This document shows, piece after piece, positions 1-64,000 of a stretch of DNA of 64,000 nt. The notes under the pieces were generated by a model that was given only the letters and a program-made list of their open reading frames with translations, had not been told where the DNA came from and searched no databases. Every line of letters starts with the position of its first letter. Position 1 is the first letter of the stretch. The DNA comes from Sinotaia quadrata (Eukaryota; Mollusca; Gastropoda; Architaenioglossa; Viviparidae), in the NCBI GenBank assembly GCA_028829895.1, contig CM054184.1, positions 27,477,701 through 27,541,700 on the forward strand. The letters are read 5' to 3'. The position numbers and the translations under genes are program-made.

Positions 1-735
1 TACTACAAATAAAATGTACTTAATTAATTTTTTAGTATTTATCGAAACAAATTATAGTCAATACAGTGCTACAAATATACAGAAATAAAAAATATTAAGG
101 CAGTAAGCATTTATTTAATATTCATCAAAAACAAATTGTAGAATGATAGTGGAACCCCATGATAACGTGAATTCAGATATAATGCAGTCATGGCTCCCGA
201 AATTTGAATTTTTTAACATTTAAGTATTAATGTGACTCCGTTATTAACATGATCCGATTTTATGGACCCCAATTAAGCGTTATAAGTGAGGTTTCAATGT
301 AGTTGGCACTAGCACTAAATGAATTTATAAAAAATTTTATTTCCCTTGGTTAAAGATATTTTATAGCAGAACTGGACTTTGAAGAGACAACAAATGCTAA
401 AATACCCTATCTTAAAAATAATACAATCCACATTTTACAATGTTACTAAAAACATATTGAAAGTATTTCTACTTTGGGCAAGAAATGAAGTCAAATCATT
501 GTTTTCAATTTCAGAATAATAACAGTAAAAATAAACAACTGCACACAATTTAAACTTTATTCAATAATAATGACTTTTTGTTTAATCTCATATTTTATAA
601 TGGAAGGAAAAAATAGACAGATAAACATCATAAATCAACTCTGTTCACATGAAGACTCTGAGAACTTATCAACAATTCAACATCTATGAGTGTTAATTTT
701 AATCGTTTATAAAATAATAAAATCATTACAATTAG
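1..735. other. Gene 1 intron, no feature seen
   Basis: AT-rich unique sequence without repeats or open frames. It should be the intron following exon 4 of gene 1, with the predicted SEFIR exons further left. Confidence 0.5.
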
Positions 736-803
736 TTACACCAGGAGTGAATGAGAGTGATGAAAACAGAGAATTTTAAAGCACACATATGTATATATTA
801 TAC

Positions 804-2217
804 CTTTCCGAAACTCTTCCACTTTCATGTCAATTGGCACAGATGTTGTTTTCTTAAGCTGGCCTGGTTGCAGCTTGCGCACATCTTTCATTGTTGCACC
901 CAATAGTGTTGGTTTCACTCTCATGGGGAAAGTGTTGGGATTATCTCCACTTCCATTTTGCAGCTTATTTCCCCCACTGCTATTTGATCCATTTTTGTTA
1001 GTGTAAAGACAGAAAGAGGATTTTTCATTCCCTTCTTGTTTAATTAGGATTGGCTTACTGGAAACAAGGTCATCAATTTGCTGTTCAGCAACAATAGTAG
1101 TGTATTTGCTGCCTGGTTGGAAACGGTCAGGGAGCTTTGACAAGTTCATCAGGTGTTGCAGCGATGATTGTGAGGCCTTGTTCATACCAGTACCAGTCAC
1201 CATTCCATTAGTTCTATGTCCACCAAGATTACTACTGGCTTCAATCAGACCACTGTGACCCTCAACACCAAGATTCCCAGCAGCTACAGGCTGAATATTG
1301 TTTCCATTCCAACCTATCACTCTGTTTGTAATGCTCCATTGCATTTTCTGTCCGTTATTAACCTCCTTCGATGATGCCAGGGCAACCATATCTTGTTTGT
1401 TGTGATACATAGTATTAGAAGGCATGCCCAGTTGGGTTGCTGATATCATACCATGAGGAATTTTTGTGTTGCTTTCCTCAGAAACTTGCCGCAGAATATT
1501 GTAGTGATTTGGTGCCTTGTTAGCAATGGATTTCATACCCAGTCCACAACCAGAACTAGAGGAAGAAAGATCAGTGGATGTTGTGGATGGTCCATCATCA
1601 TCTTTCATTACTTCATCATTTTGGTTCAGCAGAGGAGGAACATTAAGTGCTGACATTGAAACAAGTCTATTCTGACCACGAGCTATAGTATTGGGTAGGG
1701 GTGCAGGTACCTCTTGCTCTCTGTCTGTTTCTAACATAGGAATGTCTGAAGGGAAGGAGTGCAGAGCTCCATCATCACAATCAGGGTTTGCTTGTACAAT
1801 CATGCTGACATTCTGTTCGATGTCGTTTTTGTTCTGGCCAGACAACCCAAAATTCCCAGAATGTAAGCCAAACCCTTTGTGCTCACTGAGCATTATTTGT
1901 GCACTGTTGTACACACTGGACTTTGAAGACATTGAGGCTATTCCACTGGCTGTAGCTGAAGCTGCCACAGACTGTCCTACAAAGGTCTCGACAGGAATTC
2001 CAGGCACAGTGTGAACATGGTTATGTGCAGCTAAACTGCTACAGTGTAAAGAGGACATGTGGCACGGATTTGAGTGGAGATGATGTGACGTTGCATGGCA
2101 ACAACACGTCCCTGTAAGCAAACTGCATCTGTGCTGTGTATGACAGGAACAGCTGGGACCTCCATAATGACCACTGTAGTGTGAAGGTAGAGGGTCCCCT
2201 TGGAAGTGACAGAGACC
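804..2217 (-). CDS. Gene 1 exon 4, low-complexity linker
   Basis: Large exon of 1414 nt, open throughout. The acceptor is TTTGCAATCAG|GGT and the donor is AAAG|GTATAA, so it ends in phase 1. If the donor were not used, the frame would run on to a stop at 736. The first 70 codons are rich in His and Cys (runs such as CCCHATSHH). The rest is Ser/Asn/Gly/Gln-rich and looks disordered. No TRAF6-type PxExx(aromatic/acidic) motif was found. Confidence 0.65.
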
Positions 2218-5200
2218 CTGATTGCAAACAAAGTTAAATAATGAAGAAGTGATCGCAAGGAAAGAATGATGTCATTTCTCACTAGATAAGATTAAAGTCC
2301 TCATGCAATGAATGTGTAATATTTCTGAGTGGAAGAAGTGAGCACTGTGCTTGTTTTCTTTGTCTCTTAAACTTTACTATTTACACTTTTTTCTTAATGC
2401 ATCCCTTGAACTGTAAATCACTATGTATCTGAACTATTTAATTAAAGCTTTGAAAACTACCAAACAATGAATGCATAGAGATAAAATAAATATACAAAAT
2501 TAAATAAGTAAATAAAAACAGGCAGCGTTTTTCGTAGTGATGACATATGGGTTAAATTAACAATGAATTATTTTTATTTTTACACGTTTTTGTACAATTT
2601 CAAATCAGAAGATATACCAGTTTTTTTCTTCTAAAACATACACTTAATATTAATTTATGATTATCAATAAAAGCCACTGAATATTATAGGTGCCTAAAAG
2701 AATGTCATAATTTTTTAATAAAGGTGTTAACTTCATGTCCATTTTGCAGTATACAATAGCACTGACATGTTAAACAAATGACTTAAATTACATGCATTTA
2801 TGTATTTAAAAATTTGTAACAGAATCCAATAACATGAACTGTTTTCTTATGTGAAATGAACTGTCTCCATTTCCTTTACAGGTCACTAGGAAGTTTCTGA
2901 ATTCCCAATTTATTCAGTTTGTTTTATTACCTGGGGAGAGGGGAGGGGTTGCTTTTGGTTTGCACCAATTTTGTACAAGATTTTATTTATTTATTAATTT
3001 ATTTATTGTAATCTTGAGTGAGATGAAACATCTACTTTGTTCTTTTATAATACTAATATTATTATCACCATAATTTAAAGAATAGAAAAGGGAAAATATT
3101 ACCTCATTTTGTGACATGTCCCTTATTTCTTGCCTTGTTTTAAGTTGTTCTTTGTAACGATTCTCAATTTCTGTAGTGAATCAAATGTTTATTATTTTCT
3201 TCATCAAAATAAAGAAAAAAACTAAAGGTGACAAATCTTAATTAAAAATGTCTAAAGAATACACATGATTCAGTGCAGTTTTGAGATATCTAAAGACAGT
3301 ATAAATATATCTAGCTACAATCAACATCAAAATCCCTATATCAGAAGTTGTCTTAATTAATCATAGTTTTTCTTCATAAATATTAATTAAAACAAATGTT
3401 ATAAATGAAGACAAAAAGATATGCTTTTTTTCAACCATGGTTTGTTGTATATTGTATCTTCTTGCAAACTATAGGTAAGATACATTTTCAAAAATTTTAT
3501 CAAGAAGATATTCAGTAACAAATGCTTTAAGAAGTAACAGTGTGGATTTAGATAATTCTTTATTAAAAGAAATAATTATTAATTGGTGTATACATGCATT
3601 TACTTACCATATGATTTTTTTTTAATGCCAATCTTGGAACTGTATTCAGCCTTTATGATGTATTGTTTACAATAACTTTATGCATGCATTAAATATATAT
3701 GAAAAGTGAACCGAATGAACAAGAAAATAAAAGATGTACATACATCTATTGTAAATATATTCATTCATATGACTGAATATGTCTATGTTAATATTTTTGT
3801 ATTAAAAAGTAATAGAAATACTTCATAAAATACACTTATAACTTTATTTATATTAGTTTACTATTTATTATTCACAAATGTATTTCCAAAATAAATATCC
3901 AGTGTTAACAATATTTGTATGTAAAATGCAAATAGCTTGAAATCCTGGGTGTTTTTTTTAAAACTTTAAATTTATTTTATTTTGCATTTTAGTTTTCTTA
4001 TGTTGCATATGTCACAATCTCTATCTTTGAATAAAGTGGCCATAGTTTGTAAATATAAATGTGAACATAATGAGAATTTAGCAAATCTAATTTATTTGTC
4101 TTGTGTGCTTTATTGTTTGGTGGTTGTTGCTAAATATAAAATGTATAAAGCATATAAAACAACTTGAAATATGCATAGATACTATAATTTTTATATGGTG
4201 CTGAAAATCATTCTTTCCTAAAAGTAAAACTAGTTAAGCAAACAAGAATGCTACCATGACATTATCTGGAATGTTAGAATTTTACAAGCGGTTCACCATC
4301 TAGAAGTGTATTAAAACACATTGCCTGGTATAACACTAAGAAATATATTAAAACACATTGCCTGGTATAATATCAAGAAATATATTAAAAAACATTACCT
4401 GGTAAAGCATCAAGAAGTATATTGAAAGCATCATCCCGATTCATCTCCTTTAAAGCTGATGCAACTTTATTAACAGTAGCATCAGCCAGCTGCATGTAAT
4501 GAGTGAAGATCAAAATTGTCTTTCTTTCACTCCTTGAATCGAAAACCTATGAGAGAAATCAAATGTATGATTGAGTTTGCAACATTTAATTTTGTGAATC
4601 TTGAACTTGCATACTCATTATTGTGATAAATGTTAAGAAAGTTCTCTTATTCTTACAATAAATGCAATCAGTGATAAAAAAAAAAACAATATACTTTTTT
4701 TGTTTGTTTCCCTAATTAAACCAAGCTGCTCAAGAATAGTTCTTAATCATTTTATAGCATGTCAGAACTAATTAAGATGAGTGCTTTGACTTTCTAATTT
4801 ATTTCAACTAAACTGAACTGTTAAAGATAAAGTATATAATACAAGTTATATTATTTGAATACACAATGCCTTTAATTTATAGAAATAATAACTTTATATA
4901 TGTAAAAACTGAAATGGTGTAAGGAGTTTATATAAGTTTTAAAAAGGAACAGTTCTAAATCAAGGTAAACATTAACAACACAAACATAGTATCTTATTAT
5001 CAGCAATGACACAAAATCTATCAAGTGCAATGTATCTCTTCAAATTTAAGTAATAAATCATGTATAATCTATATATTAATCTGTAATCTATCCAGCATAT
5101 ACTTTTTTCTGATTAATAAATTTTCTGTTTTTGTTTGGTTTTATAACTATTTAGTATTAACAATGGCAATCTAGATATGGAAGCTCATACTTTTCTTTAT

Positions 5201-8200
5201 CATTATGCCATCAAAAGAGCCTTCACTTTTTTAAAACTAGAAGCTAGTTATTAATTTTTGTTGTAACTATAAAGAGCAAATACTTTTCATTCCTTATTTT
5301 TGTTAATTCTTCTTGTAAATAATTATTATAAACTTAACAGATTAAAAGTATTAAAATATATTTTTTCCAAAGAAAGCTACAAAATTTTTAAATGTTTGTA
5401 TGTGTGTTATCTCTCTCCCTACCGATCTGACATAATATATAGCTTGAGTAAAATATGAATGTATTCATATGACTGCTTTCAGCCAATTACAGTTCTTACT
5501 TTTAATGAGAATCATCTATCACTCATATGCCGGTCCTGTCATCTAGCAGGAAGTTAGTGTATAACTGAAGTACACATATTCAAATGACCTTTTAGCTAAA
5601 AACACATTTCTTTCATTTTTTCAGTGAATGCTTACAAATGTGGGTATTTTAATCTAGGAGCTGACATTAATAGAAGTTATAACCATGAATTTTACCATGA
5701 GAATTCAATAAGAATATTAATTATAATATAAATCCACACAAACGATAATAACATCGTGCATGAAACACTGACCAAATGGAGTATAAATTTATGAGCTATA
5801 TACAGCTATAACTAGTCTGATTTTTACTCTTTTTTTCCAATCTGGTTTGTTAATTAAATTGATTATCTAACTGCATATGAAGTAAAATATGATGTAATAT
5901 TTTAGACAATTTTTAAATAGGTTCTGTACTTTTACCCCCCCAAAAAAAAATTATCCAAGATGCAGAATTTTATAAATATAAATTTCCCTATCTTGCATTT
6001 TGTATTAACCAGGGGTCTCAAACTCATTTTATCTGGAGGCCACTGGAAGTAGCATCTGGGTGAAGCTGGGCCGCATCATTATTCCCTGCTGCCAGAGATC
6101 TGGCAATGCTTTCTCTTAGACAGCTCAGATACATTTGGCTTCAGGGAGGAAGCCACTGAGACCCTCAGTATGGCTTGAAGATGCTCATCAGTAAGTTTGG
6201 ACCTGAATTTTGACTTATTAAAGTTCATGGTGGAGAAGAGCTTTTCACACAGATAGGTGCTCCCAAAAAGGCACATGGTCCACTTGAACATCCTGGAAAG
6301 CTCAGGGAAGGTAAGGGGCAATACTTTCAAAAACTGTCCACGCTTGTCTGCTTTTCCACTCACCTCACTTGGCTTTGAGATCAGAATTACACCGTATGTC
6401 AATTAGCTCCATTTGAAGCACAGGAGGGGCATCTTCCACATCGAAGGAGAAGGGGTCGGCAAAAATTTGAAAGGTGGTTCTGTGTTGAAATCTGCAAACC
6501 TGTGATGAAATTCTTCCTGCAGCTTTACAAAGGCATCAACATACTTCTCACCACTGAATGGTGTGCCAGAATCCATGAGTGCCTTACATACTGGGAAATG
6601 GCAGAGGTTTGTCTGAGAAAGCTGGAATTTCCATAACACAAGTTTTGTGGTAAATGCTCTGACACTGTCATATGCTGCACTGACAAGCTGCACCTGGCCT
6701 TGAAATTTCTTGTTCAATACATTCAGCTCTTGTATGATGTCAACAAGAAAAGCTAAGTCCATGAGCCATTTGGGATCACTTAGTACAGGAACAGCCATCC
6801 CATCCTTCTCACTTCTGCTCTCAACTCTTAAAATCTCTTCAAGACCTGTCCCCTGCTAAGCCAACATACCTCAGTGTAGTAGAGCACATCCTCATATGCT
6901 GACTCTATTTCCTCTAAAAAGACACAGAACTGCCGGTGCTTTAAGCCCCTGGATCTGATATGGTTAAGGCATTTCACAATGTCAGACATCACATTGTCAA
7001 ACTTAGGCATTTGCTGCCAAGAGCCTCTGATGTATAATGCAGTGCAGAGCAATGGACTCTTCTTCCAATTTTCTTTGAACAAGTGCCACAACTCCATTTC
7101 TCTTCCCTGTCATTGATGGCACTCCATCGGTTATTATTCCAGCAAAACTCTTCCATAGTAAGCCGGCATCTGCAATGGCACCACACAGCCAGTGGAATAT
7201 GTCCTCAGCGATGGTCTAGCCATGCATTGGAATCACTGTGAACAACTCCATCACTTCAAAATTGTTGTCAACACCACGGACATATATTGCGAGCTATGCA
7301 GTGTCAGTGACATCGGTGCTCTCATCATGAGCGACTGAGTACGCATGAAAATGTTTAGTTTTCTCACGCAGTTGTTCGTAAATGTTACCTGACAGGTCAG
7401 AAATTAGCTCTGCTACTGTGTTGGCTGAGAGGCTGATGTTGCTAAACTGACTGTTCTTTTCTGGATTGACTATACTTGCAGCCTGTAACATGCACGTTTT
7501 AATGAACTCGCCATCTTTAAATGGCTTTCCTGCTTTAGCAATCATCTCACTCACCACATAGCTAGCTTTGACTGCTGCATCACTCTCTTTGCTTGCTTTC
7601 TTGAAAAAATCTTGTTGCCTCAGTAAACATGTTTTAAGTTTGGCGACTCGGTCCTCTCTCTCATCTCCCTGGTATTTTGCATACTCCTCAGCATGTCTAG
7701 TTGAGTAATGACGTCTGATATTTTACTCCTTGTGCACCACAACTTTCTCTGTGTGTATATTATAAGACATGTCGGGATGTCCCTGTGCTCAACAAAAAAG
7801 TAGTCCGTCTCCCACTTCTCCTGAAATTGTCTATGCTCATCGCCAACCTTTCTCTTCATGGCAGATTTTGAGTAAGACATGACTGGAGATGGGTTACAAA
7901 ATAAAACAAAAACAAAGAAATGTATTTGCACTGGGTGACAGGATGTATTTTCTCTCCACTCGGTGACAATTACGTTTCAAGTGACTAACTTTCAGCAGGT
8001 GTATAGCAGTCAAAACTCTTCCGGTCAAAAACAGAGTTTCTATGAGAGTTAGCTGCCTGCTAATGTATGCAATATACTATAGGAGCCTGTTAGAGCATAG
8101 GCATACGACAAAACACATTCACTCGATTAGGAATCATGCCAGCATTTCAAGTACTTTTTTTTCATAATTAGTGTTTATTTACTTTAATATTTCTTATTTG

Positions 8201-10576
8201 TTTAAACATATTTATTTATTTAGATTGCTGTATTCCTTTGTTTATTTATTTTTCTGTTCTTCCTTTTCTGTTCTATCAGTCTACTATTTTTACTATTTTT
8301 TCTTCTTTGCTAAACCATTCACCTGCTTTTTCGACATGAAAATTCTGTCTTTTCTAAACCACTCATCTGTGTGTAGGCCTGTAGGGTCTATAATCTATAT
8401 AGAATCAGCTTGCTAGATCTGGATGCTTTTGAACTTTGCTAAACGGTAGCAATATGTAACAGGCTTGGGCAACACTTTGTACTGCTGTCACGATCCTGAG
8501 GTATGGTAGCCCACAGGTGACAAAAACTATAAAACTACCAAGGTGCGTGAGAAAAACATGCAGGCCGCACTATCACTAGCCCACAGGTGACAAAAACTAT
8601 AAAACTCCCAAGGTGCGTAAGAAAAACATGCGGGCCGCACTATTGGTATCACTAAACTTAAGTGGGGGCCACAAAATATCGTCATGCAGGCAGCAAATGG
8701 CCCACGGACTGCGAGTTTGAGACCCCTGGTGTTAACTATTAGCAAGTCAATCAGGAAGCAATCAGTGAATACTGTGACCAGTGTAAAATTATCAAAGAAC
8801 ACTATGACAAGAGTTAATAACTAAAGAATTCTGACCCTGGCGATAATCACTAATAATAAATATGTTCTGCAAATTAAAAAAAACCCCACTATTTGTATCT
8901 AGTTAATTAAGAAGACAAACTCATCTTTCAGCTAAAGAATAACACTTTTGTTTCTGTTTATCTAGTGTTAACTGCATACCAAAGAGTAACCCCCATTTAC
9001 TGATTTAGATGAATTGTGCATGCAAAACAAGAAGGTACTTTAATATTCTCTCCACCCTACTTTGTGAAATGTATTTTTTTTTCTATCCCTCACATTAAGT
9101 TGATTAACCTATGCTTACATACATTTAAACATCCCCTAATTTATAAAATTTTTAGTACTTGCATGTGTTCATTGTAAACTTTAAAAAAATAAATAAATAT
9201 ATTATATTAATACAGGTTACACTATATGTATCAGTTTTAATAACAGTTAAATCTATTTTATGTCCACCGTTTTAATTTGTGATTTAACAGTATGAAGAAT
9301 TTTCTAATTAAATTAAAACAAAATGTAATGCTTAAGAAACACATTAAATGATTAATGATTATTATAATGTTACTTAGCACTGAAGTGTTGAAGCATGTCT
9401 ATAATATATTAATAGTTTACCTATTCACATAATTTCAACTAATCAAACACGACTTTTCTATAGTGTGAACTCTAAATTAATTAACTTGTAACTATGCAAA
9501 CAGAAAATAAATGCTGGCTGGAGAGATAATAGTTTACTCTCAATAACATATTTAATCAAAGGGATACTGCTGTTTTGAACTACCTTCCATAAATACGAAA
9601 TGATGAGAGCAACTATCTTTTGACATCTTAGTTTCTGTGAGAATATGATATCACTTTAGGTCCAGTACCTTGCTTTAATAATTTTATGCAACACAAAATA
9701 CAATTATTAGGTATGTTATTAAAGTTTGCATTACTTCTAATACCGTTTATTAATTTTCTGTAAATTTTATTGTTATATCTGATTCTTCTATCCAAATATT
9801 TAGTAACCAATAAAATAATAATAATTTTATTTTTGTTTGTTAATGTTTAAAGTTTTAAAAAATACTCACATTGTTATTTTGCTTTAGTTAAAAAACATAA
9901 ACAAGAAAACCTTAGTCAAATGAGTTTTATTCACGCTGCTTTAGTTAAAAAAACATAAACAAGAAAACCTTAGTCAAATGAGTTTTATTCACGCTGCTTT
10001 AGTTAAAAAACATAAACAAGAAAACCTTAGTCAAATGAGTTTTATTCACGCTGCTTTAGTTAAAAAACATAAACAAGAAAACCTTAGTCAAATGAGTTTT
10101 ATTCACGCTGCTTTAGTTAAAAAAACATAAACAAGAAAACCTTAGTCAAATGAGTTTTATTCACGCTGCTTTAGTTAAAAAACATAAACAAGAAAACCTT
10201 AGTCAAATGAGTTTTATTCATGCTGCTTTAGTTAAAAAACATAAACAAGAAAACCTTAGTCAAATGAGTTTTATTCACGCTAATTTGTTCCCTTTGTACC
10301 AATTATTTATTGCAAATACTATATAGAAACTCTGTAGCAACATTTGAAATAATAATTATGCTTCATAAATCTGAAACTTACTAGGATATCTTCTGTGGAA
10401 AAGCCAAGTTTTTCTGCCAGTCCACGCCAGTCATTGTTGCTAACAGGGTTGATAAGATCCAGTTTGTTGGCTAGCTTTGTCCATGTTGTCATCCCAACAA
10501 ATCGCCACGGCAAAGGCTTACCCTCCTCAAGCATCTTGCTCCGCCCACCAGTAGCAACTTCCTTCTCTTTGTCCAT
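804..10576 (-). CDS. Gene 1: death-domain adaptor, Act1/CIKS-like paralogue, 3' end outside window (partial)
   Basis: Four coding exons were assembled by splice phase: 10382-10576, 4399-4546, 3103-3170 and 804-2217, about 608 codons before the gene leaves the window. Exons 1-2 encode a death domain. It has the core DWRGLAEKLGF at residues 49-59 and a last helix around VASALKEMNRDDAF, like UNC5 and MyD88 death domains. Exon 3 starts EIENRY, matching EIKNNF of gene A and AIESNY of gene B at the same phase-1 junction. Exon 4 is a low-complexity linker: His/Cys-rich first, then Ser/Asn/Gly-rich, with an IKQE SUMO-like site. No SEFIR or kinase is visible in the window. The exon-4 donor (AAAG|GTATAA) is phase 1, as are the linker donors of A and B, so a SEFIR domain is predicted to the left. 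All three frames upstream of the chosen ATG are stopped in the same exon. Family membership is inferred from exon structure and weak ungapped similarity; an IRAK-like or other death-domain protein remains possible. Confidence 0.7.
2218..4296. other. Gene 1 introns 2-3, otherwise empty
   Basis: Apart from exon 3, only AT-rich unique DNA with short simple repeats (for example TTTATTTATTAATTTATTTA at 2983-3004). No other gene is supported. Confidence 0.5.
3103..3170 (-). CDS. Gene 1 exon 3, short charged exon
   Basis: This 68-nt exon has acceptor CACTACAG|AA and donor AATGAG|GTAATA. It joins exon 2 in phase 1 and exon 4 in phase 0. It encodes EIENRYKEQLKTRQEIRDMS and a few more residues, a charged helical stretch. 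It corresponds to the first residues of the linker exon in genes A and B, so gene 1 has one extra intron here. Confidence 0.6.
4297..4430 (-). repeat. 37-bp tandem array copying gene 1 exon 2 donor
   Basis: About 3.6 units. The unit nearest the exon is the real exon end (CTTTACCAG|GTAATG). The two intronic copies at 4320 and 4357 read ATTATACCAG|GCAATG, keeping the exon flank but with GC in place of the GT donor. Part of a fourth copy is at 4297-4319. Confidence 0.8.
4399..4546 (-). CDS. Gene 1 exon 2, C-terminal half of death domain
   Basis: This 148-nt exon has acceptor CTCTCATAG|GTTTTC and donor TTTACCAG|GTAATG, with phases 0 in and 1 out, the same as exon 2 of genes A and B. It encodes VFDSRSERKTILIFTHYMQL and then the last death-domain helices ending in LDALPG. 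A 37-bp tandem array on its intron side copies its last ~30 nt and donor. Confidence 0.7.
4547..6001. other. Gene 1 intron 1, unique AT-rich DNA
   Basis: No coding, RNA gene or tandem array seen between exon 2 and the hAT element. Confidence 0.45.
6010..8728 (-). mobile_element. Decayed hAT transposon (GTF2IRD2/ZBED-like transposase)
   Basis: The termini are perfect 16-bp inverted repeats, CAGGGGTCTCAAACTC. They are flanked by an 8-bp target duplication with one mismatch: GTATTAAC at 6002-6009 and GTGTTAAC at 8729-8736. The transposase reads on the minus strand from about 7.88 kb (MKRKVGDEHRQFQEKW) to 6.08 kb. The N-terminal BED-type zinc finger region near 7.75 kb is frameshifted. A hAT core with DESTDVTDTAQLA lies at 7.3 kb, and the C-terminal hATC dimerisation region with CEKLFSTMNFNK near 6.2 kb. 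There are several stops and frameshifts, so it is inactive. A 70-bp direct duplication lies near the right end (8505-8645). The family was judged by recognition, not by search. Confidence 0.88.
6079..7930 (-). pseudogene. hAT transposase pseudogene
   Basis: Broken reading frames at 7294-7557, 6828-7186, 6403-6798 and 6079-6402 together read as one GTF2IRD2-like hAT transposase. Segments in order: N-terminus, damaged zinc finger, GKPFKDGEFIKTCMLQAA, AYSVAHDESTDVTD, PVLSDPKWLMDLAFLVDII, LCEKLFSTMN. Stops separate most segments. It lies in intron 1 of gene 1 on the same strand. Confidence 0.8.
8737..9880. other. Gene 1 intron 1, nothing seen
   Basis: AT-rich unique sequence. No supported feature. 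Confidence 0.45.
9881..10280. repeat. 57-58-bp minisatellite, 7 copies
   Basis: Near-identical units beginning GCTTTAGTTAAAAAACATAA and ending TTTATTCACGCT, about 100 bp inside intron 1 from the exon 1 donor. Copies differ mainly by A-tract length and one C/T, so the expansion is recent. Unlike other arrays here it does not copy the neighbouring splice site. Confidence 0.9.
10382..10576 (-). CDS. Gene 1 exon 1, N-terminal half of death domain
   Basis: 65 codons from ATG at 10576 to donor ATCCTA|GTAAGT, phase 0. The last 44 residues (LPWRFVG...STEDIL) align without gaps to the last 44 residues of exon 1 in genes A and B (IPARYIP...PEQWS). Shared positions include P.R, LA..LD, D(Y/W)R and AE. 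A candidate acceptor (CAGCTACAG) lies about 45 nt upstream of the ATG, so the exon probably begins with a short 5' UTR. Confidence 0.7.
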
Positions 10577-10619
10577 ACTTCTAATTGGGCAATGCTTCAA
10601 AGGAGTGCTCAGTTTTGAT

Positions 10620-12990
10620 TAGTTCATGTAATCTGTAGCTGGGAGGCCTGATTGTCTCTTGCCTTACACGCACAGTTGTTGAATATGTCACATTATCATG
10701 CAATTCACTAGAATACCTGGTAAAATGTACAACTAATAATTAATCTGATACAGGTATCGAAATCAACTGCAATAGCAATGTTAACTCACTTCTACCTCTC
10801 CATTTATATGATCAAGATAAGAATGAATAAATGACATATTCAGCAACAATAAATCCATTTAAGCTGTCAAGCATAAACAATATACCCTGATATTTCAGAC
10901 TGAAAATTGATAGGCTAAAATAGTAAATTACTTTGAACACTTCTAATCTTCATTCAAATAAGTAAAATCTCTCAGACAAATTATTACTCTTTACATTTTG
11001 GATACACATTTTAAATTATTTCCAAATTAATGTAGGAGCCTGGGGCAAACAGGAGTGAAAGTAAATCCAGCAGATTTGTGAGTTGTGCCCCTTTTCACCC
11101 TCAGGTGACAAAATTTACTAGGTGAGAACACATCATTTGTCTTCTTACTGGTGACCCTCTCCAATCCCACTGACTGAGTTAGCAATTAAACAAGAAATGT
11201 TAGTAAATTATGATAGTTCTAAATAAATTATATATATATACTAAACTTATAAAATGTATAAATATTTCCACTAATGCCTTCATACTGAGTTGAAGATATT
11301 CCTGTTTAATAGATGATGCTCCAGATATATTTTATAATTTGGAATTTAAAACGCTTTTTAGCAATTTCCTTAACATTTTTACATCTCCCATGAAACATTT
11401 ACACTTAAAGTGATTGTACAAGAATAATTTAGCAAAATTACATGCCTGGTACTTGGTAGTTTTCAAGCTCTCAAAAACAGTTTAAATTGTTCCTGCCAAT
11501 ATCTGATAGACAGTGTAAAATTGTCCAACATAACTAGTTGTTTTCTGCCATACAATGATCATTATACAACCATATATTGTGTATTAACTTGTAATGTATT
11601 ATAACTGGAAAAAAGTTAAATGGTACATAGAATAATTTTGATGTATAAGTGCAATATCACTGCCTTCAAATATTTTATCCTTGCATAAAATATCTTTATA
11701 AAGACTACATTTTAAATGTCTAGACACTAGAGGGTGAATTTTATAAAATATAGAGAAATAATTTTTATATACTGAAAAACGTAAATGCTGAGGATTCTTT
11801 ATTCCTCAGACCTTTCAATTTGATGGAAGAGTGTGCAAAACTTTACTGTTTTATTTTCATGGATAATTTGAATATATTGTTGCAGCTTTTCTTATAGTTT
11901 AAATGAGTTGATTATGCCTACTGCTAAGTAAAATATAAAGTTTTTTGTATCTTTTAAAAAAAAAATTGTAACCAGCCATTTAATCTTTGGTTAAACATTA
12001 TATATATGTCATTACTTTAATAAGCCTCTCATGATATGTGACTGGCATATTAAAAATTTCTGATTACTTTTTCTGTTCATTTGCTGTTTGTTGCTTTAAA
12101 ATAAAAAGAATCTTCATTTTGAAAAAATCAAATGAAACAAAATAAAATATAATAAACTCTTGAGACACTTACTATTATAACAACAACAAAATTAAAAATC
12201 ATCATTTCCTATATATAATAATATACATAATACAAGTTTGGAATTCAGCTTAGATATAATTAAAGACTTATTCTTTCTACTTTTTCTAGTATAGGCCTAA
12301 CTATAGTAATAGTATAAGTCATGATCAGAATGATATAACTTTATAAGTCAGGATCAGAATGAATTATAAATTAAAATAAAATCATTAAACAAAATAAATA
12401 TTATTTATAAAAGTAATGTTTCAATACGAATGAAAAACTAAACAAAGCATCCACAATTAGATAATAATATTAAGTTAACGATAGTCAATGTACAGTCATT
12501 TTAAGAAACTGATGCCAGGCCTACTGAAATCTATTAAAGTTTGTAGATATTTTAGTGCACAAAACCTGTCGAACTACAAGTAATGAAATGTGATATAACA
12601 CTATGTCTAATTTAGTGAATTGCTCCCATAAAGTTTATTTTATCAGTTCCTGTTATGAAAATGCAATAGGTTTATGTAACATGAATGACCCAAGGTGAAC
12701 CCAACTATTGTATTTTATATGTACACTTTCATTATTATACAGACATAAGATTAAACATGTTGTCCTAAAATGGCGTGGGCGCTATTACTACTTTACTAGT
12801 AAAAATGATTGTATCTTCAGAGTTAGGCGTAGGCTTATTTGAGATCTAAAATTGTAATAATAAAATGCACTCGTTTGTTATTTTGTGCTTAAAGTAACAT
12901 TTCAGCAAATGGACTAATAAAACTATCTTGCAACACCCTTCAAGTTAAAACAAGCTGGTCTGTAGCTTTTATAATTAGCTAGTATCGAAT
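10620..12990. other. Gene 1 5' intron, nothing seen
   Basis: AT-rich DNA between the candidate first exon (13.01 kb) and coding exon 1. No gene or array recognised. Confidence 0.4.
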
Positions 12991-13010
12991 ACAACAGTGG
13001 AAATTCTCAC

Positions 13011-13045
13011 CAGACGAGGAAGTTCATGTAAGGCCGCCATGTTGG
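13011..13045 (-). promoter_or_regulatory. Candidate gene 1 first exon with ATGGCGGCC (YY1-like) motif and splice donor
   Basis: In mRNA sense the sequence reads CCAACATGGCGGCC and then reaches donor CGTCTG|GTGAGA at 13011/13010. The AA(N)ATGGCGGC form is the known YY1 site often found just after transcription starts. The upstream ATG would give MAALHELPRL before the splice. Candidate first exons of genes A and B carry the same core and a donor. The transcription start and splicing to 10.6 kb are inferred. Confidence 0.4.
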
Positions 13046-13639
13046 ATTACGATGAAATCAACCTCTCGTGAGGTCAAGGTTATAAACTTGCAAGCCGCAA
13101 AAACAACTTTTCGAAAGGGGTGGGTGTTTGCCCTCTGCACCTATATTCTGGCTCATTGTTTTAGTCTCCTGACCTGGACAGTTTAGTATAAATAATGAAA
13201 GGCCGAAATTTTCAGTTTTGCATTTGTCACTGCAAATCAACTCATAATCTGTTGTCTGTACTCTGGCTTTGGATTAAACTGAAAAAATATAATTGTTTTC
13301 AGTATATGGAATTTAAAGCTATTGCAGAATTTAATCATTTAATTAATTTTAAATAGTGTAATCAGCGGCATGTTATTGGCTGCAAATTCACTGGGTAGTT
13401 TTTTGTTTGTTTGTTTGTTTGTTTTGAATAGCTTATTAATGAGATTTACGGAATATATTTAGGCCTATTTCAGTGAAAGTAAAGAAATAAAAAGAATATA
13501 ATTATTACCAACAATTAGCATATAATTACACACTTTGGGAGTTGTATTGTAGAAACTTTAGAAAATGTCACTTCAGATTGTTATTGATGAAGTGCGGCGC
13601 TGTTCACTTAGAGCAGTAGTCTATGCTGCAGGGCGCTTA

Positions 13640-13950
13640 CAATGTTATGTTGTCATGTTCTGCTCATTTATAGTGTGATGTTGCCATGCTCTGTTCATTT
13701 ATGGAGTGATGTTGCATTGCTCTGTTCATTTTTGGAATGATATTGCCATACTCTGTTCATTTATGGAGTGATGTTGCATTGCTCTGTTCATTTATGGAGT
13801 GATATTGCCAGGCTCTGTTTATTTACAGTGTGATGTTGCCAGGCGTACTTCAGTTACAATGTGATGTTGCAGGGCATTGTTCATTGTTTATGCTGCAAGG
13901 GGCTATTCAGTTACAATGTGATGTTGCAAAGCATTGTTCATTGTTATGAT
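13640..13950. repeat. ~37-bp imperfect minisatellite upstream of gene 1
   Basis: About eight diverged units around GTGATGTTGCCATGCTCTGT and TCATTTATGGA. The rest of 13.3-15.5 kb (gene 1 to gene A spacer) shows no gene. Confidence 0.75.
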
Positions 13951-15546
13951 TGTGAATGGTTACATCCATGAGAGCAAATTACACGCCTTGCTTTCTTAAA
14001 TTTTACTTTCTAGTTAGTTTCTATTTTTCTATAATTGATATTGATATCGTGTAACATGTCATTATTGTTGATCGTCAGAGTAGTCTATCACTGTATTCAT
14101 TAATAAAGAGAAGCGCAAATATTCCAAATGAACTTCCTTCTGAAAAATAAAGAATCTGAGTTACATCTCGCACAGTTTGGAGTCACACAAATAAGTCTAC
14201 TGTTATTACCATTACTGAGAAGATAGGAAACCAGAGAGGATTGTATGAACCGCATTTGAACATTGTGTCAGGTAACTGTTTCCAATGGAGTGTGCTATAC
14301 TGTGTTAGCCACTAAGGGAATGTTCATATGATTAGGTGTACTATTTATTGGAAAGGCTATGTCGGAGGTATCAACTTGGGAAGTAAAGTGACTGACAGTG
14401 AATTTGGAGTATTCCACAGAGAGTTTACTAGTCTATGTTTCAAGGACTGAATTTCACTGGATACTGTATTTCAGAAGTGCATGTGTTAAGTTAAAAACAA
14501 ACTGTGAATTTTATGGACATGAACATTACATCACAAGAACCGTTCCAGACTGAAGCTGATAACAAGTGGCTGTGATAACTGGCCAGGAACAATGCACACA
14601 AAACATCAGGTGAACCGTAACCCATATTTTCTCGTGTGTTAAACCTGTATTCGTTCAGTGATTTATGTAAATTCTTATGTTTATTCTTTTTCTTATTCTA
14701 ACTGTTTAGAGCGTAGAAATATTAATGCTTGATTTGTGAAGCCTAGTAATTGTTCTAGGAAAAATGTTGATATTAATTTGTGTGTATCCTCTGTAATTGT
14801 TTTATGAGATAATTTAAATGACCATTCTTCTTATTCTTTCTAATTGTTGAATTTATGAGAGAAGTATTTGAATTCTGAAATCTATATTATTACCTTGGTG
14901 TGGTTTTATCAACAATGAAAACAAGTTAATTTTATTATTCTGTTTCTTTAATAAAATTTGTTACATTTTAAAAACTATTTCTTATTGAGTGAGAGAGGGA
15001 CAGTTGAAGGCATAGCCAGATCATGTAATGATGTACTGAAAGTCGGTCGCATATATGCTTTAGAATCGGAATGAGAGACGTGGGGGGGGGGGGCTAGAAG
15101 ACAGATTGACGGACAAGATAGAGCTGTAGAATCTGTTATTCTAAGAAGTAATGCTTGAGAGGGGAGATAACCAATAGATAGAACTTTCAAGGTCTGACTT
15201 AGTAGTCACTCTCGACCGCAGGACCAAGACCCTGTCAGTGACTGATTGATTGGCCGAGTGGAAGAATCTTATCTGTGTGTAATTTAAGGATAATTATTCA
15301 GATAGAGATTGACATTCATCTGAATCTGTGTTTAGTCTATAAAATTAGACTGTGTTTATAATCTCAGACTGTGCTTATAAAATCAGACTCAGGTCACTTG
15401 ACTATTATTATTTTATTATTTTCACATTGTTGAATGTTTAGCATTGGACAGCCACTTTGATCGCGGAGAGCAAACATTCTTACTGGACTGTTCACGAAGT
15501 CAGGATCCCTGGGTCTCAGCGTCTATTACATTACCCATATAATGTA

Positions 15547-15547
<1 letters not shown>

Positions 15548-15588
<41 letters not shown>

Positions 15589-15751
15589 CACAACACACAC
15601 ACACACGATTTATATATCATGTATGGGCGGTTGATTGAAACTATAGATGATGGGCTCATGTGTCATATTCACTTCTTTCATATCCTGCAGCTGTAATGAT
15701 GTACCATATCAGATTATTTTTATATCTGTGTGTGTGTGTGTGTGTGTGTGT
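15548..15751. repeat. (CA)n and (TG)n microsatellites
   Basis: A (CA)n tract at about 15548-15606 and a (TG)n tract at about 15727-15751 are 120 bp apart in opposite sense and could form a hairpin. Confidence 0.9.
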
Positions 15752-15809
15752 GTACACGACTAATAAAAAAAGCACACGCATTATAATAATAACAAAATAG
15801 TAATTTACA

Positions 15810-16060
15810 GATTTTGATAAGAAAGTTCTTTAATAACTGCACTTACTGTTATTGATAAGAGAGCTCTTTAATAACAGAACTCACTGCTACAATAGAAAGC
15901 GTTACAGTTTGATAAAAGAACTCTTTAATAACTGTACTCACTGTTATTGATAAGAGAGCTCTTTAATAACAGAACTCACTGCTACAATAGAAAGCGTTAC
16001 AGTTTGATAAAAGAACTCTTTAATAACTGCACTCACTGTTACAATGGAAAGCGTTACAAA
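15810..16060. repeat. ~98-bp tandem repeat, 2.5 copies
   Basis: Units contain TTGATAAGAGAGCTCTTTAA and CTACAATAGAAAGCGTTACA. Located in the 3' flank of gene A. Confidence 0.85.
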
Positions 16061-16439
16061 ATTTCATTTTTAAAAAAATGGTATTAAGTAACTGCACAAA
16101 CTCTATAAAGGCAAGTGCTAAGCGCTTGGTAAGAGTAATACATAACGTGTTGACAGATCCGGTCTTTCAGTTTTGACCGAAAGACACTTATGGATAGAAC
16201 ACATTTGAATGGATATGACATACTAGCACTCTAAATAGATAGACAGGTATAGAAACAAAATACATGTAGAAGTGACAGTGCACTGTTCTAAATTAGAGAA
16301 TTTAACAAACACGCACGCACGCACAGAATACATGCAATGTGTGTGTGTTCTCTATTAACACTGTCTTTTTCATATATCGTCAACAGCGAATACTCTCATA
16401 GAAATAAGGTTAAGGCATGAAAGGGACTTAATTTGTAGC

Positions 16440-16720
16440 TCTAGCATCAAATACAATGACGTCAATATGACTTCTATAAGCGGCAAATACTGTTTGAGGT
16501 CAGTGTGACTTCTGTTAGCGGCAAATACAAAACATCAGTTTGACTTCTGTTAGTGGCAAATACAAAATATCAGTGTGACTTCTGCTAGCGGCAAATATAA
16601 AACACCAGTGTGACTTCTGCTAGCGACAAATACAAAACATCAGTGCGACTTCTGCTAGCGGCAAATACTAAACATCAGTGTGACTTCTGTTAGCGGCAAA
16701 TACAAAAACTTCATTATGAC
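16440..16720. repeat. ~36-bp minisatellite, 7-8 copies
   Basis: Units read roughly TGACTTCTGTTAGCGGCAAA then TACAAAACATCAGTG. It lies just beyond the gene A polyadenylation signal. Confidence 0.85.
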
Positions 16721-16737
16721 TCCACCCTATTAACTTC

Positions 16738-16743
16738 TTTATT
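16738..16743 (-). terminator. Gene A polyadenylation signal AATAAA
   Basis: AATAAA on the minus strand about 106 nt after the gene A stop. It is the first canonical signal in the 3' flank, so cleavage would fall near 16.71-16.73 kb. It lies at the edge of a ~36-bp minisatellite (16.44-16.72 kb). Confidence 0.5.
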
Positions 16744-16796
16744 CAATGAATTGCTATTTTAGTGACGAATACATTACAGTCGAACACTGACATTTA

Positions 16797-16890
16797 CATG
16801 TATTCTACTAGCTCTCCCAGTAACTCTTTGATAAGCTGTCGTTGACATTTACGTGTATTCTACTAGCTCTCCCAGTAACATTTCTGATAA
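16797..16890 (-). repeat. 56-bp duplication of the gene A coding 3' end
   Basis: TTACTGGGAGAGCTAGTAGA and the flanking bases occur twice, once in the coding end of exon 5 and once in the 3' UTR directly after the stop. Confidence 0.85.
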
Positions 16891-17154
16891 GCTGTCGCTG
16901 CCATTTTCCTCTGGAAATAAACTGAAAACCATTCTGTCGAGAAATGACGGTATGTGGGCACGATTTGTGTTCATGTTTGTTAACAACACAGGTCTGAAGC
17001 GAGTTCTCCCGTTCTTCGTCTCTGCTTGTTCCTTCTTGATTTTCTCATGCAGTGTGCAGATGATGTCCCTTTGAACTTCTGGCACTTCTTTATCTGTACT
17101 TTTTTCTGCATACTGCTGATAACCCGGACTCACAACCACAAGAATTTTCCAGGC
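16849..17154 (-). CDS. Gene A exon 5, second half of SEFIR domain and stop
   Basis: 306 nt, acceptor TTGTCTGCAG|GCC, TAA stop at 16849-16851. It encodes AWKILVVVSPGYQQYAEK, a long helix region, then FRPVLLTN and a tail ending LVEYT. The tail is shorter than in gene B. The last ~56 bp, including the stop region, are duplicated just downstream (16797-16850), consistent with a tandem event at the 3' end of the reading frame. Confidence 0.82.
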   Translation of the reverse strand, partial: AWKILVVVSPGYQQYAEKSTDKEVPEVQRDIICTLHEKIKKEQAETKNGRTRFRPVLLTNMNTNRAHIPSFLDRMVFSLFPEENGSDSLSEMLLGELVEYT

Positions 17155-20100
17155 CTGCAGACAAAATCAAACCCTCAGTCAAAGAGAGTTTTGTTTTGTT
17201 TTAATATTATTATTAGTTCCATATTTCTATATTATTATTAATGTTTTCTTACAACGTAAAAAATGAGTGCTTAGTTTCTATGTTATTATTAGCCTATTGT
17301 TTTGTAACTATATTATTATTAGTGTTTTGCTTATTATTATTATTGTTTTGTTTCAATATTGTTATTGGTGCTGTTTCTATATTATTATAAGTGTTTTGTT
17401 TCTATATTATTATTATTATTATTGTTTTGTTTCAATATTGTCATTGGTGCCGTGTTTCTATATTATTATTAGTGTTTTATTTCTGTATGAGTATTAGTGT
17501 TTTATTTCTATATGAATATTAGTGTTTTATTTCTATATGATTATTAGTGTTTTATTTCTATATGAGTATTAGTGTTTTATTTCTATATGAGTATTAGTGT
17601 TTTATTTCTATATGAGTATTAGCAGTAGCTCATGATATGTAAAGGAGTGAGTATTCCCAGAATGTCTATCAACAGAGTGATTGCTAGTTGCTATCCCACA
17701 AAAATCCCACACACAGACAAAATGTGTTCATTTACTCATGCAGGCAAGAGAAACAGCAACAATCATTATGTTCATTTGTCATTCAGGAGTAACATCAACA
17801 ATTACATGTCATTTGACTGAGGTTCTGTATCCCTGACAAAGCACATCACAATTACTTCACAATTACTAGTGCAGAGAAACATCAACAATTATTATGTTCA
17901 TCTGTCTTTCAGGCTTTGAGTGAGTTTCTGTGTCCTCAGTACAGTGCAGTAGAGATGTAAATAAAGATTTGTGGAGTGTTTGGGCACCCAGTACAGTGCA
18001 GTAGAGATGTAAATAAAGTTTTATGGAGTGCTTTGGTACCTAGAACAAATACAGTAGTTGGACTGAAGTTTTATGGAGTGTTTTGGTACCTAGAACAAAT
18101 ACAGTAGTTGGACTGAAATTTTATGGAGTGTTTTGGTACCTAGAACAAATACAGTAGTTGGACTGAAGTTTTATGGAGTGTTTTGGTACCCAGAACAAAT
18201 ACAGGAGTTGGACTGAAGTTTTATGGAGTGTTTTGGTGCCAAGAACAAATACAGTCAAACTGAAGGTTTATGGAATGTTTGGGTGCCAAAAACAAATACA
18301 GTGTCAGTTTATGGAGTATTTTGGCACCTAGAACAATGGAAATACAATTGTCATAATGAAGGTTTATAGAGTATTTGTCAAAATAAAGGTTTATGGTGTT
18401 TTATAGAATGAAGGTTGTGGCGTGTTTGTCACAATGAAAGTTTGTGGAGTGTTTGTCAGCATGCAGGTATGTGGAATATTTGTCAGAATGAAGGTATATA
18501 GAGCATTTAGGCACCCTGAACAATGCAAGTACAGTAGTACGATACAATATCACATCAATGTTTCACAATTAAAAATAATTTTGCTATTTATATAAAGTGG
18601 ATAAGATCAGGCTATCCCTAGTTTGGAATTATGGAATTCTACCAATATATCCAATACAATTTATGGGAATGCTAATTACATTTCATGTCCATATCTTGCT
18701 GGTATCAACAGTTATGTATTAGGGTCCTGTTGGACACTACTTTCGCATTATTAACTACCATTACTCGTCAGTAAACAGATTAGACTTTTAGGAATATCAC
18801 GATATAAAATTGTCTGTTAGGCATATCATGATATAAAATTGTCTGAACATTAGGCATATCATGATGCAAAGTTGTCTGTTAGGCATATCATGATCCAAAA
18901 TTGTCTGTTAGGCATATCATGATGCAAAGTTATCTGTTAGGCATATCATGATGCAAAGTTGTCTGTTAGGCATATCGTGATGCAAAGTTGTCTGTTAGGC
19001 ATATCATGATACACACTTGTCTGTTAGGCATATCATGATATAAAATTGTCTGAACATTAGTCATATCTTGATACAAAATTGTCTGTTAGGCATATCATGA
19101 TACAAAATTGTCTGAACATTAGGCATATCATGATACAAAGTTTTCTGTTAGGTATATTATGATACAAAATTGTCTGAACATTAGGCATATCATGATGCAA
19201 AGTTGTCTGTTAGGCATATCGTGATACAAAGTTGTCTGTTAGGCATATCATGATAAAAAAATTGTATCATTGAACATTAGGCATATCATGATGCAAAATT
19301 GTCTTTTAGGTATATCATGATGTAGTAGAATTCTGTTATGCATATACTGAATCATATGACCTACTAGGCAGCAATGTGATTCTAATTCTCTCTCACACAT
19401 ACAAACAAAATATCCGTTCTGGAAGAAAATGTAAACCCACTTAAAATTTGAAAAACAAATATAAACATCTAAACATAAGGTACATGGAATTGAAATATAT
19501 TTTACAGTGATCTGGTTTATGTAACCATATCGAGTAAAGTATTTTATAGCCTGCAAATATGATTATAATAAACTTGCCATAACTTGATTAATTTACAGAC
19601 TGATAATACTTTGATGAAATTACTTACACATAATACATAGATCAATATGTCCACACATAATATCCTGATGAGTCTGCCTGCACATAAGACCTAGATGAAT
19701 TTACTTCTGTATAATACCCTGATGAATGTGCTTGCACATAGCAACTTGATGAATGAATTTACTTATAATTGCAATAATTAGCATTATCAATGAAACTTTT
19801 ACATATTTATGCATTTCAACACAATCAATTTAAATCATATCTTTCAAAAAGTATTTTTCAAATAATGTTTACAGATTTTAACATTTTAATGCAATCCAGT
19901 TAAATCACATCTTTAAATAGTATTTTTTGCTGAAACGTTTACTCATTTTTGCATGTGGAAATTAAGTGAAATCATACCTTTAAGTAGCATTTTTCTATGT
20001 AACTTTGACAGGACTGTAAATCACAGTCAGGAAAGTTGTGCGTCTTCCCTGACAAGGAAATCAAGGACAAAGATGGAAAAACTGCCACATAAGATATGTT

Positions 20101-23100
20101 CTTTGTGTCCAGAAAACTGCATAAAGACTTCAGCTCTTCAGCCAATCTTTCAGGGTCATTTTTGTCACCACCCATAATCAAGACGAAGTGAAGTCCATCT
20201 GTTACAAAGAAGAGATAATTTGACTCTTTCTAGATACCTTAATACTTTATCAGTGTACAAATACGTGCAGATACTTCTAGCACTTTATCAGCCTACAAAA
20301 ATGTGTATGTAATCAAGATTCTCATATCTCGTCTATAGAATTTGTGGTTGTTATTATGATAGAGAGTTTTTTACTATTACTGATACAGGAATTGAGACTG
20401 CAAGTTTCTGTAGTAAGCTCAACAACCGCCAGTTCCGCACACAGGAAAAATATTAGAGGGAATGTTGCTAGTTAATGGTTATGATTATTATTAATCCTCA
20501 TAACAAGTTTTGAGAATCTTAATTTATGTTATTAATAATTCTCCAGTAGACACCAAACGTCTCTCTCACTTGGTGGATATGTGGGTGCTGCATACGATTT
20601 CCGTCTTTCACAACATTAAAGACAAATTATTAAATCAATAATCAAATTTACCTATATCAAATACAATCAAAAGATTATTTGACATCAATATTTCCACGAA
20701 ACCACATTCAAATAATTTCAATGCCTATACAATCTTATATCCTAAAACACAATTCAGCATAGATGCTTACAAAAAATATATGGTTCATTTCATTATATTC
20801 TGATACCTATATTTTGATGAATGTTTTGTAGTGGTACTGGAAGTGTATATTATAGAATGAAAAGTTGCATAAATAATACCAATACACAAGAAGGGAAAGA
20901 TGCTACTCGATCAAGCTCAAATAGACCTATATCATTACTCTCTACAATAGGAAAACACGAGAAACAACAATAATTAATAAACGAATACAACACCTCTTAA
21001 AAACAGCTCTTTGATAGCCCGAGCATGTGCAATCCTAAATACACTTCACCATAACGGACAAACTAAGAAACTATTCGACTTCCTCCGGACTAGACTAACT
21101 AACTCACGTCCAACCACACTCTTACTTGATATAACCCAAGCATTCTATACAATATGGCATGAAACAATCCTATTCAAAACACTTAAACTATTCACAACAG
21201 CTGCATTTTTCACACGCAGGACTTTCTACACAAAAGTAAACAGCACAGACTACACACAAAGAGAGAGAAAAACTACGAAACACAAAAAAACAATCACACC
21301 ACTAATACATTGGGCAGGAAACAGGAAACAGGAGACAGACAAAACTAAAGCAATAAACTTCTCACTAAAATAGCAATGCCAAATTCTTAAGTCGGATATG
21401 AAGGTTTCAATGTATTTGATAACTAGAAGTCATCGCATCTCAAATATAAGGAAATAATCTTGGCAAACTGGAATGAAAAAATACCTTTCAGGCTCACCTG
21501 AAAAGATAATACCTTTTGGGCTTACCTGTTAAAGAAAAATCCTGTTCGGATCATCTGTAAAAGAAAAAGCCTTTTTGGCTCACCTGAAAAAGGAAAAGTC
21601 TTCCTGTTAAAAATAGAAATGCTTACTTGGCTTACCTGGAAAAACAAAAACCTGCCTGGCTTACCTAGAAAAGGAAAAGCCGTCTTGGCTTAACTGGAAA
21701 AGGAAAAACCTTCTTGACTGACCTGAAAAAGAAACAGCCTTTCTGGCTTACCTGGAGAAAGAGTTTCTTTTATCTGCAGTATGAGGGGCTCTTGCACAGA
21801 ACTTGCGTCAATTGGCTTTTTGACTGAGGTCAGGTGACGTGTATCCCCAGGCGGAATGTAACAGGAAGACATAAGATCATCTTGCCGTACGTTATCTGAT
21901 GACAGACCATCTGTAGATAGCGTGTTATACGACGACAAACCATCCCTAGGTGGTATGTTAAGTACTAGACCATCCCTAGATGGTATGTTAAGTACTACAT
22001 CATCCCTAGATGGTATGTTAAGTACTATATCATCCCCAGGTAGTACGTTAAGTGTAAGACCATCCTTACTTGGTATGTTAAGTGACAGATTATTTAGCTG
22101 TGACATAAGTTGATGATTACCAGGTGAGATCAAGGCATATGGGTTCGTACTTGATTTATCCATTAGGTAGCTATTAGCCGATGTTATCTGTTCCTTACAA
22201 CTATCAGCAGGCTGTAAGAAAGTGGGTTGGAGGTGCTTCGTGGACCTGAACGTCTGACGATCTTTGTTCAGTACACATTCGTTTGACGACAGGCCAAACG
22301 GGAATTTTCCTGCCGGTTCTGGACCTCTTGGATCGTAGGAAGTGGACTGCGCGACCCCGGTGCCACAATACTTTGACTCCACACTTGCTTTACCAAAATA
22401 ATTTAATGTCAAGGACCTCTCAGTGTCAGCAATGTGGCTATTAACTGAAGCATATATCTGTGGTCTTTCTGACCTTTGACACTGGTCACACTCACAAAGA
22501 GTGGCCTCGCTGTTCTCTTGTCCCACACGGGTGTCCATCCGGAAATTGTTCTTGATTTCTGGAAGGTTAGAAACATGAAAATATCATGAGTCTAAAGATC
22601 TTGAAAATTGAAATAGAGCAAGGTAAAGACTGAAATAGAGCAAGTTAATGGACTGAAATAGAGCAAGTTAATGGACTGAAATAGAGCAAGCTAAGGGACT
22701 GAAATAGAGTAAGTTGAAAAACATGTCACTGAGCAATTTACAAAAATAAAATAGAGAAGATAAAGGATTAAAATAGAGCAAGTTCAAAGACTGATAAAGA
22801 ACAAATTAAAGCAACGAAGATAAAATATTTGCAGTAGAACAAATTAAAACTAAGATAAAATATTTGCAGTAGAACAAATTAAAGCAACTAAGTTAAAATG
22901 TTTGTAGTAGAACAAATTAAAGCAACTAAGATAAAATGTTTGTAGTAGAACAAATTAAAGCAACTAAGATAAAATGTTTGTAGTAGAACAAATTAAAGCA
23001 ACTAAGATAAAATGTTTGTAGTAGAACAAATTAAAGCAACTAAGATAAAATGTTTGCAGTAGAACAAATTAAAGCTACTAAGATAAAATGTTTGCAGTAG

Positions 23101-26100
23101 AACAAATTATAGCAAACTAAAGTTAAATTGTTTGTAATAGAATAAGTTAAGGGACTGAAATAGAACAAGCAGATTAAGTTAAAATGTTTGCAATAGAGTA
23201 AGTTAAGGGACTGAAATAGAACAAATGAAATCAGACTTTAAAATGTTTGCAATCGAATAAGGATTGAAATAAAGTTAAAGGACTGAAATAGAATGAATGA
23301 AAGCAAAGTTAAAACGTTTGCAATAGAATATAGATTAAGTAAAGGGACTGAAATAGATCAAGTAAAAGGATTTCAAAAAAGTAAAAATAAAATTTTAAAA
23401 TAGAATACACAACAAATTTAGTCATTAAAATGCAATTCAATCAATAAAGTTTTATTTTATAATTACTACGCCCGAGTTTCTTTATAAAAAAATATATCTT
23501 AATGAGTTATTTCTCTCAGAATCATGGCATCTGTTCAAGTGATTAACAATAAATACTGAATTTGCAAGGCCAAATGAAAATATTCTGTAAATCATTCAAA
23601 AAGAAAAATAAGAGAGAATAGATTGTGTTGTGTCTCCAAGTTTTGTATAATACAGACTAATTAATAAGAATGAATATTTTTCGTGACATACATTTATAGT
23701 AAATAAATGTCTGGTCAGTATTTCATAATCCAGAAGCTTGAAGTTTTAATAACAGTCAGTACCAAGTATTTCCTAACCCAAACAACAGTCAGTACCAAGT
23801 ATTTCCTAACCCAAAGACTTTAGACTTTAACTATAGTCAATAAACAGTGTTTCCTAACCCAAAGACTAAAGTTTTAACAACAGTCAGTATGAAGTATTTC
23901 CTAACCCAAAGACTAAAGTTTTAACAACAGTCAGTATGAAGTATTTCCTAACCCAAAGACTAAAGTTTTAACAACACTCAGTATGAAGTACTTCCTAACC
24001 AAAGACTAAAGTTTAACTATAGTCAGTAAGCAATATTTCCTAATTCAAAAACTAAAGTTTTAACTATAGTGGATAATCAGTATTTCATAATCCAGAGAAA
24101 AAAGTTTTCACTAACATCAGCGCACCAATATTTCAAACTAAATGCTAGATTTTAACTTCTAGAAGCCCGGTAAAGACAACAACAAAAAAAGTACACACAC
24201 CTGGCACATGCACATAGCACCTGGCTTGTAAAAAGACATGTACACAACACCTGGCTTGCAACAAAACATGCACATAGCACCTGACTTGTAAAAAGACTGT
24301 ACACAATACCTGGCTTGTAAAAAGACATGTACACAATATCTGACTTGTAACAAAACATGCACGTAGCAGTTGGTTTGTAAACAAGACATGTACACAACAC
24401 CTGGCTTGTAACAAGAACACAGCACCTGACTTGTAAAAAGATAATTATATAGCACCTGTCTTGTAACAAGAACACAGTACCTGGCTTGTACCAAGAAAAA
24501 TGAACAGCATCCAGCTTGTAACAACTACACAGCACCTGGCATGTAACAAGACAACTACACAGCACATGCATATAACAATTATGGCTTCCATGATACCACT
24601 ACCAGTGCTTTATACACTACAGAGTCAATCTGGACTAATGTAAAAACCTTTGAGTGCTGTTACAATTACTTACTTGTAAGTGTCAATTATTTCATATCCT
24701 TATCTTCAAAATCATGACTGTTTAGTATACTGTGAAGGATTTTGACAGATGTTACAATCACCTGGCAGGTATTTGTGTCAGTCAAATGAAGCTGACTATT
24801 GAGGCAACAAGTATTTTGGCTCATGGCCTTAATAAGTTAGAATCATATTACTAACCTTTACTGCCAGTTATCAATGCAGCACGAAACATCCTCTGCATAT
24901 ATTACTGCTGAAGATATGTGGTTTTGCTTGCCTAACTAATATTATATTCAAGTTTATCTCTTGACATTAACCATAATTATTTTATATTGTTATGTTTCAC
25001 TTATGATATTATGTTATAATGATTTCACTTATGATATTATATTATAAAATGTATAATGACCATGTAAGTAAGGGTATACTGTCAGAGAACACATGAAGAT
25101 GAATTCTTAGTCCATGTGTATTTTACTGGTAGATTGGAACCTTATCTGAGACATTGATTCCATAAGCATTGAGCCTTGAAGCAATGTCAGAATTTAACCA
25201 CTTTATCTTGGATGTTGACTTTGATGAGTATTGAACTGCAAAGCAACACCAGAGCAGAACATTCCCCAGGGGCCTAAGACTGGTTCAAAAAGCCACATGT
25301 GCATCTACTACAACATTCACTAGGACCCTAGGCACACATTAGGTGATCCTAAGTTAAGTAACTATAAAGCCAACAACTGCACAACTTCAGTCAACTTCTC
25401 TCAGACTTATTTTAGAGTTCACTCAGAAACATTTAGTGTTCTCTTATAAACTCATTTATAGTTCACTCATAAGAACAAACCCAATAACTACTTTTACAGT
25501 GAAATAGGACTCAAACGAACATTCTCTTACATCACCACAGGATCATGATTATGCACTATAAACATTTATAAACTCTAATTGTAACTGTTTAACTACTCGC
25601 TATATGTAACCATACTGTCTTATGTTATTTCTTGTTGAATACATTTATTGATTTATTGTTGATACATAGACAATCATGTTAGTGTGACTCACATGTTATA
25701 TGTTGTAGCCTGTCACCTGTATTTACTTACTATCCAGGCTGTATTTATCAAGGAGCTTGGGCTATCTACTAGAACTATCACTCTTCTATTCTAAATTATC
25801 TACCATTCATCTTTCTAATACAAGTGGCCAGCCAGAAGATATGTGTTGTGGATTAGCCTAAGGTAAAAGGCAGCCCAGGGTGGTGGAAAATTAACATATT
25901 GCTAATCTCCCAGCAAAAAGTCATACATTTTAAATGTTTTACCTGACATGTATTTGTCAATGATTGGAGGTCCTCGCGTCTTCATTTTTTGGAGTGTTTG
26001 ATACATTGTAAAATGTTTTGACATATGTTACAATTACCTGTCATATATTTATTTATCAATGATCTGAGGTCCCTGAGTCTTCATCTTTTGGAGTGTTTGG

Positions 26101-28218
26101 TACATAGTAAAATGTTTTGACAGATGTTACAATTACCTGGCATATATTTATCAATGATCTGAGGTCCCTGAGTCTTCATCTTTTGGAGTGTTTGGTATAC
26201 TGTAAAAACTTTGAAATTGTCCCCGTCTCTTTGGATCAGATACTGCAGGATAATGCAAAAGGAACTTGTGTTGCCTGGATGTTTCTGAGCATCAAGATAC
26301 TGAAAATAAAATTTCTATTTCATCAACATTCATTAGCCTTGATACAGATATAAAACTGTATTACTAAATTGCATAACCGTTAATTACATATCAAGTTAGC
26401 TCTTTGAAACTATCCAAATTATACTTAAAGTTTGTGTAATATTTAATGGCAAAGTTAACCCTTTCACACTATCCAAATTATACTTAAAGTTTGTGTAATA
26501 TTTAATGGCAAAGTTAACCCTTTCACACTATCCAAATTATACTTAAAGTTTGTGTAATATTTAATGGCAAAGTTAACCCTTTCACACTATCCAAATTTTA
26601 TACTTAAAGTTTGTGTAATATTTAATGGCAAAGTTAACCCTTTCACACTATCCAAATTATGCTTAAAGTTTGTGTAATATTTAATGGCAAAGTTAACCCT
26701 TTCATACTATCCAAATTGTATTATAGTTTCTATAACTTTAATGACATGCGAAGATATTCCTTTGATACTATCTGTGCCACAATGTCACCCTAGTTATTGG
26801 TTAAGATTATTTTTGTTACTAATCATCCATAACTAATTACAAGTTAAGAGAACCTTAATTTATGTTATTAATAATTCTCCAGAGGATGCCACTCTTCTCT
26901 CTTACTTGGCAAACATTCATTGTCACAATATTTCCGTAGGTGGAAAACTTCTTACCAAAGGAGAAGATAAATCCGTCTTTTAATCTACATTTAGCAAGCC
27001 CCCCATCCACCCACTATCTCTCCACTCTTCTAGCTGAAGTATAATTCAAGTTTATGGAGGATTAATTACACTTCACTCTTCTGTAATATCAGCTTACACT
27101 CTAAGCTTCTGTTAGAATTAACTTATGGTCCATGTTTCTGGTAGCATTAATTAACAGTATTACACTTTATTGTTCTAGTAAAATTAACTTATACACATGT
27201 TTCTGCTACGATTAACTAACATTTCATCCTTATGGTACGATTTACTAACACTTCATTGTTCTGATACGATTAACTTATGCTCCAATATTCTGATACGATT
27301 AACTTATGCTCCAATTTTATGGTAGGATTCAATACCACTCTGTTGATCTAGCAAGATGATTTATCTCCTTTGCACTGGCAGTGATAACTTACATTATATT
27401 TTTGTGGCACGACTGACTTACACTCGATTTTCCTGACACTTTTAACTTACATTATATTTTTGTGGCACGATTAACTTACACTCCGTAGTATTAATTTACA
27501 TTAAATATTTCTGATAATTTAACTTACACCCATTGTTCTGGTAGGATTAACTTAAATTCCTATTTATGGTGGGATTAACTTACATTACAAAGTTCTGGTG
27601 GATTATGTTACATTGTTATCTTGGTAGGAATATCTTACAGTCCAATTTCTGGTATTAGATTATATTTATTGTAGACTTTACTGTTAGGATCGATTTATAT
27701 TATACTGTTCTGGAAACAATATCTTACACTCCATTGTTCTGGCAGGTTTTAACTTACATTCCACGGCTCTGGAAGGATTAACTTAAACTCCGCTATTCTG
27801 TTAGGATTAACTTACATTCCACTGACCTGGTAGGATTAACTTACACTCCAGTGATCTTGTAGGATTAACTTACACTCCACGGATCTGGTAGGATTAACTT
27901 ACACTCCACAGATCTGGTAGGATTAACTTACACTCCACCGATCTGGTAGGATTAACTTACACTCCAGTGATCTGGTAGGATTAACTTACACTCCAGTGAT
28001 CTGGTAGGATTAACTTACACTCCACTGATCTGGTAGGATTAACTTACACTCCACTGCTCTGGTAGGATGTTATTCATCTCCGCGAAGAAACGGTAGTCCT
28101 TATCGCACATTGACTTTATCGGGTCCAACAGGAAAGCCAAGTCCTGGCGACATTTTGTCGGAATGTAACGTGCCGGAATTTCCATCATCTCCAACTCTTT
28201 CTTACGTTGGCAGGTCAT
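16849..28218 (-). CDS. Gene A: Death-SEFIR adaptor, TRAF3IP2 (Act1/CIKS)-like
   Basis: Five coding exons (28048-28218, 26137-26299, 21752-22558, 19978-20198, 16849-17154) give about 555 residues with consistent phases 0/1/1/0. Residues 1-111 form a death-domain-like region on two exons. About 270 residues of linker follow, including 10-residue repeats of the type DDVVLNIPSR. A SEFIR domain then starts near DGLHFVLIMGGD and continues as AWKILVVVSPGYQQYA and FRPVLLT to a TAA stop at 16849. The VVSPGY box and the RPVL strand match the Act1 SEFIR half. In vertebrates Act1 binds IL-17 receptors through SEFIR-SEFIR contact and recruits TRAFs. The same role in the cytosol is inferred here. No U-box-like region or transmembrane segment is seen. 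One SVQE TRAF2-type motif lies in the linker, which is weak evidence. The start is the first ATG after acceptor TTCCAG|AC. Confidence 0.82.
17205..19330. repeat. Three successive minisatellites filling gene A intron 4
   Basis: From left to right: about 17205-17625, 20-30-bp units around TATTAGTGTTTTATTTCTAT; about 17925-18500, ~51-bp units around TTTTATGGAGTGTTTTGGTA; about 18785-19330, ~30-bp units around TTAGGCATATCATGATGCAA (some 18 copies). The short spacers hold no gene. Confidence 0.88.
19800..19995 (-). repeat. ~73-bp repeat copying gene A exon 4 donor
   Basis: Three units. The exon copy reads TACTTAAAG|GTATGATTTC. The intronic ones read TATTTAAAGATGTGATTTAA and CTTTTTGAAAGATATGATTT, so exon-derived sequence is kept but the donor G is lost. 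Confidence 0.65.
19978..20198 (-). CDS. Gene A exon 4, first half of SEFIR domain
   Basis: 221 nt, acceptor TTTGTAACAG|AT, donor TTAAAG|GTATGA, phase 1 in and 0 out. It encodes the first SEFIR strand (VLIMGGDKNDPERL), a helix (ELKSLCSFLD) and a second strand (SYVAVFPS). Gene B exon 4 aligns at nearly every core position (VLIVGGDEKDPEGL, SLCDFLHQK, CVAVFPS). Confidence 0.82.
20500..20577. repeat. Dispersed repeat, copy 1
   Basis: Shares AATTTATGTTATTAATAATT and CTCCAG plus a related flank with 26842-26912, both in gene A introns. Possibly the remnant of an interspersed element. Confidence 0.55.
20870..21372 (+). mobile_element. LINE (jockey/CR1-like) reverse transcriptase fragment
   Basis: Plus-strand translation contains IIPIHKKGK, then after a frameshift SSSNRPISLLSTIGK, and in a 120-codon frame TTLLLDITQAFYTIWHETIL. 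These match the conserved RT blocks (IPKPGKD, YRPISLLS, LLDIEKAFD.VWH) of non-LTR retrotransposons. The catalytic YADD block is missing and there are frameshifts, so it is a dead 5'- and 3'-truncated piece. It lies between exons 3 and 4 of gene A. Confidence 0.7.
21480..21765 (-). repeat. ~38-bp array copying gene A exon 3 donor
   Basis: Seven or eight diverged units read CTTTTCCAG|GTAAGCCAAG-like in gene sense. The unit at 21741-21765 is the true exon end TTTCTCCAG|GTAAGCC. Several intronic copies keep a full CCAGGTAAGCC donor. Confidence 0.82.
21752..22558 (-). CDS. Gene A exon 3, linker with 10-residue repeats
   Basis: 807 nt, acceptor CCTTCCAG|AAATC, donor TCTCCAG|GTAAGCC, phase 1 at both ends. 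It is Ser/Asn/Pro-rich and predicted disordered. From 21.84 to 22.10 kb the coding sequence is a 30-bp tandem repeat giving about seven 10-residue units around (D/G)VVLNIPSRD. The N-terminal part has a CECDQC cluster. Beyond the donor a non-coding array of about 38-bp units repeats the exon end. Confidence 0.75.
21840..22100 (-). repeat. 30-bp coding tandem repeat in gene A exon 3
   Basis: About seven units around GATGGTATGTTAAGTACTA (plus strand) encode 10-residue repeats around VVLNIPSRD. Frame is kept because the period is a multiple of three. Confidence 0.85.
22600..24110. repeat. Minisatellites in gene A intron 2, left part
   Basis: About 22605-22720: ~25-bp units around GGACTGAAATAGAGCAAGTT. 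About 22790-23130: ~38-bp units around AAGCAACTAAGATAAAATGT. About 23130-23360: degenerate mixtures of both. About 23745-24100: 48-bp units around AAGTATTTCCTAACCCAAAG. No gene between. Confidence 0.85.
24190..24570. repeat. ~30-bp minisatellite, about 13 copies
   Basis: Units around ACCTGGCTTGTAAAAAGACA. The three overlapping minus-strand open frames here are repeat translation and are not supported as protein. Confidence 0.88.
24721..24790 (-). repeat. Distant degenerate copy of gene A exon 2 end and donor
   Basis: Contains TTGACAGATGTTACAATCAC and CTGGCAGGTATTTGTGTCAG, matching the donor region of gene A exon 2 at 26.13 kb. It lies about 1.35 kb further into the intron. Confidence 0.6.
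25940..26136 (-). repeat. ~95-bp duplication of gene A exon 2 3' part and donor, two intronic copies
   Basis: Each copy holds about 70 nt of exon 2 plus the donor and some 20 nt of intron (TTGACAGATGTTACAATTAC on the plus strand). The donors sit at about 25942 and 26036. The third copy is the real exon. Confidence 0.88.
26137..26299 (-). CDS. Gene A exon 2, death-domain C-half
   Basis: 163 nt, acceptor ATTTTCAG|TATCTT, donor ATGCCAG|GTAATTG, phases 0 and 1. It begins YLDAQKHPGNTSSF and ends IIDKYMP. Gene B exon 2 has the same length and aligns without gaps (YLDSQKCQGSTSSF ... ILDKYLP). Confidence 0.85.
26385..26715. repeat. 59-60-bp minisatellite, 5 copies
   Basis: Near-identical units around ACTATCCAAATTATACTTAA and TTTAATGGCAAAGTTAACCC in gene A intron 1. 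Confidence 0.9.
26842..26912. repeat. Dispersed repeat, copy 2
   Basis: Partner of 20500-20577, same orientation, about 80% alike by eye. Confidence 0.55.
27060..28060 (-). repeat. 29-bp array of gene A exon 1 splice donors
   Basis: In gene sense the unit is ATCCTACCAGAGCAGTGGAG + TGTAAGTTA: 21 nt of exon 1 (codons ILPEQWS) plus the donor and first intron bases. About ten units from 27750 to 28050 are nearly intact, most with GTAAGT. Further units decay with distance to about 27060. Confidence 0.92.
28048..28218 (-). CDS. Gene A exon 1, death-domain N-half
   Basis: 171 nt, 57 codons, the same length as gene B exon 1 with many identities (MT.Q, IPA..IPT, DKDYR or GKDYR, FAE.N.ILP). It ends TGGAGT|GTAAGTTAATCC in phase 0. 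An acceptor-like TTCCAG lies two bases before the ATG, implying at least one upstream 5' UTR exon. The last ~21 exon bases plus the donor are repeated about ten times intact in the following intron. Confidence 0.82.
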
Positions 28219-28319
28219 GTCTGGAATTTCGTCAGGCCCTCTCTTGTCGTGTCAGGTGCTTTCTTATGGCGCCTGTCTGCAAGTCACAATCACCGGAACA
28301 CACTACTTAATAGTCTACA

Positions 28320-30045
28320 ATATGTGGCCTTACACTTTACTTGTCAGTAGTAATATGTGGCCTTACACTTTATTTGTCAGTCGATAATACGTGGCCTTAC
28401 TCTTGTCAGTCGGTAATATGTGGCCTTACTGCTTGTCAGTTATATGTAGTCTATTCGCCAGTAACAGGTGGCCCTATAGTGCTTGTCTATCAGTAATACC
28501 CGTCTCTACTGCTTATTCGTCATAAACACCAGTCTCTACTGTTTATTCGTCATAACGTTTCTACTGCTTATTCGTCATAAACACCAGTCTCTACTGTTTA
28601 TTTGTCATAAACACCGATCTCTACTGCTTATTACTCATAAACACTAGTCTCTACTGCTTGTCAATCAGTATTACTGGGGCCAACAGTCATATAACAACAA
28701 AGAAACACAACAAACTTTATCAGTCAGTAACTCCTTGTTCACAAATATTTAACACTGAGTCATATTGTTTGTCCAGTAATACCAGGCCCTTCCCTTGTTC
28801 ACAAGTCAACATCACTAAGCCATATTGTTTTTTCTAATAATACCAGGTCTTTCTCTTGTTCACAAGTCAACATCACCAAGAACCTACTGTTTGTCTTACA
28901 CAAGTTACAGTAGTAATGCCAGGCCTAACTTTTTTCACACCAATCAGCATCACAGAGGTCTACTGTTTGTCTTACAGTAGTAATGCCAGGCCTAACTTTT
29001 TTTACACCAATCAGCATCACCTAGTTCTACTGTTTGCTCTGTTTGTTCGACAGGAACACCGGGCCTACTTTATAGGCATTGTAAGCAATACAGGAATTCA
29101 CTGTATGTTAATTCATAAACACCAACCTCAATTACTGAACTAGCCTGCCATTAGTCTACCAGACCCCATTCGTGTCCGTAATAACCTGCCTGCGTCATTT
29201 AATATCCTACTCCAGGGCGTGTCCTTGAGTAACAACGAGACCTACTTCTTGAGTCATTTAACATCCGACACCAGGGCGTGTGAGTGAAAAACTACGAGAC
29301 CTAAGCCCTGAGTCATTTAAAATCAGACCCCAGGGCGTGTCAGTGAAAAACTACGAGACCTAAGCCCTGAGTCATTTAAAATCAGACCCCAGGGCGTGTC
29401 AGTGAAAAACTACGAGACCTAAGCCCCGAGTCATTTAAAATCAGACCCCAGGGCGTGTCCCCATCAGTAACGATGTGACATCTAGTTGTAGGCTTTTTTA
29501 TCCTTACGTCCAGTGTTTCAGCGAAGTTGACTAATAATTAGTACTACTAACACGGTTTAGTTAGCTATTTAGAGAAAGAAAGTCCGATTTCCTATGTACT
29601 ACTAACACGGTCTAGTTAGCTAATATTTAGATTTCCGATTTCCTATAGTAGAAAAGAGTCTGATTTCCTGTAGTAATACTAACACGGTCTAGTTAGCTAA
29701 TATTTAGATTTCCGATTTCCTATAGTAGAAAAGAGTCTGATTTTCTGTAGTAATACTAACACGAACTAGTTAGCTAAAGTTTAGAGAAAAGAGTCTGATT
29801 TCCTATAGTAATACTAACACGAACTAGTTAGCTAAAGTTTAGAGAAAGGAGTCTGATTTCCTGTAGTAATACTAACACGAACTAGTTAGCTAAAGTTTAG
29901 AGAAAGGAGTCTGATTTCCTGTAGTAATACTAACACGAACTAGTTAGCTAAAGTTTAGAGAAAGGAGTCTGATTTCCTGTAGTAATACTAACACGAACTA
30001 GTTAGCTAAAGTTTAGAGAAAGGAATCTGATTTCCTGTTGACTTT
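28320..30045. repeat. Series of minisatellites in gene A 5' intron
   Basis: About 28320-28680: ~30-bp units (TAATATGTGGCCTTACACTT; AAACACCAGTCTCTACTGCT). About 28740-29060: ~65-bp units with TAATGCCAGGCCTAACTTTT. About 29200-29470: ~58-bp units with CCCCAGGGCGTGTCAGTGAA. About 29540-30045: ~55-bp units with ACTAGTTAGCTAAAGTTTAG. The last two are near-identical and look young. Confidence 0.88.
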
Positions 30046-30857
30046 GGTTTATTAGCAGCTGAGAATGCTTCGATCAGTAATATGTTTTATTCATTATGCG
30101 TTTTTATAAATAGTATGCATATATATATAATGATAATATGTTTTATTCATTATGCGTTTTTATAAATAGTATGCATATATATATAATGATAATATGTTTT
30201 ATTCATTAGTGTGCCTTTATCAGTAGTGTGTGCATAGCAATAATATGATGTGATAATTAATTAATGTGTTTTGATCAGTGATACGCTTAAATCATGACTA
30301 TTTGCATTGAATCAATAAAACTGTTTTAATCACATGTATACTTTTAGCCAGTAAACTGTTTTAATCAGTATTACATTTTGAACCATTAAAGTGTTTTAAT
30401 CAGTAGTACATTTTGAATCAGTAATATGTTTTGAGCCAGTAAACTGTTTTAATCAGTAGTACATTTTGAACCATTAAACTGTTTTAATCAGTAGTACATT
30501 TTGAACCATTAAACTGTTTTAATCAGTAGTAAATTTTGAACCAGTAATATGTTTTGAGTCAGTAAACTGTTGCAATCAGTAGTACATTTTGAGTCATTAA
30601 TAAGTTTTTAGTTAGTAAACTGTTTTGATCAGTTGTATTCTTTTAACAAGTTTCGTTGTAGTGTGTATTGATAAGTGGAACACTTTGTTCAATAATTTTG
30701 ATAGATAGTATAATTTGATCAATACTATGTTTACATCAATAGTTTTGATTAGGAGTATAATTTGATCAGTTCTATGGTTTCATCAGTAATTTTGATATGT
30801 ACAATGTAGTATAATTTGATCAGTACTATGTTTACATCAGTAGCTTTGATAGAAAGT

Positions 30858-31055
30858 ATAGCAGAAAACGAGGGAGACAGAGAAAAATGTGGGCCAACAT
30901 CCCAGAATGATCAGGAAAAAAAAAATTGCAGCGACACAGAGTTTGGTACATGACCGAGACAAGTGGAGGGAGTTGGTCAACCGTTCAGTAGCTCAGTGAC
31001 CCAACGGCCACACTAGGTCAAGGGACAGAACATGATGATGATAATAATAATTTGA
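30858..31055 (+). mobile_element. RTE-like LINE 3' end
   Basis: Plus-strand translation gives SLVHDRDKWRELVNRSVAQ followed by a stop, the usual C-terminus of RTE-type LINEs (..DRDKWR.LV..). After a short 3' UTR it ends in a (GATGATGATAATAATAA)-like tail at about 31032-31050. Only this 3' piece is present, inserted in a minisatellite of the gene A 5' intron. Confidence 0.6.
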
Positions 31056-31790
31056 TCAGTTCTATGTTTTCATCAGTAGTTTTTTGATATGTAGTATAAT
31101 TTGATCACTAGTGTGTTTTCATCAGGACATGTAATATGCATTGGCAATACAGTATGTTTTATGTAGATATATGTTCGATCAGTAATATGCTTTCATCATA
31201 GTATGCTTTGGTGAGTAATCGATAGTGTGTTTTGATCAGTAGTAGTAGACTTTGGTGAGTATTATGTTTGCATCATTGTGTTTTGATGAGTAAAATGAGT
31301 ATAATGCTTGCATCACATTATGTTTTGATGACTAGTCAATATGTTCTGATGAATGTAATGTTTGCATCGCATTGGTGTTTTGATGAGTATAATGTATGCA
31401 TTATGTTGATCAGTAGTAGTATGTTTTGATGAATATGTTTTGATTGAAAGTGTATTTTTTATCAGTAGTAATAAGTTTTGATGAGTAATAAGTTTGCATC
31501 ATCATATATTTTAATCAGTAGTAATATGCTTTGACAGCAATAGGATTTGTCTGGCCAGAGGGTTTGGTTGGCAGTTGGCTGATGTAGGGTTCGTGTGACT
31601 TGATCTGCACAACATACAGCCCATGACAATTTCGGGAATAATATTTAATAATAGTAATAATAAAACTCTAATAAATTCTCTCTCCCTCCCTCCCTCACAC
31701 ACCCACACCAACAAAATGCAACATTATCCTTACGGCCATCAGCTATTTTTGTGGAGAACTAAGGTTCTCTGTTTGGCCATTGGTTGGACA

Positions 31791-31828
31791 TGTAGGGGGC
31801 ATTTCCGGCTTCCGCCGCTTTCGCGCTT
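31791..31828 (-). repeat. Single copy of TGTAGGGGGC terminal repeat
   Basis: A copy of the GC-rich ~37-bp end (TGTAGGGGGCATTTCCGGCT...CGCGC). It faces the right-hand copies at 33.6 and 33.78 kb, so a 1.83- or 2.0-kb composite element is possible, but the interval holds only minisatellites. Confidence 0.55.
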
Positions 31829-32744
31829 GGGGAGGGGGAAATGGAGGGGGAGTGGGAGAAGAGGGAAGGGGAGGTGCCTTGTTTGGCCTTTTTAAAGGTT
31901 TGGTTGGTTAATAAAGAGCTGACCAGAAGTTTGTTGACTAATGTAGGGTTCAGTTAGCAGACGAGAGGTTTGTTTGGCTTATTATGGACTTAGGCCTATA
32001 GGTTGATATAGGGCTTAACTGGCCTGATAGGGAGCTTAGTTGATTTACACAGAGCTTGGCTGATTTACACAGGTCTTGTTTGATTTACACAGGGCTTGGT
32101 TGAGTGATAAAGCATTTGTGGGGCCTGACTGATGGTTTGGTTGGCTGGTGTAGGATTTGCTAGACCTGAGGATTTAGTCAATTGATGTAGGGCTCGGTTG
32201 GCCTGACAGAGACTTTAGTTTGATGATATTGGGTTTGGTTGGCCTGATTGAGGGTTTTAGAAGATTATTAATTATGCACATAAGTATACGCATCGTTGTA
32301 AAGTTGTCTGTGGTATAGCAATTAATAAATGTAGCTGATATGTATCCCTTTATTGTAGGTATAAGAATTATATAGCTAGAGCAGGTGTAAACCGTATTTT
32401 TTTAATTGATATGAGCATATATTTTGTGACACTAGTAAAATGTTTCCTAATCTCATTATATAACAGAATTATATTTCATATTTTTTCAAACTGAAATTCA
32501 GTTTACACAATCGGATAAAATTAGCCTGTATATATTTTGGTGTTTTCTTTTTCTTCATATTTAGTTTTAAATCAAAACTCAGTTTTTAAAAAAATAGATA
32601 AACTTGGTTCAGTAGTAAATGACTGTATCATGTTACAGTTTAGCTAATTTAAAGTTTGACTAACAAGTGTAGCTAAGGTAACCGAAAAGAATGGCCACAC
32701 TACTGAATCCGACAACAATGCTGGCCAAACATCTGTCATATCTT

Positions 32745-32965
32745 TGCTCTGAATACTATAGTCTCTGTTGTAACTTTACTCTAAATTCTATAGTCTTTGT
32801 TGTAACTTTACTCTAAATTCTATAGTCTTTGTTGTAACTTTAAATTCTATAGTCTCTGTTGTAACTTTACTCTAAATTCTATAGTCTATGTTGCAACTTT
32901 ATTCTGAATTCTATAGTCTCAGGAAAACAATGGTTATAATTTATATAACAAAGAGACTGACAATG

Positions 32966-33012
<47 letters not shown>
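32745..33012. repeat. 33-bp minisatellite and (GATA)n
   Basis: About 32745-32925: five units around AAATTCTATAGTCTCTGTTG. 32967-33010: (GATA)n microsatellite. Confidence 0.88.
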
Positions 33013-33483
33013 GTCAGGGTATTTATAAATCTCGCCAGGATCTCCTCAATAAATATTTTAAAAATATAGAAAGAGTAAAATTTAGATGTAAGAAATGAGT
33101 AGTAAATAAAATCTAAATATAGATGCAAAAGGGAGTCTAATAGGAGCATATACATACATATGACATAGCTATTGCATCACCCATAAGACAGAATGGATGT
33201 TTTTTCTAGGTCAAAGAGAAGTAAGCTAGTTATCTAAGGTATTTTTCCCAGCAAGTCCCACCTTGTTGTGAACCATGGCCAAGGAGAAATCCGACCAGTA
33301 AACACGGTAGCTTAGGGAGAGATGAACTTGACTGTAAGTGTGCATGAATGAAAGAGGGGAAGGGAGGTGGTTCTTTTACCTATGCGATTTCTATAGGATG
33401 GAAAGTCGGGAAGCATTGTTAATCCTATGTGTGAATGAAAGAGCTTGGATGCAGCCCTGCCCTTAGGTTTTTGATTGATTGAG

Positions 33484-33621
33484 TGTAGGGGGGCGCTTCC
33501 GGCTTCCGCCATCGCTTTCGTGCAAACCTGCCCTTAGGTCAACTGAATAGCTTTTAAATAGCCTTTAACCTTTGGAGTAAACCAGGCGCGAAAGCGGCGG
33601 AAGCCGAAAGCGCCCCCTACA
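33484..33621. mobile_element. Small inverted-terminus element, GC-rich ends (TGTAGGGGGC family)
   Basis: The left end TGTAGGGGGGCGCTTCCGGC and the right end, read on the other strand, TGTAGGGGGCGCTTTCGGCT are about 37-bp inverted repeats enclosing about 65 bp of AT-rich DNA. The two further single copies of the end sequence (31791-31828, same orientation as the left end; 33749-33784, as the right end) show a dispersed family. No clear target duplication is visible, so the superfamily is unknown. Confidence 0.6.
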
Positions 33622-33748
33622 TTAGCAAGCAAGGAGTAAACCCAAGCCATGTAGTTTTTCCCAAAGTAAAGACACATGTCATGTGTGTAGCAGAAGCCCA
33701 GATTTCAAAGTAGTATAAATCTGAAAGTCTGTTTGAATGATAAGCCTT

Positions 33749-33784
33749 ACGCGAAAGCGGCGGAAGCCGAAAGCGCCCCCTACA
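33749..33784 (+). repeat. Single copy of TGTAGGGGGC terminal repeat, right-end orientation
   Basis: Reads ACGCGAAAGCGGCGGAAGCC and on to CGCCCCCTACA, nearly identical to 33586-33621. Both copies are followed by TTA. Confidence 0.55.
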
Positions 33785-34599
33785 TTAACAACAACAAATG
33801 ATAAGCCAAAAAGCTTGAAAAACAGAGCATATGACTATGAGATTTTTAAGAAAATCCGTAGGCTATTGGTACAAATGACTTGGATCCTTGGTTTTGCTGA
33901 ATGAAAGTAAAGTTGCATTTTATAAAATTTTGTGATTAATAATTTTGTGTAAAAACTAAAATGTAATTATGTTAAGTTGCCATGTAAAATTAATTTATGT
34001 TTATTTCAGGGTAGTGAAATTGTGCTCAGAGAAAATGATTAGCTTTTATTTAAAGAGCACTATGTAGTTAATGTTAGCAGTCTCTAATTGCAGGATTTTG
34101 CCATACATTAGTTGCTTTGAATCTTGGTAGCATTGCTTCATGTTGGTGGCATCAGTTTGCTGAAGTGTATCAGCTGTTAGTTCATGTGAACACCATATTA
34201 CCTCACTTAGGAGGGAAGTCTACATAGACTCAGCCAGTGATGATGCTAGACTCCACCAGTGTAACAAAGATAAGTGAAAATAGTACATTTGGCCAGGAGT
34301 GTGAGAACGGTTAGAGAACCGTGTAGAAACAATAGTGAGCTACTGGGAACTTTCCTTGAATCTTTTGATATTGGAGAACTGAGAAGAAAGTATATGAACT
34401 TGGTCAGGGAAAACGTAACTAACTAGGGAAGGCTAAACTTTTCTCTAATAGACATTATGAGAATTGTGCTATGTGGATTTTGAACTTGATTGCTGTTTTA
34501 TTTTCCTTATTTGTTTAATTTTTTTAATAAATATTTTATTAATTTTCATCTGTCTTGTGTCATTTCTTACCATCTTCATTTCATGTAAAATTCATTTAA

Positions 34600-34885
34600 T
34601 CGTAGTCATTGTGTCCATTATTGTGTCCGTCTTCATGTCTGTCTATCTGTCCACCTGTCTGTCCATCTTTCTGTCTGTCTGTGTGTCCATCTTATGTGAG
34701 GACCTTCCTCTGTGGGCTGATCAAGCCAATGAAACGATTGACTTCAATGGTTGTGTATATCATATTGTCCATCTTGTGGGGTACCAACAGATAGATAGAT
34801 GGATGGATGGATGGATGGTTGGTTATATTGATGGATGGATGGTTGGTTGAATTGGTGGATGGATGGATAGGTAAATAGATAGATA
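34600..34885. repeat. Tetranucleotide-rich stretch (TCTG/GGAT)
   Basis: (TCTGTCCA)-like tract near 34620-34690 and (GGAT)n near 34797-34870. The 128-codon plus frame here comes from these repeats. 33.8-34.6 kb and 34.9-35.1 kb hold nothing else. Confidence 0.75.
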
Positions 34886-35189
34886 CTCTTTGTTAAAAGT
34901 CATATTCTAAACCTCTAGGCAGTCTCAGAAGGTGCTGATGTCAATACATGTTAAGAAATGGCAAGATTTTTTAACAGACAACAAATATTATCCCACCTTT
35001 AAATAAAATATCAAGTGCACACTGTCATACGTACCCACACACATGGCAATAATTTTCGTTATCATTGACCATATCCAGCATGCACGTATGTGCACAGTCA
35101 CGTACACACACACACACACACACGTGCCAGTAATATCAAATTCAAATACATGTAGGTCAACAAATTTCCCAGATTGTTGCTTCAATGTG

Positions 35190-35745
35190 GCTCTAATATA
35201 TTATTAACTTGTGTTCACTTTATTGTGGCTCTAGTACATTATTAATTTGTGTTCACTTTATTGTGGCTCTAGTACATTATTAATTTGTGTTCACTTTATT
35301 GTGGCTCTAGTACATTATTAATTTGTGTTCACTTTACTGTGGCTCTAGTGCATTATTAACTTTTTTCTGCACTTTGGTGTTGCTCTACAGCATTGTTAAA
35401 TTGTGTGCACTTCAGTGTAGTTCTACGACCTTGTTTAATATGTGTGCACTTCAGTGTTGCTCTACAGTCTACACTGTACAGCATTGTTAAATTGTGTGCA
35501 CTTCAGTGTAGTTCTACGACCTTGTTTAATATTTGTGCACTTCAGTGTTGCTCTACAGTCTACAGCATTGATATATTGTGTGCACTTCAGTGTAGTTCTA
35601 CGACCTTGTTTAATATTTGTGCACTTCAGTGTTGCTCTACAGTCTACAGCATTGTTAAATTGTGTGCACTTCAGTGTGGCTTTACGACATAATTAACCTG
35701 TGTGAACTTCAGTGCGGCTCTAAGGCATTATGTGTTTCTGTCAGG
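35190..35745. repeat. Two linked minisatellites (~43 and ~70-85 bp)
   Basis: 35190-35360 has units around GGCTCTAGTACATTATTAAT. 35380-35745 has units around GTGCACTTCAGTGTAGTTCT and ACGACCTTGTTTAATAT. Open frames here (MCTSVLLYS... type) are repeat translation. Confidence 0.85.
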
Positions 35746-35808
35746 CTTTACACGCCGCGGCCTGCCATTATTATGAAGAGTTGAAGACCATTCGCATAGC
35801 TCACTTAC

Positions 35809-35867
35809 CATTCTTGAACAACTGCCACCATCCGGTGGTCGGAGCCTGTCGTTACACTCTCCAGGAG
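35809..35867 (-). other. Candidate non-coding 5' exon of gene A
   Basis: A 59-nt segment of higher GC content is bounded by a good acceptor (ACGTCATTACTTTAG|CTCC) and a good donor (AGAATG|GTAAGTGAG). It lies between the candidate promoter exon at 36.8 kb and coding exon 1 at 28.2 kb. It has no long frame. The minisatellite immediately upstream repeats the acceptor. Transcript evidence would be needed to confirm it. Confidence 0.35.
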
Positions 35868-36300
35868 CTAAAGTAATGACGTAAAAGAAGGCCCGAATAT
35901 TCAATTGCTGAAGTAATGACGTAAAGAAGGCCCGAATAAACAATCACTAAAGTAATGACGTAAAAAGAAGGCCCGAATAATCAATCACTAAAGTAATGAC
36001 GTAAAAGAAGGTCCGAATAATCAATTGCTGAAGTAATGACGTAAAAGAAGGCCCGAATAATCAATCACTAAAGTAATGACGTAAAAGAAGGTCCGAATAA
36101 TCAATTGCTGAAGTAATGACGTAAAAGAAGGCCCGAATAATCAATCACTAAAGTAATGACGTAAAAGAAGGCCCGAATAATCAATCACTAAAGTAATGAC
36201 GTAAAAGAAGGCCCGAATAATCAATCACTAAAGTAATGACGTAAAAGAAGGCCCGAATAATCAATCGCTAAAGTAATGACATTCAGGAAGACCAAATTAA
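35868..36300 (-). repeat. ~39-bp array with acceptor-like and TGACGTAA motifs
   Basis: About eleven units. On the plus strand each has AAGTAATGACGTAAAAGAAG, giving about ten TGACGTAA (CREB/ATF-C/EBP-like) sites. In gene sense each has CTTCTTTTACGTCATTACTT then TAG, a pyrimidine tract plus AG. The last unit is the acceptor of the candidate exon 35809-35867. Confidence 0.88.
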
Positions 36301-36444
36301 TCAATCACACAAGTTTTCAGTGCATGCAAAGAAAAAAGCCTTTAAAATGACCAACGCAATGGCTGTCTACTTGCGACTGTTACTCCCAAGTTGACTGAAC
36401 GACACAAGACCAAGGCCAATGATCACCACTCCGTGTACTATACT

Positions 36445-36777
36445 TTCAGATAGCCCTTGTAGCGTTATGATGAAAATAAAGTAACAACACTTTACCTTCA
36501 GATAGCCCTTGTAGCGTTATGATGAAAATAAAGTAACAACACTTTACATTCTGATAGTCCTTGTAGCGTTATGATGAAAATAAAGTAACAACACTTTACC
36601 TTCAGATAGCCCTTGTAGCGTTATGATGAAAATAAAGTAATAACACTTTACATTCTGATAGTCCTTGTAGAGTTATGATGAAAATAAAGTAACAACACTT
36701 TACTTTCAGATAGCCCTTGTTGTAGCGTTATGATGAAAATAAAGTCAAATAAGAAAATTATGGTAATAACACTTTAC
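36445..36777 (-). repeat. 52-bp array sharing the donor of the gene A first exon
   Basis: About six units in gene sense contain ATCTGAAG|GTAAAGTGTT, resembling the adjoining first-exon donor ATCAGACAG|GTAAAGTGTT. Confidence 0.75.
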
Positions 36778-36820
36778 CTGTCTGATCAATTGTCACTCCT
36801 ACAAGACGTCGCCATATTGA
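36778..36820 (-). promoter_or_regulatory. Candidate gene A first exon with ATGGCGACG motif
   Basis: The minus strand reads TCAATATGGCGACGTCTTG and reaches donor ATCAGACAG|GTAAAG at 36778/36777. The ATG opens a nine-codon upstream reading frame (MATSCRSDN, stop). The motif and layout match candidate first exons at 13.04 kb (gene 1) and 52.24 kb (gene B). The motif also contains a GACGTC CRE core. Confidence 0.42.
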
Positions 36821-37192
36821 AGGGTTTTCCACTTTGCTAATTATAGTCACTGGTTGATAGGGTTCACTTTTCTAAATTTACCCCGGTTGGCGGCAGAGCT
36901 CTGAGCACACATACAAACACACATATGCATATTACAACAAACTAATAGAGTTTGATTTTGAAGCCTGTGAGAAAATTGTCAGTTTCTTTCAATTGTTCAC
37001 AGATCTATACTATGTACAGCTGCAGTTCTTTGTAGGTCTGTGTCGAGAGTTAGGTCAAGATTAGCCCGCCAGTCAGGTAGCTAGCGGAGAGTGGGTGGGT
37101 GGTGTACACATCAGGTTGGCAGGTGAGACCAATGTGTGTTAATGACTGCTTTTGATAGTAAAAAAGTAGGACACTAGCTTCTTGCTGTATGA

Positions 37193-37389
37193 CAGGGCTA
37201 TTCAACTATATTTACTCAGGGGCCAAAATGTTGAAAATGGGGATCGTCATGGGCCAGAGGTCCAAGTCCCAGCTTGGAAATATCATTAATACAATACAGG
37301 GTATAAATGTTTTAGCAATGATCCACGGGCCACTTCCTAGGCCTCTGCGGGCCACATTCGGCCCGCGGACCCCCAGTTGAATAGTCCTG
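37193..37389. mobile_element. hAT-type MITE, 197 bp
   Basis: The terminal inverted repeats are CAGGGCTATTCAACTA and CAGGACTATTCAACTG (2 mismatches). They are flanked by imperfect 8-bp duplications, CTGTATGA and TTGTATGG. The inside has no coding capacity and a GC-rich stem near 37352-37374 (cggccc/gggccg arms). It sits about 370 bp upstream of the candidate gene A first exon. Confidence 0.75.
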
Positions 37390-37399
37390 TTGTATGGTC

Positions 37400-38290
37400 T
37401 GGTTCACCAGCATGTGTTCATTTTAAGAGCTAAGAATATTTTACCTGACTACTTACCTAATACATTCGTACTGAGAATATTTTACCTGACTGTACTTACC
37501 TAATACATTATACTGAGAATATTTTACCTGACTGTACTTACCCAATACATTATACTGAGAATATTTTACCTGACTGTACTTACCCAATACATTCGTACTG
37601 AGAATATTTTACCCGACTGTACTTAACTCTAATGCATTCGTACTTAAGAGAGATGTTAAAAAATGTCTGTTTTCCAACATACAAATATTTTAACTCTGAT
37701 GAAAATTTTATTTTGTTGTATCTCAACTTTGGCTTTAAAAAAAAAATTAAGCAACATTGATGTTTTTTATATTCCTGAATAACTTTATGTACAACTCAAA
37801 ATTCGGTAATAACTTTTAGCGACCTATCCCCTTCTTATAGCCTGTTTTAATGTTTAAATTAAATTTTTAATCAAGTCTGCCTGAGCTCATATAATGTCTA
37901 TCTTATATCATGTCTACCTGAGCTTATGTCGTATCTACCTGAGCTTATATCGTACCTAACCGAACTTATATCATTTGTACCTGAGCTTATTTTATTGTAT
38001 TATCTGATTTTATATCATGTCTACCTGAGTTTATATGATATCTACCTGAGCTTATATCATGTCTACCTGAGTTTATATCGTATCTGCTTGAGCTTATATC
38101 ATGCCTACCTGAGCTTATATAGTACCTATCTAAGCTTATATCGTATTACCTGATTTCATATCATATATCATGTCTACCTGAGAGTATACGTATCTACCTG
38201 AGCTTATATCATGGCTATCTGAGCTTATATCAGGTCTAACAGCTCATGTCTACCTGAGCTTATATCATATCTACCTGAGTTTATATCCTC
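37400..38290. repeat. Minisatellites upstream of gene A
   Basis: About 37400-37640: ~50-bp units around TGAGAATATTTTACCTGACT. About 37885-38290: ~23-bp units around TATATCATGTCTACCTGAGC (some 15 copies). Confidence 0.85.
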
Positions 38291-39660
38291 ATTTATCCAG
38301 ACTGTCCCGTCGTGAGATAACCTACATAGTTGACTGAAGTAAAATTACAAACAAACAAACAAAAGAAAACAAACACAACTGTAACATTTGTTTAGTAGGC
38401 CCTATTATTTTCTCAGACTAAGTGTATATCTATTGTGATCACTGATTCATCACAACCATTGGTCTCTGTGTGCCATTTTGTTACATATTAAAGGCACATT
38501 CTTCAAGTAGTAACAGTTTAAAAAAATATCTATCATTAAAATTAAATATGTGAGCCAAAAATAGGAAACTTTTGATCATCTAGCCAGAGCAGCTTCAGGT
38601 CTTTTTGACATGTGTGACGATCTTAATTTCAACGGCTCCTAGCTTGACACTGTTACTTATTCGGAAAAAGAAAAACTTAGAGCTAGTAAAAGTCGGTAGT
38701 AAATAACTCACACTGTAATACTGTTATTGGAAAAGGGAAAACAGAACTAAAACTAGCATAAGTCGTTACTTTATAACTCTCACTACACTGTAATACAGTT
38801 ATTAGAAACAACTAAACAGCACTAGTCTTACAATACTCCTGATCTCACAGCAACTAAACAGCACTAGTCTCAATAATAAACAAGCTCGCAGTGTATCAAA
38901 GACTTTATTCTCTACTAGGTATAGTCACAAATTTCTCTACTTTTATACAGTAATTATTTAATATTAAAAAATAAACAATAATTAAATAGCAAATTCCAAA
39001 TTTCACAATAGTGAAATAGCTATCTTCATTTCAGAACATTACCATAGATATACTGCATGCATGTGTAGTAATAATGTGTACTTTGATTCATGAATAGGTT
39101 ACCAAAGATATACTGCAATCATGTGTAGTAATTAATCAAAGTACATGTATAGGTTACCAAAGATACCAAGGTCTGACATATCATTTTCATAGTTATTAAT
39201 ATGTGTTGCATAAAATGTGTTGTTGTCCACTAGTGTGAATTATTATTCAGTTAGCTGTACAGTTGACCATATCGAACCGTTTGCACCACAAGGAGCGCCA
39301 AGAGGATTATGTTAAGCCGTTTAGCAAATGTTAGTCTTGACCAGAGAAGTATAGAAGAAGGAGGGATGGGTGAAGTCGACCATAGCCATATATGGGCATT
39401 TGAGTTCTGCCTATGACGTAGGCAAAATTGGGAATGAAACACAAGGGGCAAAAATTACCATCAAGATATATCATTCGGGCTCCAACAAACCACAGGAGAG
39501 GTTCCATTGTGAATGCAAGAATACAGAAGGGCCTAGAGCAATTCAGGAAATGGTCAGTATATTTATGTTCACTTTACAAGGATAGAAATGTTTTATCAAC
39601 TCAAATGTTAGAGATTTTGTTATTTCTCGGTGATGTTTATTTGTATGCATAAACAATAAT
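38290..39660. other. Spacer between genes A and B, no gene supported
   Basis: Contains short duplications near 38.64-38.89 kb and 39.05-39.17 kb. At 39251-39600 both strands have 66-74-codon frames. I do not recognise them, and they could be a worn interspersed repeat. Confidence 0.4.
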
Positions 39661-39674
39661 GTATATTTCTTTTT

Positions 39675-40110
39675 GGAGTGAATTGTGTGGCATTAGAGAT
39701 GTTTTATTGCAAATGTAGGATGATAAAGTGTTGTGTATTGTGTGGCATTAAAGATGTTTTATTGCAAATGTAGGATGATAAAGTGTTGTGTATTGTGTGG
39801 CATTAAAGATGTTTTATTGCAAATGTAGGATGATAAAGTGTTGTGTATTGTGTGGCATTAAAGATGTTTTATTGCAAATGTAGGATGATAAAGTGTTGTG
39901 CATTGTGTGGCATTAAAGATGTTTTATGCAAATGTAGGATGATAAAGTGTTGTGCATTGTGTGGCATTAAAGATGTTTTATTGCAAATATAGGATGATAA
40001 AGTGTTGTGCATTGTGTGGCATTAAAGATGTTGTATTGCAAATATAGGATGATAAAGTGTTGTGCATTGTGTGGCATTAAAGATGTTGTATTGCAAATGT
40101 AGGATGATGA
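39675..40110. repeat. ~57-bp minisatellite, 8 copies
   Basis: Near-identical units around TGTGTGGCATTAAAGATGTT and AATGTAGGATGATAAAGTG. Two 60-63-bp copies of CAAAGAGCCCACGTCTGTGG also lie at about 40595-40690. Confidence 0.9.
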
Positions 40111-41173
40111 AGTCTTGTAGGGCACTATTTTTCTTGAACACTGTAAATTTTATTGCTGATCTAAATTATAAGTAATGTATTTTGTTCACATGTAAACAAA
40201 TGGTAAAGTGAACCCATTTGGATGATAAGCTGTTTTAACATTTGAACTCTTGAAGTGGTTACTGTCTTGTATTATAAATGATTTAAAACGATGGAAATTT
40301 GGGGGGGGGGGTAATTGTAAGTTAGCGTGTTTGCTGATGTTTATTGATTTGGAGTAGTGTTACTGTAAGAAGCGTGTTAAAAGTGACGAGGAAGTAGATT
40401 CAGGAAATAATGAAAAAAGAGGAAGGCAAAAAGGGAGGGAGAGAGAAAAAATACTTTAGTCATTTATTTACTTTCTAATCAGTAAGATCAAACTGCACTA
40501 TTCAGCAGGTGAAAACAAAACAAAAACAGTATTAAATAAAGTAAACGCCACACAGGTCTCTTCTTACATTCTCTGATACACATTATTACATGATATCAAC
40601 AAAGAGCCCACGTCTGTGGGCATCTTGTAACAGTCAAACATGATACCAACAAAGAGCCCATGTCTGTGGGCATCTTGTAACAGTCGAACATGATACTAAC
40701 AATGTACATCAGTAAGATCAGAAAGAAAGAAAAATTACTTTCTAATTAAAAAGAACACTTTGGCAACTATGCCTGGGATACACCCCCACCCCCGACAGTA
40801 CTGGCATGAATGTCTGAGTAGGCTAAGTAAACTGATAATTGCACACCCACTACACAAAAGACTATAATGATAAATTATCCTTAGACAAAGGAAGGGAACC
40901 CGATTACACAAAGCATGAAGAGTGCCATTTACTATGAACTATTAGAAGTGAGATTTTCACCACTCAACCCTCTACAATCAGTCTTAGAAACAAAATATAT
41001 TATTAGATTTCTAATTTTAATATATGCAGCAAATTACATGTACTTCTACAGATTTTACTTTTCCAGCAAATCTGTTTTCCAGCAAATCAATTTGTCTCCC
41101 TTTTCTTGAAAAATGAACATGACATTTTTCAAGAAACCAATACCTGTGTTCAATAATTATTTTGAGAATTTGT

Positions 41174-41518
41174 TTATTTGGATCTAATGAGTGAAAGCAA
41201 TTTTTCATGATTTCCTGGGAAGTATCTATGAAGTGGCAATCTGGAACTTGTGTTCAGTTCAAATTTGTTGCATTTAATTAACTGAAGGAAATCAGGACAA
41301 TGGTGTACTTTTGTTTTCAGTTTAGTTAACAGTACTGGAATTAAACGTGTTTTTCTTGACTTTGACTGGTATCGAATTTTGATGTATTCCTCCTTCATAT
41401 TCTCATGCAGCTGACGTATTATCTTCTGGTGGAGAGTTGCTGAAGGTCGTGCTCCATTTCTATGCTCTTCTGCATACTCACTGTAGCCTGGGGAAATAGC
41501 AACAACAATTTTCCTGGC
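41174..41518 (-). CDS. Gene B exon 5, second half of SEFIR domain and stop
   Basis: 345 nt, acceptor TTTTTTCAG|GCC, TAA stop at 41174-41176. It encodes ARKIVVAISPGYSEYAEE, the Act1-like helix, RLIPVLLTKLK and a C-terminal tail ending SLIRSK. An AATAAA (41173-41178) overlaps the stop codon and is too close to be the only polyadenylation signal. The real signal was not determined. Confidence 0.85.
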   Translation of the reverse strand, partial: ARKIVVAISPGYSEYAEEHRNGARPSATLHQKIIRQLHENMKEEYIKIRYQSKSRKTRLIPVLLTKLKTKVHHCPDFLQLIKCNKFELNTSSRLPLHRYFPGNHEKLLSLIRSK

Positions 41519-44500
41519 CTGAAAAAAGAGCATGACAGAAGGCATTTTTAAGTCATTAGGACATTTTAAGTCGTTAGGACATTTTAAATCATTAGGACAT
41601 TTTAAGTCATTAGGACACCTAAAATAGTCAGTTACATTTTTTATTAACTGATTTTTCATAGAAGAAAGCAACACAAAAACAAAATAAGGCTTGGTTGATC
41701 TTTGTGAATTTCTTTTAAAATGGATTGCTATTCACTTTATAATTTCATCAATTTGCAACAGTGGCGAATATATACAAAATCAATAAATACAAATTGTATT
41801 GGACATTTATTCAAGGTAATTTGTTATGTAGAACAGCAAAATAAAAATTCTTGTTTAAATGCCTGATTTAGAAACATACCTTGAAATAGCATTCTTGAAT
41901 GAAAGGCTCAAACTCTTGATATGCTTTCCACTGTTGGGAGAGAGGCATTTGGTCTGATGGGAACACTGCTACACATGTAATATCCTTCTGGTGCAAAAAG
42001 TCACACAGAGAATGTATTTCACCTGACAGGCCCTCAGGATCTTTCTCATCACCCCCCACAATCAGGACATGTGGTGGAAGATTGTCTGAAAACAAAGAAG
42101 TTAAAACATAAACACAGGTTGTAATGGCTCAAGGAATTTTAAAAAATTCACTTCAATTACAAAGTAATTGTGATGCAATTCTAAACACACCTTTAGGATT
42201 ATTTTGTACACTGAAACATATCCTCAAGTCAAGAATATTGTTACTGCATAAAAGTTTGGCCTTTTTGTCATTACCCTCAAAAACTCTCAAGTGAATCACC
42301 TTTAAACTATCTGGACTACTAATTAGGGTGTGACAAAACCCTCATGGGAACATCTAGCATCTGTTCTTGTGAAAAAAACAAATTGTATACAAGCCCTATT
42401 GAATGAAATCATGAAGGAGTATAGACGAGTTTGTTTGTTAAATCTGGGCTTAACACATGATAACAGAGAACGGGCATATAATCAATATACAGATGTTTCA
42501 TGCAGTATACTTTTGTTTATTCAATAAATATTACCTGTGTACTAATGTTTAAAAGACTGTATAAATATCTATACAAGTACAATCAATATATATAAATATA
42601 GATTCTTAAAACTCAACAGACTATACAGCCAGTGTAATCAGGATTTTAATCTTTAAAAGTCTGTATATTTATACAACAATGTAATAAGATTACTACCACA
42701 GCCAAAGTAACTATCACAAGGTTACTACCATAGCCAAAGTAACTATCACAAGGTTAGTACCATAGCCAAAGTAACTATCACAAGATTACTACCACAGCCA
42801 AAGTAACTATCACAAAGTTATTAGCATAGCTAAAGAAACTATTACAAGGTTACTACTATAGCCAAAGTAACTATCACAAGGTTACTACCATAGCCAAAGT
42901 AACTATCACAAGGTTACTACCATAGCCAAAGTAACTATCACAAGGTTACTATTATAGTAAAAGTAATTATCATAAAGTTATTAGCATAGCTAAAGAAACT
43001 AATACAAGTTTACTACTATAGGCTAGCCAAAGTATCACTTGGTTACTGCCATAGCCAAAATAAATATCACAAGGTTATTACTATAGTCAAAGTAACTATC
43101 ACAAAGTTATTACCCTAGCCAAAGAGACTTATCACAAGGTTTCCACCATAGGCATATAACTATCAGATAGTATCTGCTATAGGTAAAGTAACTATCATAA
43201 GGTTACTACCATAGCCAAAGTATCTATCACAAGGATATTAACATATCCATAATTATTACAAGATTTGTACTATGGTCACTGTAACATGCACAAGATTATG
43301 ATCATAGTCAGTGTAACTACTGCAAGATTATTATCTTCGCCAGTGTAACCAACAAAAGATATTACCATAGCCAAAGTAACAATTATAGAATTATTATTCT
43401 CTATAACCAGAATAACATTATTCTACAACCAATATAACTAGCACAAGATTATTACCACAGCTTAAGTAACCAACACATACTTATAACCATAACCACTGAA
43501 ACTTGTATAAGATAGTACAAGAGCCTCTTATAACCAGCACAAAATATTACCAGAACTACTGTAACCAGCACAAGATATTACAGCTACTGTAACAAGCAAC
43601 ATTATTACCAGAGCCATTGTAACCAGCACAAGATATCACTACAGCCACTGTAAAAGCAACATTATTAACAGAGCCATTGTAACCAGCACAAGAACTACTG
43701 TAACCAGCACAAGATATTACTACAGCCAGTATAACAAGCAATATTACTACCAGAACGACTGTAGCAGCACAAGATATTATCAGTGCCAGTATTTAACCAG
43801 TTCAAGATATTACCAGAGCCAATGCAACCAGCAATATTGCTACCCAAGCATGGTCTTAGGAAATCTGAAACTCCCCCACCCATTTTTATTCAACTAAAGT
43901 GAATAAATCTATCGATGTTTGTTTATGATGAAGAGAATGTTACAATCATAAATTACAACACGCAAACAAAAAGTCAAATAATTTCCAAGATGCAATCATC
44001 AGAGACTTTGGGATTCAAGGATTTTACTATTCTTGAATTTGAGGATCTGAGTAGTTATTAGTACTGAGATCAAGAGCAATTTCAAAGACTGCACTGGGAT
44101 AGGGGCTGCACACACCTATTTGTAATTTTAATTCTGATAGATATTACTATTTCTCTTGTTGTAATTTTAATTCTGATAGATATTACTATTTCTCTTGTTG
44201 TAATTTTAATTCTGATAGATATTACTATTTCTCTTGTTGTAATTTTAATTCTGATAGATATTACTATTTCTCTTGTCGTAATTTTAATTCTGATAGATAT
44301 TACTATTTCTCTTGTTGTAATTTTAATTCTGATAGATATTACTATTCCCTCTTGTAGTAATTTTAATTCTGATAGATATTACTATCCCTCTTGTTGTAAT
44401 TCACACTTTATTAGATTTAGTCTAACAGATTTATGCAAAGTGTACTTATATCAGATGTCAGCGATGCAAAATCTGACATTGCCTTATAAATCTAAGGAAT

Positions 44501-47500
44501 TTTAATCCATTAATGTCTTTGATTTTGTTCTGCAAGTTAAAATGAGTGTGTCCTAGATATCTTCAGGGTACGACTATAACCCTTTAGAAGTTCAAAATCC
44601 CTCAAAGTCCCTGCAATCTGATCTGAGTCAATGTACATTTCTAAAGACCCAAAAGTACACTCATACTGATAGAGTTAATGAAGAACTTACTCATTTCTTG
44701 TCTCATAAAACTTCTGGTAATATCCATATCCTTCTGTCTGCCCACCAAATGCACACCCAGCCATCCGCCTGCATGCATATATGCATACAAACATAATTAG
44801 AAGTAAAGATTGTATTTAGTTTGAAGTTTTGTAGAAATAAAACTGTTGAACATTACATATATGCATACAAACATAATTAGAAGTAAAGATTATATTTAGT
44901 TTGAAGTTTTGTAGAAATAAAACTGTTGAATATTACAAATATTTCAGAATTAAAGTGAGAGTTTTTAGATTAAGATTTTGCAAGAAAATGTCTTGTGGCA
45001 TTTCATGAATCTATAACCATTGCTGAACTTACTTTCACTAAAATATTTTCCTCTCTTTTCATGTCTATTGTACTGGCATGAATCTATAACCAATGCTGAA
45101 CTTACTTTCACTAAAATGTTTTAATCTCTTTTCCTGTCTATTGTACTGGCAAGGTTTGGGTTGCGGTGAACTGTAACCATGCCCAGTTTGCTGGCAACAG
45201 ATTGTGTTGTCACTGGCTGGCAAGTATTCTTGGCAGTAGTGTTTTCCTGATGCAGGCAATCTCACTGGCTCCTGACTATAGATTTGAGTGGAGGTCTCTG
45301 GAAGAGTAATGACACTGTCACCATCACGCAGAAGTTCTGGCAAAGCAGTAAGGTTTCCTACTGAGTTCTGGTAATTGGGTGGATCAGGACACTTTGAAAC
45401 TGAGTTAGGATTGCTAGTTACCATATTCTGGCCATTGTTTAGATCTTGAGGAATATTAATATTGTACATTTCTAAGCTTGAATCACTATCCATGATATTC
45501 TGGCCATTGTTTTGAGCTTGAGGAATGGCAGTGCTATATATTGTTGAGTCTGAAATATTATCCATTATACTTTGACGACTATTTGGAACCTGAGGAGTGG
45601 CGATATTTTTTGTTGCTAAGTTGCTACTCATTCTATCCTGATCCTTGTCCCTCAGATAGTTACTTTCTATTGCTGGAAAAAAAATAGAAGAAAAGAATAC
45701 ATATTGCTGAAGAAAAGAACACATATTGCTGAAGAAAAGAACACATATTGCTGAAGAACACATGTTGCTGAAGAAAAGAACACTTATTGCTGAAGAAAAG
45801 AACACATATTGCTGAAGAAAAGAATACATATTGCTGAAGAAAAGAACACATATTGCTGAAGAAAAGAACACATATTGCTGAAGAAATGAACACATATTGC
45901 TGAAGAAAAGAATACATATTGCTGAAGAAAAGAACACATATTGCTGAAGAAAAGAACACATATTGCTGAAGAAAAGAACACATATTGCTGAAGAAAAGAA
46001 TACATTTTGCTGAAGAAAAGAACACATATTGCTGAAGAAAAGAATACATATTCCTAAAGAAAAGAATACATATTCCTAATTTGAAGAAAGAATGCATATT
46101 GATAAAAAAAGAAGAAAAGAATACATATTACTGAAAAAATAGAAGAAAAGAATACATATTGCTGAAAAAATACAATTAAATAATGGTAACAGCTATACAT
46201 CCACATCACTAAAATAATGATACACAACTTTTCACACAGAACTGCAATGCATGACTTCATATATTTAGCACTGAAATAGTATTGCATGGCTTCACATATA
46301 CAGCAACGAAGCAGCATACATCACTTTACACTCACAGCACTAAAATAGCAAAAAATAAATTTACACCCATAGCGAAACTCGGACACAATCATTGCAATGT
46401 AAAGTGAATCCACTACCATAGCAATGGAACTCTGACACAATCATTGCAATGAAAACTGAATCCACAGCAAGAGCAATGAAACACTGACATAATCATTGCA
46501 ATGAAAGCAAAATCCACAACCATAACAATGAAACCCTGACACAATTATTGCAATGAAATTGAATTCACAACCATAGCAATGAAAGTGAATGTACAAAACA
46601 TAGTACTGAAACCCTGACACTATCACTGCAATGAAACTCTGACACAATCTTTGCAATGAAACCCTGACACAATCATTGCAATGAAACCCTGACACAATCT
46701 TTGCAATGAAACCCTGACACAAATCATTGCAATGAAACCCTGACACTATCATTGCAATGAAACCCTGATACTATCATTGCAATGAAAATTGACTGCACAA
46801 CAGTTGTGGTGAGGTACTAATAATGATTGTTGTATAAAAACATTCAATACAAATCTAGAATTATTTTGCTGAAAATCAAATGTGTTTACCTGGCAGGTAT
46901 TTATCAAGGATTTTAGTTCCTCGCAATTCCATTTTCTTGAATGTTTCATATACTGTGAAAACAGTGAAACTGTCGTCATGTTTATGCATCAGCCATTGCA
47001 TGACATTATAAAAGGAGCTTGTAGAACCTTGACATTTCTGAGAATCCAGGTACTAAATAAAACAAATAATATCATCATATAGATAAATAGCTATTTTAAA
47101 ATAACATTTTTTGGTAAATGTAGTTAAACAGTAAACTTCATCTTAAATATTCACAAGATATTTAGAAAATAAAACATGCATATCAATAATGTGCATAATT
47201 TATATATGTGTGTGTTTGTGTATAGCCTGCATAAGACTTATACTAAAAATAAACATTTTTAAGTTGCAAACCTTAACAATTATTGTATCAAAATCAACTT
47301 CCTTGTAGCTTCGTTTTGTTATTACATAAAAGCAACAACTAAGTAAACAGTTTGCATAGTAGCATGTCATAATCATTTGCTGGTATGACCTTATACATAA
47401 TAGCAATCTTTACAACTTAACAAAACAAATTACTAGCTTAATTTTAAAATAGTGCCAAGTATCATCAATTAAATAACATATGAATAATTATTTAATGAAT

Positions 47501-48710
47501 AAAATATATTAATGTCTACATAATAAAATATTATGCTTAACATTTGCAACTATAAGATAGTAGTGGCTGCCAAAACATTTATGACTGAAATGATCATAAA
47601 GACATTTATGAATCTCCACATGGCCAAAAACTCTATAAGTGTGCATCTCTACTTGAATGTTGCCCTACAGTGTGCATCTCTACAAATACTCTATAACTAT
47701 AATGAGCATTTCAAATTGTTTGTTGCTCTATAAGTGAGCATTTCAAATTGTTTGTTGCTCTATAAGTGAGCATTTCAAATTGTCTGTTGCTCTAAAAGTA
47801 TGCATCTCTACAACAGCTCTACAACAGTGCATCTCTATACAACTGATAGGTGTCCAAGTATGTATCCCTATATGACTAAGAGCACTACAAGAGTACATCT
47901 CTGTACCAGTGACAGGTGTCCAAGTATGTATCTGACAAGACTTACAGCTCATAAAGATGCGCAAGTACATCAATATGGTGAGAAAAAATATAAAGGATGA
48001 AGAAAGAATTTTTTTAAAAATAAGAAAGTCATGAAAGCACTTGCTGATTGCTTCATGAAAAGCAACCCCTTCACACCTCTCTATATGGAAGGTGTGAGGT
48101 CAGTGACCCCTCAGTTCTAGTCTAGTTTTTATTCCTAGCTGCTTGTTTTGTTTATGCTTGGAACATTGAGACTTTTTACACTTTTCAGTATATAAGCAGA
48201 CTAAGATTCTACTTCCCTCAACCCTACCTGAAGGGGCAAGTAGATCTAATACTCAAAATGTTGCATTGAGTTATCAGATAACTAAACCCTACCATAAACC
48301 AAACCTTGTGGTCAGCTCTTCATTAACCAACCAAACCCTTAATCAGGCCAAATAAACAAACATACATTCTCTCTAATTAAAGTAAAATTGAATTGATGGA
48401 CTTCCAAACAGATTTATTCTTTGACATATTCTAGAAATTGTGACAATTTATTATGTATCATAAGCATGACACTCACTTGCCATTCAATTGTCATAAGCAT
48501 GACAGTCCTGCATTCAGTTGTCATAAGCATGATACTCACCTGCCATTCTTTTGGGAGAATTCCATTTAGTTCAGCAAAGTGTCGATAGTCCTTGCCTGGC
48601 ATGTCTGATTTTGGATCCATGGTGATAGCCAACTCTTGAATGCATATTGTGGGAATGCAGCTAGCGGGAATTCCCTTCATCATCTGCTCTTTGTCATACT
48701 GGGAGGTCAT
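41174..48710 (-). CDS. Gene B: Death-SEFIR adaptor, TRAF3IP2 (Act1/CIKS)-like
   Basis: Five coding exons (48540-48710, 46890-47052, 45106-45672, 41880-42085, 41174-41518) give about 483 residues with phases 0/1/1/0, identical to gene A. Residues 1-111 are death-domain-like. About 190 linker residues follow, with imperfect repeats around IPQ..NNGQN(I/M)(M/V). The SEFIR domain starts at LPPHVLIVGGDEKD and continues ARKIVVAISPGYSEYAEE, HQKIIRQLHENMKEE and TRLIPVLLT. The VAISPxY box, the H.K.I.R.M..E helix and the (F/L)IPVL strand are the strongest match in the window to vertebrate Act1. Act1 couples IL-17 receptors to TRAF6 in the cytosol; the same role is inferred. No signal peptide or membrane helix is seen. 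It is the tidiest of the three copies. Confidence 0.85.
41540..41625. repeat. 18-bp repeat just after gene B exon 5 acceptor
   Basis: Four to five units around TTTTAAGTCATTAGGACA in intron 4 of gene B. An 18-bp period keeps the frame open, producing a false N-terminal extension. Confidence 0.85.
41880..42085 (-). CDS. Gene B exon 4, first half of SEFIR domain
   Basis: 206 nt, acceptor TTGTTTTCAG|AC, donor TTCAAG|GTATGT, phase 1 in and 0 out. It encodes DNLPPHVLIVGGDEKDPEG, a helix with SLCDFLHQKD, strand TCVAVFPS and FIQECYFK. It is collinear with gene A exon 4 but five codons shorter in the loop before the last helix. Confidence 0.85.
42690..43830. repeat. ~32-bp degenerate minisatellite in gene B intron 3
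   Basis: More than 20 units around ACTACCATAGCCAAAGTAAC and TATCACAAGGTT, grading into ~25-bp units around AACCAGCACAAGATATTACC after 43.4 kb. Confidence 0.85.
44125..44940. repeat. 39-bp and ~85-bp repeats in gene B intron 3
   Basis: 44125-44400: seven units around GTAATTTTAATTCTGATAGA. 44775-44940: two copies of an ~85-bp unit with CATACAAACATAATTAGAAG. The stretch between holds no feature. Confidence 0.88.
45005..45140 (-). repeat. ~73-bp duplication of gene B exon 3 end and donor
   Basis: The last ~45 nt of exon 3, the donor (TTTTAGTGAAA|GTAAGTTCAG) and the following intron are present twice. Both donors are intact. Use of the distal one would bring in a stop. Confidence 0.88.
45106..45672 (-). 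CDS. Gene B exon 3, linker
   Basis: 567 nt, acceptor TTTTTTTCCAG|CAATAG, donor TAGTGAAA|GTAAGT, phase 1 at both ends. It is Asn/Gln/Ser/Pro-rich. Three imperfect 25-30 residue repeats contain NNGQNIMDS-like cores. Reading past the donor meets a stop at 45065, which supports the donor choice. The long plus-and-minus reading frames to its right (to 46.1 kb) are minisatellite translation, not protein. Confidence 0.75.
45673..46165 (-). repeat. 22-bp array of acceptor-like units before gene B exon 3
   Basis: About 18-20 units in gene sense read TTCTTTTCTTCAG|CAATATG. The true acceptor next to it reads TTTTTTTCCAG|CAATAGA. Every unit is therefore a pyrimidine tract plus CAG followed by exon-like bases. 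Confidence 0.9.
46390..46790. repeat. ~25-bp minisatellite in gene B intron 2
   Basis: Degenerate units around TGCAATGAAACCCTGACACA and ATCAT. No splice site copied. Confidence 0.85.
46890..47052 (-). CDS. Gene B exon 2, death-domain C-half
   Basis: 163 nt, acceptor TTTATTTAG|TACCTG, donor CTGCCAG|GTAAAC, phases 0 and 1. It encodes YLDSQKCQGSTSSF through ILDKYLP and aligns without gaps to gene A exon 2. Confidence 0.85.
47600..47960. repeat. Degenerate repeats in gene B intron 1
   Basis: Units around GAGCATTTCAAATTGTTTGT and GCATCTCTAC. 48.0-48.43 kb shows nothing further. Confidence 0.65.
48440..48560 (-). repeat. ~32-bp repeat copying gene B exon 1 donor
   Basis: Three units on the plus strand, CATAAGCATGATACTCACCT plus GCCATTC. 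The one at 48.53 kb is the exon donor (TGGCAG|GTGAGT). Of the two intronic copies, one keeps GTGAGT and one is damaged. Confidence 0.8.
48540..48710 (-). CDS. Gene B exon 1, death-domain N-half
   Basis: 57 codons from ATG at 48710 to donor GAATGGCAG|GTGAGT, phase 0. Length and most conserved positions match gene A exon 1. Upstream of the ATG a TTTCAAG or TTCATAG acceptor is possible, so 5' UTR exons are expected to the right. Confidence 0.83.
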
Positions 48711-48999
48711 CTTGAAATGTCTATGAATATTGATATTTTGAATATGAATATTGATGTCTACATTAAAGAAAATGCATACAATAATTATAAATCGAGATTT
48801 GCTTTGAAATATGTATCATATATGAATGTTAATTTGTTAACTATCTACATTAAAATTAATGTATATAGTAGTGTAACTACTGCCTTTGCAGCACCCATTG
48901 TGCTCTGGGGACTTTAAACAGAGAGGGTCCAATATTTGTTCCTTAAAAAGAAATTGTACTGGGAATTTGAGAAATATACACATCAAGTTTTTGCAAGGT

Positions 49000-50280
49000 G
49001 CATAACAATTGATTCTAATGGACTGAGAGAGAGAGAAAGTGTGTGTGTGTGTGTGTGTGTGTGCATGTGGAAAATGGGAGAGGGGGTAGATTTTGTGGGG
49101 TGTGTTTAAAATTATGCTACTGAATGTATTTAATAATTATACATCTTGATTTGCATTTACATACATATAATCTGGGTATATAACATTACCTGTCTACATT
49201 AAAATAATAAGTTTAATATATTATACACCTTAATTTGATTTTACATACACATCATCTATGTATATAACATATAATGTCTATATAAAATCAGTGTATATAA
49301 TAATTAATTATACATTATGACTTGAGTTTACATATGATCTGTGAATATTAATATATTAACTTATCTGCATCCAAGTCAATGCTATGTAATTATTATACGC
49401 TTTGACTTTAATTAACTACTTTGTAAATATGACCTGTGAATCTTAATATATTAACTTATCTGCATCCAAGTCAATGCTATGTAATTATTATATGCTTTGA
49501 CTTTAATTAACTACTTTGTAAATATGACCTGTGAATCTTAACTTGTCTGCATTCAAGTCACTGTAATAGTTATACACTTTGACATAAATTTACATATGGT
49601 CAGGTGTAAGATAGCATCTCACTGGTCATAGTATGGTAACTATAAGTAAAGGTAGTTTTAGACATCAAACCTTATTAGCATAAAGAATATAGTTTTAGAT
49701 AACATCAAACTATCTATCTTACTGCATCATATTATACTAATTAATCAAGTGAATGCAGTTTTAAATAAGACCAAAATTAATAATCTTATTAGACATGTTA
49801 ATTACACTGTTAAATGTGCTTTAGATAATACAAAACTGGTTTTAAGACTAGTCTATTGAATGCAGTCCAAATATATTTTAAAGAAATGTATGAATGTGTG
49901 TACAAACATATGTACATATGTATATATATATAACAAATGTTAATGTCCCTGAACAGGTAAGTGTTTTATATATGGTGCAAGCATTATAAGTCAGAAAGCT
50001 GATGATCAGATTGACAAATATTTGGGCTGTTAGCATAACCATCAGTGTTATTTCTCTTTATATAAATGTAGGAATTCTTCACTGGCTTTTGAAGATGTGC
50101 TGGGTGTACATGTATCAACTAATGCATTGACCATGCAATTTCTTCTTCGGATAGTTGTCTCTTCAAGGAAATTGAAACGGTAATTCAATCTGACATGCAT
50201 TTCACCTTTATTCCATCTCCACTATAAGTGATTTATGATGTAACAGAAATAATGATTATGGAATATGTCGCTTGGATTGG
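49000..50280. other. Gene B 5' intron, sparse repeats
   Basis: Contains (GT)n at about 49038-49065 and a ~106-bp tandem repeat (about 2.5 copies, 49345-49560) around AACTTATCTGCATCCAAGTC. No gene seen. Confidence 0.6.
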
Positions 50281-51695
50281 CCAAAATTAAATCAGTTCCA
50301 CTGTCATCAGCAAACTATTTCTCTTTTGTGCATGCCTCTCTAAGATGTCACAAGACCTCCTGCCATACTTTTTCCATTTCTTGACATCTGTCACATTGTG
50401 CCTTGAAAATGTCACATCATATCTTGAAAGTGTCACATCATGTCTTGAAAATATCACTTCATGTCTTGAAATTATCACATCATGTCTTGAAAGTGTCACA
50501 TCATGTCTTGAAAATGTCACATCATGTCTTGAAAGTGTCACATCATGTCTTGAAAATGTCACATCATGTCTTGAAAGTGTCACATCATGTCTTGAAAATG
50601 TCACATCATGTCTTGAAAATGTCACATCATGTCTTGAAAGTGTCACAAAAGTGCATCAAACAACTTTACAATTGTGTACAAGTCAATGTCTACAGGAGAG
50701 AGAGATTGATTTACTGTCAGCTGAACAGTATAATTGGCATCAGGAGTAGAGTCAACGATGATTTCATATTATTTAACTATCTGGCCTTTTGGAAATCCAG
50801 GATTCTAATTAAAGAAAGGTAAAATATATTTCCCTTTCCTGGATCCCCATACACTTGAATGTAACCTGCAAGAAATTGGTCAAATTTTGATACAGGTCAG
50901 CACACTCAAGTATTTCATTATTGGAAAAATTGTGTGCACCTTAGTATCACCCAAAGGCCAGTCCTCTCTCTGCAAGGAACTTTACCACTGCAACAATCCT
51001 CTTCAAAACATCTCCCCAACATTTAGAAAAAAATTCTTTATCTTATGCAGTTCTGTATCAATTTTGACAATTTTGGGAGGCTCCCTTGTTTGAATTCTTC
51101 TAATCATCAAAGCCTGTTTGAAACTGATTACAAAAGCTGCTCCTCCTGAACAATTTGAAAACAGAGCAATACACCTGACCAGTATCTCCTCCTGAACAAT
51201 TTGAAAACTGAGCAATACACCTGACCAGTATCTCCTCCTGAACAATTTGAAAACAGAGCAATACACCTGACCAGTATCTCCTCCTGAACAATTTGAAAAC
51301 TGAGCAATACACCTGACCAGTATCTCCTCCTGAACAATTTGAAAACTGAGCAATACACCTGACCAGTATCTCCTCCTGAACAATTTGAAAACTGAGCAAT
51401 ACACCTGACCAGTATCTCCTCCTGAACAATTTGAAAACAGCAATACACCTGACCAGTATCAGGCGAATAAATGCCAGCCTCTGAATGTTATCCCCATTTT
51501 CTAACTGCTTGCACAATAATTCTTTGGTTGCACACCTGTTCTTTTCACAAAATTTTCTAAATGACTTGGAAAAATCAGAATCATTATTAATATTCTCTTA
51601 TGATATCATATCTGTTAAATATGGTCTCAGATCTGCAATGACCTCTGTCCAGAGCACAAGACCACAGACCTAGGCTGTCTAGTAAACTCAAGATC
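50280..51695 (-). pseudogene. DUF4371 (ZMYM1-like) hAT transposase remnant
   Basis: Read on the minus strand in shifting frames from 51.69 kb. First comes FRKFCEKNRCATKELLCKQL. Near 51.03 kb comes KRIVAVVKFLAERGLAFG, the most diagnostic block of DUF4371 transposases. Near 50.76 kb comes YEIIVDSTPDANYTVQLTVN, matching their (S)VDSTPD...QLT block. At 50.3-50.38 kb it ends KKWKKYGRRSCDIL...MTVELI and a stop. The remnant is interrupted by a 46-bp minisatellite (51.13-51.45 kb) and a 21-bp one (50.40-50.65 kb). No termini were found. It lies in the gene B 5' intron. Confidence 0.68.
50395..51460. repeat. 21-bp and 46-bp minisatellites inside the transposase remnant
   Basis: 50395-50650: about 12 units of TCACATCATGTCTTGAAAATG. 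51130-51460: seven units around TATCTCCTCCTGAACAATTT. Both periods give open frames on several strands, none of them supported as genes. Confidence 0.9.
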
Positions 51696-52170
51696 TCGCG
51701 TTAGAATGGGAGTCTCCATAATTTTGTTCACCAAATCTGTATCTCTGAAGCAGCATTAGCCTTTTTATTATTTGGTAGTCTCAGTATGTGAGTGAAATTC
51801 TGCCTTTTTGACGGACAGGACGTTGAGAGCAATTCCCTTTGCAAGATCAGAACTAGCCTTTAGAGTTATGTTAGGGCTTGTGTGGCAATGGTGTAAGTAG
51901 AGGGGGGGGGGGGGGCGTAAATTTGCATTAAAATGCTAAACCATAAATATCGATATTACAAAAGACCACAAATATCCATCCAGCAAAGAGTCTCTGAAAT
52001 GCCAGCCCATAGGGCCTTCAGCCTTGAGACCGATCTTTTTCGGCCAGGATAATTGTCAGCCGTGGATGACGCCGCCGAAACGAAAAAATAAGTGTGCTAC
52101 AACCGTGTCAGTGTTTGTTGCTGAAGACATGAAAACCACAACTATCCCAGTGATTTTAGGATATACTTAC

Positions 52171-52248
52171 ATTAGTCGACATCAGTGACAAAGAACTAAA
52201 CTTGAATCAGGATCACAAGGCAACCGTGTACATTTGTCGCCATTTTTT
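52171..52248 (-). promoter_or_regulatory. Candidate gene B first exon with ATGGCGACA motif
   Basis: The minus strand reads AAAAAATGGCGACAAATG and after about 70 nt reaches donor CGACTAAT|GTAAGTATAT at 52171/52170. The ATG opens a 15-codon upstream frame that ends before the donor. It shares its ATGGCGAC core and its position relative to the gene with the candidate first exons of genes 1 and A. Confidence 0.42.
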
Positions 52249-53164
52249 CAGTTGAAAATCCCATTTGCTAAATATAGATAGGGTATTACAACTCGGGGTG
52301 TCATAGAGTCGTAAATTCTACTCACACAAATTAAAAGTGGATGTGCACCTTTGAAAAGCACTCATACTGAATTCTGTTCAATTAATCGATAGTTTGATAC
52401 CCAACAAATTAACATTGTCTTGAGTTGTGGAATTAAATATGATTAATTCCCTGATCTACGATTAATTATCAACTGTCGGTCATTTGTATCAGGAAATATT
52501 AGCTGCGTCCATCTAGTCAGCTGTCAACCAAACTTTTTATTTGCTTAGGGCTTCCTTTGTTTTGTTTGTTTTTAAATAAGGTTTCTTCTCTGAATTCTCT
52601 CCCTTTCTAACTTTATATATCCCGTGCTCGAAAGGGGTGGGGAATGTGAAAGTTCCAAACATTCAAAATGAAATGAAATATTTAACGTTTTTTGCTTAAA
52701 TAGTATTCATCAAAATCATACATTTAATTGATAACAATACTACATAAACCCCGAAATGAGTAAGTTAAATGTTTTGTATGCTTTTAACTTTCAGCAATAC
52801 ATTTCCTCACAAGTTCAGTTTGACGTAAATTTTCTTGTCTATTATTAACTTAGTAAGACCTGTATTTTTTCAGTATTAATTAGCATCTGGTGAATATAAT
52901 TTCTTTTCCCCCGATATTATTTCATTCATATTTTTATTTAATTACTATCATGAAATTATATATCTGTATGAGCAGTACATTTATACTCTTGTGACTGTAT
53001 CCCTTTTGTATAAGTTATATCTGTGTTAGCAGTACAGTTATGCACTCCTCACTGTATGTATCTCTTTTGTATAATTTATATCTGTGTTAGCAGTACAGTT
53101 TTGCACTTGTGACTGTACTTCTTTTGTATAAGATTAATTATAAGTGACAATCTGTCTCTTACTG

Positions 53165-54020
53165 TTGAGTGAATTGTATGGTTTGTACTGACTTTATGCT
53201 AGATAACTGTATGACATCATTCATAGTGTTTGTACTGACTTTATGCTAGATAACTGTATGACATCATTCATAGTGTTTGTACTGACTTTATGCTAGATAA
53301 CTGTATGACATCATTCATAGTGTTTGTACTGACTTTATGCTAGATAACTGTATGACATCATTCATAGTGTTTGTACTGACTTTGTGCTAGATAACTGTAT
53401 GACATCATTCATAGTGTTTGTACTGACTTTATGCTAGATAACTGTATGACATCATTCATAGTGTTTGTACTGACTTTATGCTAGATAACTGTATGACATC
53501 ATTCATAGTGTTTGTACTGACTTTATGCTAGATAACTGTATGACATCATTCATAGTGTTTGTACTGACTTTATAGCCTTGCCTATGATTAGCATTATGTG
53601 AGAGCGTGTTAGGTTTTGCTAGATGACTGTATGACAATATTCAATGGGTTTTTTTGTTTGTTTTTTATAATTTGAGAACATTCACTCCTGCTAGTGTCCA
53701 TGACATCATTATAACTCTCAAAAGACTTAACTGTGAACCGCATGACTACAGTAAACGCAGAACAGAAGTGTTAAGATCTACAAATGGATTCTTGTTAAAG
53801 TCTACAAACGGTTTTCTTCACTACCAGTTTGAAGATCTATAAACAGTTCTCATCATTACCAGTATTAAGATCCACAAAAAATATGCATCACTACCAATGT
53901 TAAGATCTATCACTACCAGTATTAAGATCTACAAACGGTTCTCATCACTACTAATATTAAGATCTATCACTACCAGTTTTAAGATCTACAAACGGTTCTC
54001 ATCACTACTAATATTAAGAT
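53165..54020. repeat. 47-bp minisatellite and ~35-60-bp repeats
   Basis: 53165-53575: eight almost identical units around TGTTTGTACTGACTTTATGC. 53820-54020: units around ATTAAGATCTACAAACGGTT. Confidence 0.9.
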
Positions 54021-56480
54021 CTATGTCACATGTCCGGTTTTCATTTTACGACCCTGTCCTAATTTAGACATTAATCATCAATCAGGACACCTAAAATTAG
54101 TTGACTTCTTTGCCAACAATGTTATCTCCCCTTTATTTATAGATTAATAAATTTAATTCTTTATTTCTCTATTCACGGCTTGGCCCCCAGTTGGCAATCA
54201 CTGTCGTTACATGCACTTGTGTAATAAAATAGAGAGATAACAGTTTAAGAAAATGAACAATAAAATTTAATAACAAAATTAAATTTGAAAACAAGAAAAT
54301 GAACAATTTGATTTCGCGAACAGAGCAATACCACACGACTAAGTCACTTTATTGTCCACATCATGAAAATCTATTTCGACTGTCTTTTAGACTTAGCTTT
54401 TGATTGAAAACTATATTATTGTCATCTACTGACATCAAGTGACCCTTGGCAACCCCCTGGTTCAACAGGCTGTGATTAAAATTCAGCACTACGCTCGCTC
54501 GCTCATTGTAGTTCCTCCGCTCATTGTAGACTCCACCACGCTTTAGCAAGGTTGGATTTCCATATCGAGTAGCATTCAGCAGTCAAGGTCAGGGTTATGA
54601 GGTGAACTCAGGACAGGTTGGAATATAAAGTTATTTATATTACAGCTTCATGTGTGAGAATGACTTTTATGGGCTTTATGGCAGCAGCAATAATCAATCT
54701 TTACAATCTTCACAAATTCGCAATTTAAAACACATGAAAATTCAAATATATAAAATTTTTACAATATATATTTCTTTCATTACTCCACAGTTGCTCATAA
54801 TACAGTTTGGCTAGTGACTATGCAGTGCATGTTAACTCTCCCAGGATAACAATTAATCAACAGTAATATTTGAAAAATGCATTGAACAAATGCTGTGGAA
54901 CCTGTTTTATTACAAATCAAGTTTGTAAAGACTGTATCTCTCATAAAACACAAGTTAACATTTTATAGCAAACATTTGTAAGGTAATCCCTAATATTCCT
55001 ATTCTAAGAATGAAACATAAAAATATTCAACATTTCAGTAGCATCTTATTTTACATCGTCATATATGCAGTGTGATGGTATAATAGTATCATCTATTACG
55101 TCACATTCGGATTTACAGTACATGACGTCATATTCCTACTATTCTAAAAACATCATACCCATGACTTTATATTTTATTTACAATACAAACAACAAAATTA
55201 CTAGTTTAGGATTTTGTGTGTCACAGTTGTAATAAAACAAGTTCCTCAGCATTTGTTCGAATTTGTTCTTGTGAATTTAATGCTGCTGATGTTAATACAT
55301 TTTCCTATAGAAGCTAAGTGGCACAGCAATATTACATTTGTAAAATGTGGTGAGAAATGCCATGTGTATGTTGTGAGTTGTAGGTTGAAGGGGGTGAGTT
55401 TTTATTGTAGATACTTGTTTTCTTCACCATAAGAGTACCAGTTTATTGTGTAGTCTTTTTCTGCATGGTTGCCTTTGTCAAATTCTGCTTTCCTCTTTTC
55501 GTCGCTCCGTTGATTAGGATAATAATCATGGGGTTCGTTGTCTTCCCCCGTTGGTGTAGTGGTTGGAGGCTCATAATAGGGGTCAAAGTAGTCAACAACT
55601 TCTGCTATTTTTTTCTAATGAGGCGATTTTTGGAGTGGGCAGTAGCGTTCTTCTCAGCCCTGCCCTGAAAAGGGCTTAGCTATAGTTCGTGTGTGGCACT
55701 TTGACATTTCTCTTCCCGGTAGTCCGCTGGTCGAGAGTGTCTTGTGTATGGTCGTTGTTTTGGTCAAGTGGTCTCTGGTAGTGGCCCAGATTGGTGTTTT
55801 TGAATGAGTGTGGTGTGCGAGCCAGAACTAGCAGATAAATATTCAACCACGCCCTCTCCTACAGGAGCAAGGAGCCAGAACTGTGTTCAACTAGCAGATA
55901 AATATTCAACCACTCCCTGTTAATGAAAGGTTGTGAGAGGAGATGGTAAACAGTGTGCTGAAATCAAAGAGAAAGCCTGCCATACGTGACACGGAAATGA
56001 AAATGATTAAGTAGAGCTGACCCTTAAGGTGCTTCCGGGCAACATCAATCGGGCAATGAATGATGAGTAGGAACAGGGCTGATGCAAGGGTATTTGGCGC
56101 CCTAGGCTAACCTTTCACCTTGAGACCACCTCCATCCCTTCCTTGATTTATTCGTTTTACTACAACGTCAGCAACAAACAGACACCGCCTTTTCACCACC
56201 ACCCCAAAAAATATAAATAAATAAATTTTTGATAATTGTATAATACTAAATTTACTAACAAAATGCTTTCTAATGCCCCATAATGCATCTTTGACAATTG
56301 TATCATACTAAATTTACTAACAAAATACGTGCTAATACCCCATAATGCGTCTTTGAAGAAGAATACATATATTAACATTCACACACATTATAAAAAATAA
56401 TAAATAAGTCTTGAATAACGAAAAGGAAATACAAAAATTTAAAAAGCATAAATCGCAATTTACCCTAGGTCCTAGAATAT
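54020..56480. other. Intergenic, no gene identified
   Basis: Unique sequence with short frames only. At 55548-55580 CCCGTTGGTGTAGTGGTT resembles a tRNA 5' half and A box, but no B box or cloverleaf follows. A hAT-like CAGGGCTGATGC end at about 56073 has no partner. Two ~60-bp direct repeats lie at 56220-56350. Confidence 0.4.
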
Positions 56481-56509
56481 TTAAATCCTTACAGGATGGA
56501 TTCAAACAA

Positions 56510-56830
56510 ACAACAAGCCACTCTTTGCTGTATACTATTAGAGCCTTACAATGAGCCAATTACTTCTTGTAAGTGTACTCTTTATTGGTGTATACTATTA
56601 GAGCCTTACAATGAGCCAATTACTTCTTGTAAGTGTACTCTTTATTGGTGTATACTATTAAAGCCTTACAATGAGCCAATTACTTCTTGTAAGTGTACTC
56701 TTTATTGGTGTATACTATTAGAGCCTTACAATGAGCCAATTACTTCTTGTAAGTGTACTCTTTATTGGTGTATACTATTAAAGCCTTACAATGAGCCAAT
56801 TACTTCTTGTAAGTGTACTCTTTATTGGTG
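56510..56830 (+). repeat. 60-bp minisatellite, 5 near-perfect copies
   Basis: Units contain GAGCCTTACAATGAGCCAAT and TTCTTGTAAGTGTACTC. A GTAAGT donor consensus is present on the plus strand in each copy. The 60-bp period gives a 122-codon frame that is repeat translation. Confidence 0.92.
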
Positions 56831-57149
56831 GCAAGTCAGGCGTGAAAGAAGGACCTCGCTTTAACCCGTTCAGCGTCACGCTAAAATGATAACTGAATGG
56901 GTCATTGTGCTAAAAAATTAAAACCAACTGTACTAATTAATGGATTTTAAAAATTTAAATTACTACTTTTTATAGACAAATTGATTAATTTAAGAACACA
57001 TGTTTAATTCAGACTGATTGGTAAAAATTAGAATGACAAACATGCTAAAAATAAGCTGGCCCACGGGCCCCGGCCCATTTCATCCCAATGACGCTGAACT
57101 TTTCTTGAAAGGTGACATTTTCCTAAAGTGTTAGTCATTTTTGACTGGT

Positions 57150-57960
57150 TGGTTACGGAAGGTTTGTTAGTCTTCTCTTTGTATCAGTGTTGTGGGAGGT
57201 TTGTTAGTCTTCTGTTTGTATCAGTGTTGTGGGAGGTTTGTTAATCTTCTGTTTGTATCAGTGTTACGGAAGGTTTGTTAATCTTCTGTTTGTATCAGTG
57301 TTGTGGGAGGTTTGTTAATCTTCTGTTTGTATCAGTGTTACGGAAGGTTTGTTAATCTTCTGTTTGTATCAGTGTTGTGGGAGGTTTGTTAGTCTTCTGT
57401 TTGTATCAGTGTTGTGGGAGGTTTGTTAGTCTTCTGTTTGTATCAGTGTTGTGGGAGGTTTGTTAATCTTCTGTTTGTATCAGTGTTACGGAAGGTTTGT
57501 TAATCTTCTGTTTGTATCAGTGTTGTGGGAGGTTTGTTAATCTTCTGTTTGTATCAGTGTTACGGAAGGTTTGTTAATCTTCTGTTTGTATCAGTGTTGT
57601 GGGAGGTTTGTTAGTCTTCTGTTTGTATCAGTGTTGTGGGATTTTTGTTAATCTTTAATCTTCTGTTTGTATCAGTGTTGTGGGAGGTTTGTTAGTCTTC
57701 TGTTTGTATCAGTGTTGTGGGAGGTTTGTTAATCTTCTGTTTGTATCAGTGTTGTGGGAGGTTTGTTAATCTTCTGTTTGTATCAGTGTTGTGGGAGGTT
57801 TGTTAGTCTTCTGTTTGTATCAGTGTTACGAAAGGTTTGTTAATCTTCTGTTTGTATCAGTGTTGTGGGAGGTTTGTTAGTCTTCTGTTTGTATCAGTGT
57901 TGTGGGATTTTTGTTAATCTTTACTCTTCTGTTTGTATCAGTGTTGTGGGAGGTTTGTTA
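57150..57960. repeat. 38-bp minisatellite, about 21 copies
   Basis: Units around GTGTTGTGGGAGGTTTGTTA and TCTTCTGTTTGTATCA, in two alternating variants (GTTGTGGGAG and GTTACGGAAG), so higher-order copying is likely. Confidence 0.92.
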
Positions 57961-58299
57961 TTCTCCTGCTTGTATCAGTATTATGTTTGTTAATCTCTTG
58001 CTTGTATCAGTATTATGTTTGTTAATCTCCAACTTGTATCAGTATTAGGTTTGTTAAACTTCTGACTGTCTGCAGGAGCATGGCTGTTAGAAGAAAACAT
58101 TTTTACTCAGATGGTGACTCTTAGGCCTATAGAAAACTGACGTCATTTAGGTCCAATTGTATTTAATTTTACTGATTGCAACAATCACATGTTGACAGGA
58201 CGTAAAAGTATGACACGTTATCTTGTAACAATCACATTCTGTGTTGGTGGGGATTAATTGTTTGTTATGTTTCCAATTAGTATTATATGTATGACCATT

Positions 58300-59115
58300 T
58301 CATCAATCAGAATTTGAATCAGAAGTATGTAAAGCCTGATTTCAACTAGTTTCATATGTCTGACCCTTTCATCAATCAGAATTTGAATCAGAAGTATGTA
58401 AAGCCTGATTTCAACTTGTTAAATATGTCTGACCCTTTCATCAATCAGAATTTGAATCAGAAGTATGTAAAGCCTGATTTCAACTAGTTTCATATGTCTA
58501 ACCCTTTCATCAATCAGAAGTATGTAAAGCCTGATTTCAACTAGTTTCATATGTCTGACCTTTTCATCAATCAGAATTTGAATCAGAAGTATGAGCCTGT
58601 TTTAAACTAGTTTCATATGTCTGACCCTTTCATCAATCAAATTTGAATCAGAAGTATGTAAAGCCTGATCTCACCTAGTTTCATATGACTGACCTTTTTA
58701 TCAATCAGAAGTATGTAAAGCCTGATTTCAACTAGTTTCATATGTCTGACCTTTTCATCAATTAGAAGTATGTAAAGCCTGATTTCAACTAGTTTCATAT
58801 GTCTGACCTTTTCATAAATCAGAAGTAAGAAAAGCCTGATTTCAACTAGTTTCATATGTCTGACCCTTTCATCAATCAGAAGTATGTAAAGCCTGATTTC
58901 AACTAGTTTCATATGTCTGACCTTTTCATCAATCAGAAGTATGTAAAGCCTGATTTCAACTAGTTTCATATGTCTTACCTTTTCATCAATATTGTATGTA
59001 TGTTAAGCCTGATTTCAACTAGTTTCATATGTCTGACCCTTTCATCAATCAGAGAAGTATGTAAAGCCTGATTTAAACTAGTTTCATATGTCTGACCCTT
59101 TCATCAGAAGTATGT
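58300..59115. repeat. ~57-bp minisatellite, about 14 copies
   Basis: Units around AAGCCTGATTTCAACTAGTT and TCATATGTCTGACC. The 110-codon minus frame is repeat translation. Confidence 0.9.
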
Positions 59116-59119
59116 AAAG

Positions 59120-60048
59120 TCTGATTCCAACGATACGTGTCATAGTACGTATAAGGAATCTCGTTTTTTTTTCTTTCGTGTATTTTCAGTCTTTCTGCTC
59201 CAAAATTTACTGTGTATTGCCGCTCTAATTTAATATAGGCCAACAGCTTGAATAAAAGCAAGGGAATTCCCCTCAGTCTACTGCACACCTGAATACAGGA
59301 GAACAAAAATATCTTCAACTTCCTGCTTCAGTCACGGCAAGCGAAGTGTCACTTAAAAGTAAAGGCGGTTGGTTTTGCCCACAAGCACACAGCTTAATTT
59401 GCTAAATCTCTTATCTAGCAAGCAATCTTAACGTAGCCCTTTAGGTCAATATTTCAATTTCTTTTTGCACTTGTACTCTAGATTTAATAATGAATCAAAT
59501 TTTTTTAACGTAATATTAGTGTCGAGTTTTAGCTTTGATTGTCAGACAAAACCGGAATATCAAAGAATTTCATCTTGATAAGATCTGGGCGAAGCTCTGT
59601 GAACTCTCTGTGAACTATCTGTGACTGTACAGTACACCTGCAACTAAATCACTGTGAAACTATCAGCGTTTTGAACTGGATATCTGAATCTTGTCTATTC
59701 TTTCTATAGCCGTCTGTATTTTGATTGTATCTCTTGTTAAAACAAATTATGAAATAACTGTTACTGATTGTAAAATTTGAGTTATCTGCCGTCACTGGTG
59801 TTATAAGACATCCGCAAGAAGCATGTGTTAAATAATTTTTATGTGTGTGTGTGTGTGTGTGTGTGTTTCGAAAGCTCGCGTCGATCATTTCGTCATCAGG
59901 CGTTATCTGATCTGGAGTGCCCCAGTGAGACCCACAGCCTGACTCACACAGGGGAGGGTGGGAGGGCTGGAGGAAAGGGGTGATGAAGGTCGCACTAGTT
60001 TGGTCAGTATCAGTCTGATTGTATCATACATTTATAATTGAAAGCAAG
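59120..60048. other. Intergenic, nothing beyond a (GT)n tract
   Basis: Unique sequence with a (TG)n microsatellite at about 59841-59866. No gene supported. Confidence 0.5.
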
Positions 60049-60056
60049 CACTCAGG

Positions 60057-60357
60057 CAGGGCCGGTGCTAACCTGTGCTCACCCCCCCCCCCCCCGAATA
60101 AATATTCGGGCCTCCAAGGATGGAGGACGTGGGAGAGGGTCACTCGGACTCGGCATAGAAATAAGGCGGGGTTACAGATCACATGTACGTCATGAAACGC
60201 CGCAGAAATGAAGCCACGGGACTAAGATTGTATGATATTATTTTCTTTTTTAGGCTGAAGCTGTAAATACAAAAAAAAAAAAATTCCTTTGGATGGGTCC
60301 CTATGACCGCCGGGACCCCGCATTTGCGGACTTTGCGGGTGCCTGGCGCCGGCCCTG
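60057..60357. mobile_element. hAT-type MITE, 301 bp
   Basis: The termini are CAGGGCCGGTGCTA and, on the other strand, CAGGGCCGGCGCCA. They are flanked by 8-bp duplications CACTCAGG (60049-60056) and CACTCAGA (60358-60365). It includes a poly-C run at 60084-60095 and an A12 tract. No reading frame. Confidence 0.75.
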
Positions 60358-60479
60358 CACTCAGAACTACATAGTTAAAAAATTAATCGAGAATCATAAA
60401 AATATTTTGGGAACAATTTTGGCAGTTGTAGAGTTCACACAGCAAGGCAAATTTTGTTAATAAATGAATGTTTTCCAAC

Positions 60480-61105
60480 GCGTTGTCTTCAGCATTTTTG
60501 CGCTTGTTTTGTATTCCCATAATGGAAACACGTTATTTTTGCGCTTGTTTTGTATTCCCATAATGGAAACACGTTATTTTTGCGCTTGTTTCATATACCC
60601 ATAATGGAAACACGTTGTCTTCAGTACTTTTGCGTTTGTTTCGTATTCCCATAATGGAAACACGTTGTCTTCAGTACTTTTGCGTTTGTTTCGTATTCCC
60701 ATAATGGAAACACGTTGTCTTCAGTACTTTTGCGTTTGTTTCGTATTCCCATAATGGAAACACGTTGTCTTCAGTACTTTTGCGTTTGTTTCGTATTCCC
60801 ATAATGGAAACACGTTGTCTTCAGTACTTTTGCGTTTGTTTCGTATTCCCATAATGGAAACACGTTGTCTTCAGTACTTTTGCGTTTGTTTCGTATTCCC
60901 ATAATGGAAACACGTTGTCTTCAGTACTTTTGCGTTTGTTTCGTATTCCCATAATGGAAACACGTTGTCTTCAGTACTTTTGCGTTTGTTTCGTATTCCC
61001 ATAATGGAAACACGTTGTCTTCAGTACTTTTACGTTTGTTTCGTATTCCCATAATGGAAACACGTTGTCTTCAGTACTTTTACGTTTGTTTCGTATTCCC
61101 CCAAA
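60480..61105. repeat. 50-bp minisatellite, about 12 near-identical copies
   Basis: Units around CCCATAATGGAAACACGTTG and TCTTCAGTACTTTTGCG. Most internal units are identical, implying recent expansion or homogenisation. Confidence 0.93.
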
Positions 61106-61345
61106 ACGGGAAATTTAATCAGCGACACTTCGGAAACGCACCCGAAGTGTCAAGTTGTCTCGGTGTTGTATTCATACACCACACACAATAAAATTATCGC
61201 CGGAGGGCGGCTGAGCACAGGTTTCTTTTTTCTCTCTGTCTCTTTTCAAGGAGTAAGGTGATCACTTTATGTTTACATTTCATTGATTGGCATCAGCAAT
61301 ATGGGCGGACTTTGGCGATGGCGTATTAACCCTTGTGTCCTCTCT

Positions 61346-61356
61346 ATATAAAGAGT
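61346..61356 (+). promoter_or_regulatory. Possible TATA-box promoter
   Basis: TATATAAAGAG follows a pyrimidine tract. An NRF1-like CTGCGCATGCTCC lies about 70 bp downstream (near 61417). The only possible coding partner is the weak exon at 62413, so this is speculative. Confidence 0.22.
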
Positions 61357-61634
61357 TCAGTGGTTTCTGCTTTGACTCCTATGCAAAATAGTTTGCAATC
61401 ATGAATTAAACATGCACTGCGCATGCTCCAACAATGGTCAAGTAGTCATGTTTACTTTCTACAAGTGCTTCCAGAAATTCTAAGAATGTGTCAAGGCCAA
61501 GGCTAGAGCGTAAATTAAATACAATAAAGTCATGTATTAACTGCTCACAGGGGATGCTACTAACTCTTGCTTAGAAAAAAGAAAGAAAAATCTCACTTTA
61601 AATCTTTGGTGTTATCACACTACTCAAACAAGAA

Positions 61635-63315
61635 TAATGTATTACAATTTAAGCGTTCTTTGGGCAAACAATAAACATGTATTACAATTTAAGCGTTCTT
61701 TGGGCAAACAATAAACATGTATTACAATTTAAGCGTTCTTTGGGCAAACAATAAACATGTATTACAATTTAAGCGTTCTTTGGGCAAACAATAAACATGT
61801 ATTACAATTTAAGCGTTCTTTGGGCAAACAATAAACATGTATTATAATTTAAGCGTTCTTTGGGCAAACAAATAAATGGTACTTTTATTTTTCCATACTG
61901 TTGCGCCCATTACGTCGTGTCAAATTATTAAATTAAGTACGCATGCACTCTTCACATTTCCATATTTATCTTTTGCGAGAATGAAGAATACATATGAACA
62001 ATCCATTTTAACACATATAGCAAAAAACCAGCCAAAAGTATTTCTGAAATATTTCATTTTCGAAATTGTAGAGAAATGTTCATTATTATCCAATCACTAT
62101 ATGCTTGTAGACTAACATATTTACACACGCTACTTTCATTTATATTTTTATTCCTTTACTTTCATTTTATTTTTATTCCTTTACATTTCTTATTATATAT
62201 GATTATTTGTTATTATATAAATTAAACAAGTGATAAATTGTTTGTAATCACATGCTACTTTCATTTATATTATATTACTTTATATTTATATTACTTTACA
62301 CACGCTACTTTCATTTATATTTTTATTCAACATTCCTTTACATTTCTTATATGATTATTTGTTATTATATAAATTAAACAAGTGATAAATTGTTTGTAAT
62401 CACATGTTTTAGGATTTTTCTGGAAAGGATTGAAATCGTGCACAACAATGATAAATGTGGCAGCATTATCGACGAGGATCAGTTGGTCAAGTGAAAACCG
62501 TTATTTTAATATCTTATAACGTGAGCTGATATTAAACAGGTTGTGAAAATCTTTTTAGCACTAGAAATCGACTTATTACAATATTAGGTACAGGCAATGT
62601 AAATCCTATATAGATAATTTAGTGCTAGAAAGTGAGTTGTTTGTGACAGGTGATGTAAATCCTAGGTAGATAATTTAGTGCTAGAAAGTGAGTTGTTTGT
62701 GACATGTAATGTAAAACCTAAGTAGAAATATAATTTAGTGCTAGAAAGTGAGTTGTTTGTGACATGTAAATCCTAAGTAGAAATATAATTTAGTGCTAGA
62801 AAGTTAGTTGTTTGTGACATGTAATGTAAATCCTAGGTAGATAATTTAGTGCATGAAAGTGAGTTGTTTGTGACATGTAATGTAAATCCTAGGTAGATAA
62901 TTTAGTGCTAGAAAGTTAGTTGTTTGTGACAGGTAATGTAAATCCTAAGTAGAAATATAATTTAGTGCTAGAAAGTGAGTTGTTTGTGACATGTAATGTA
63001 AATCCTAGGTAGATAATTTAGTGCTAGAAAGTTAGTTGTTTGTGACAGGTAATGTAAATCCTAAGTAGAAATATAATTTAGTGCTAGAAAGTGAGTTGTT
63101 TGTGACATGTAATGTAAATCCTAGGTAGATAATTAGTGCTAGAAAGTGAGTTGTTTGTGACAGGTAATGTAAATCCTAAGTAGATAATTTAGTGCTAGAA
63201 AGTGAGTTGTTTGTGACATGTAATGTAAATCCTAAGTAGAAATATAATTTAGTGCTAGAAAGTGAGTTGTTTGTGACAGGTAATGTAAATCCTAAATAGA
63301 AATATAATTTAGTGC
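61635..63315. repeat. 40-bp and ~55-bp minisatellites at the right end
   Basis: 61635-61870: six near-perfect units around TGTATTACAATTTAAGCGTT. 62565-63315: about 13 units around TTTAGTGCTAGAAAGTGAGT with a six-base optional insertion. 63.3-64.0 kb shows nothing. Confidence 0.9.
62413..62494 (+). CDS. Candidate terminal exon of an unidentified plus-strand gene
   Basis: After a possible acceptor (CATGTTTTAG|G) a 26-codon frame reads IFLERIEIVHNNDKCGSIID, then EDQLVK and TGA. Its composition is protein-like and unlike the AT-rich minisatellites around it. I do not recognise it and see no upstream partner exon. A TATA-like TATATAAAG on this strand lies at about 61346. It could be chance. Confidence 0.27.
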
Positions 63316-64000
63316 CATCCTTTTTTCATGGATCAGTTTTCCTAACTTTGAAATAGCAGAAACTAATTATAAGGTCACAATAGCTAGTTCCTTGGAAACA
63401 ATGCAGCCAACATCTTTCATCATCATTATCAGTCTTTCCAAGAATATCCTAAACCACACTTGTATTTATTGGGGAAAGAAATGTATTCACTGTACTTCTG
63501 TGAACCAAACATATTAATTACTTCACTGTACCTGCTATTTTATATATCAAGAATGCTGCACGAATAGTTTGTAAATTTACAAGTGAAACTTTTATCCTAA
63601 ATAAAATGCTTAATTTTAAAATTCATCTTGGAATATCTTTTCGTGGAAATAAATTCTGTGAATTGAAAATTTTCTGTTACATAGAAACTTCAACACATTT
63701 CATTCCATTCTTTTGAGCAGTTTATTTTTATCTTTCTTTTGAATAGCATTTTATTTTATCTTTCTTTTGAATAGCATTTTATTTTATCTATAATTTAATA
63801 TTTTTGTTTGTATGTGTCACCTGCTATTAATTATAATAGACATAGTGTATTATTTATTTATTTATTTTGAAGTTTGTAATGTGTTTGTTATGAGTACTTT
63901 AGTAATGGGTGTTATTTGATCTGTGAGCAGAAAACCATTTTTACTTTAAATTACTTATCGGAAGTCTGGAGAATGAAAGTGAATTTCACATTTAGTTTGA

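Follow-up and report, generated by a model that had tools for sequence, protein, structure and literature searches.

Do tandem arrays that adjoin exons derive from the exons beside them, and do such arrays record the birth of introns? The question is raised by the window considered here, that is, the whole 64-kb stretch of DNA analysed. It contains three related genes, A, B and C, all on the minus strand and with clean frames after splicing, and a fourth paralog, gene D, lies immediately beyond it. A Death domain is detected by Pfam in gene A (3.2e-09); in gene C, Death (0.011) and, for the last domain, TIR_2 (0.04) stay below cut-off. A PDB sequence search with this last domain, tentatively 'SEFIR-like', returned three weak matches, the best with an E of 0.63. 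A protein look-up in a 5.8-billion set found no relative of gene B or gene C, and Rfam and tRNA scans of the DNA gave no match.

Arrays were recognized by a junction-centred test scored out of 48 with a threshold of 20, and their units were cut by script from stretches whose lengths were chosen by hand, e.g., 1060 nt for B1. The results support the derivation of the arrays at seven donors and one stop codon from the edge of their own exon (Table 1). The claim of a preliminary description that the array beside an exon copies that exon's edge holds at seven of its eight listed donor sites and at the coding end at 16.8 kb, and is not confirmed at 36.5, 35.9 and 45.7 kb. Its extension to the exons of all three genes is overstated, as A1, A3, A4, C2 and C4, five of the 12 window donors, carry no array.

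Table 1. Exons, arrays and related features of genes A, B and C (positions within the window)
Feature	Positions	Strand	Basis
Gene A coding exon 1 (A1), no edge array at its donor	10382..10576	-	frame joins; junction test score 8
Gene A coding exon 2 (A2), encodes part of death domain	4399..4546	-	frame joins; Pfam Death 3.2e-09
Gene A exon 3 (A3), donor without array	3103..3170	-	frame joins; junction test
Gene A exon 4 (A4), donor without array	804..2217	-	frame joins; junction test
Gene B exon 1 (B1), ATG at 28218	28048..28276	-	frame joins; B/C alignment
Gene B exon 2 (B2)	26137..26299	-	frame joins; B/C alignment
Gene B exon 3 (B3), includes 30-bp coding repeat	21752..22558	-	frame joins; repeat scan
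Gene B exon 4 (B4)	19978..20198	-	frame joins; B/C alignment
Gene B exon 5 (B5) and stop codon	16849..17154	-	frame joins
Gene C exon 1 (C1), ATG at 48710	48540..48757	-	frame joins; B/C alignment
Gene C exon 2 (C2), donor without array	46890..47052	-	frame joins; junction test
Gene C exon 3 (C3), includes 72-bp coding repeat	45106..45672	-	frame joins; repeat scan
Gene C exon 4 (C4), donor without array	41880..42085	-	frame joins; junction test
Gene C exon 5 and stop codon, stop without array	41174..41518	-	frame joins; junction test
A2 donor array (4.3 kb), unit 37 = last 27 exon nt + 10 intron nt	4297..4425	-	TRF 3.5 copies including exon's own
B1 donor array (27.0-28.07 kb), unit 29 = 21 exon nt + GTAAGTTA	26981..28068	-	37 pieces
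B2 donor array (26.0 kb), unit ~98 = 66 exon nt + 32 intron nt	25939..26202	-	junction test; unit comparison
Decayed relic, two B2 units, ~1.4 kb into intron	24655..24790	-	score 96 vs best 55 in 100 shuffled introns
B3 donor array (21.5 kb), unit 29 = ~10 exon nt + 19 intron nt	21453..21761	-	10 pieces; junction test
B4 donor array (19.9 kb), two diverged copies of exon edge and donor	19791..19996	-	junction test
B5 coding-end duplication (16.8 kb), last coding nt and TAA copied 3'	16787..16906	-	repeat scan; exon-letter test
C1 donor array (48.5 kb), unit ~31, 2 copies	48456..48549	-	junction test; unit comparison
C3 donor array (45.0 kb), unit 73 = 43 exon nt + 30 intron nt, 1 copy	45003..45148	-	exon-letter test; unit comparison
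Array of pyrimidine+CAG units upstream of C3 acceptor (45.7 kb)	45687..46074	-	repeat scan; score 14/48

With exon letters alone (the last 24 nt), the edges at A2, B1, B2, B4, C3 and the B5 stop exceed every swapped-intron control, which corresponds to own-exon copies above all such controls at 5/12 window donors. B3 and C1, whose units hold only ~10 exon nt, do not rise above swapped-intron controls in this comparison, and B4 is the weakest of the confirmed donor sites by junction score (21/48). An introner, as a mobile intron-like repeat, would be expected to recur in many unlinked introns; within this locus, edge 24-mers with strong matches in their own intron match the other introns less well. 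A single repeat common to these introns is rejected; the arrays are supported as separate events. Unit sizes at the seven donors (37, 29, ~98, 29, ~70, ~31 and 73) agree with the earlier view that size varies by site, here from 29 to ~98 bp.

Three proposed sites were not confirmed. The unit at 36.5 kb resembles, by eye, the sequence that follows a candidate donor at about 36.78 kb; the one at 35.9 kb has an intron-like end and lacks the proposed exon start. Neither matches a coding exon of genes A-C, the set covered by this check, which a noncoding first exon would escape. At 45.7 kb, the unit and the C3 acceptor have in common pyrimidines, CAG and CAATA, and the score of 14/48 is below threshold, a level attained by 39% of noncoding positions drawn at random.

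The interpretation first offered for these arrays was that new introns are being made by serial duplication across AG|GT and that the locus displays successive stages. Indeed, GT is kept in 25/37 B1 units and 7/10 B3 units, and B3 units also have a pyrimidine tract and AG. However, genes B and C align gap-free across introns 1, 2 and 4, which stand at the same residue, and these introns therefore predate the B-C split, whereas their arrays copy each gene's own exon. Gene D has the same number of introns, and its exons 1 and 2 begin and end at the same places. Intron 3 is found in B, C and D, with edges that do not align. No exon is split in B or C, where the array units lie across donors already in place; in no case does a duplicated exonic AGGT furnish the two ends of a new intron, and none of introns 1, 2 and 4 is missing from either B or C. 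Intron gain is accordingly rejected for introns 1, 2 and 4, which are older than their arrays, and we regard it as very improbable at this locus.

The order in which copies arose may be read against the paralogs. Eleven positions at which B2 departs from both C2 and D2 were used as layering sites. Unit 1 of the B2 array, nearest the exon, is modern at 11/11 of these exon-specific changes; unit 2 is ancestral at 6/11 and modern at 5/11, and one unit of the relic is ancestral at 4/9 sites. The unit-2 differences equal the C2 base in 7/11 cases (P 2.4e-5, or 1.8e-4 with transitions allowed for). It thus looks as if older B2 copies keep an earlier version of the exon, with newer copies nearest to it. 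In B1, the identity of pieces to the exon unit falls from 0.97 at the near end to 0.43-0.79 in the last twelve (Spearman -0.66 against distance, P 7e-6), and the ancestral A of site -7 occurs in 0/8 near units and 8/18 far units. Layering appears at one of the two B1 sites with agreeing outgroups, and at the most-changed column (unit column 12) the outgroups disagree. A private T is common to B1 units 1-8, which therefore spread from an intronic unit rather than anew from the exon. Only in B1 is there a clear trend with distance; in C1, the nearer copy is less similar to the exon than the farther one.

Another reading of GT retention is that selection keeps the copies to act as decoy donors or to bind U1. 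In favor of this, 19/37 B1 pieces keep a GT whose U1 match is at least that of the real donor, and donor G columns are kept at 0.67 in old B1 units. Yet exon G/C columns are kept at 0.52, or 0.61 minus two state-changed ones, not far below the donor G columns, GT is only 12th when the 28 adjacent pairs are ranked by retention in the old B1 copies, and GT is kept in 0/4 A2 copies. This GT test rests on B1, the other arrays being too short. Selection for decoys, which had been put forward earlier, is rejected as GT in B1 is not kept above other positions, and it is hardly credible. On read-through, a stop precedes the first decoy at 5/7 donor sites; the C1 array has a decoy donor at 63 nt and a read-through frame open for 123 nt.

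Within the window, edge arrays are present at 7/12 coding donors and 1/2 stop codons, and the junction test found them at 0/13 coding acceptors. No array was found at the donor of A5 just beyond the window, nor at any of the four donors of gene D, which was scored only after the threshold was fixed. With A5 and gene D added, the counts are 7/17 donors against 0/19 acceptors (Fisher 0.0023). Array coverage in 11 introns follows the same polarity: 0.41 over the 30 exon nt that precede donors and 0.60 over the 30 intron nt that follow them, against 0 over the 60 exon nt that follow acceptors and 0.10 over the 30 intron nt leading up to them. The exon-edge copying described earlier is partly confirmed, being real at donors and not found at acceptors.

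Adjacency to an array is in itself weak evidence because ~37% of sampled noncoding window positions lie within some array. Some donors might simply fall inside arrays that cover about a third of the DNA, edge copying being then what any overlap yields. The seven donors are indeed not significantly in excess of plain local array coverage (expected 4.8, P 0.16), and counts are low in gene A (1/5) and gene D (0/4). Nevertheless, a point inside an array usually falls in a middle unit, whereas a donor must lie in the first, a position taken by 7.1% of random noncoding points. Against the first-unit rate of random intron points, 1.16 donors are expected (P 5e-5; doubling the rate gives 0.004), and a circular shift of the window donors gives P 0.019. 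The absence of arrays at all 13 window acceptors yields P 0.0096 against coverage and P 0.35 against the seed rate. Raising the threshold to 22, 25 and 28 leaves 6, 5 and 4 donors, with P 0.07 at 28 and a doubled seed rate; in a letter-shuffled window, 0/8040 positions reach 20, the best scoring 19. Given the first-unit comparison, the circular shift and the 0/19 acceptors, the absence of any preference is unlikely.

A mutational hotspot specific to donors, for instance one linked to transcription at the exon-intron step, would raise the number of duplication starts there. Over the first 100 intron nt, coverage is 0.53-0.62, compared with 0.37 for intron DNA as a whole, which is consistent with a hotspot, as is GTAAGT in 11/202 array units against 5.0 for permuted letters (5/89 permutations as high). 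However, this excess stems partly from these same donor arrays, GTGAGT, AGGTAA, CAGGTA and AGGTGA show no clear excess, and gene D has no donor array although arrays make up 40% of its intron DNA. Moreover, the B5 stop codon displays the same edge copying without any splice site. A hotspot therefore seems quite improbable.

The probable explanation is that the arrays are edge-anchored minisatellites, in a genome where tandem duplications abound, with the exon edge as a unit zero held by selection and newer copies nearest the exon. The 0/4 donors of gene D and the comparison with plain coverage weigh against it. A duplication across a splice donor or stop codon would survive because its first copy leaves exon and donor as before. 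The exon edge would then become unit zero of an array whose remaining copies are free, exchange or slippage near it may insert newer copies beside the exon, and older copies would be pushed deeper into the intron and decay. Splicing presumably keeps using the exon-proximal donor despite equally good copies after it, whereas a duplication across an acceptor would place a functional copy upstream of the genuine site and may for that reason be removed. The exon-edge origin, the greater age of introns 1, 2 and 4, the B2 age order, the arrays at donors with none found at acceptors and the lack of any sign of selection on the B1 decoy GT come directly from the comparisons above. The earlier suggestion of a slippage-prone genome that happens to keep exon-edge copies comes nearest to edge-anchored minisatellites, though it included neither the donor-only pattern nor age layering. 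A broader statement, that introns can lengthen at the 5' end as neighbouring exon edge is added again and again, that deeper copies keep older coding states and that donors tolerate what acceptors do not since splicing commits to the first donor made, is only tentatively proposed.

Tandem repeats are hard to assemble, and false copies or copy numbers might be suspected. Nearly all listed copies are, however, 55-97% alike rather than near-identical, and the 984-Mb assembly has 8 large contigs of 54-156 Mb, so that an artefact has a negligible likelihood. Amphioxus genomes are smaller, with more chromosomes. In eight hand-picked 10-kb regions elsewhere, 12-54% of positions lie in arrays; the 54% region contains 4361 N, which match each other in the array test, and its exclusion gives a range of 12-39%. 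In four 10-kb pieces beyond the window toward lower coordinates, the share of positions in arrays is 0.2-14.5%. A separate search of the genome for a myosin-head exon family gave 80 exon matches.

If layering were genome-wide, the 5' ends of introns in one genome would document former exon sequences in order, making coding change visible without outgroups. The donor-only pattern would offer a natural experiment on spliceosome choice among near-identical donors in series. Intron birth should be concluded from tandem arrays at AG|GT only after a test of intron position. A search of the open-licence literature (titles and starts of abstracts) turned up no publication that describes age layering of such arrays or their bias toward donors only.

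In polar minisatellites, new variation gathers at one end of the array; the present arrays likewise appear to have one active end, here a coding exon edge under selection. In the potato RdRp case, an intron arises when a unit that carries splice signals is duplicated in tandem (PMC4974935). The duplicated units here also hold splice signals, but introns 1, 2 and 4 predate the arrays and no new intron has appeared. In human segmental-duplication genes, internal tandem repeats located where exons meet introns alter transcripts and are associated with new introns (PMC2812944). Boundary units of minisatellite size in duplicated genes are common to both, whereas the arrays here are described at the DNA level. 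The closest known kind, judging from the accessible portion of their description, is the amphioxus 'mirages', tandem units of 10-160 bp depending on site that span the 5' or 3' exon-intron boundary (PMC3087553). Many of them keep AG/GT, and intron gain has been proposed; mRNA splicing is undisturbed, and copy number differs between haplotypes (PMC3087553). The present arrays resemble mirages in spanning the 5' boundary, at 7/17 donors, and in a site-dependent unit length (29 to ~98 bp), and differ from them in having been found at donors and at 0/19 acceptors, against both boundaries in amphioxus, and, as far as that portion of the amphioxus account extends, in an age order against outgroup paralogs such as that of B2 (PMC3087553).

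Three related minus-strand genes (A, B and C) lie in the window of animal DNA, in tandem with a fourth paralog, gene D, and the final two exons of gene A fall just past the window boundary. The gene models are predictions assembled manually from open reading frames and splice signals; B and C comprise five exons each, which join to full frames with one stop apiece. A death domain is present in gene A (Pfam, 3.2e-09), and A to D perhaps form a cluster of Act1/CIKS-like genes combining a death domain with a domain that we take to be SEFIR-like. The assembly of the same genome amounts to 984,265,383 bases in 26 contigs, with 54 to 156 Mb for contigs C1 to C8 and at most 0.52 Mb for 12 other contigs of known size.

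Tandem repeats are abundant in this region, TRF returning 152 rows for the 64 kb. Arrays were scored by self-matching 48 nt to the next or previous 350 nt, with a threshold score of at least 20; the letter-shuffled window reaches a top score of 19 among 8040 positions. By this measure, 37% of the sampled noncoding positions of the window lie within an array (hereafter coverage); 29% are followed by a further copy, but just 7.1% are located in a first unit (the seed rate). Array content is strongly uneven between regions, the 40 kb next to the window (L002-L005) containing 0.2-14.5% against about 37% in the window. Given this high background, claims on arrays adjoining exons have to be judged against it.

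The preliminary description held that arrays copy the edge of their own exon at donors, at acceptors and at one coding end. In a junction-centred test (24 exon plus 24 intron nt), this holds in the window for seven of the 12 donors (A2, B1, B2, B3, B4, C1 and C3, named by gene and exon) and for one of the two stop codons (B5), and for none of the 13 acceptors. With A5, A6 and gene D included, the counts become 7/17 for donors (A 1/5, B 4/4, C 2/4), 1/4 for stops and 0/19 for acceptors (Fisher, donors vs acceptors, 0.0023), the junctions of the related B, C and D being not fully independent. Gene D, the sole set outside those that shaped the idea, has an edge array at none of its four donors. 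When each gene is given its own rates, the first-unit rates predict 1.16 donors against 7 observed (P 5e-5), or 2.3 if doubled to allow for a conserved exon losing its resemblance to the copies more slowly (P 0.004); plain coverage predicts 4.8 (P 0.16). Window donors taken separately give P 0.035 against coverage, 0.019 by circular shift and 5e-6 against the first-unit rate. At stricter thresholds of 22, 25 and 28, six, five and four donors pass, and still no acceptor. When the last 24 exon nt are compared with their own following DNA and with the other introns in the set, A2, B1, B2, B4, C3 and the B5 coding end each have their best match in their own DNA, which the B3 and C1 edges do not. 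The evidence base is seven arrays, of which two include little of the exon.

Donor-side array coverage, computed from 11 introns of genes A, B and C, reaches 0.41 for the final 30 exon nt and 0.60 for the initial 30 intron nt. The acceptor-side values are 0.10 for the final 30 intron nt and 0 for the initial 60 exon nt. Arrays near the acceptors of B3, B5, C3 and C5 end 15 to about 50 nt short of them. Finding none in 13 acceptors has a probability of 0.0096 under coverage and 0.35 under the seed rate, so the lack of acceptor arrays is well founded only in comparison with donors. Before the C3 acceptor lies a pyrimidine-plus-CAG array whose units have CAATA in common with the start of the C3 exon; this array could be acceptor-derived with just five exon nucleotides.

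The copies differ from array to array. Units were cut by script from stretches of chosen length and their numbers are therefore approximate. The B1 array yields 37 pieces of about 29 nt across 1.06 kb, where TRF reports several overlapping arrays; GT is kept in 25 of them and identity to the authentic unit drops with distance (Spearman -0.66, P 7e-6). B3 has 10 pieces, seven with GT, and no clear distance trend (P 0.37), and A2 has four pieces, none with GT. B2 presents two copies and, 1.4 kb away, a relic of two units, which scores 96 against a top of 55 among 100 shuffled introns. C1 has two copies, the nearer one being less similar, and C3 a single copy. TRF also finds tandem repeats inside the coding sequence of B3 (unit 30 nt) and C3 (unit 72 nt); both lengths are divisible by three, as those of most junction units are not, which fits selection on frame.

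Paralogs allow the copies to be layered by age. The final 66 nt of the B2 exon contain 11 sites where C2 and D2 have one base and B2 another. The unit adjoining the exon, unit 1, bears the modern base at 11/11, and unit 2 the ancestral base at six and the modern one at five; one decayed relic unit shows four ancestral, three modern and two other bases (nine covered sites), the other relic unit one of each (three covered sites). Private changes at invariant sites number 1/34 in unit 1, 3/34 in unit 2, and 10/37 and 3/16 in the relics. In a simpler count, the C2 base occupies 7/11 unit-2 differences (P 2.4e-5; 1.8e-4 with transitions allowed for) and 0/2 unit-1 differences, the relics giving a weak signal (P 0.07 and 0.04, or 0.08 and 0.12). 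Units 1 and 2 share a base at -62, though unit 1 elsewhere resembles the exon, a pattern that an exchange of sequence between the exon and unit 2 would explain. In B1, two sites are informative: at -7, A, the ancestral base, occurs in 0/8 near, 2/10 middle and 8/18 far units, and at -19 the ancestral base occurs in 0, 0 and 3, most units being modern. Column 12 of the B1 unit changes strongly, with outgroups in disagreement. Each B4 copy has the ancestral base at one of three covered sites, both at -7. Strong layering comes from one array, B2.

In the most likely mechanism, a tandem duplication over a donor would survive because the upstream exon and its donor stay intact. The exon edge would act as unit zero, frozen by selection, with fresh copies inserted beside it and older ones decaying into the intron. 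If an acceptor were duplicated in this way, a functional copy would come to lie upstream of the real one. Constant choice of the first donor is predicted for splicing at the arrays. The same survival of a duplication at the B5 stop codon suggests that the rule is a first copy still functional, with nothing specific to splicing.

Selection for decoy splice sites, also put forward earlier, finds no clear sign in the 26 older B1 units. Their GT pair is retained in 58%, ranking 12 of 28 neighbouring pairs, and A/T positions are retained at 0.84-0.85 in exon and donor parts alike. Donor-part G is retained at 0.67 against 0.52 for exon G/C, or 0.61 after dropping two columns that changed state. On read-through from the exon, six of the seven sites reach an in-frame stop after 3 to 59 nt; at C1 the frame stays open for 123 nt. 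In the C1 intron, a predicted second donor 63 nt in keeps the frame, making possible an alternative exon extension of 21 residues in a death-domain-like region.

The suggestion that the locus displays stages of intron gain does not survive its main test. B and C are 52% identical over their first 120 residues, gapless over introns 1 and 2, and 43% identical in their last domains. Introns 1, 2 and 4, the testable ones, occupy the same residues in both and, being common to paralogs, are not new; the ends and starts of gene D exons 1 and 2 coincide with those of the corresponding exons. Intron 3 of B, C and D sits inside a linker without alignment. Since each array carries the letters of its own exon, the arrays are later than introns 1, 2 and 4 and arose separately.

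Other elements were noted nearby. Broken transposase pieces, presumably hAT-like, lie near gene A exons; a Pfam scan of the two window pieces gave no match above cut-off. A short GC-rich element recurs about four times, in both orientations, in an AT-rich stretch. Elsewhere in the genome, positions ~121-152 of the myosin-head profile match at three adjacent places, consistent with alternative exons in a muscle myosin gene.

Coordinates of features in and around the window (window positions unless a contig or locus is named)
Feature	Position	Basis
Gene D, fourth paralog, just past the high end	84638 to 66545	
Pyrimidine+CAG array, ~18 units	45687-46074	TRF
B3 coding tandem repeat	21939-22083	TRF
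C3 coding tandem repeat	45423-45569	TRF
Predicted second donor, C1 intron	48540-48477	
GC-rich element, core like GGCGCTTTCGGCTTCCGCCGCTTTCGCG	33.8, 33.6, 33.5, 31.8 kb	by eye
Transposase pieces	6000-8700; L002 71-1208	
Triple myosin-head match	C6:65635096-65638030	profile match

The arrays appear to be the same kind of object as the mirages of amphioxus, from which intron gain was already proposed by their authors (PMC3087553; PMC3902484) and for which RT-PCR suggested normal splicing (PMC3087553). Age layering relative to paralogs was reported in none of the titles and abstract openings turned up by searches of an open-licence library. Unlike amphioxus mirages, the arrays described here are found at donors only, their intron-position test speaks against gain, and their copies are layered by age relative to paralogs.
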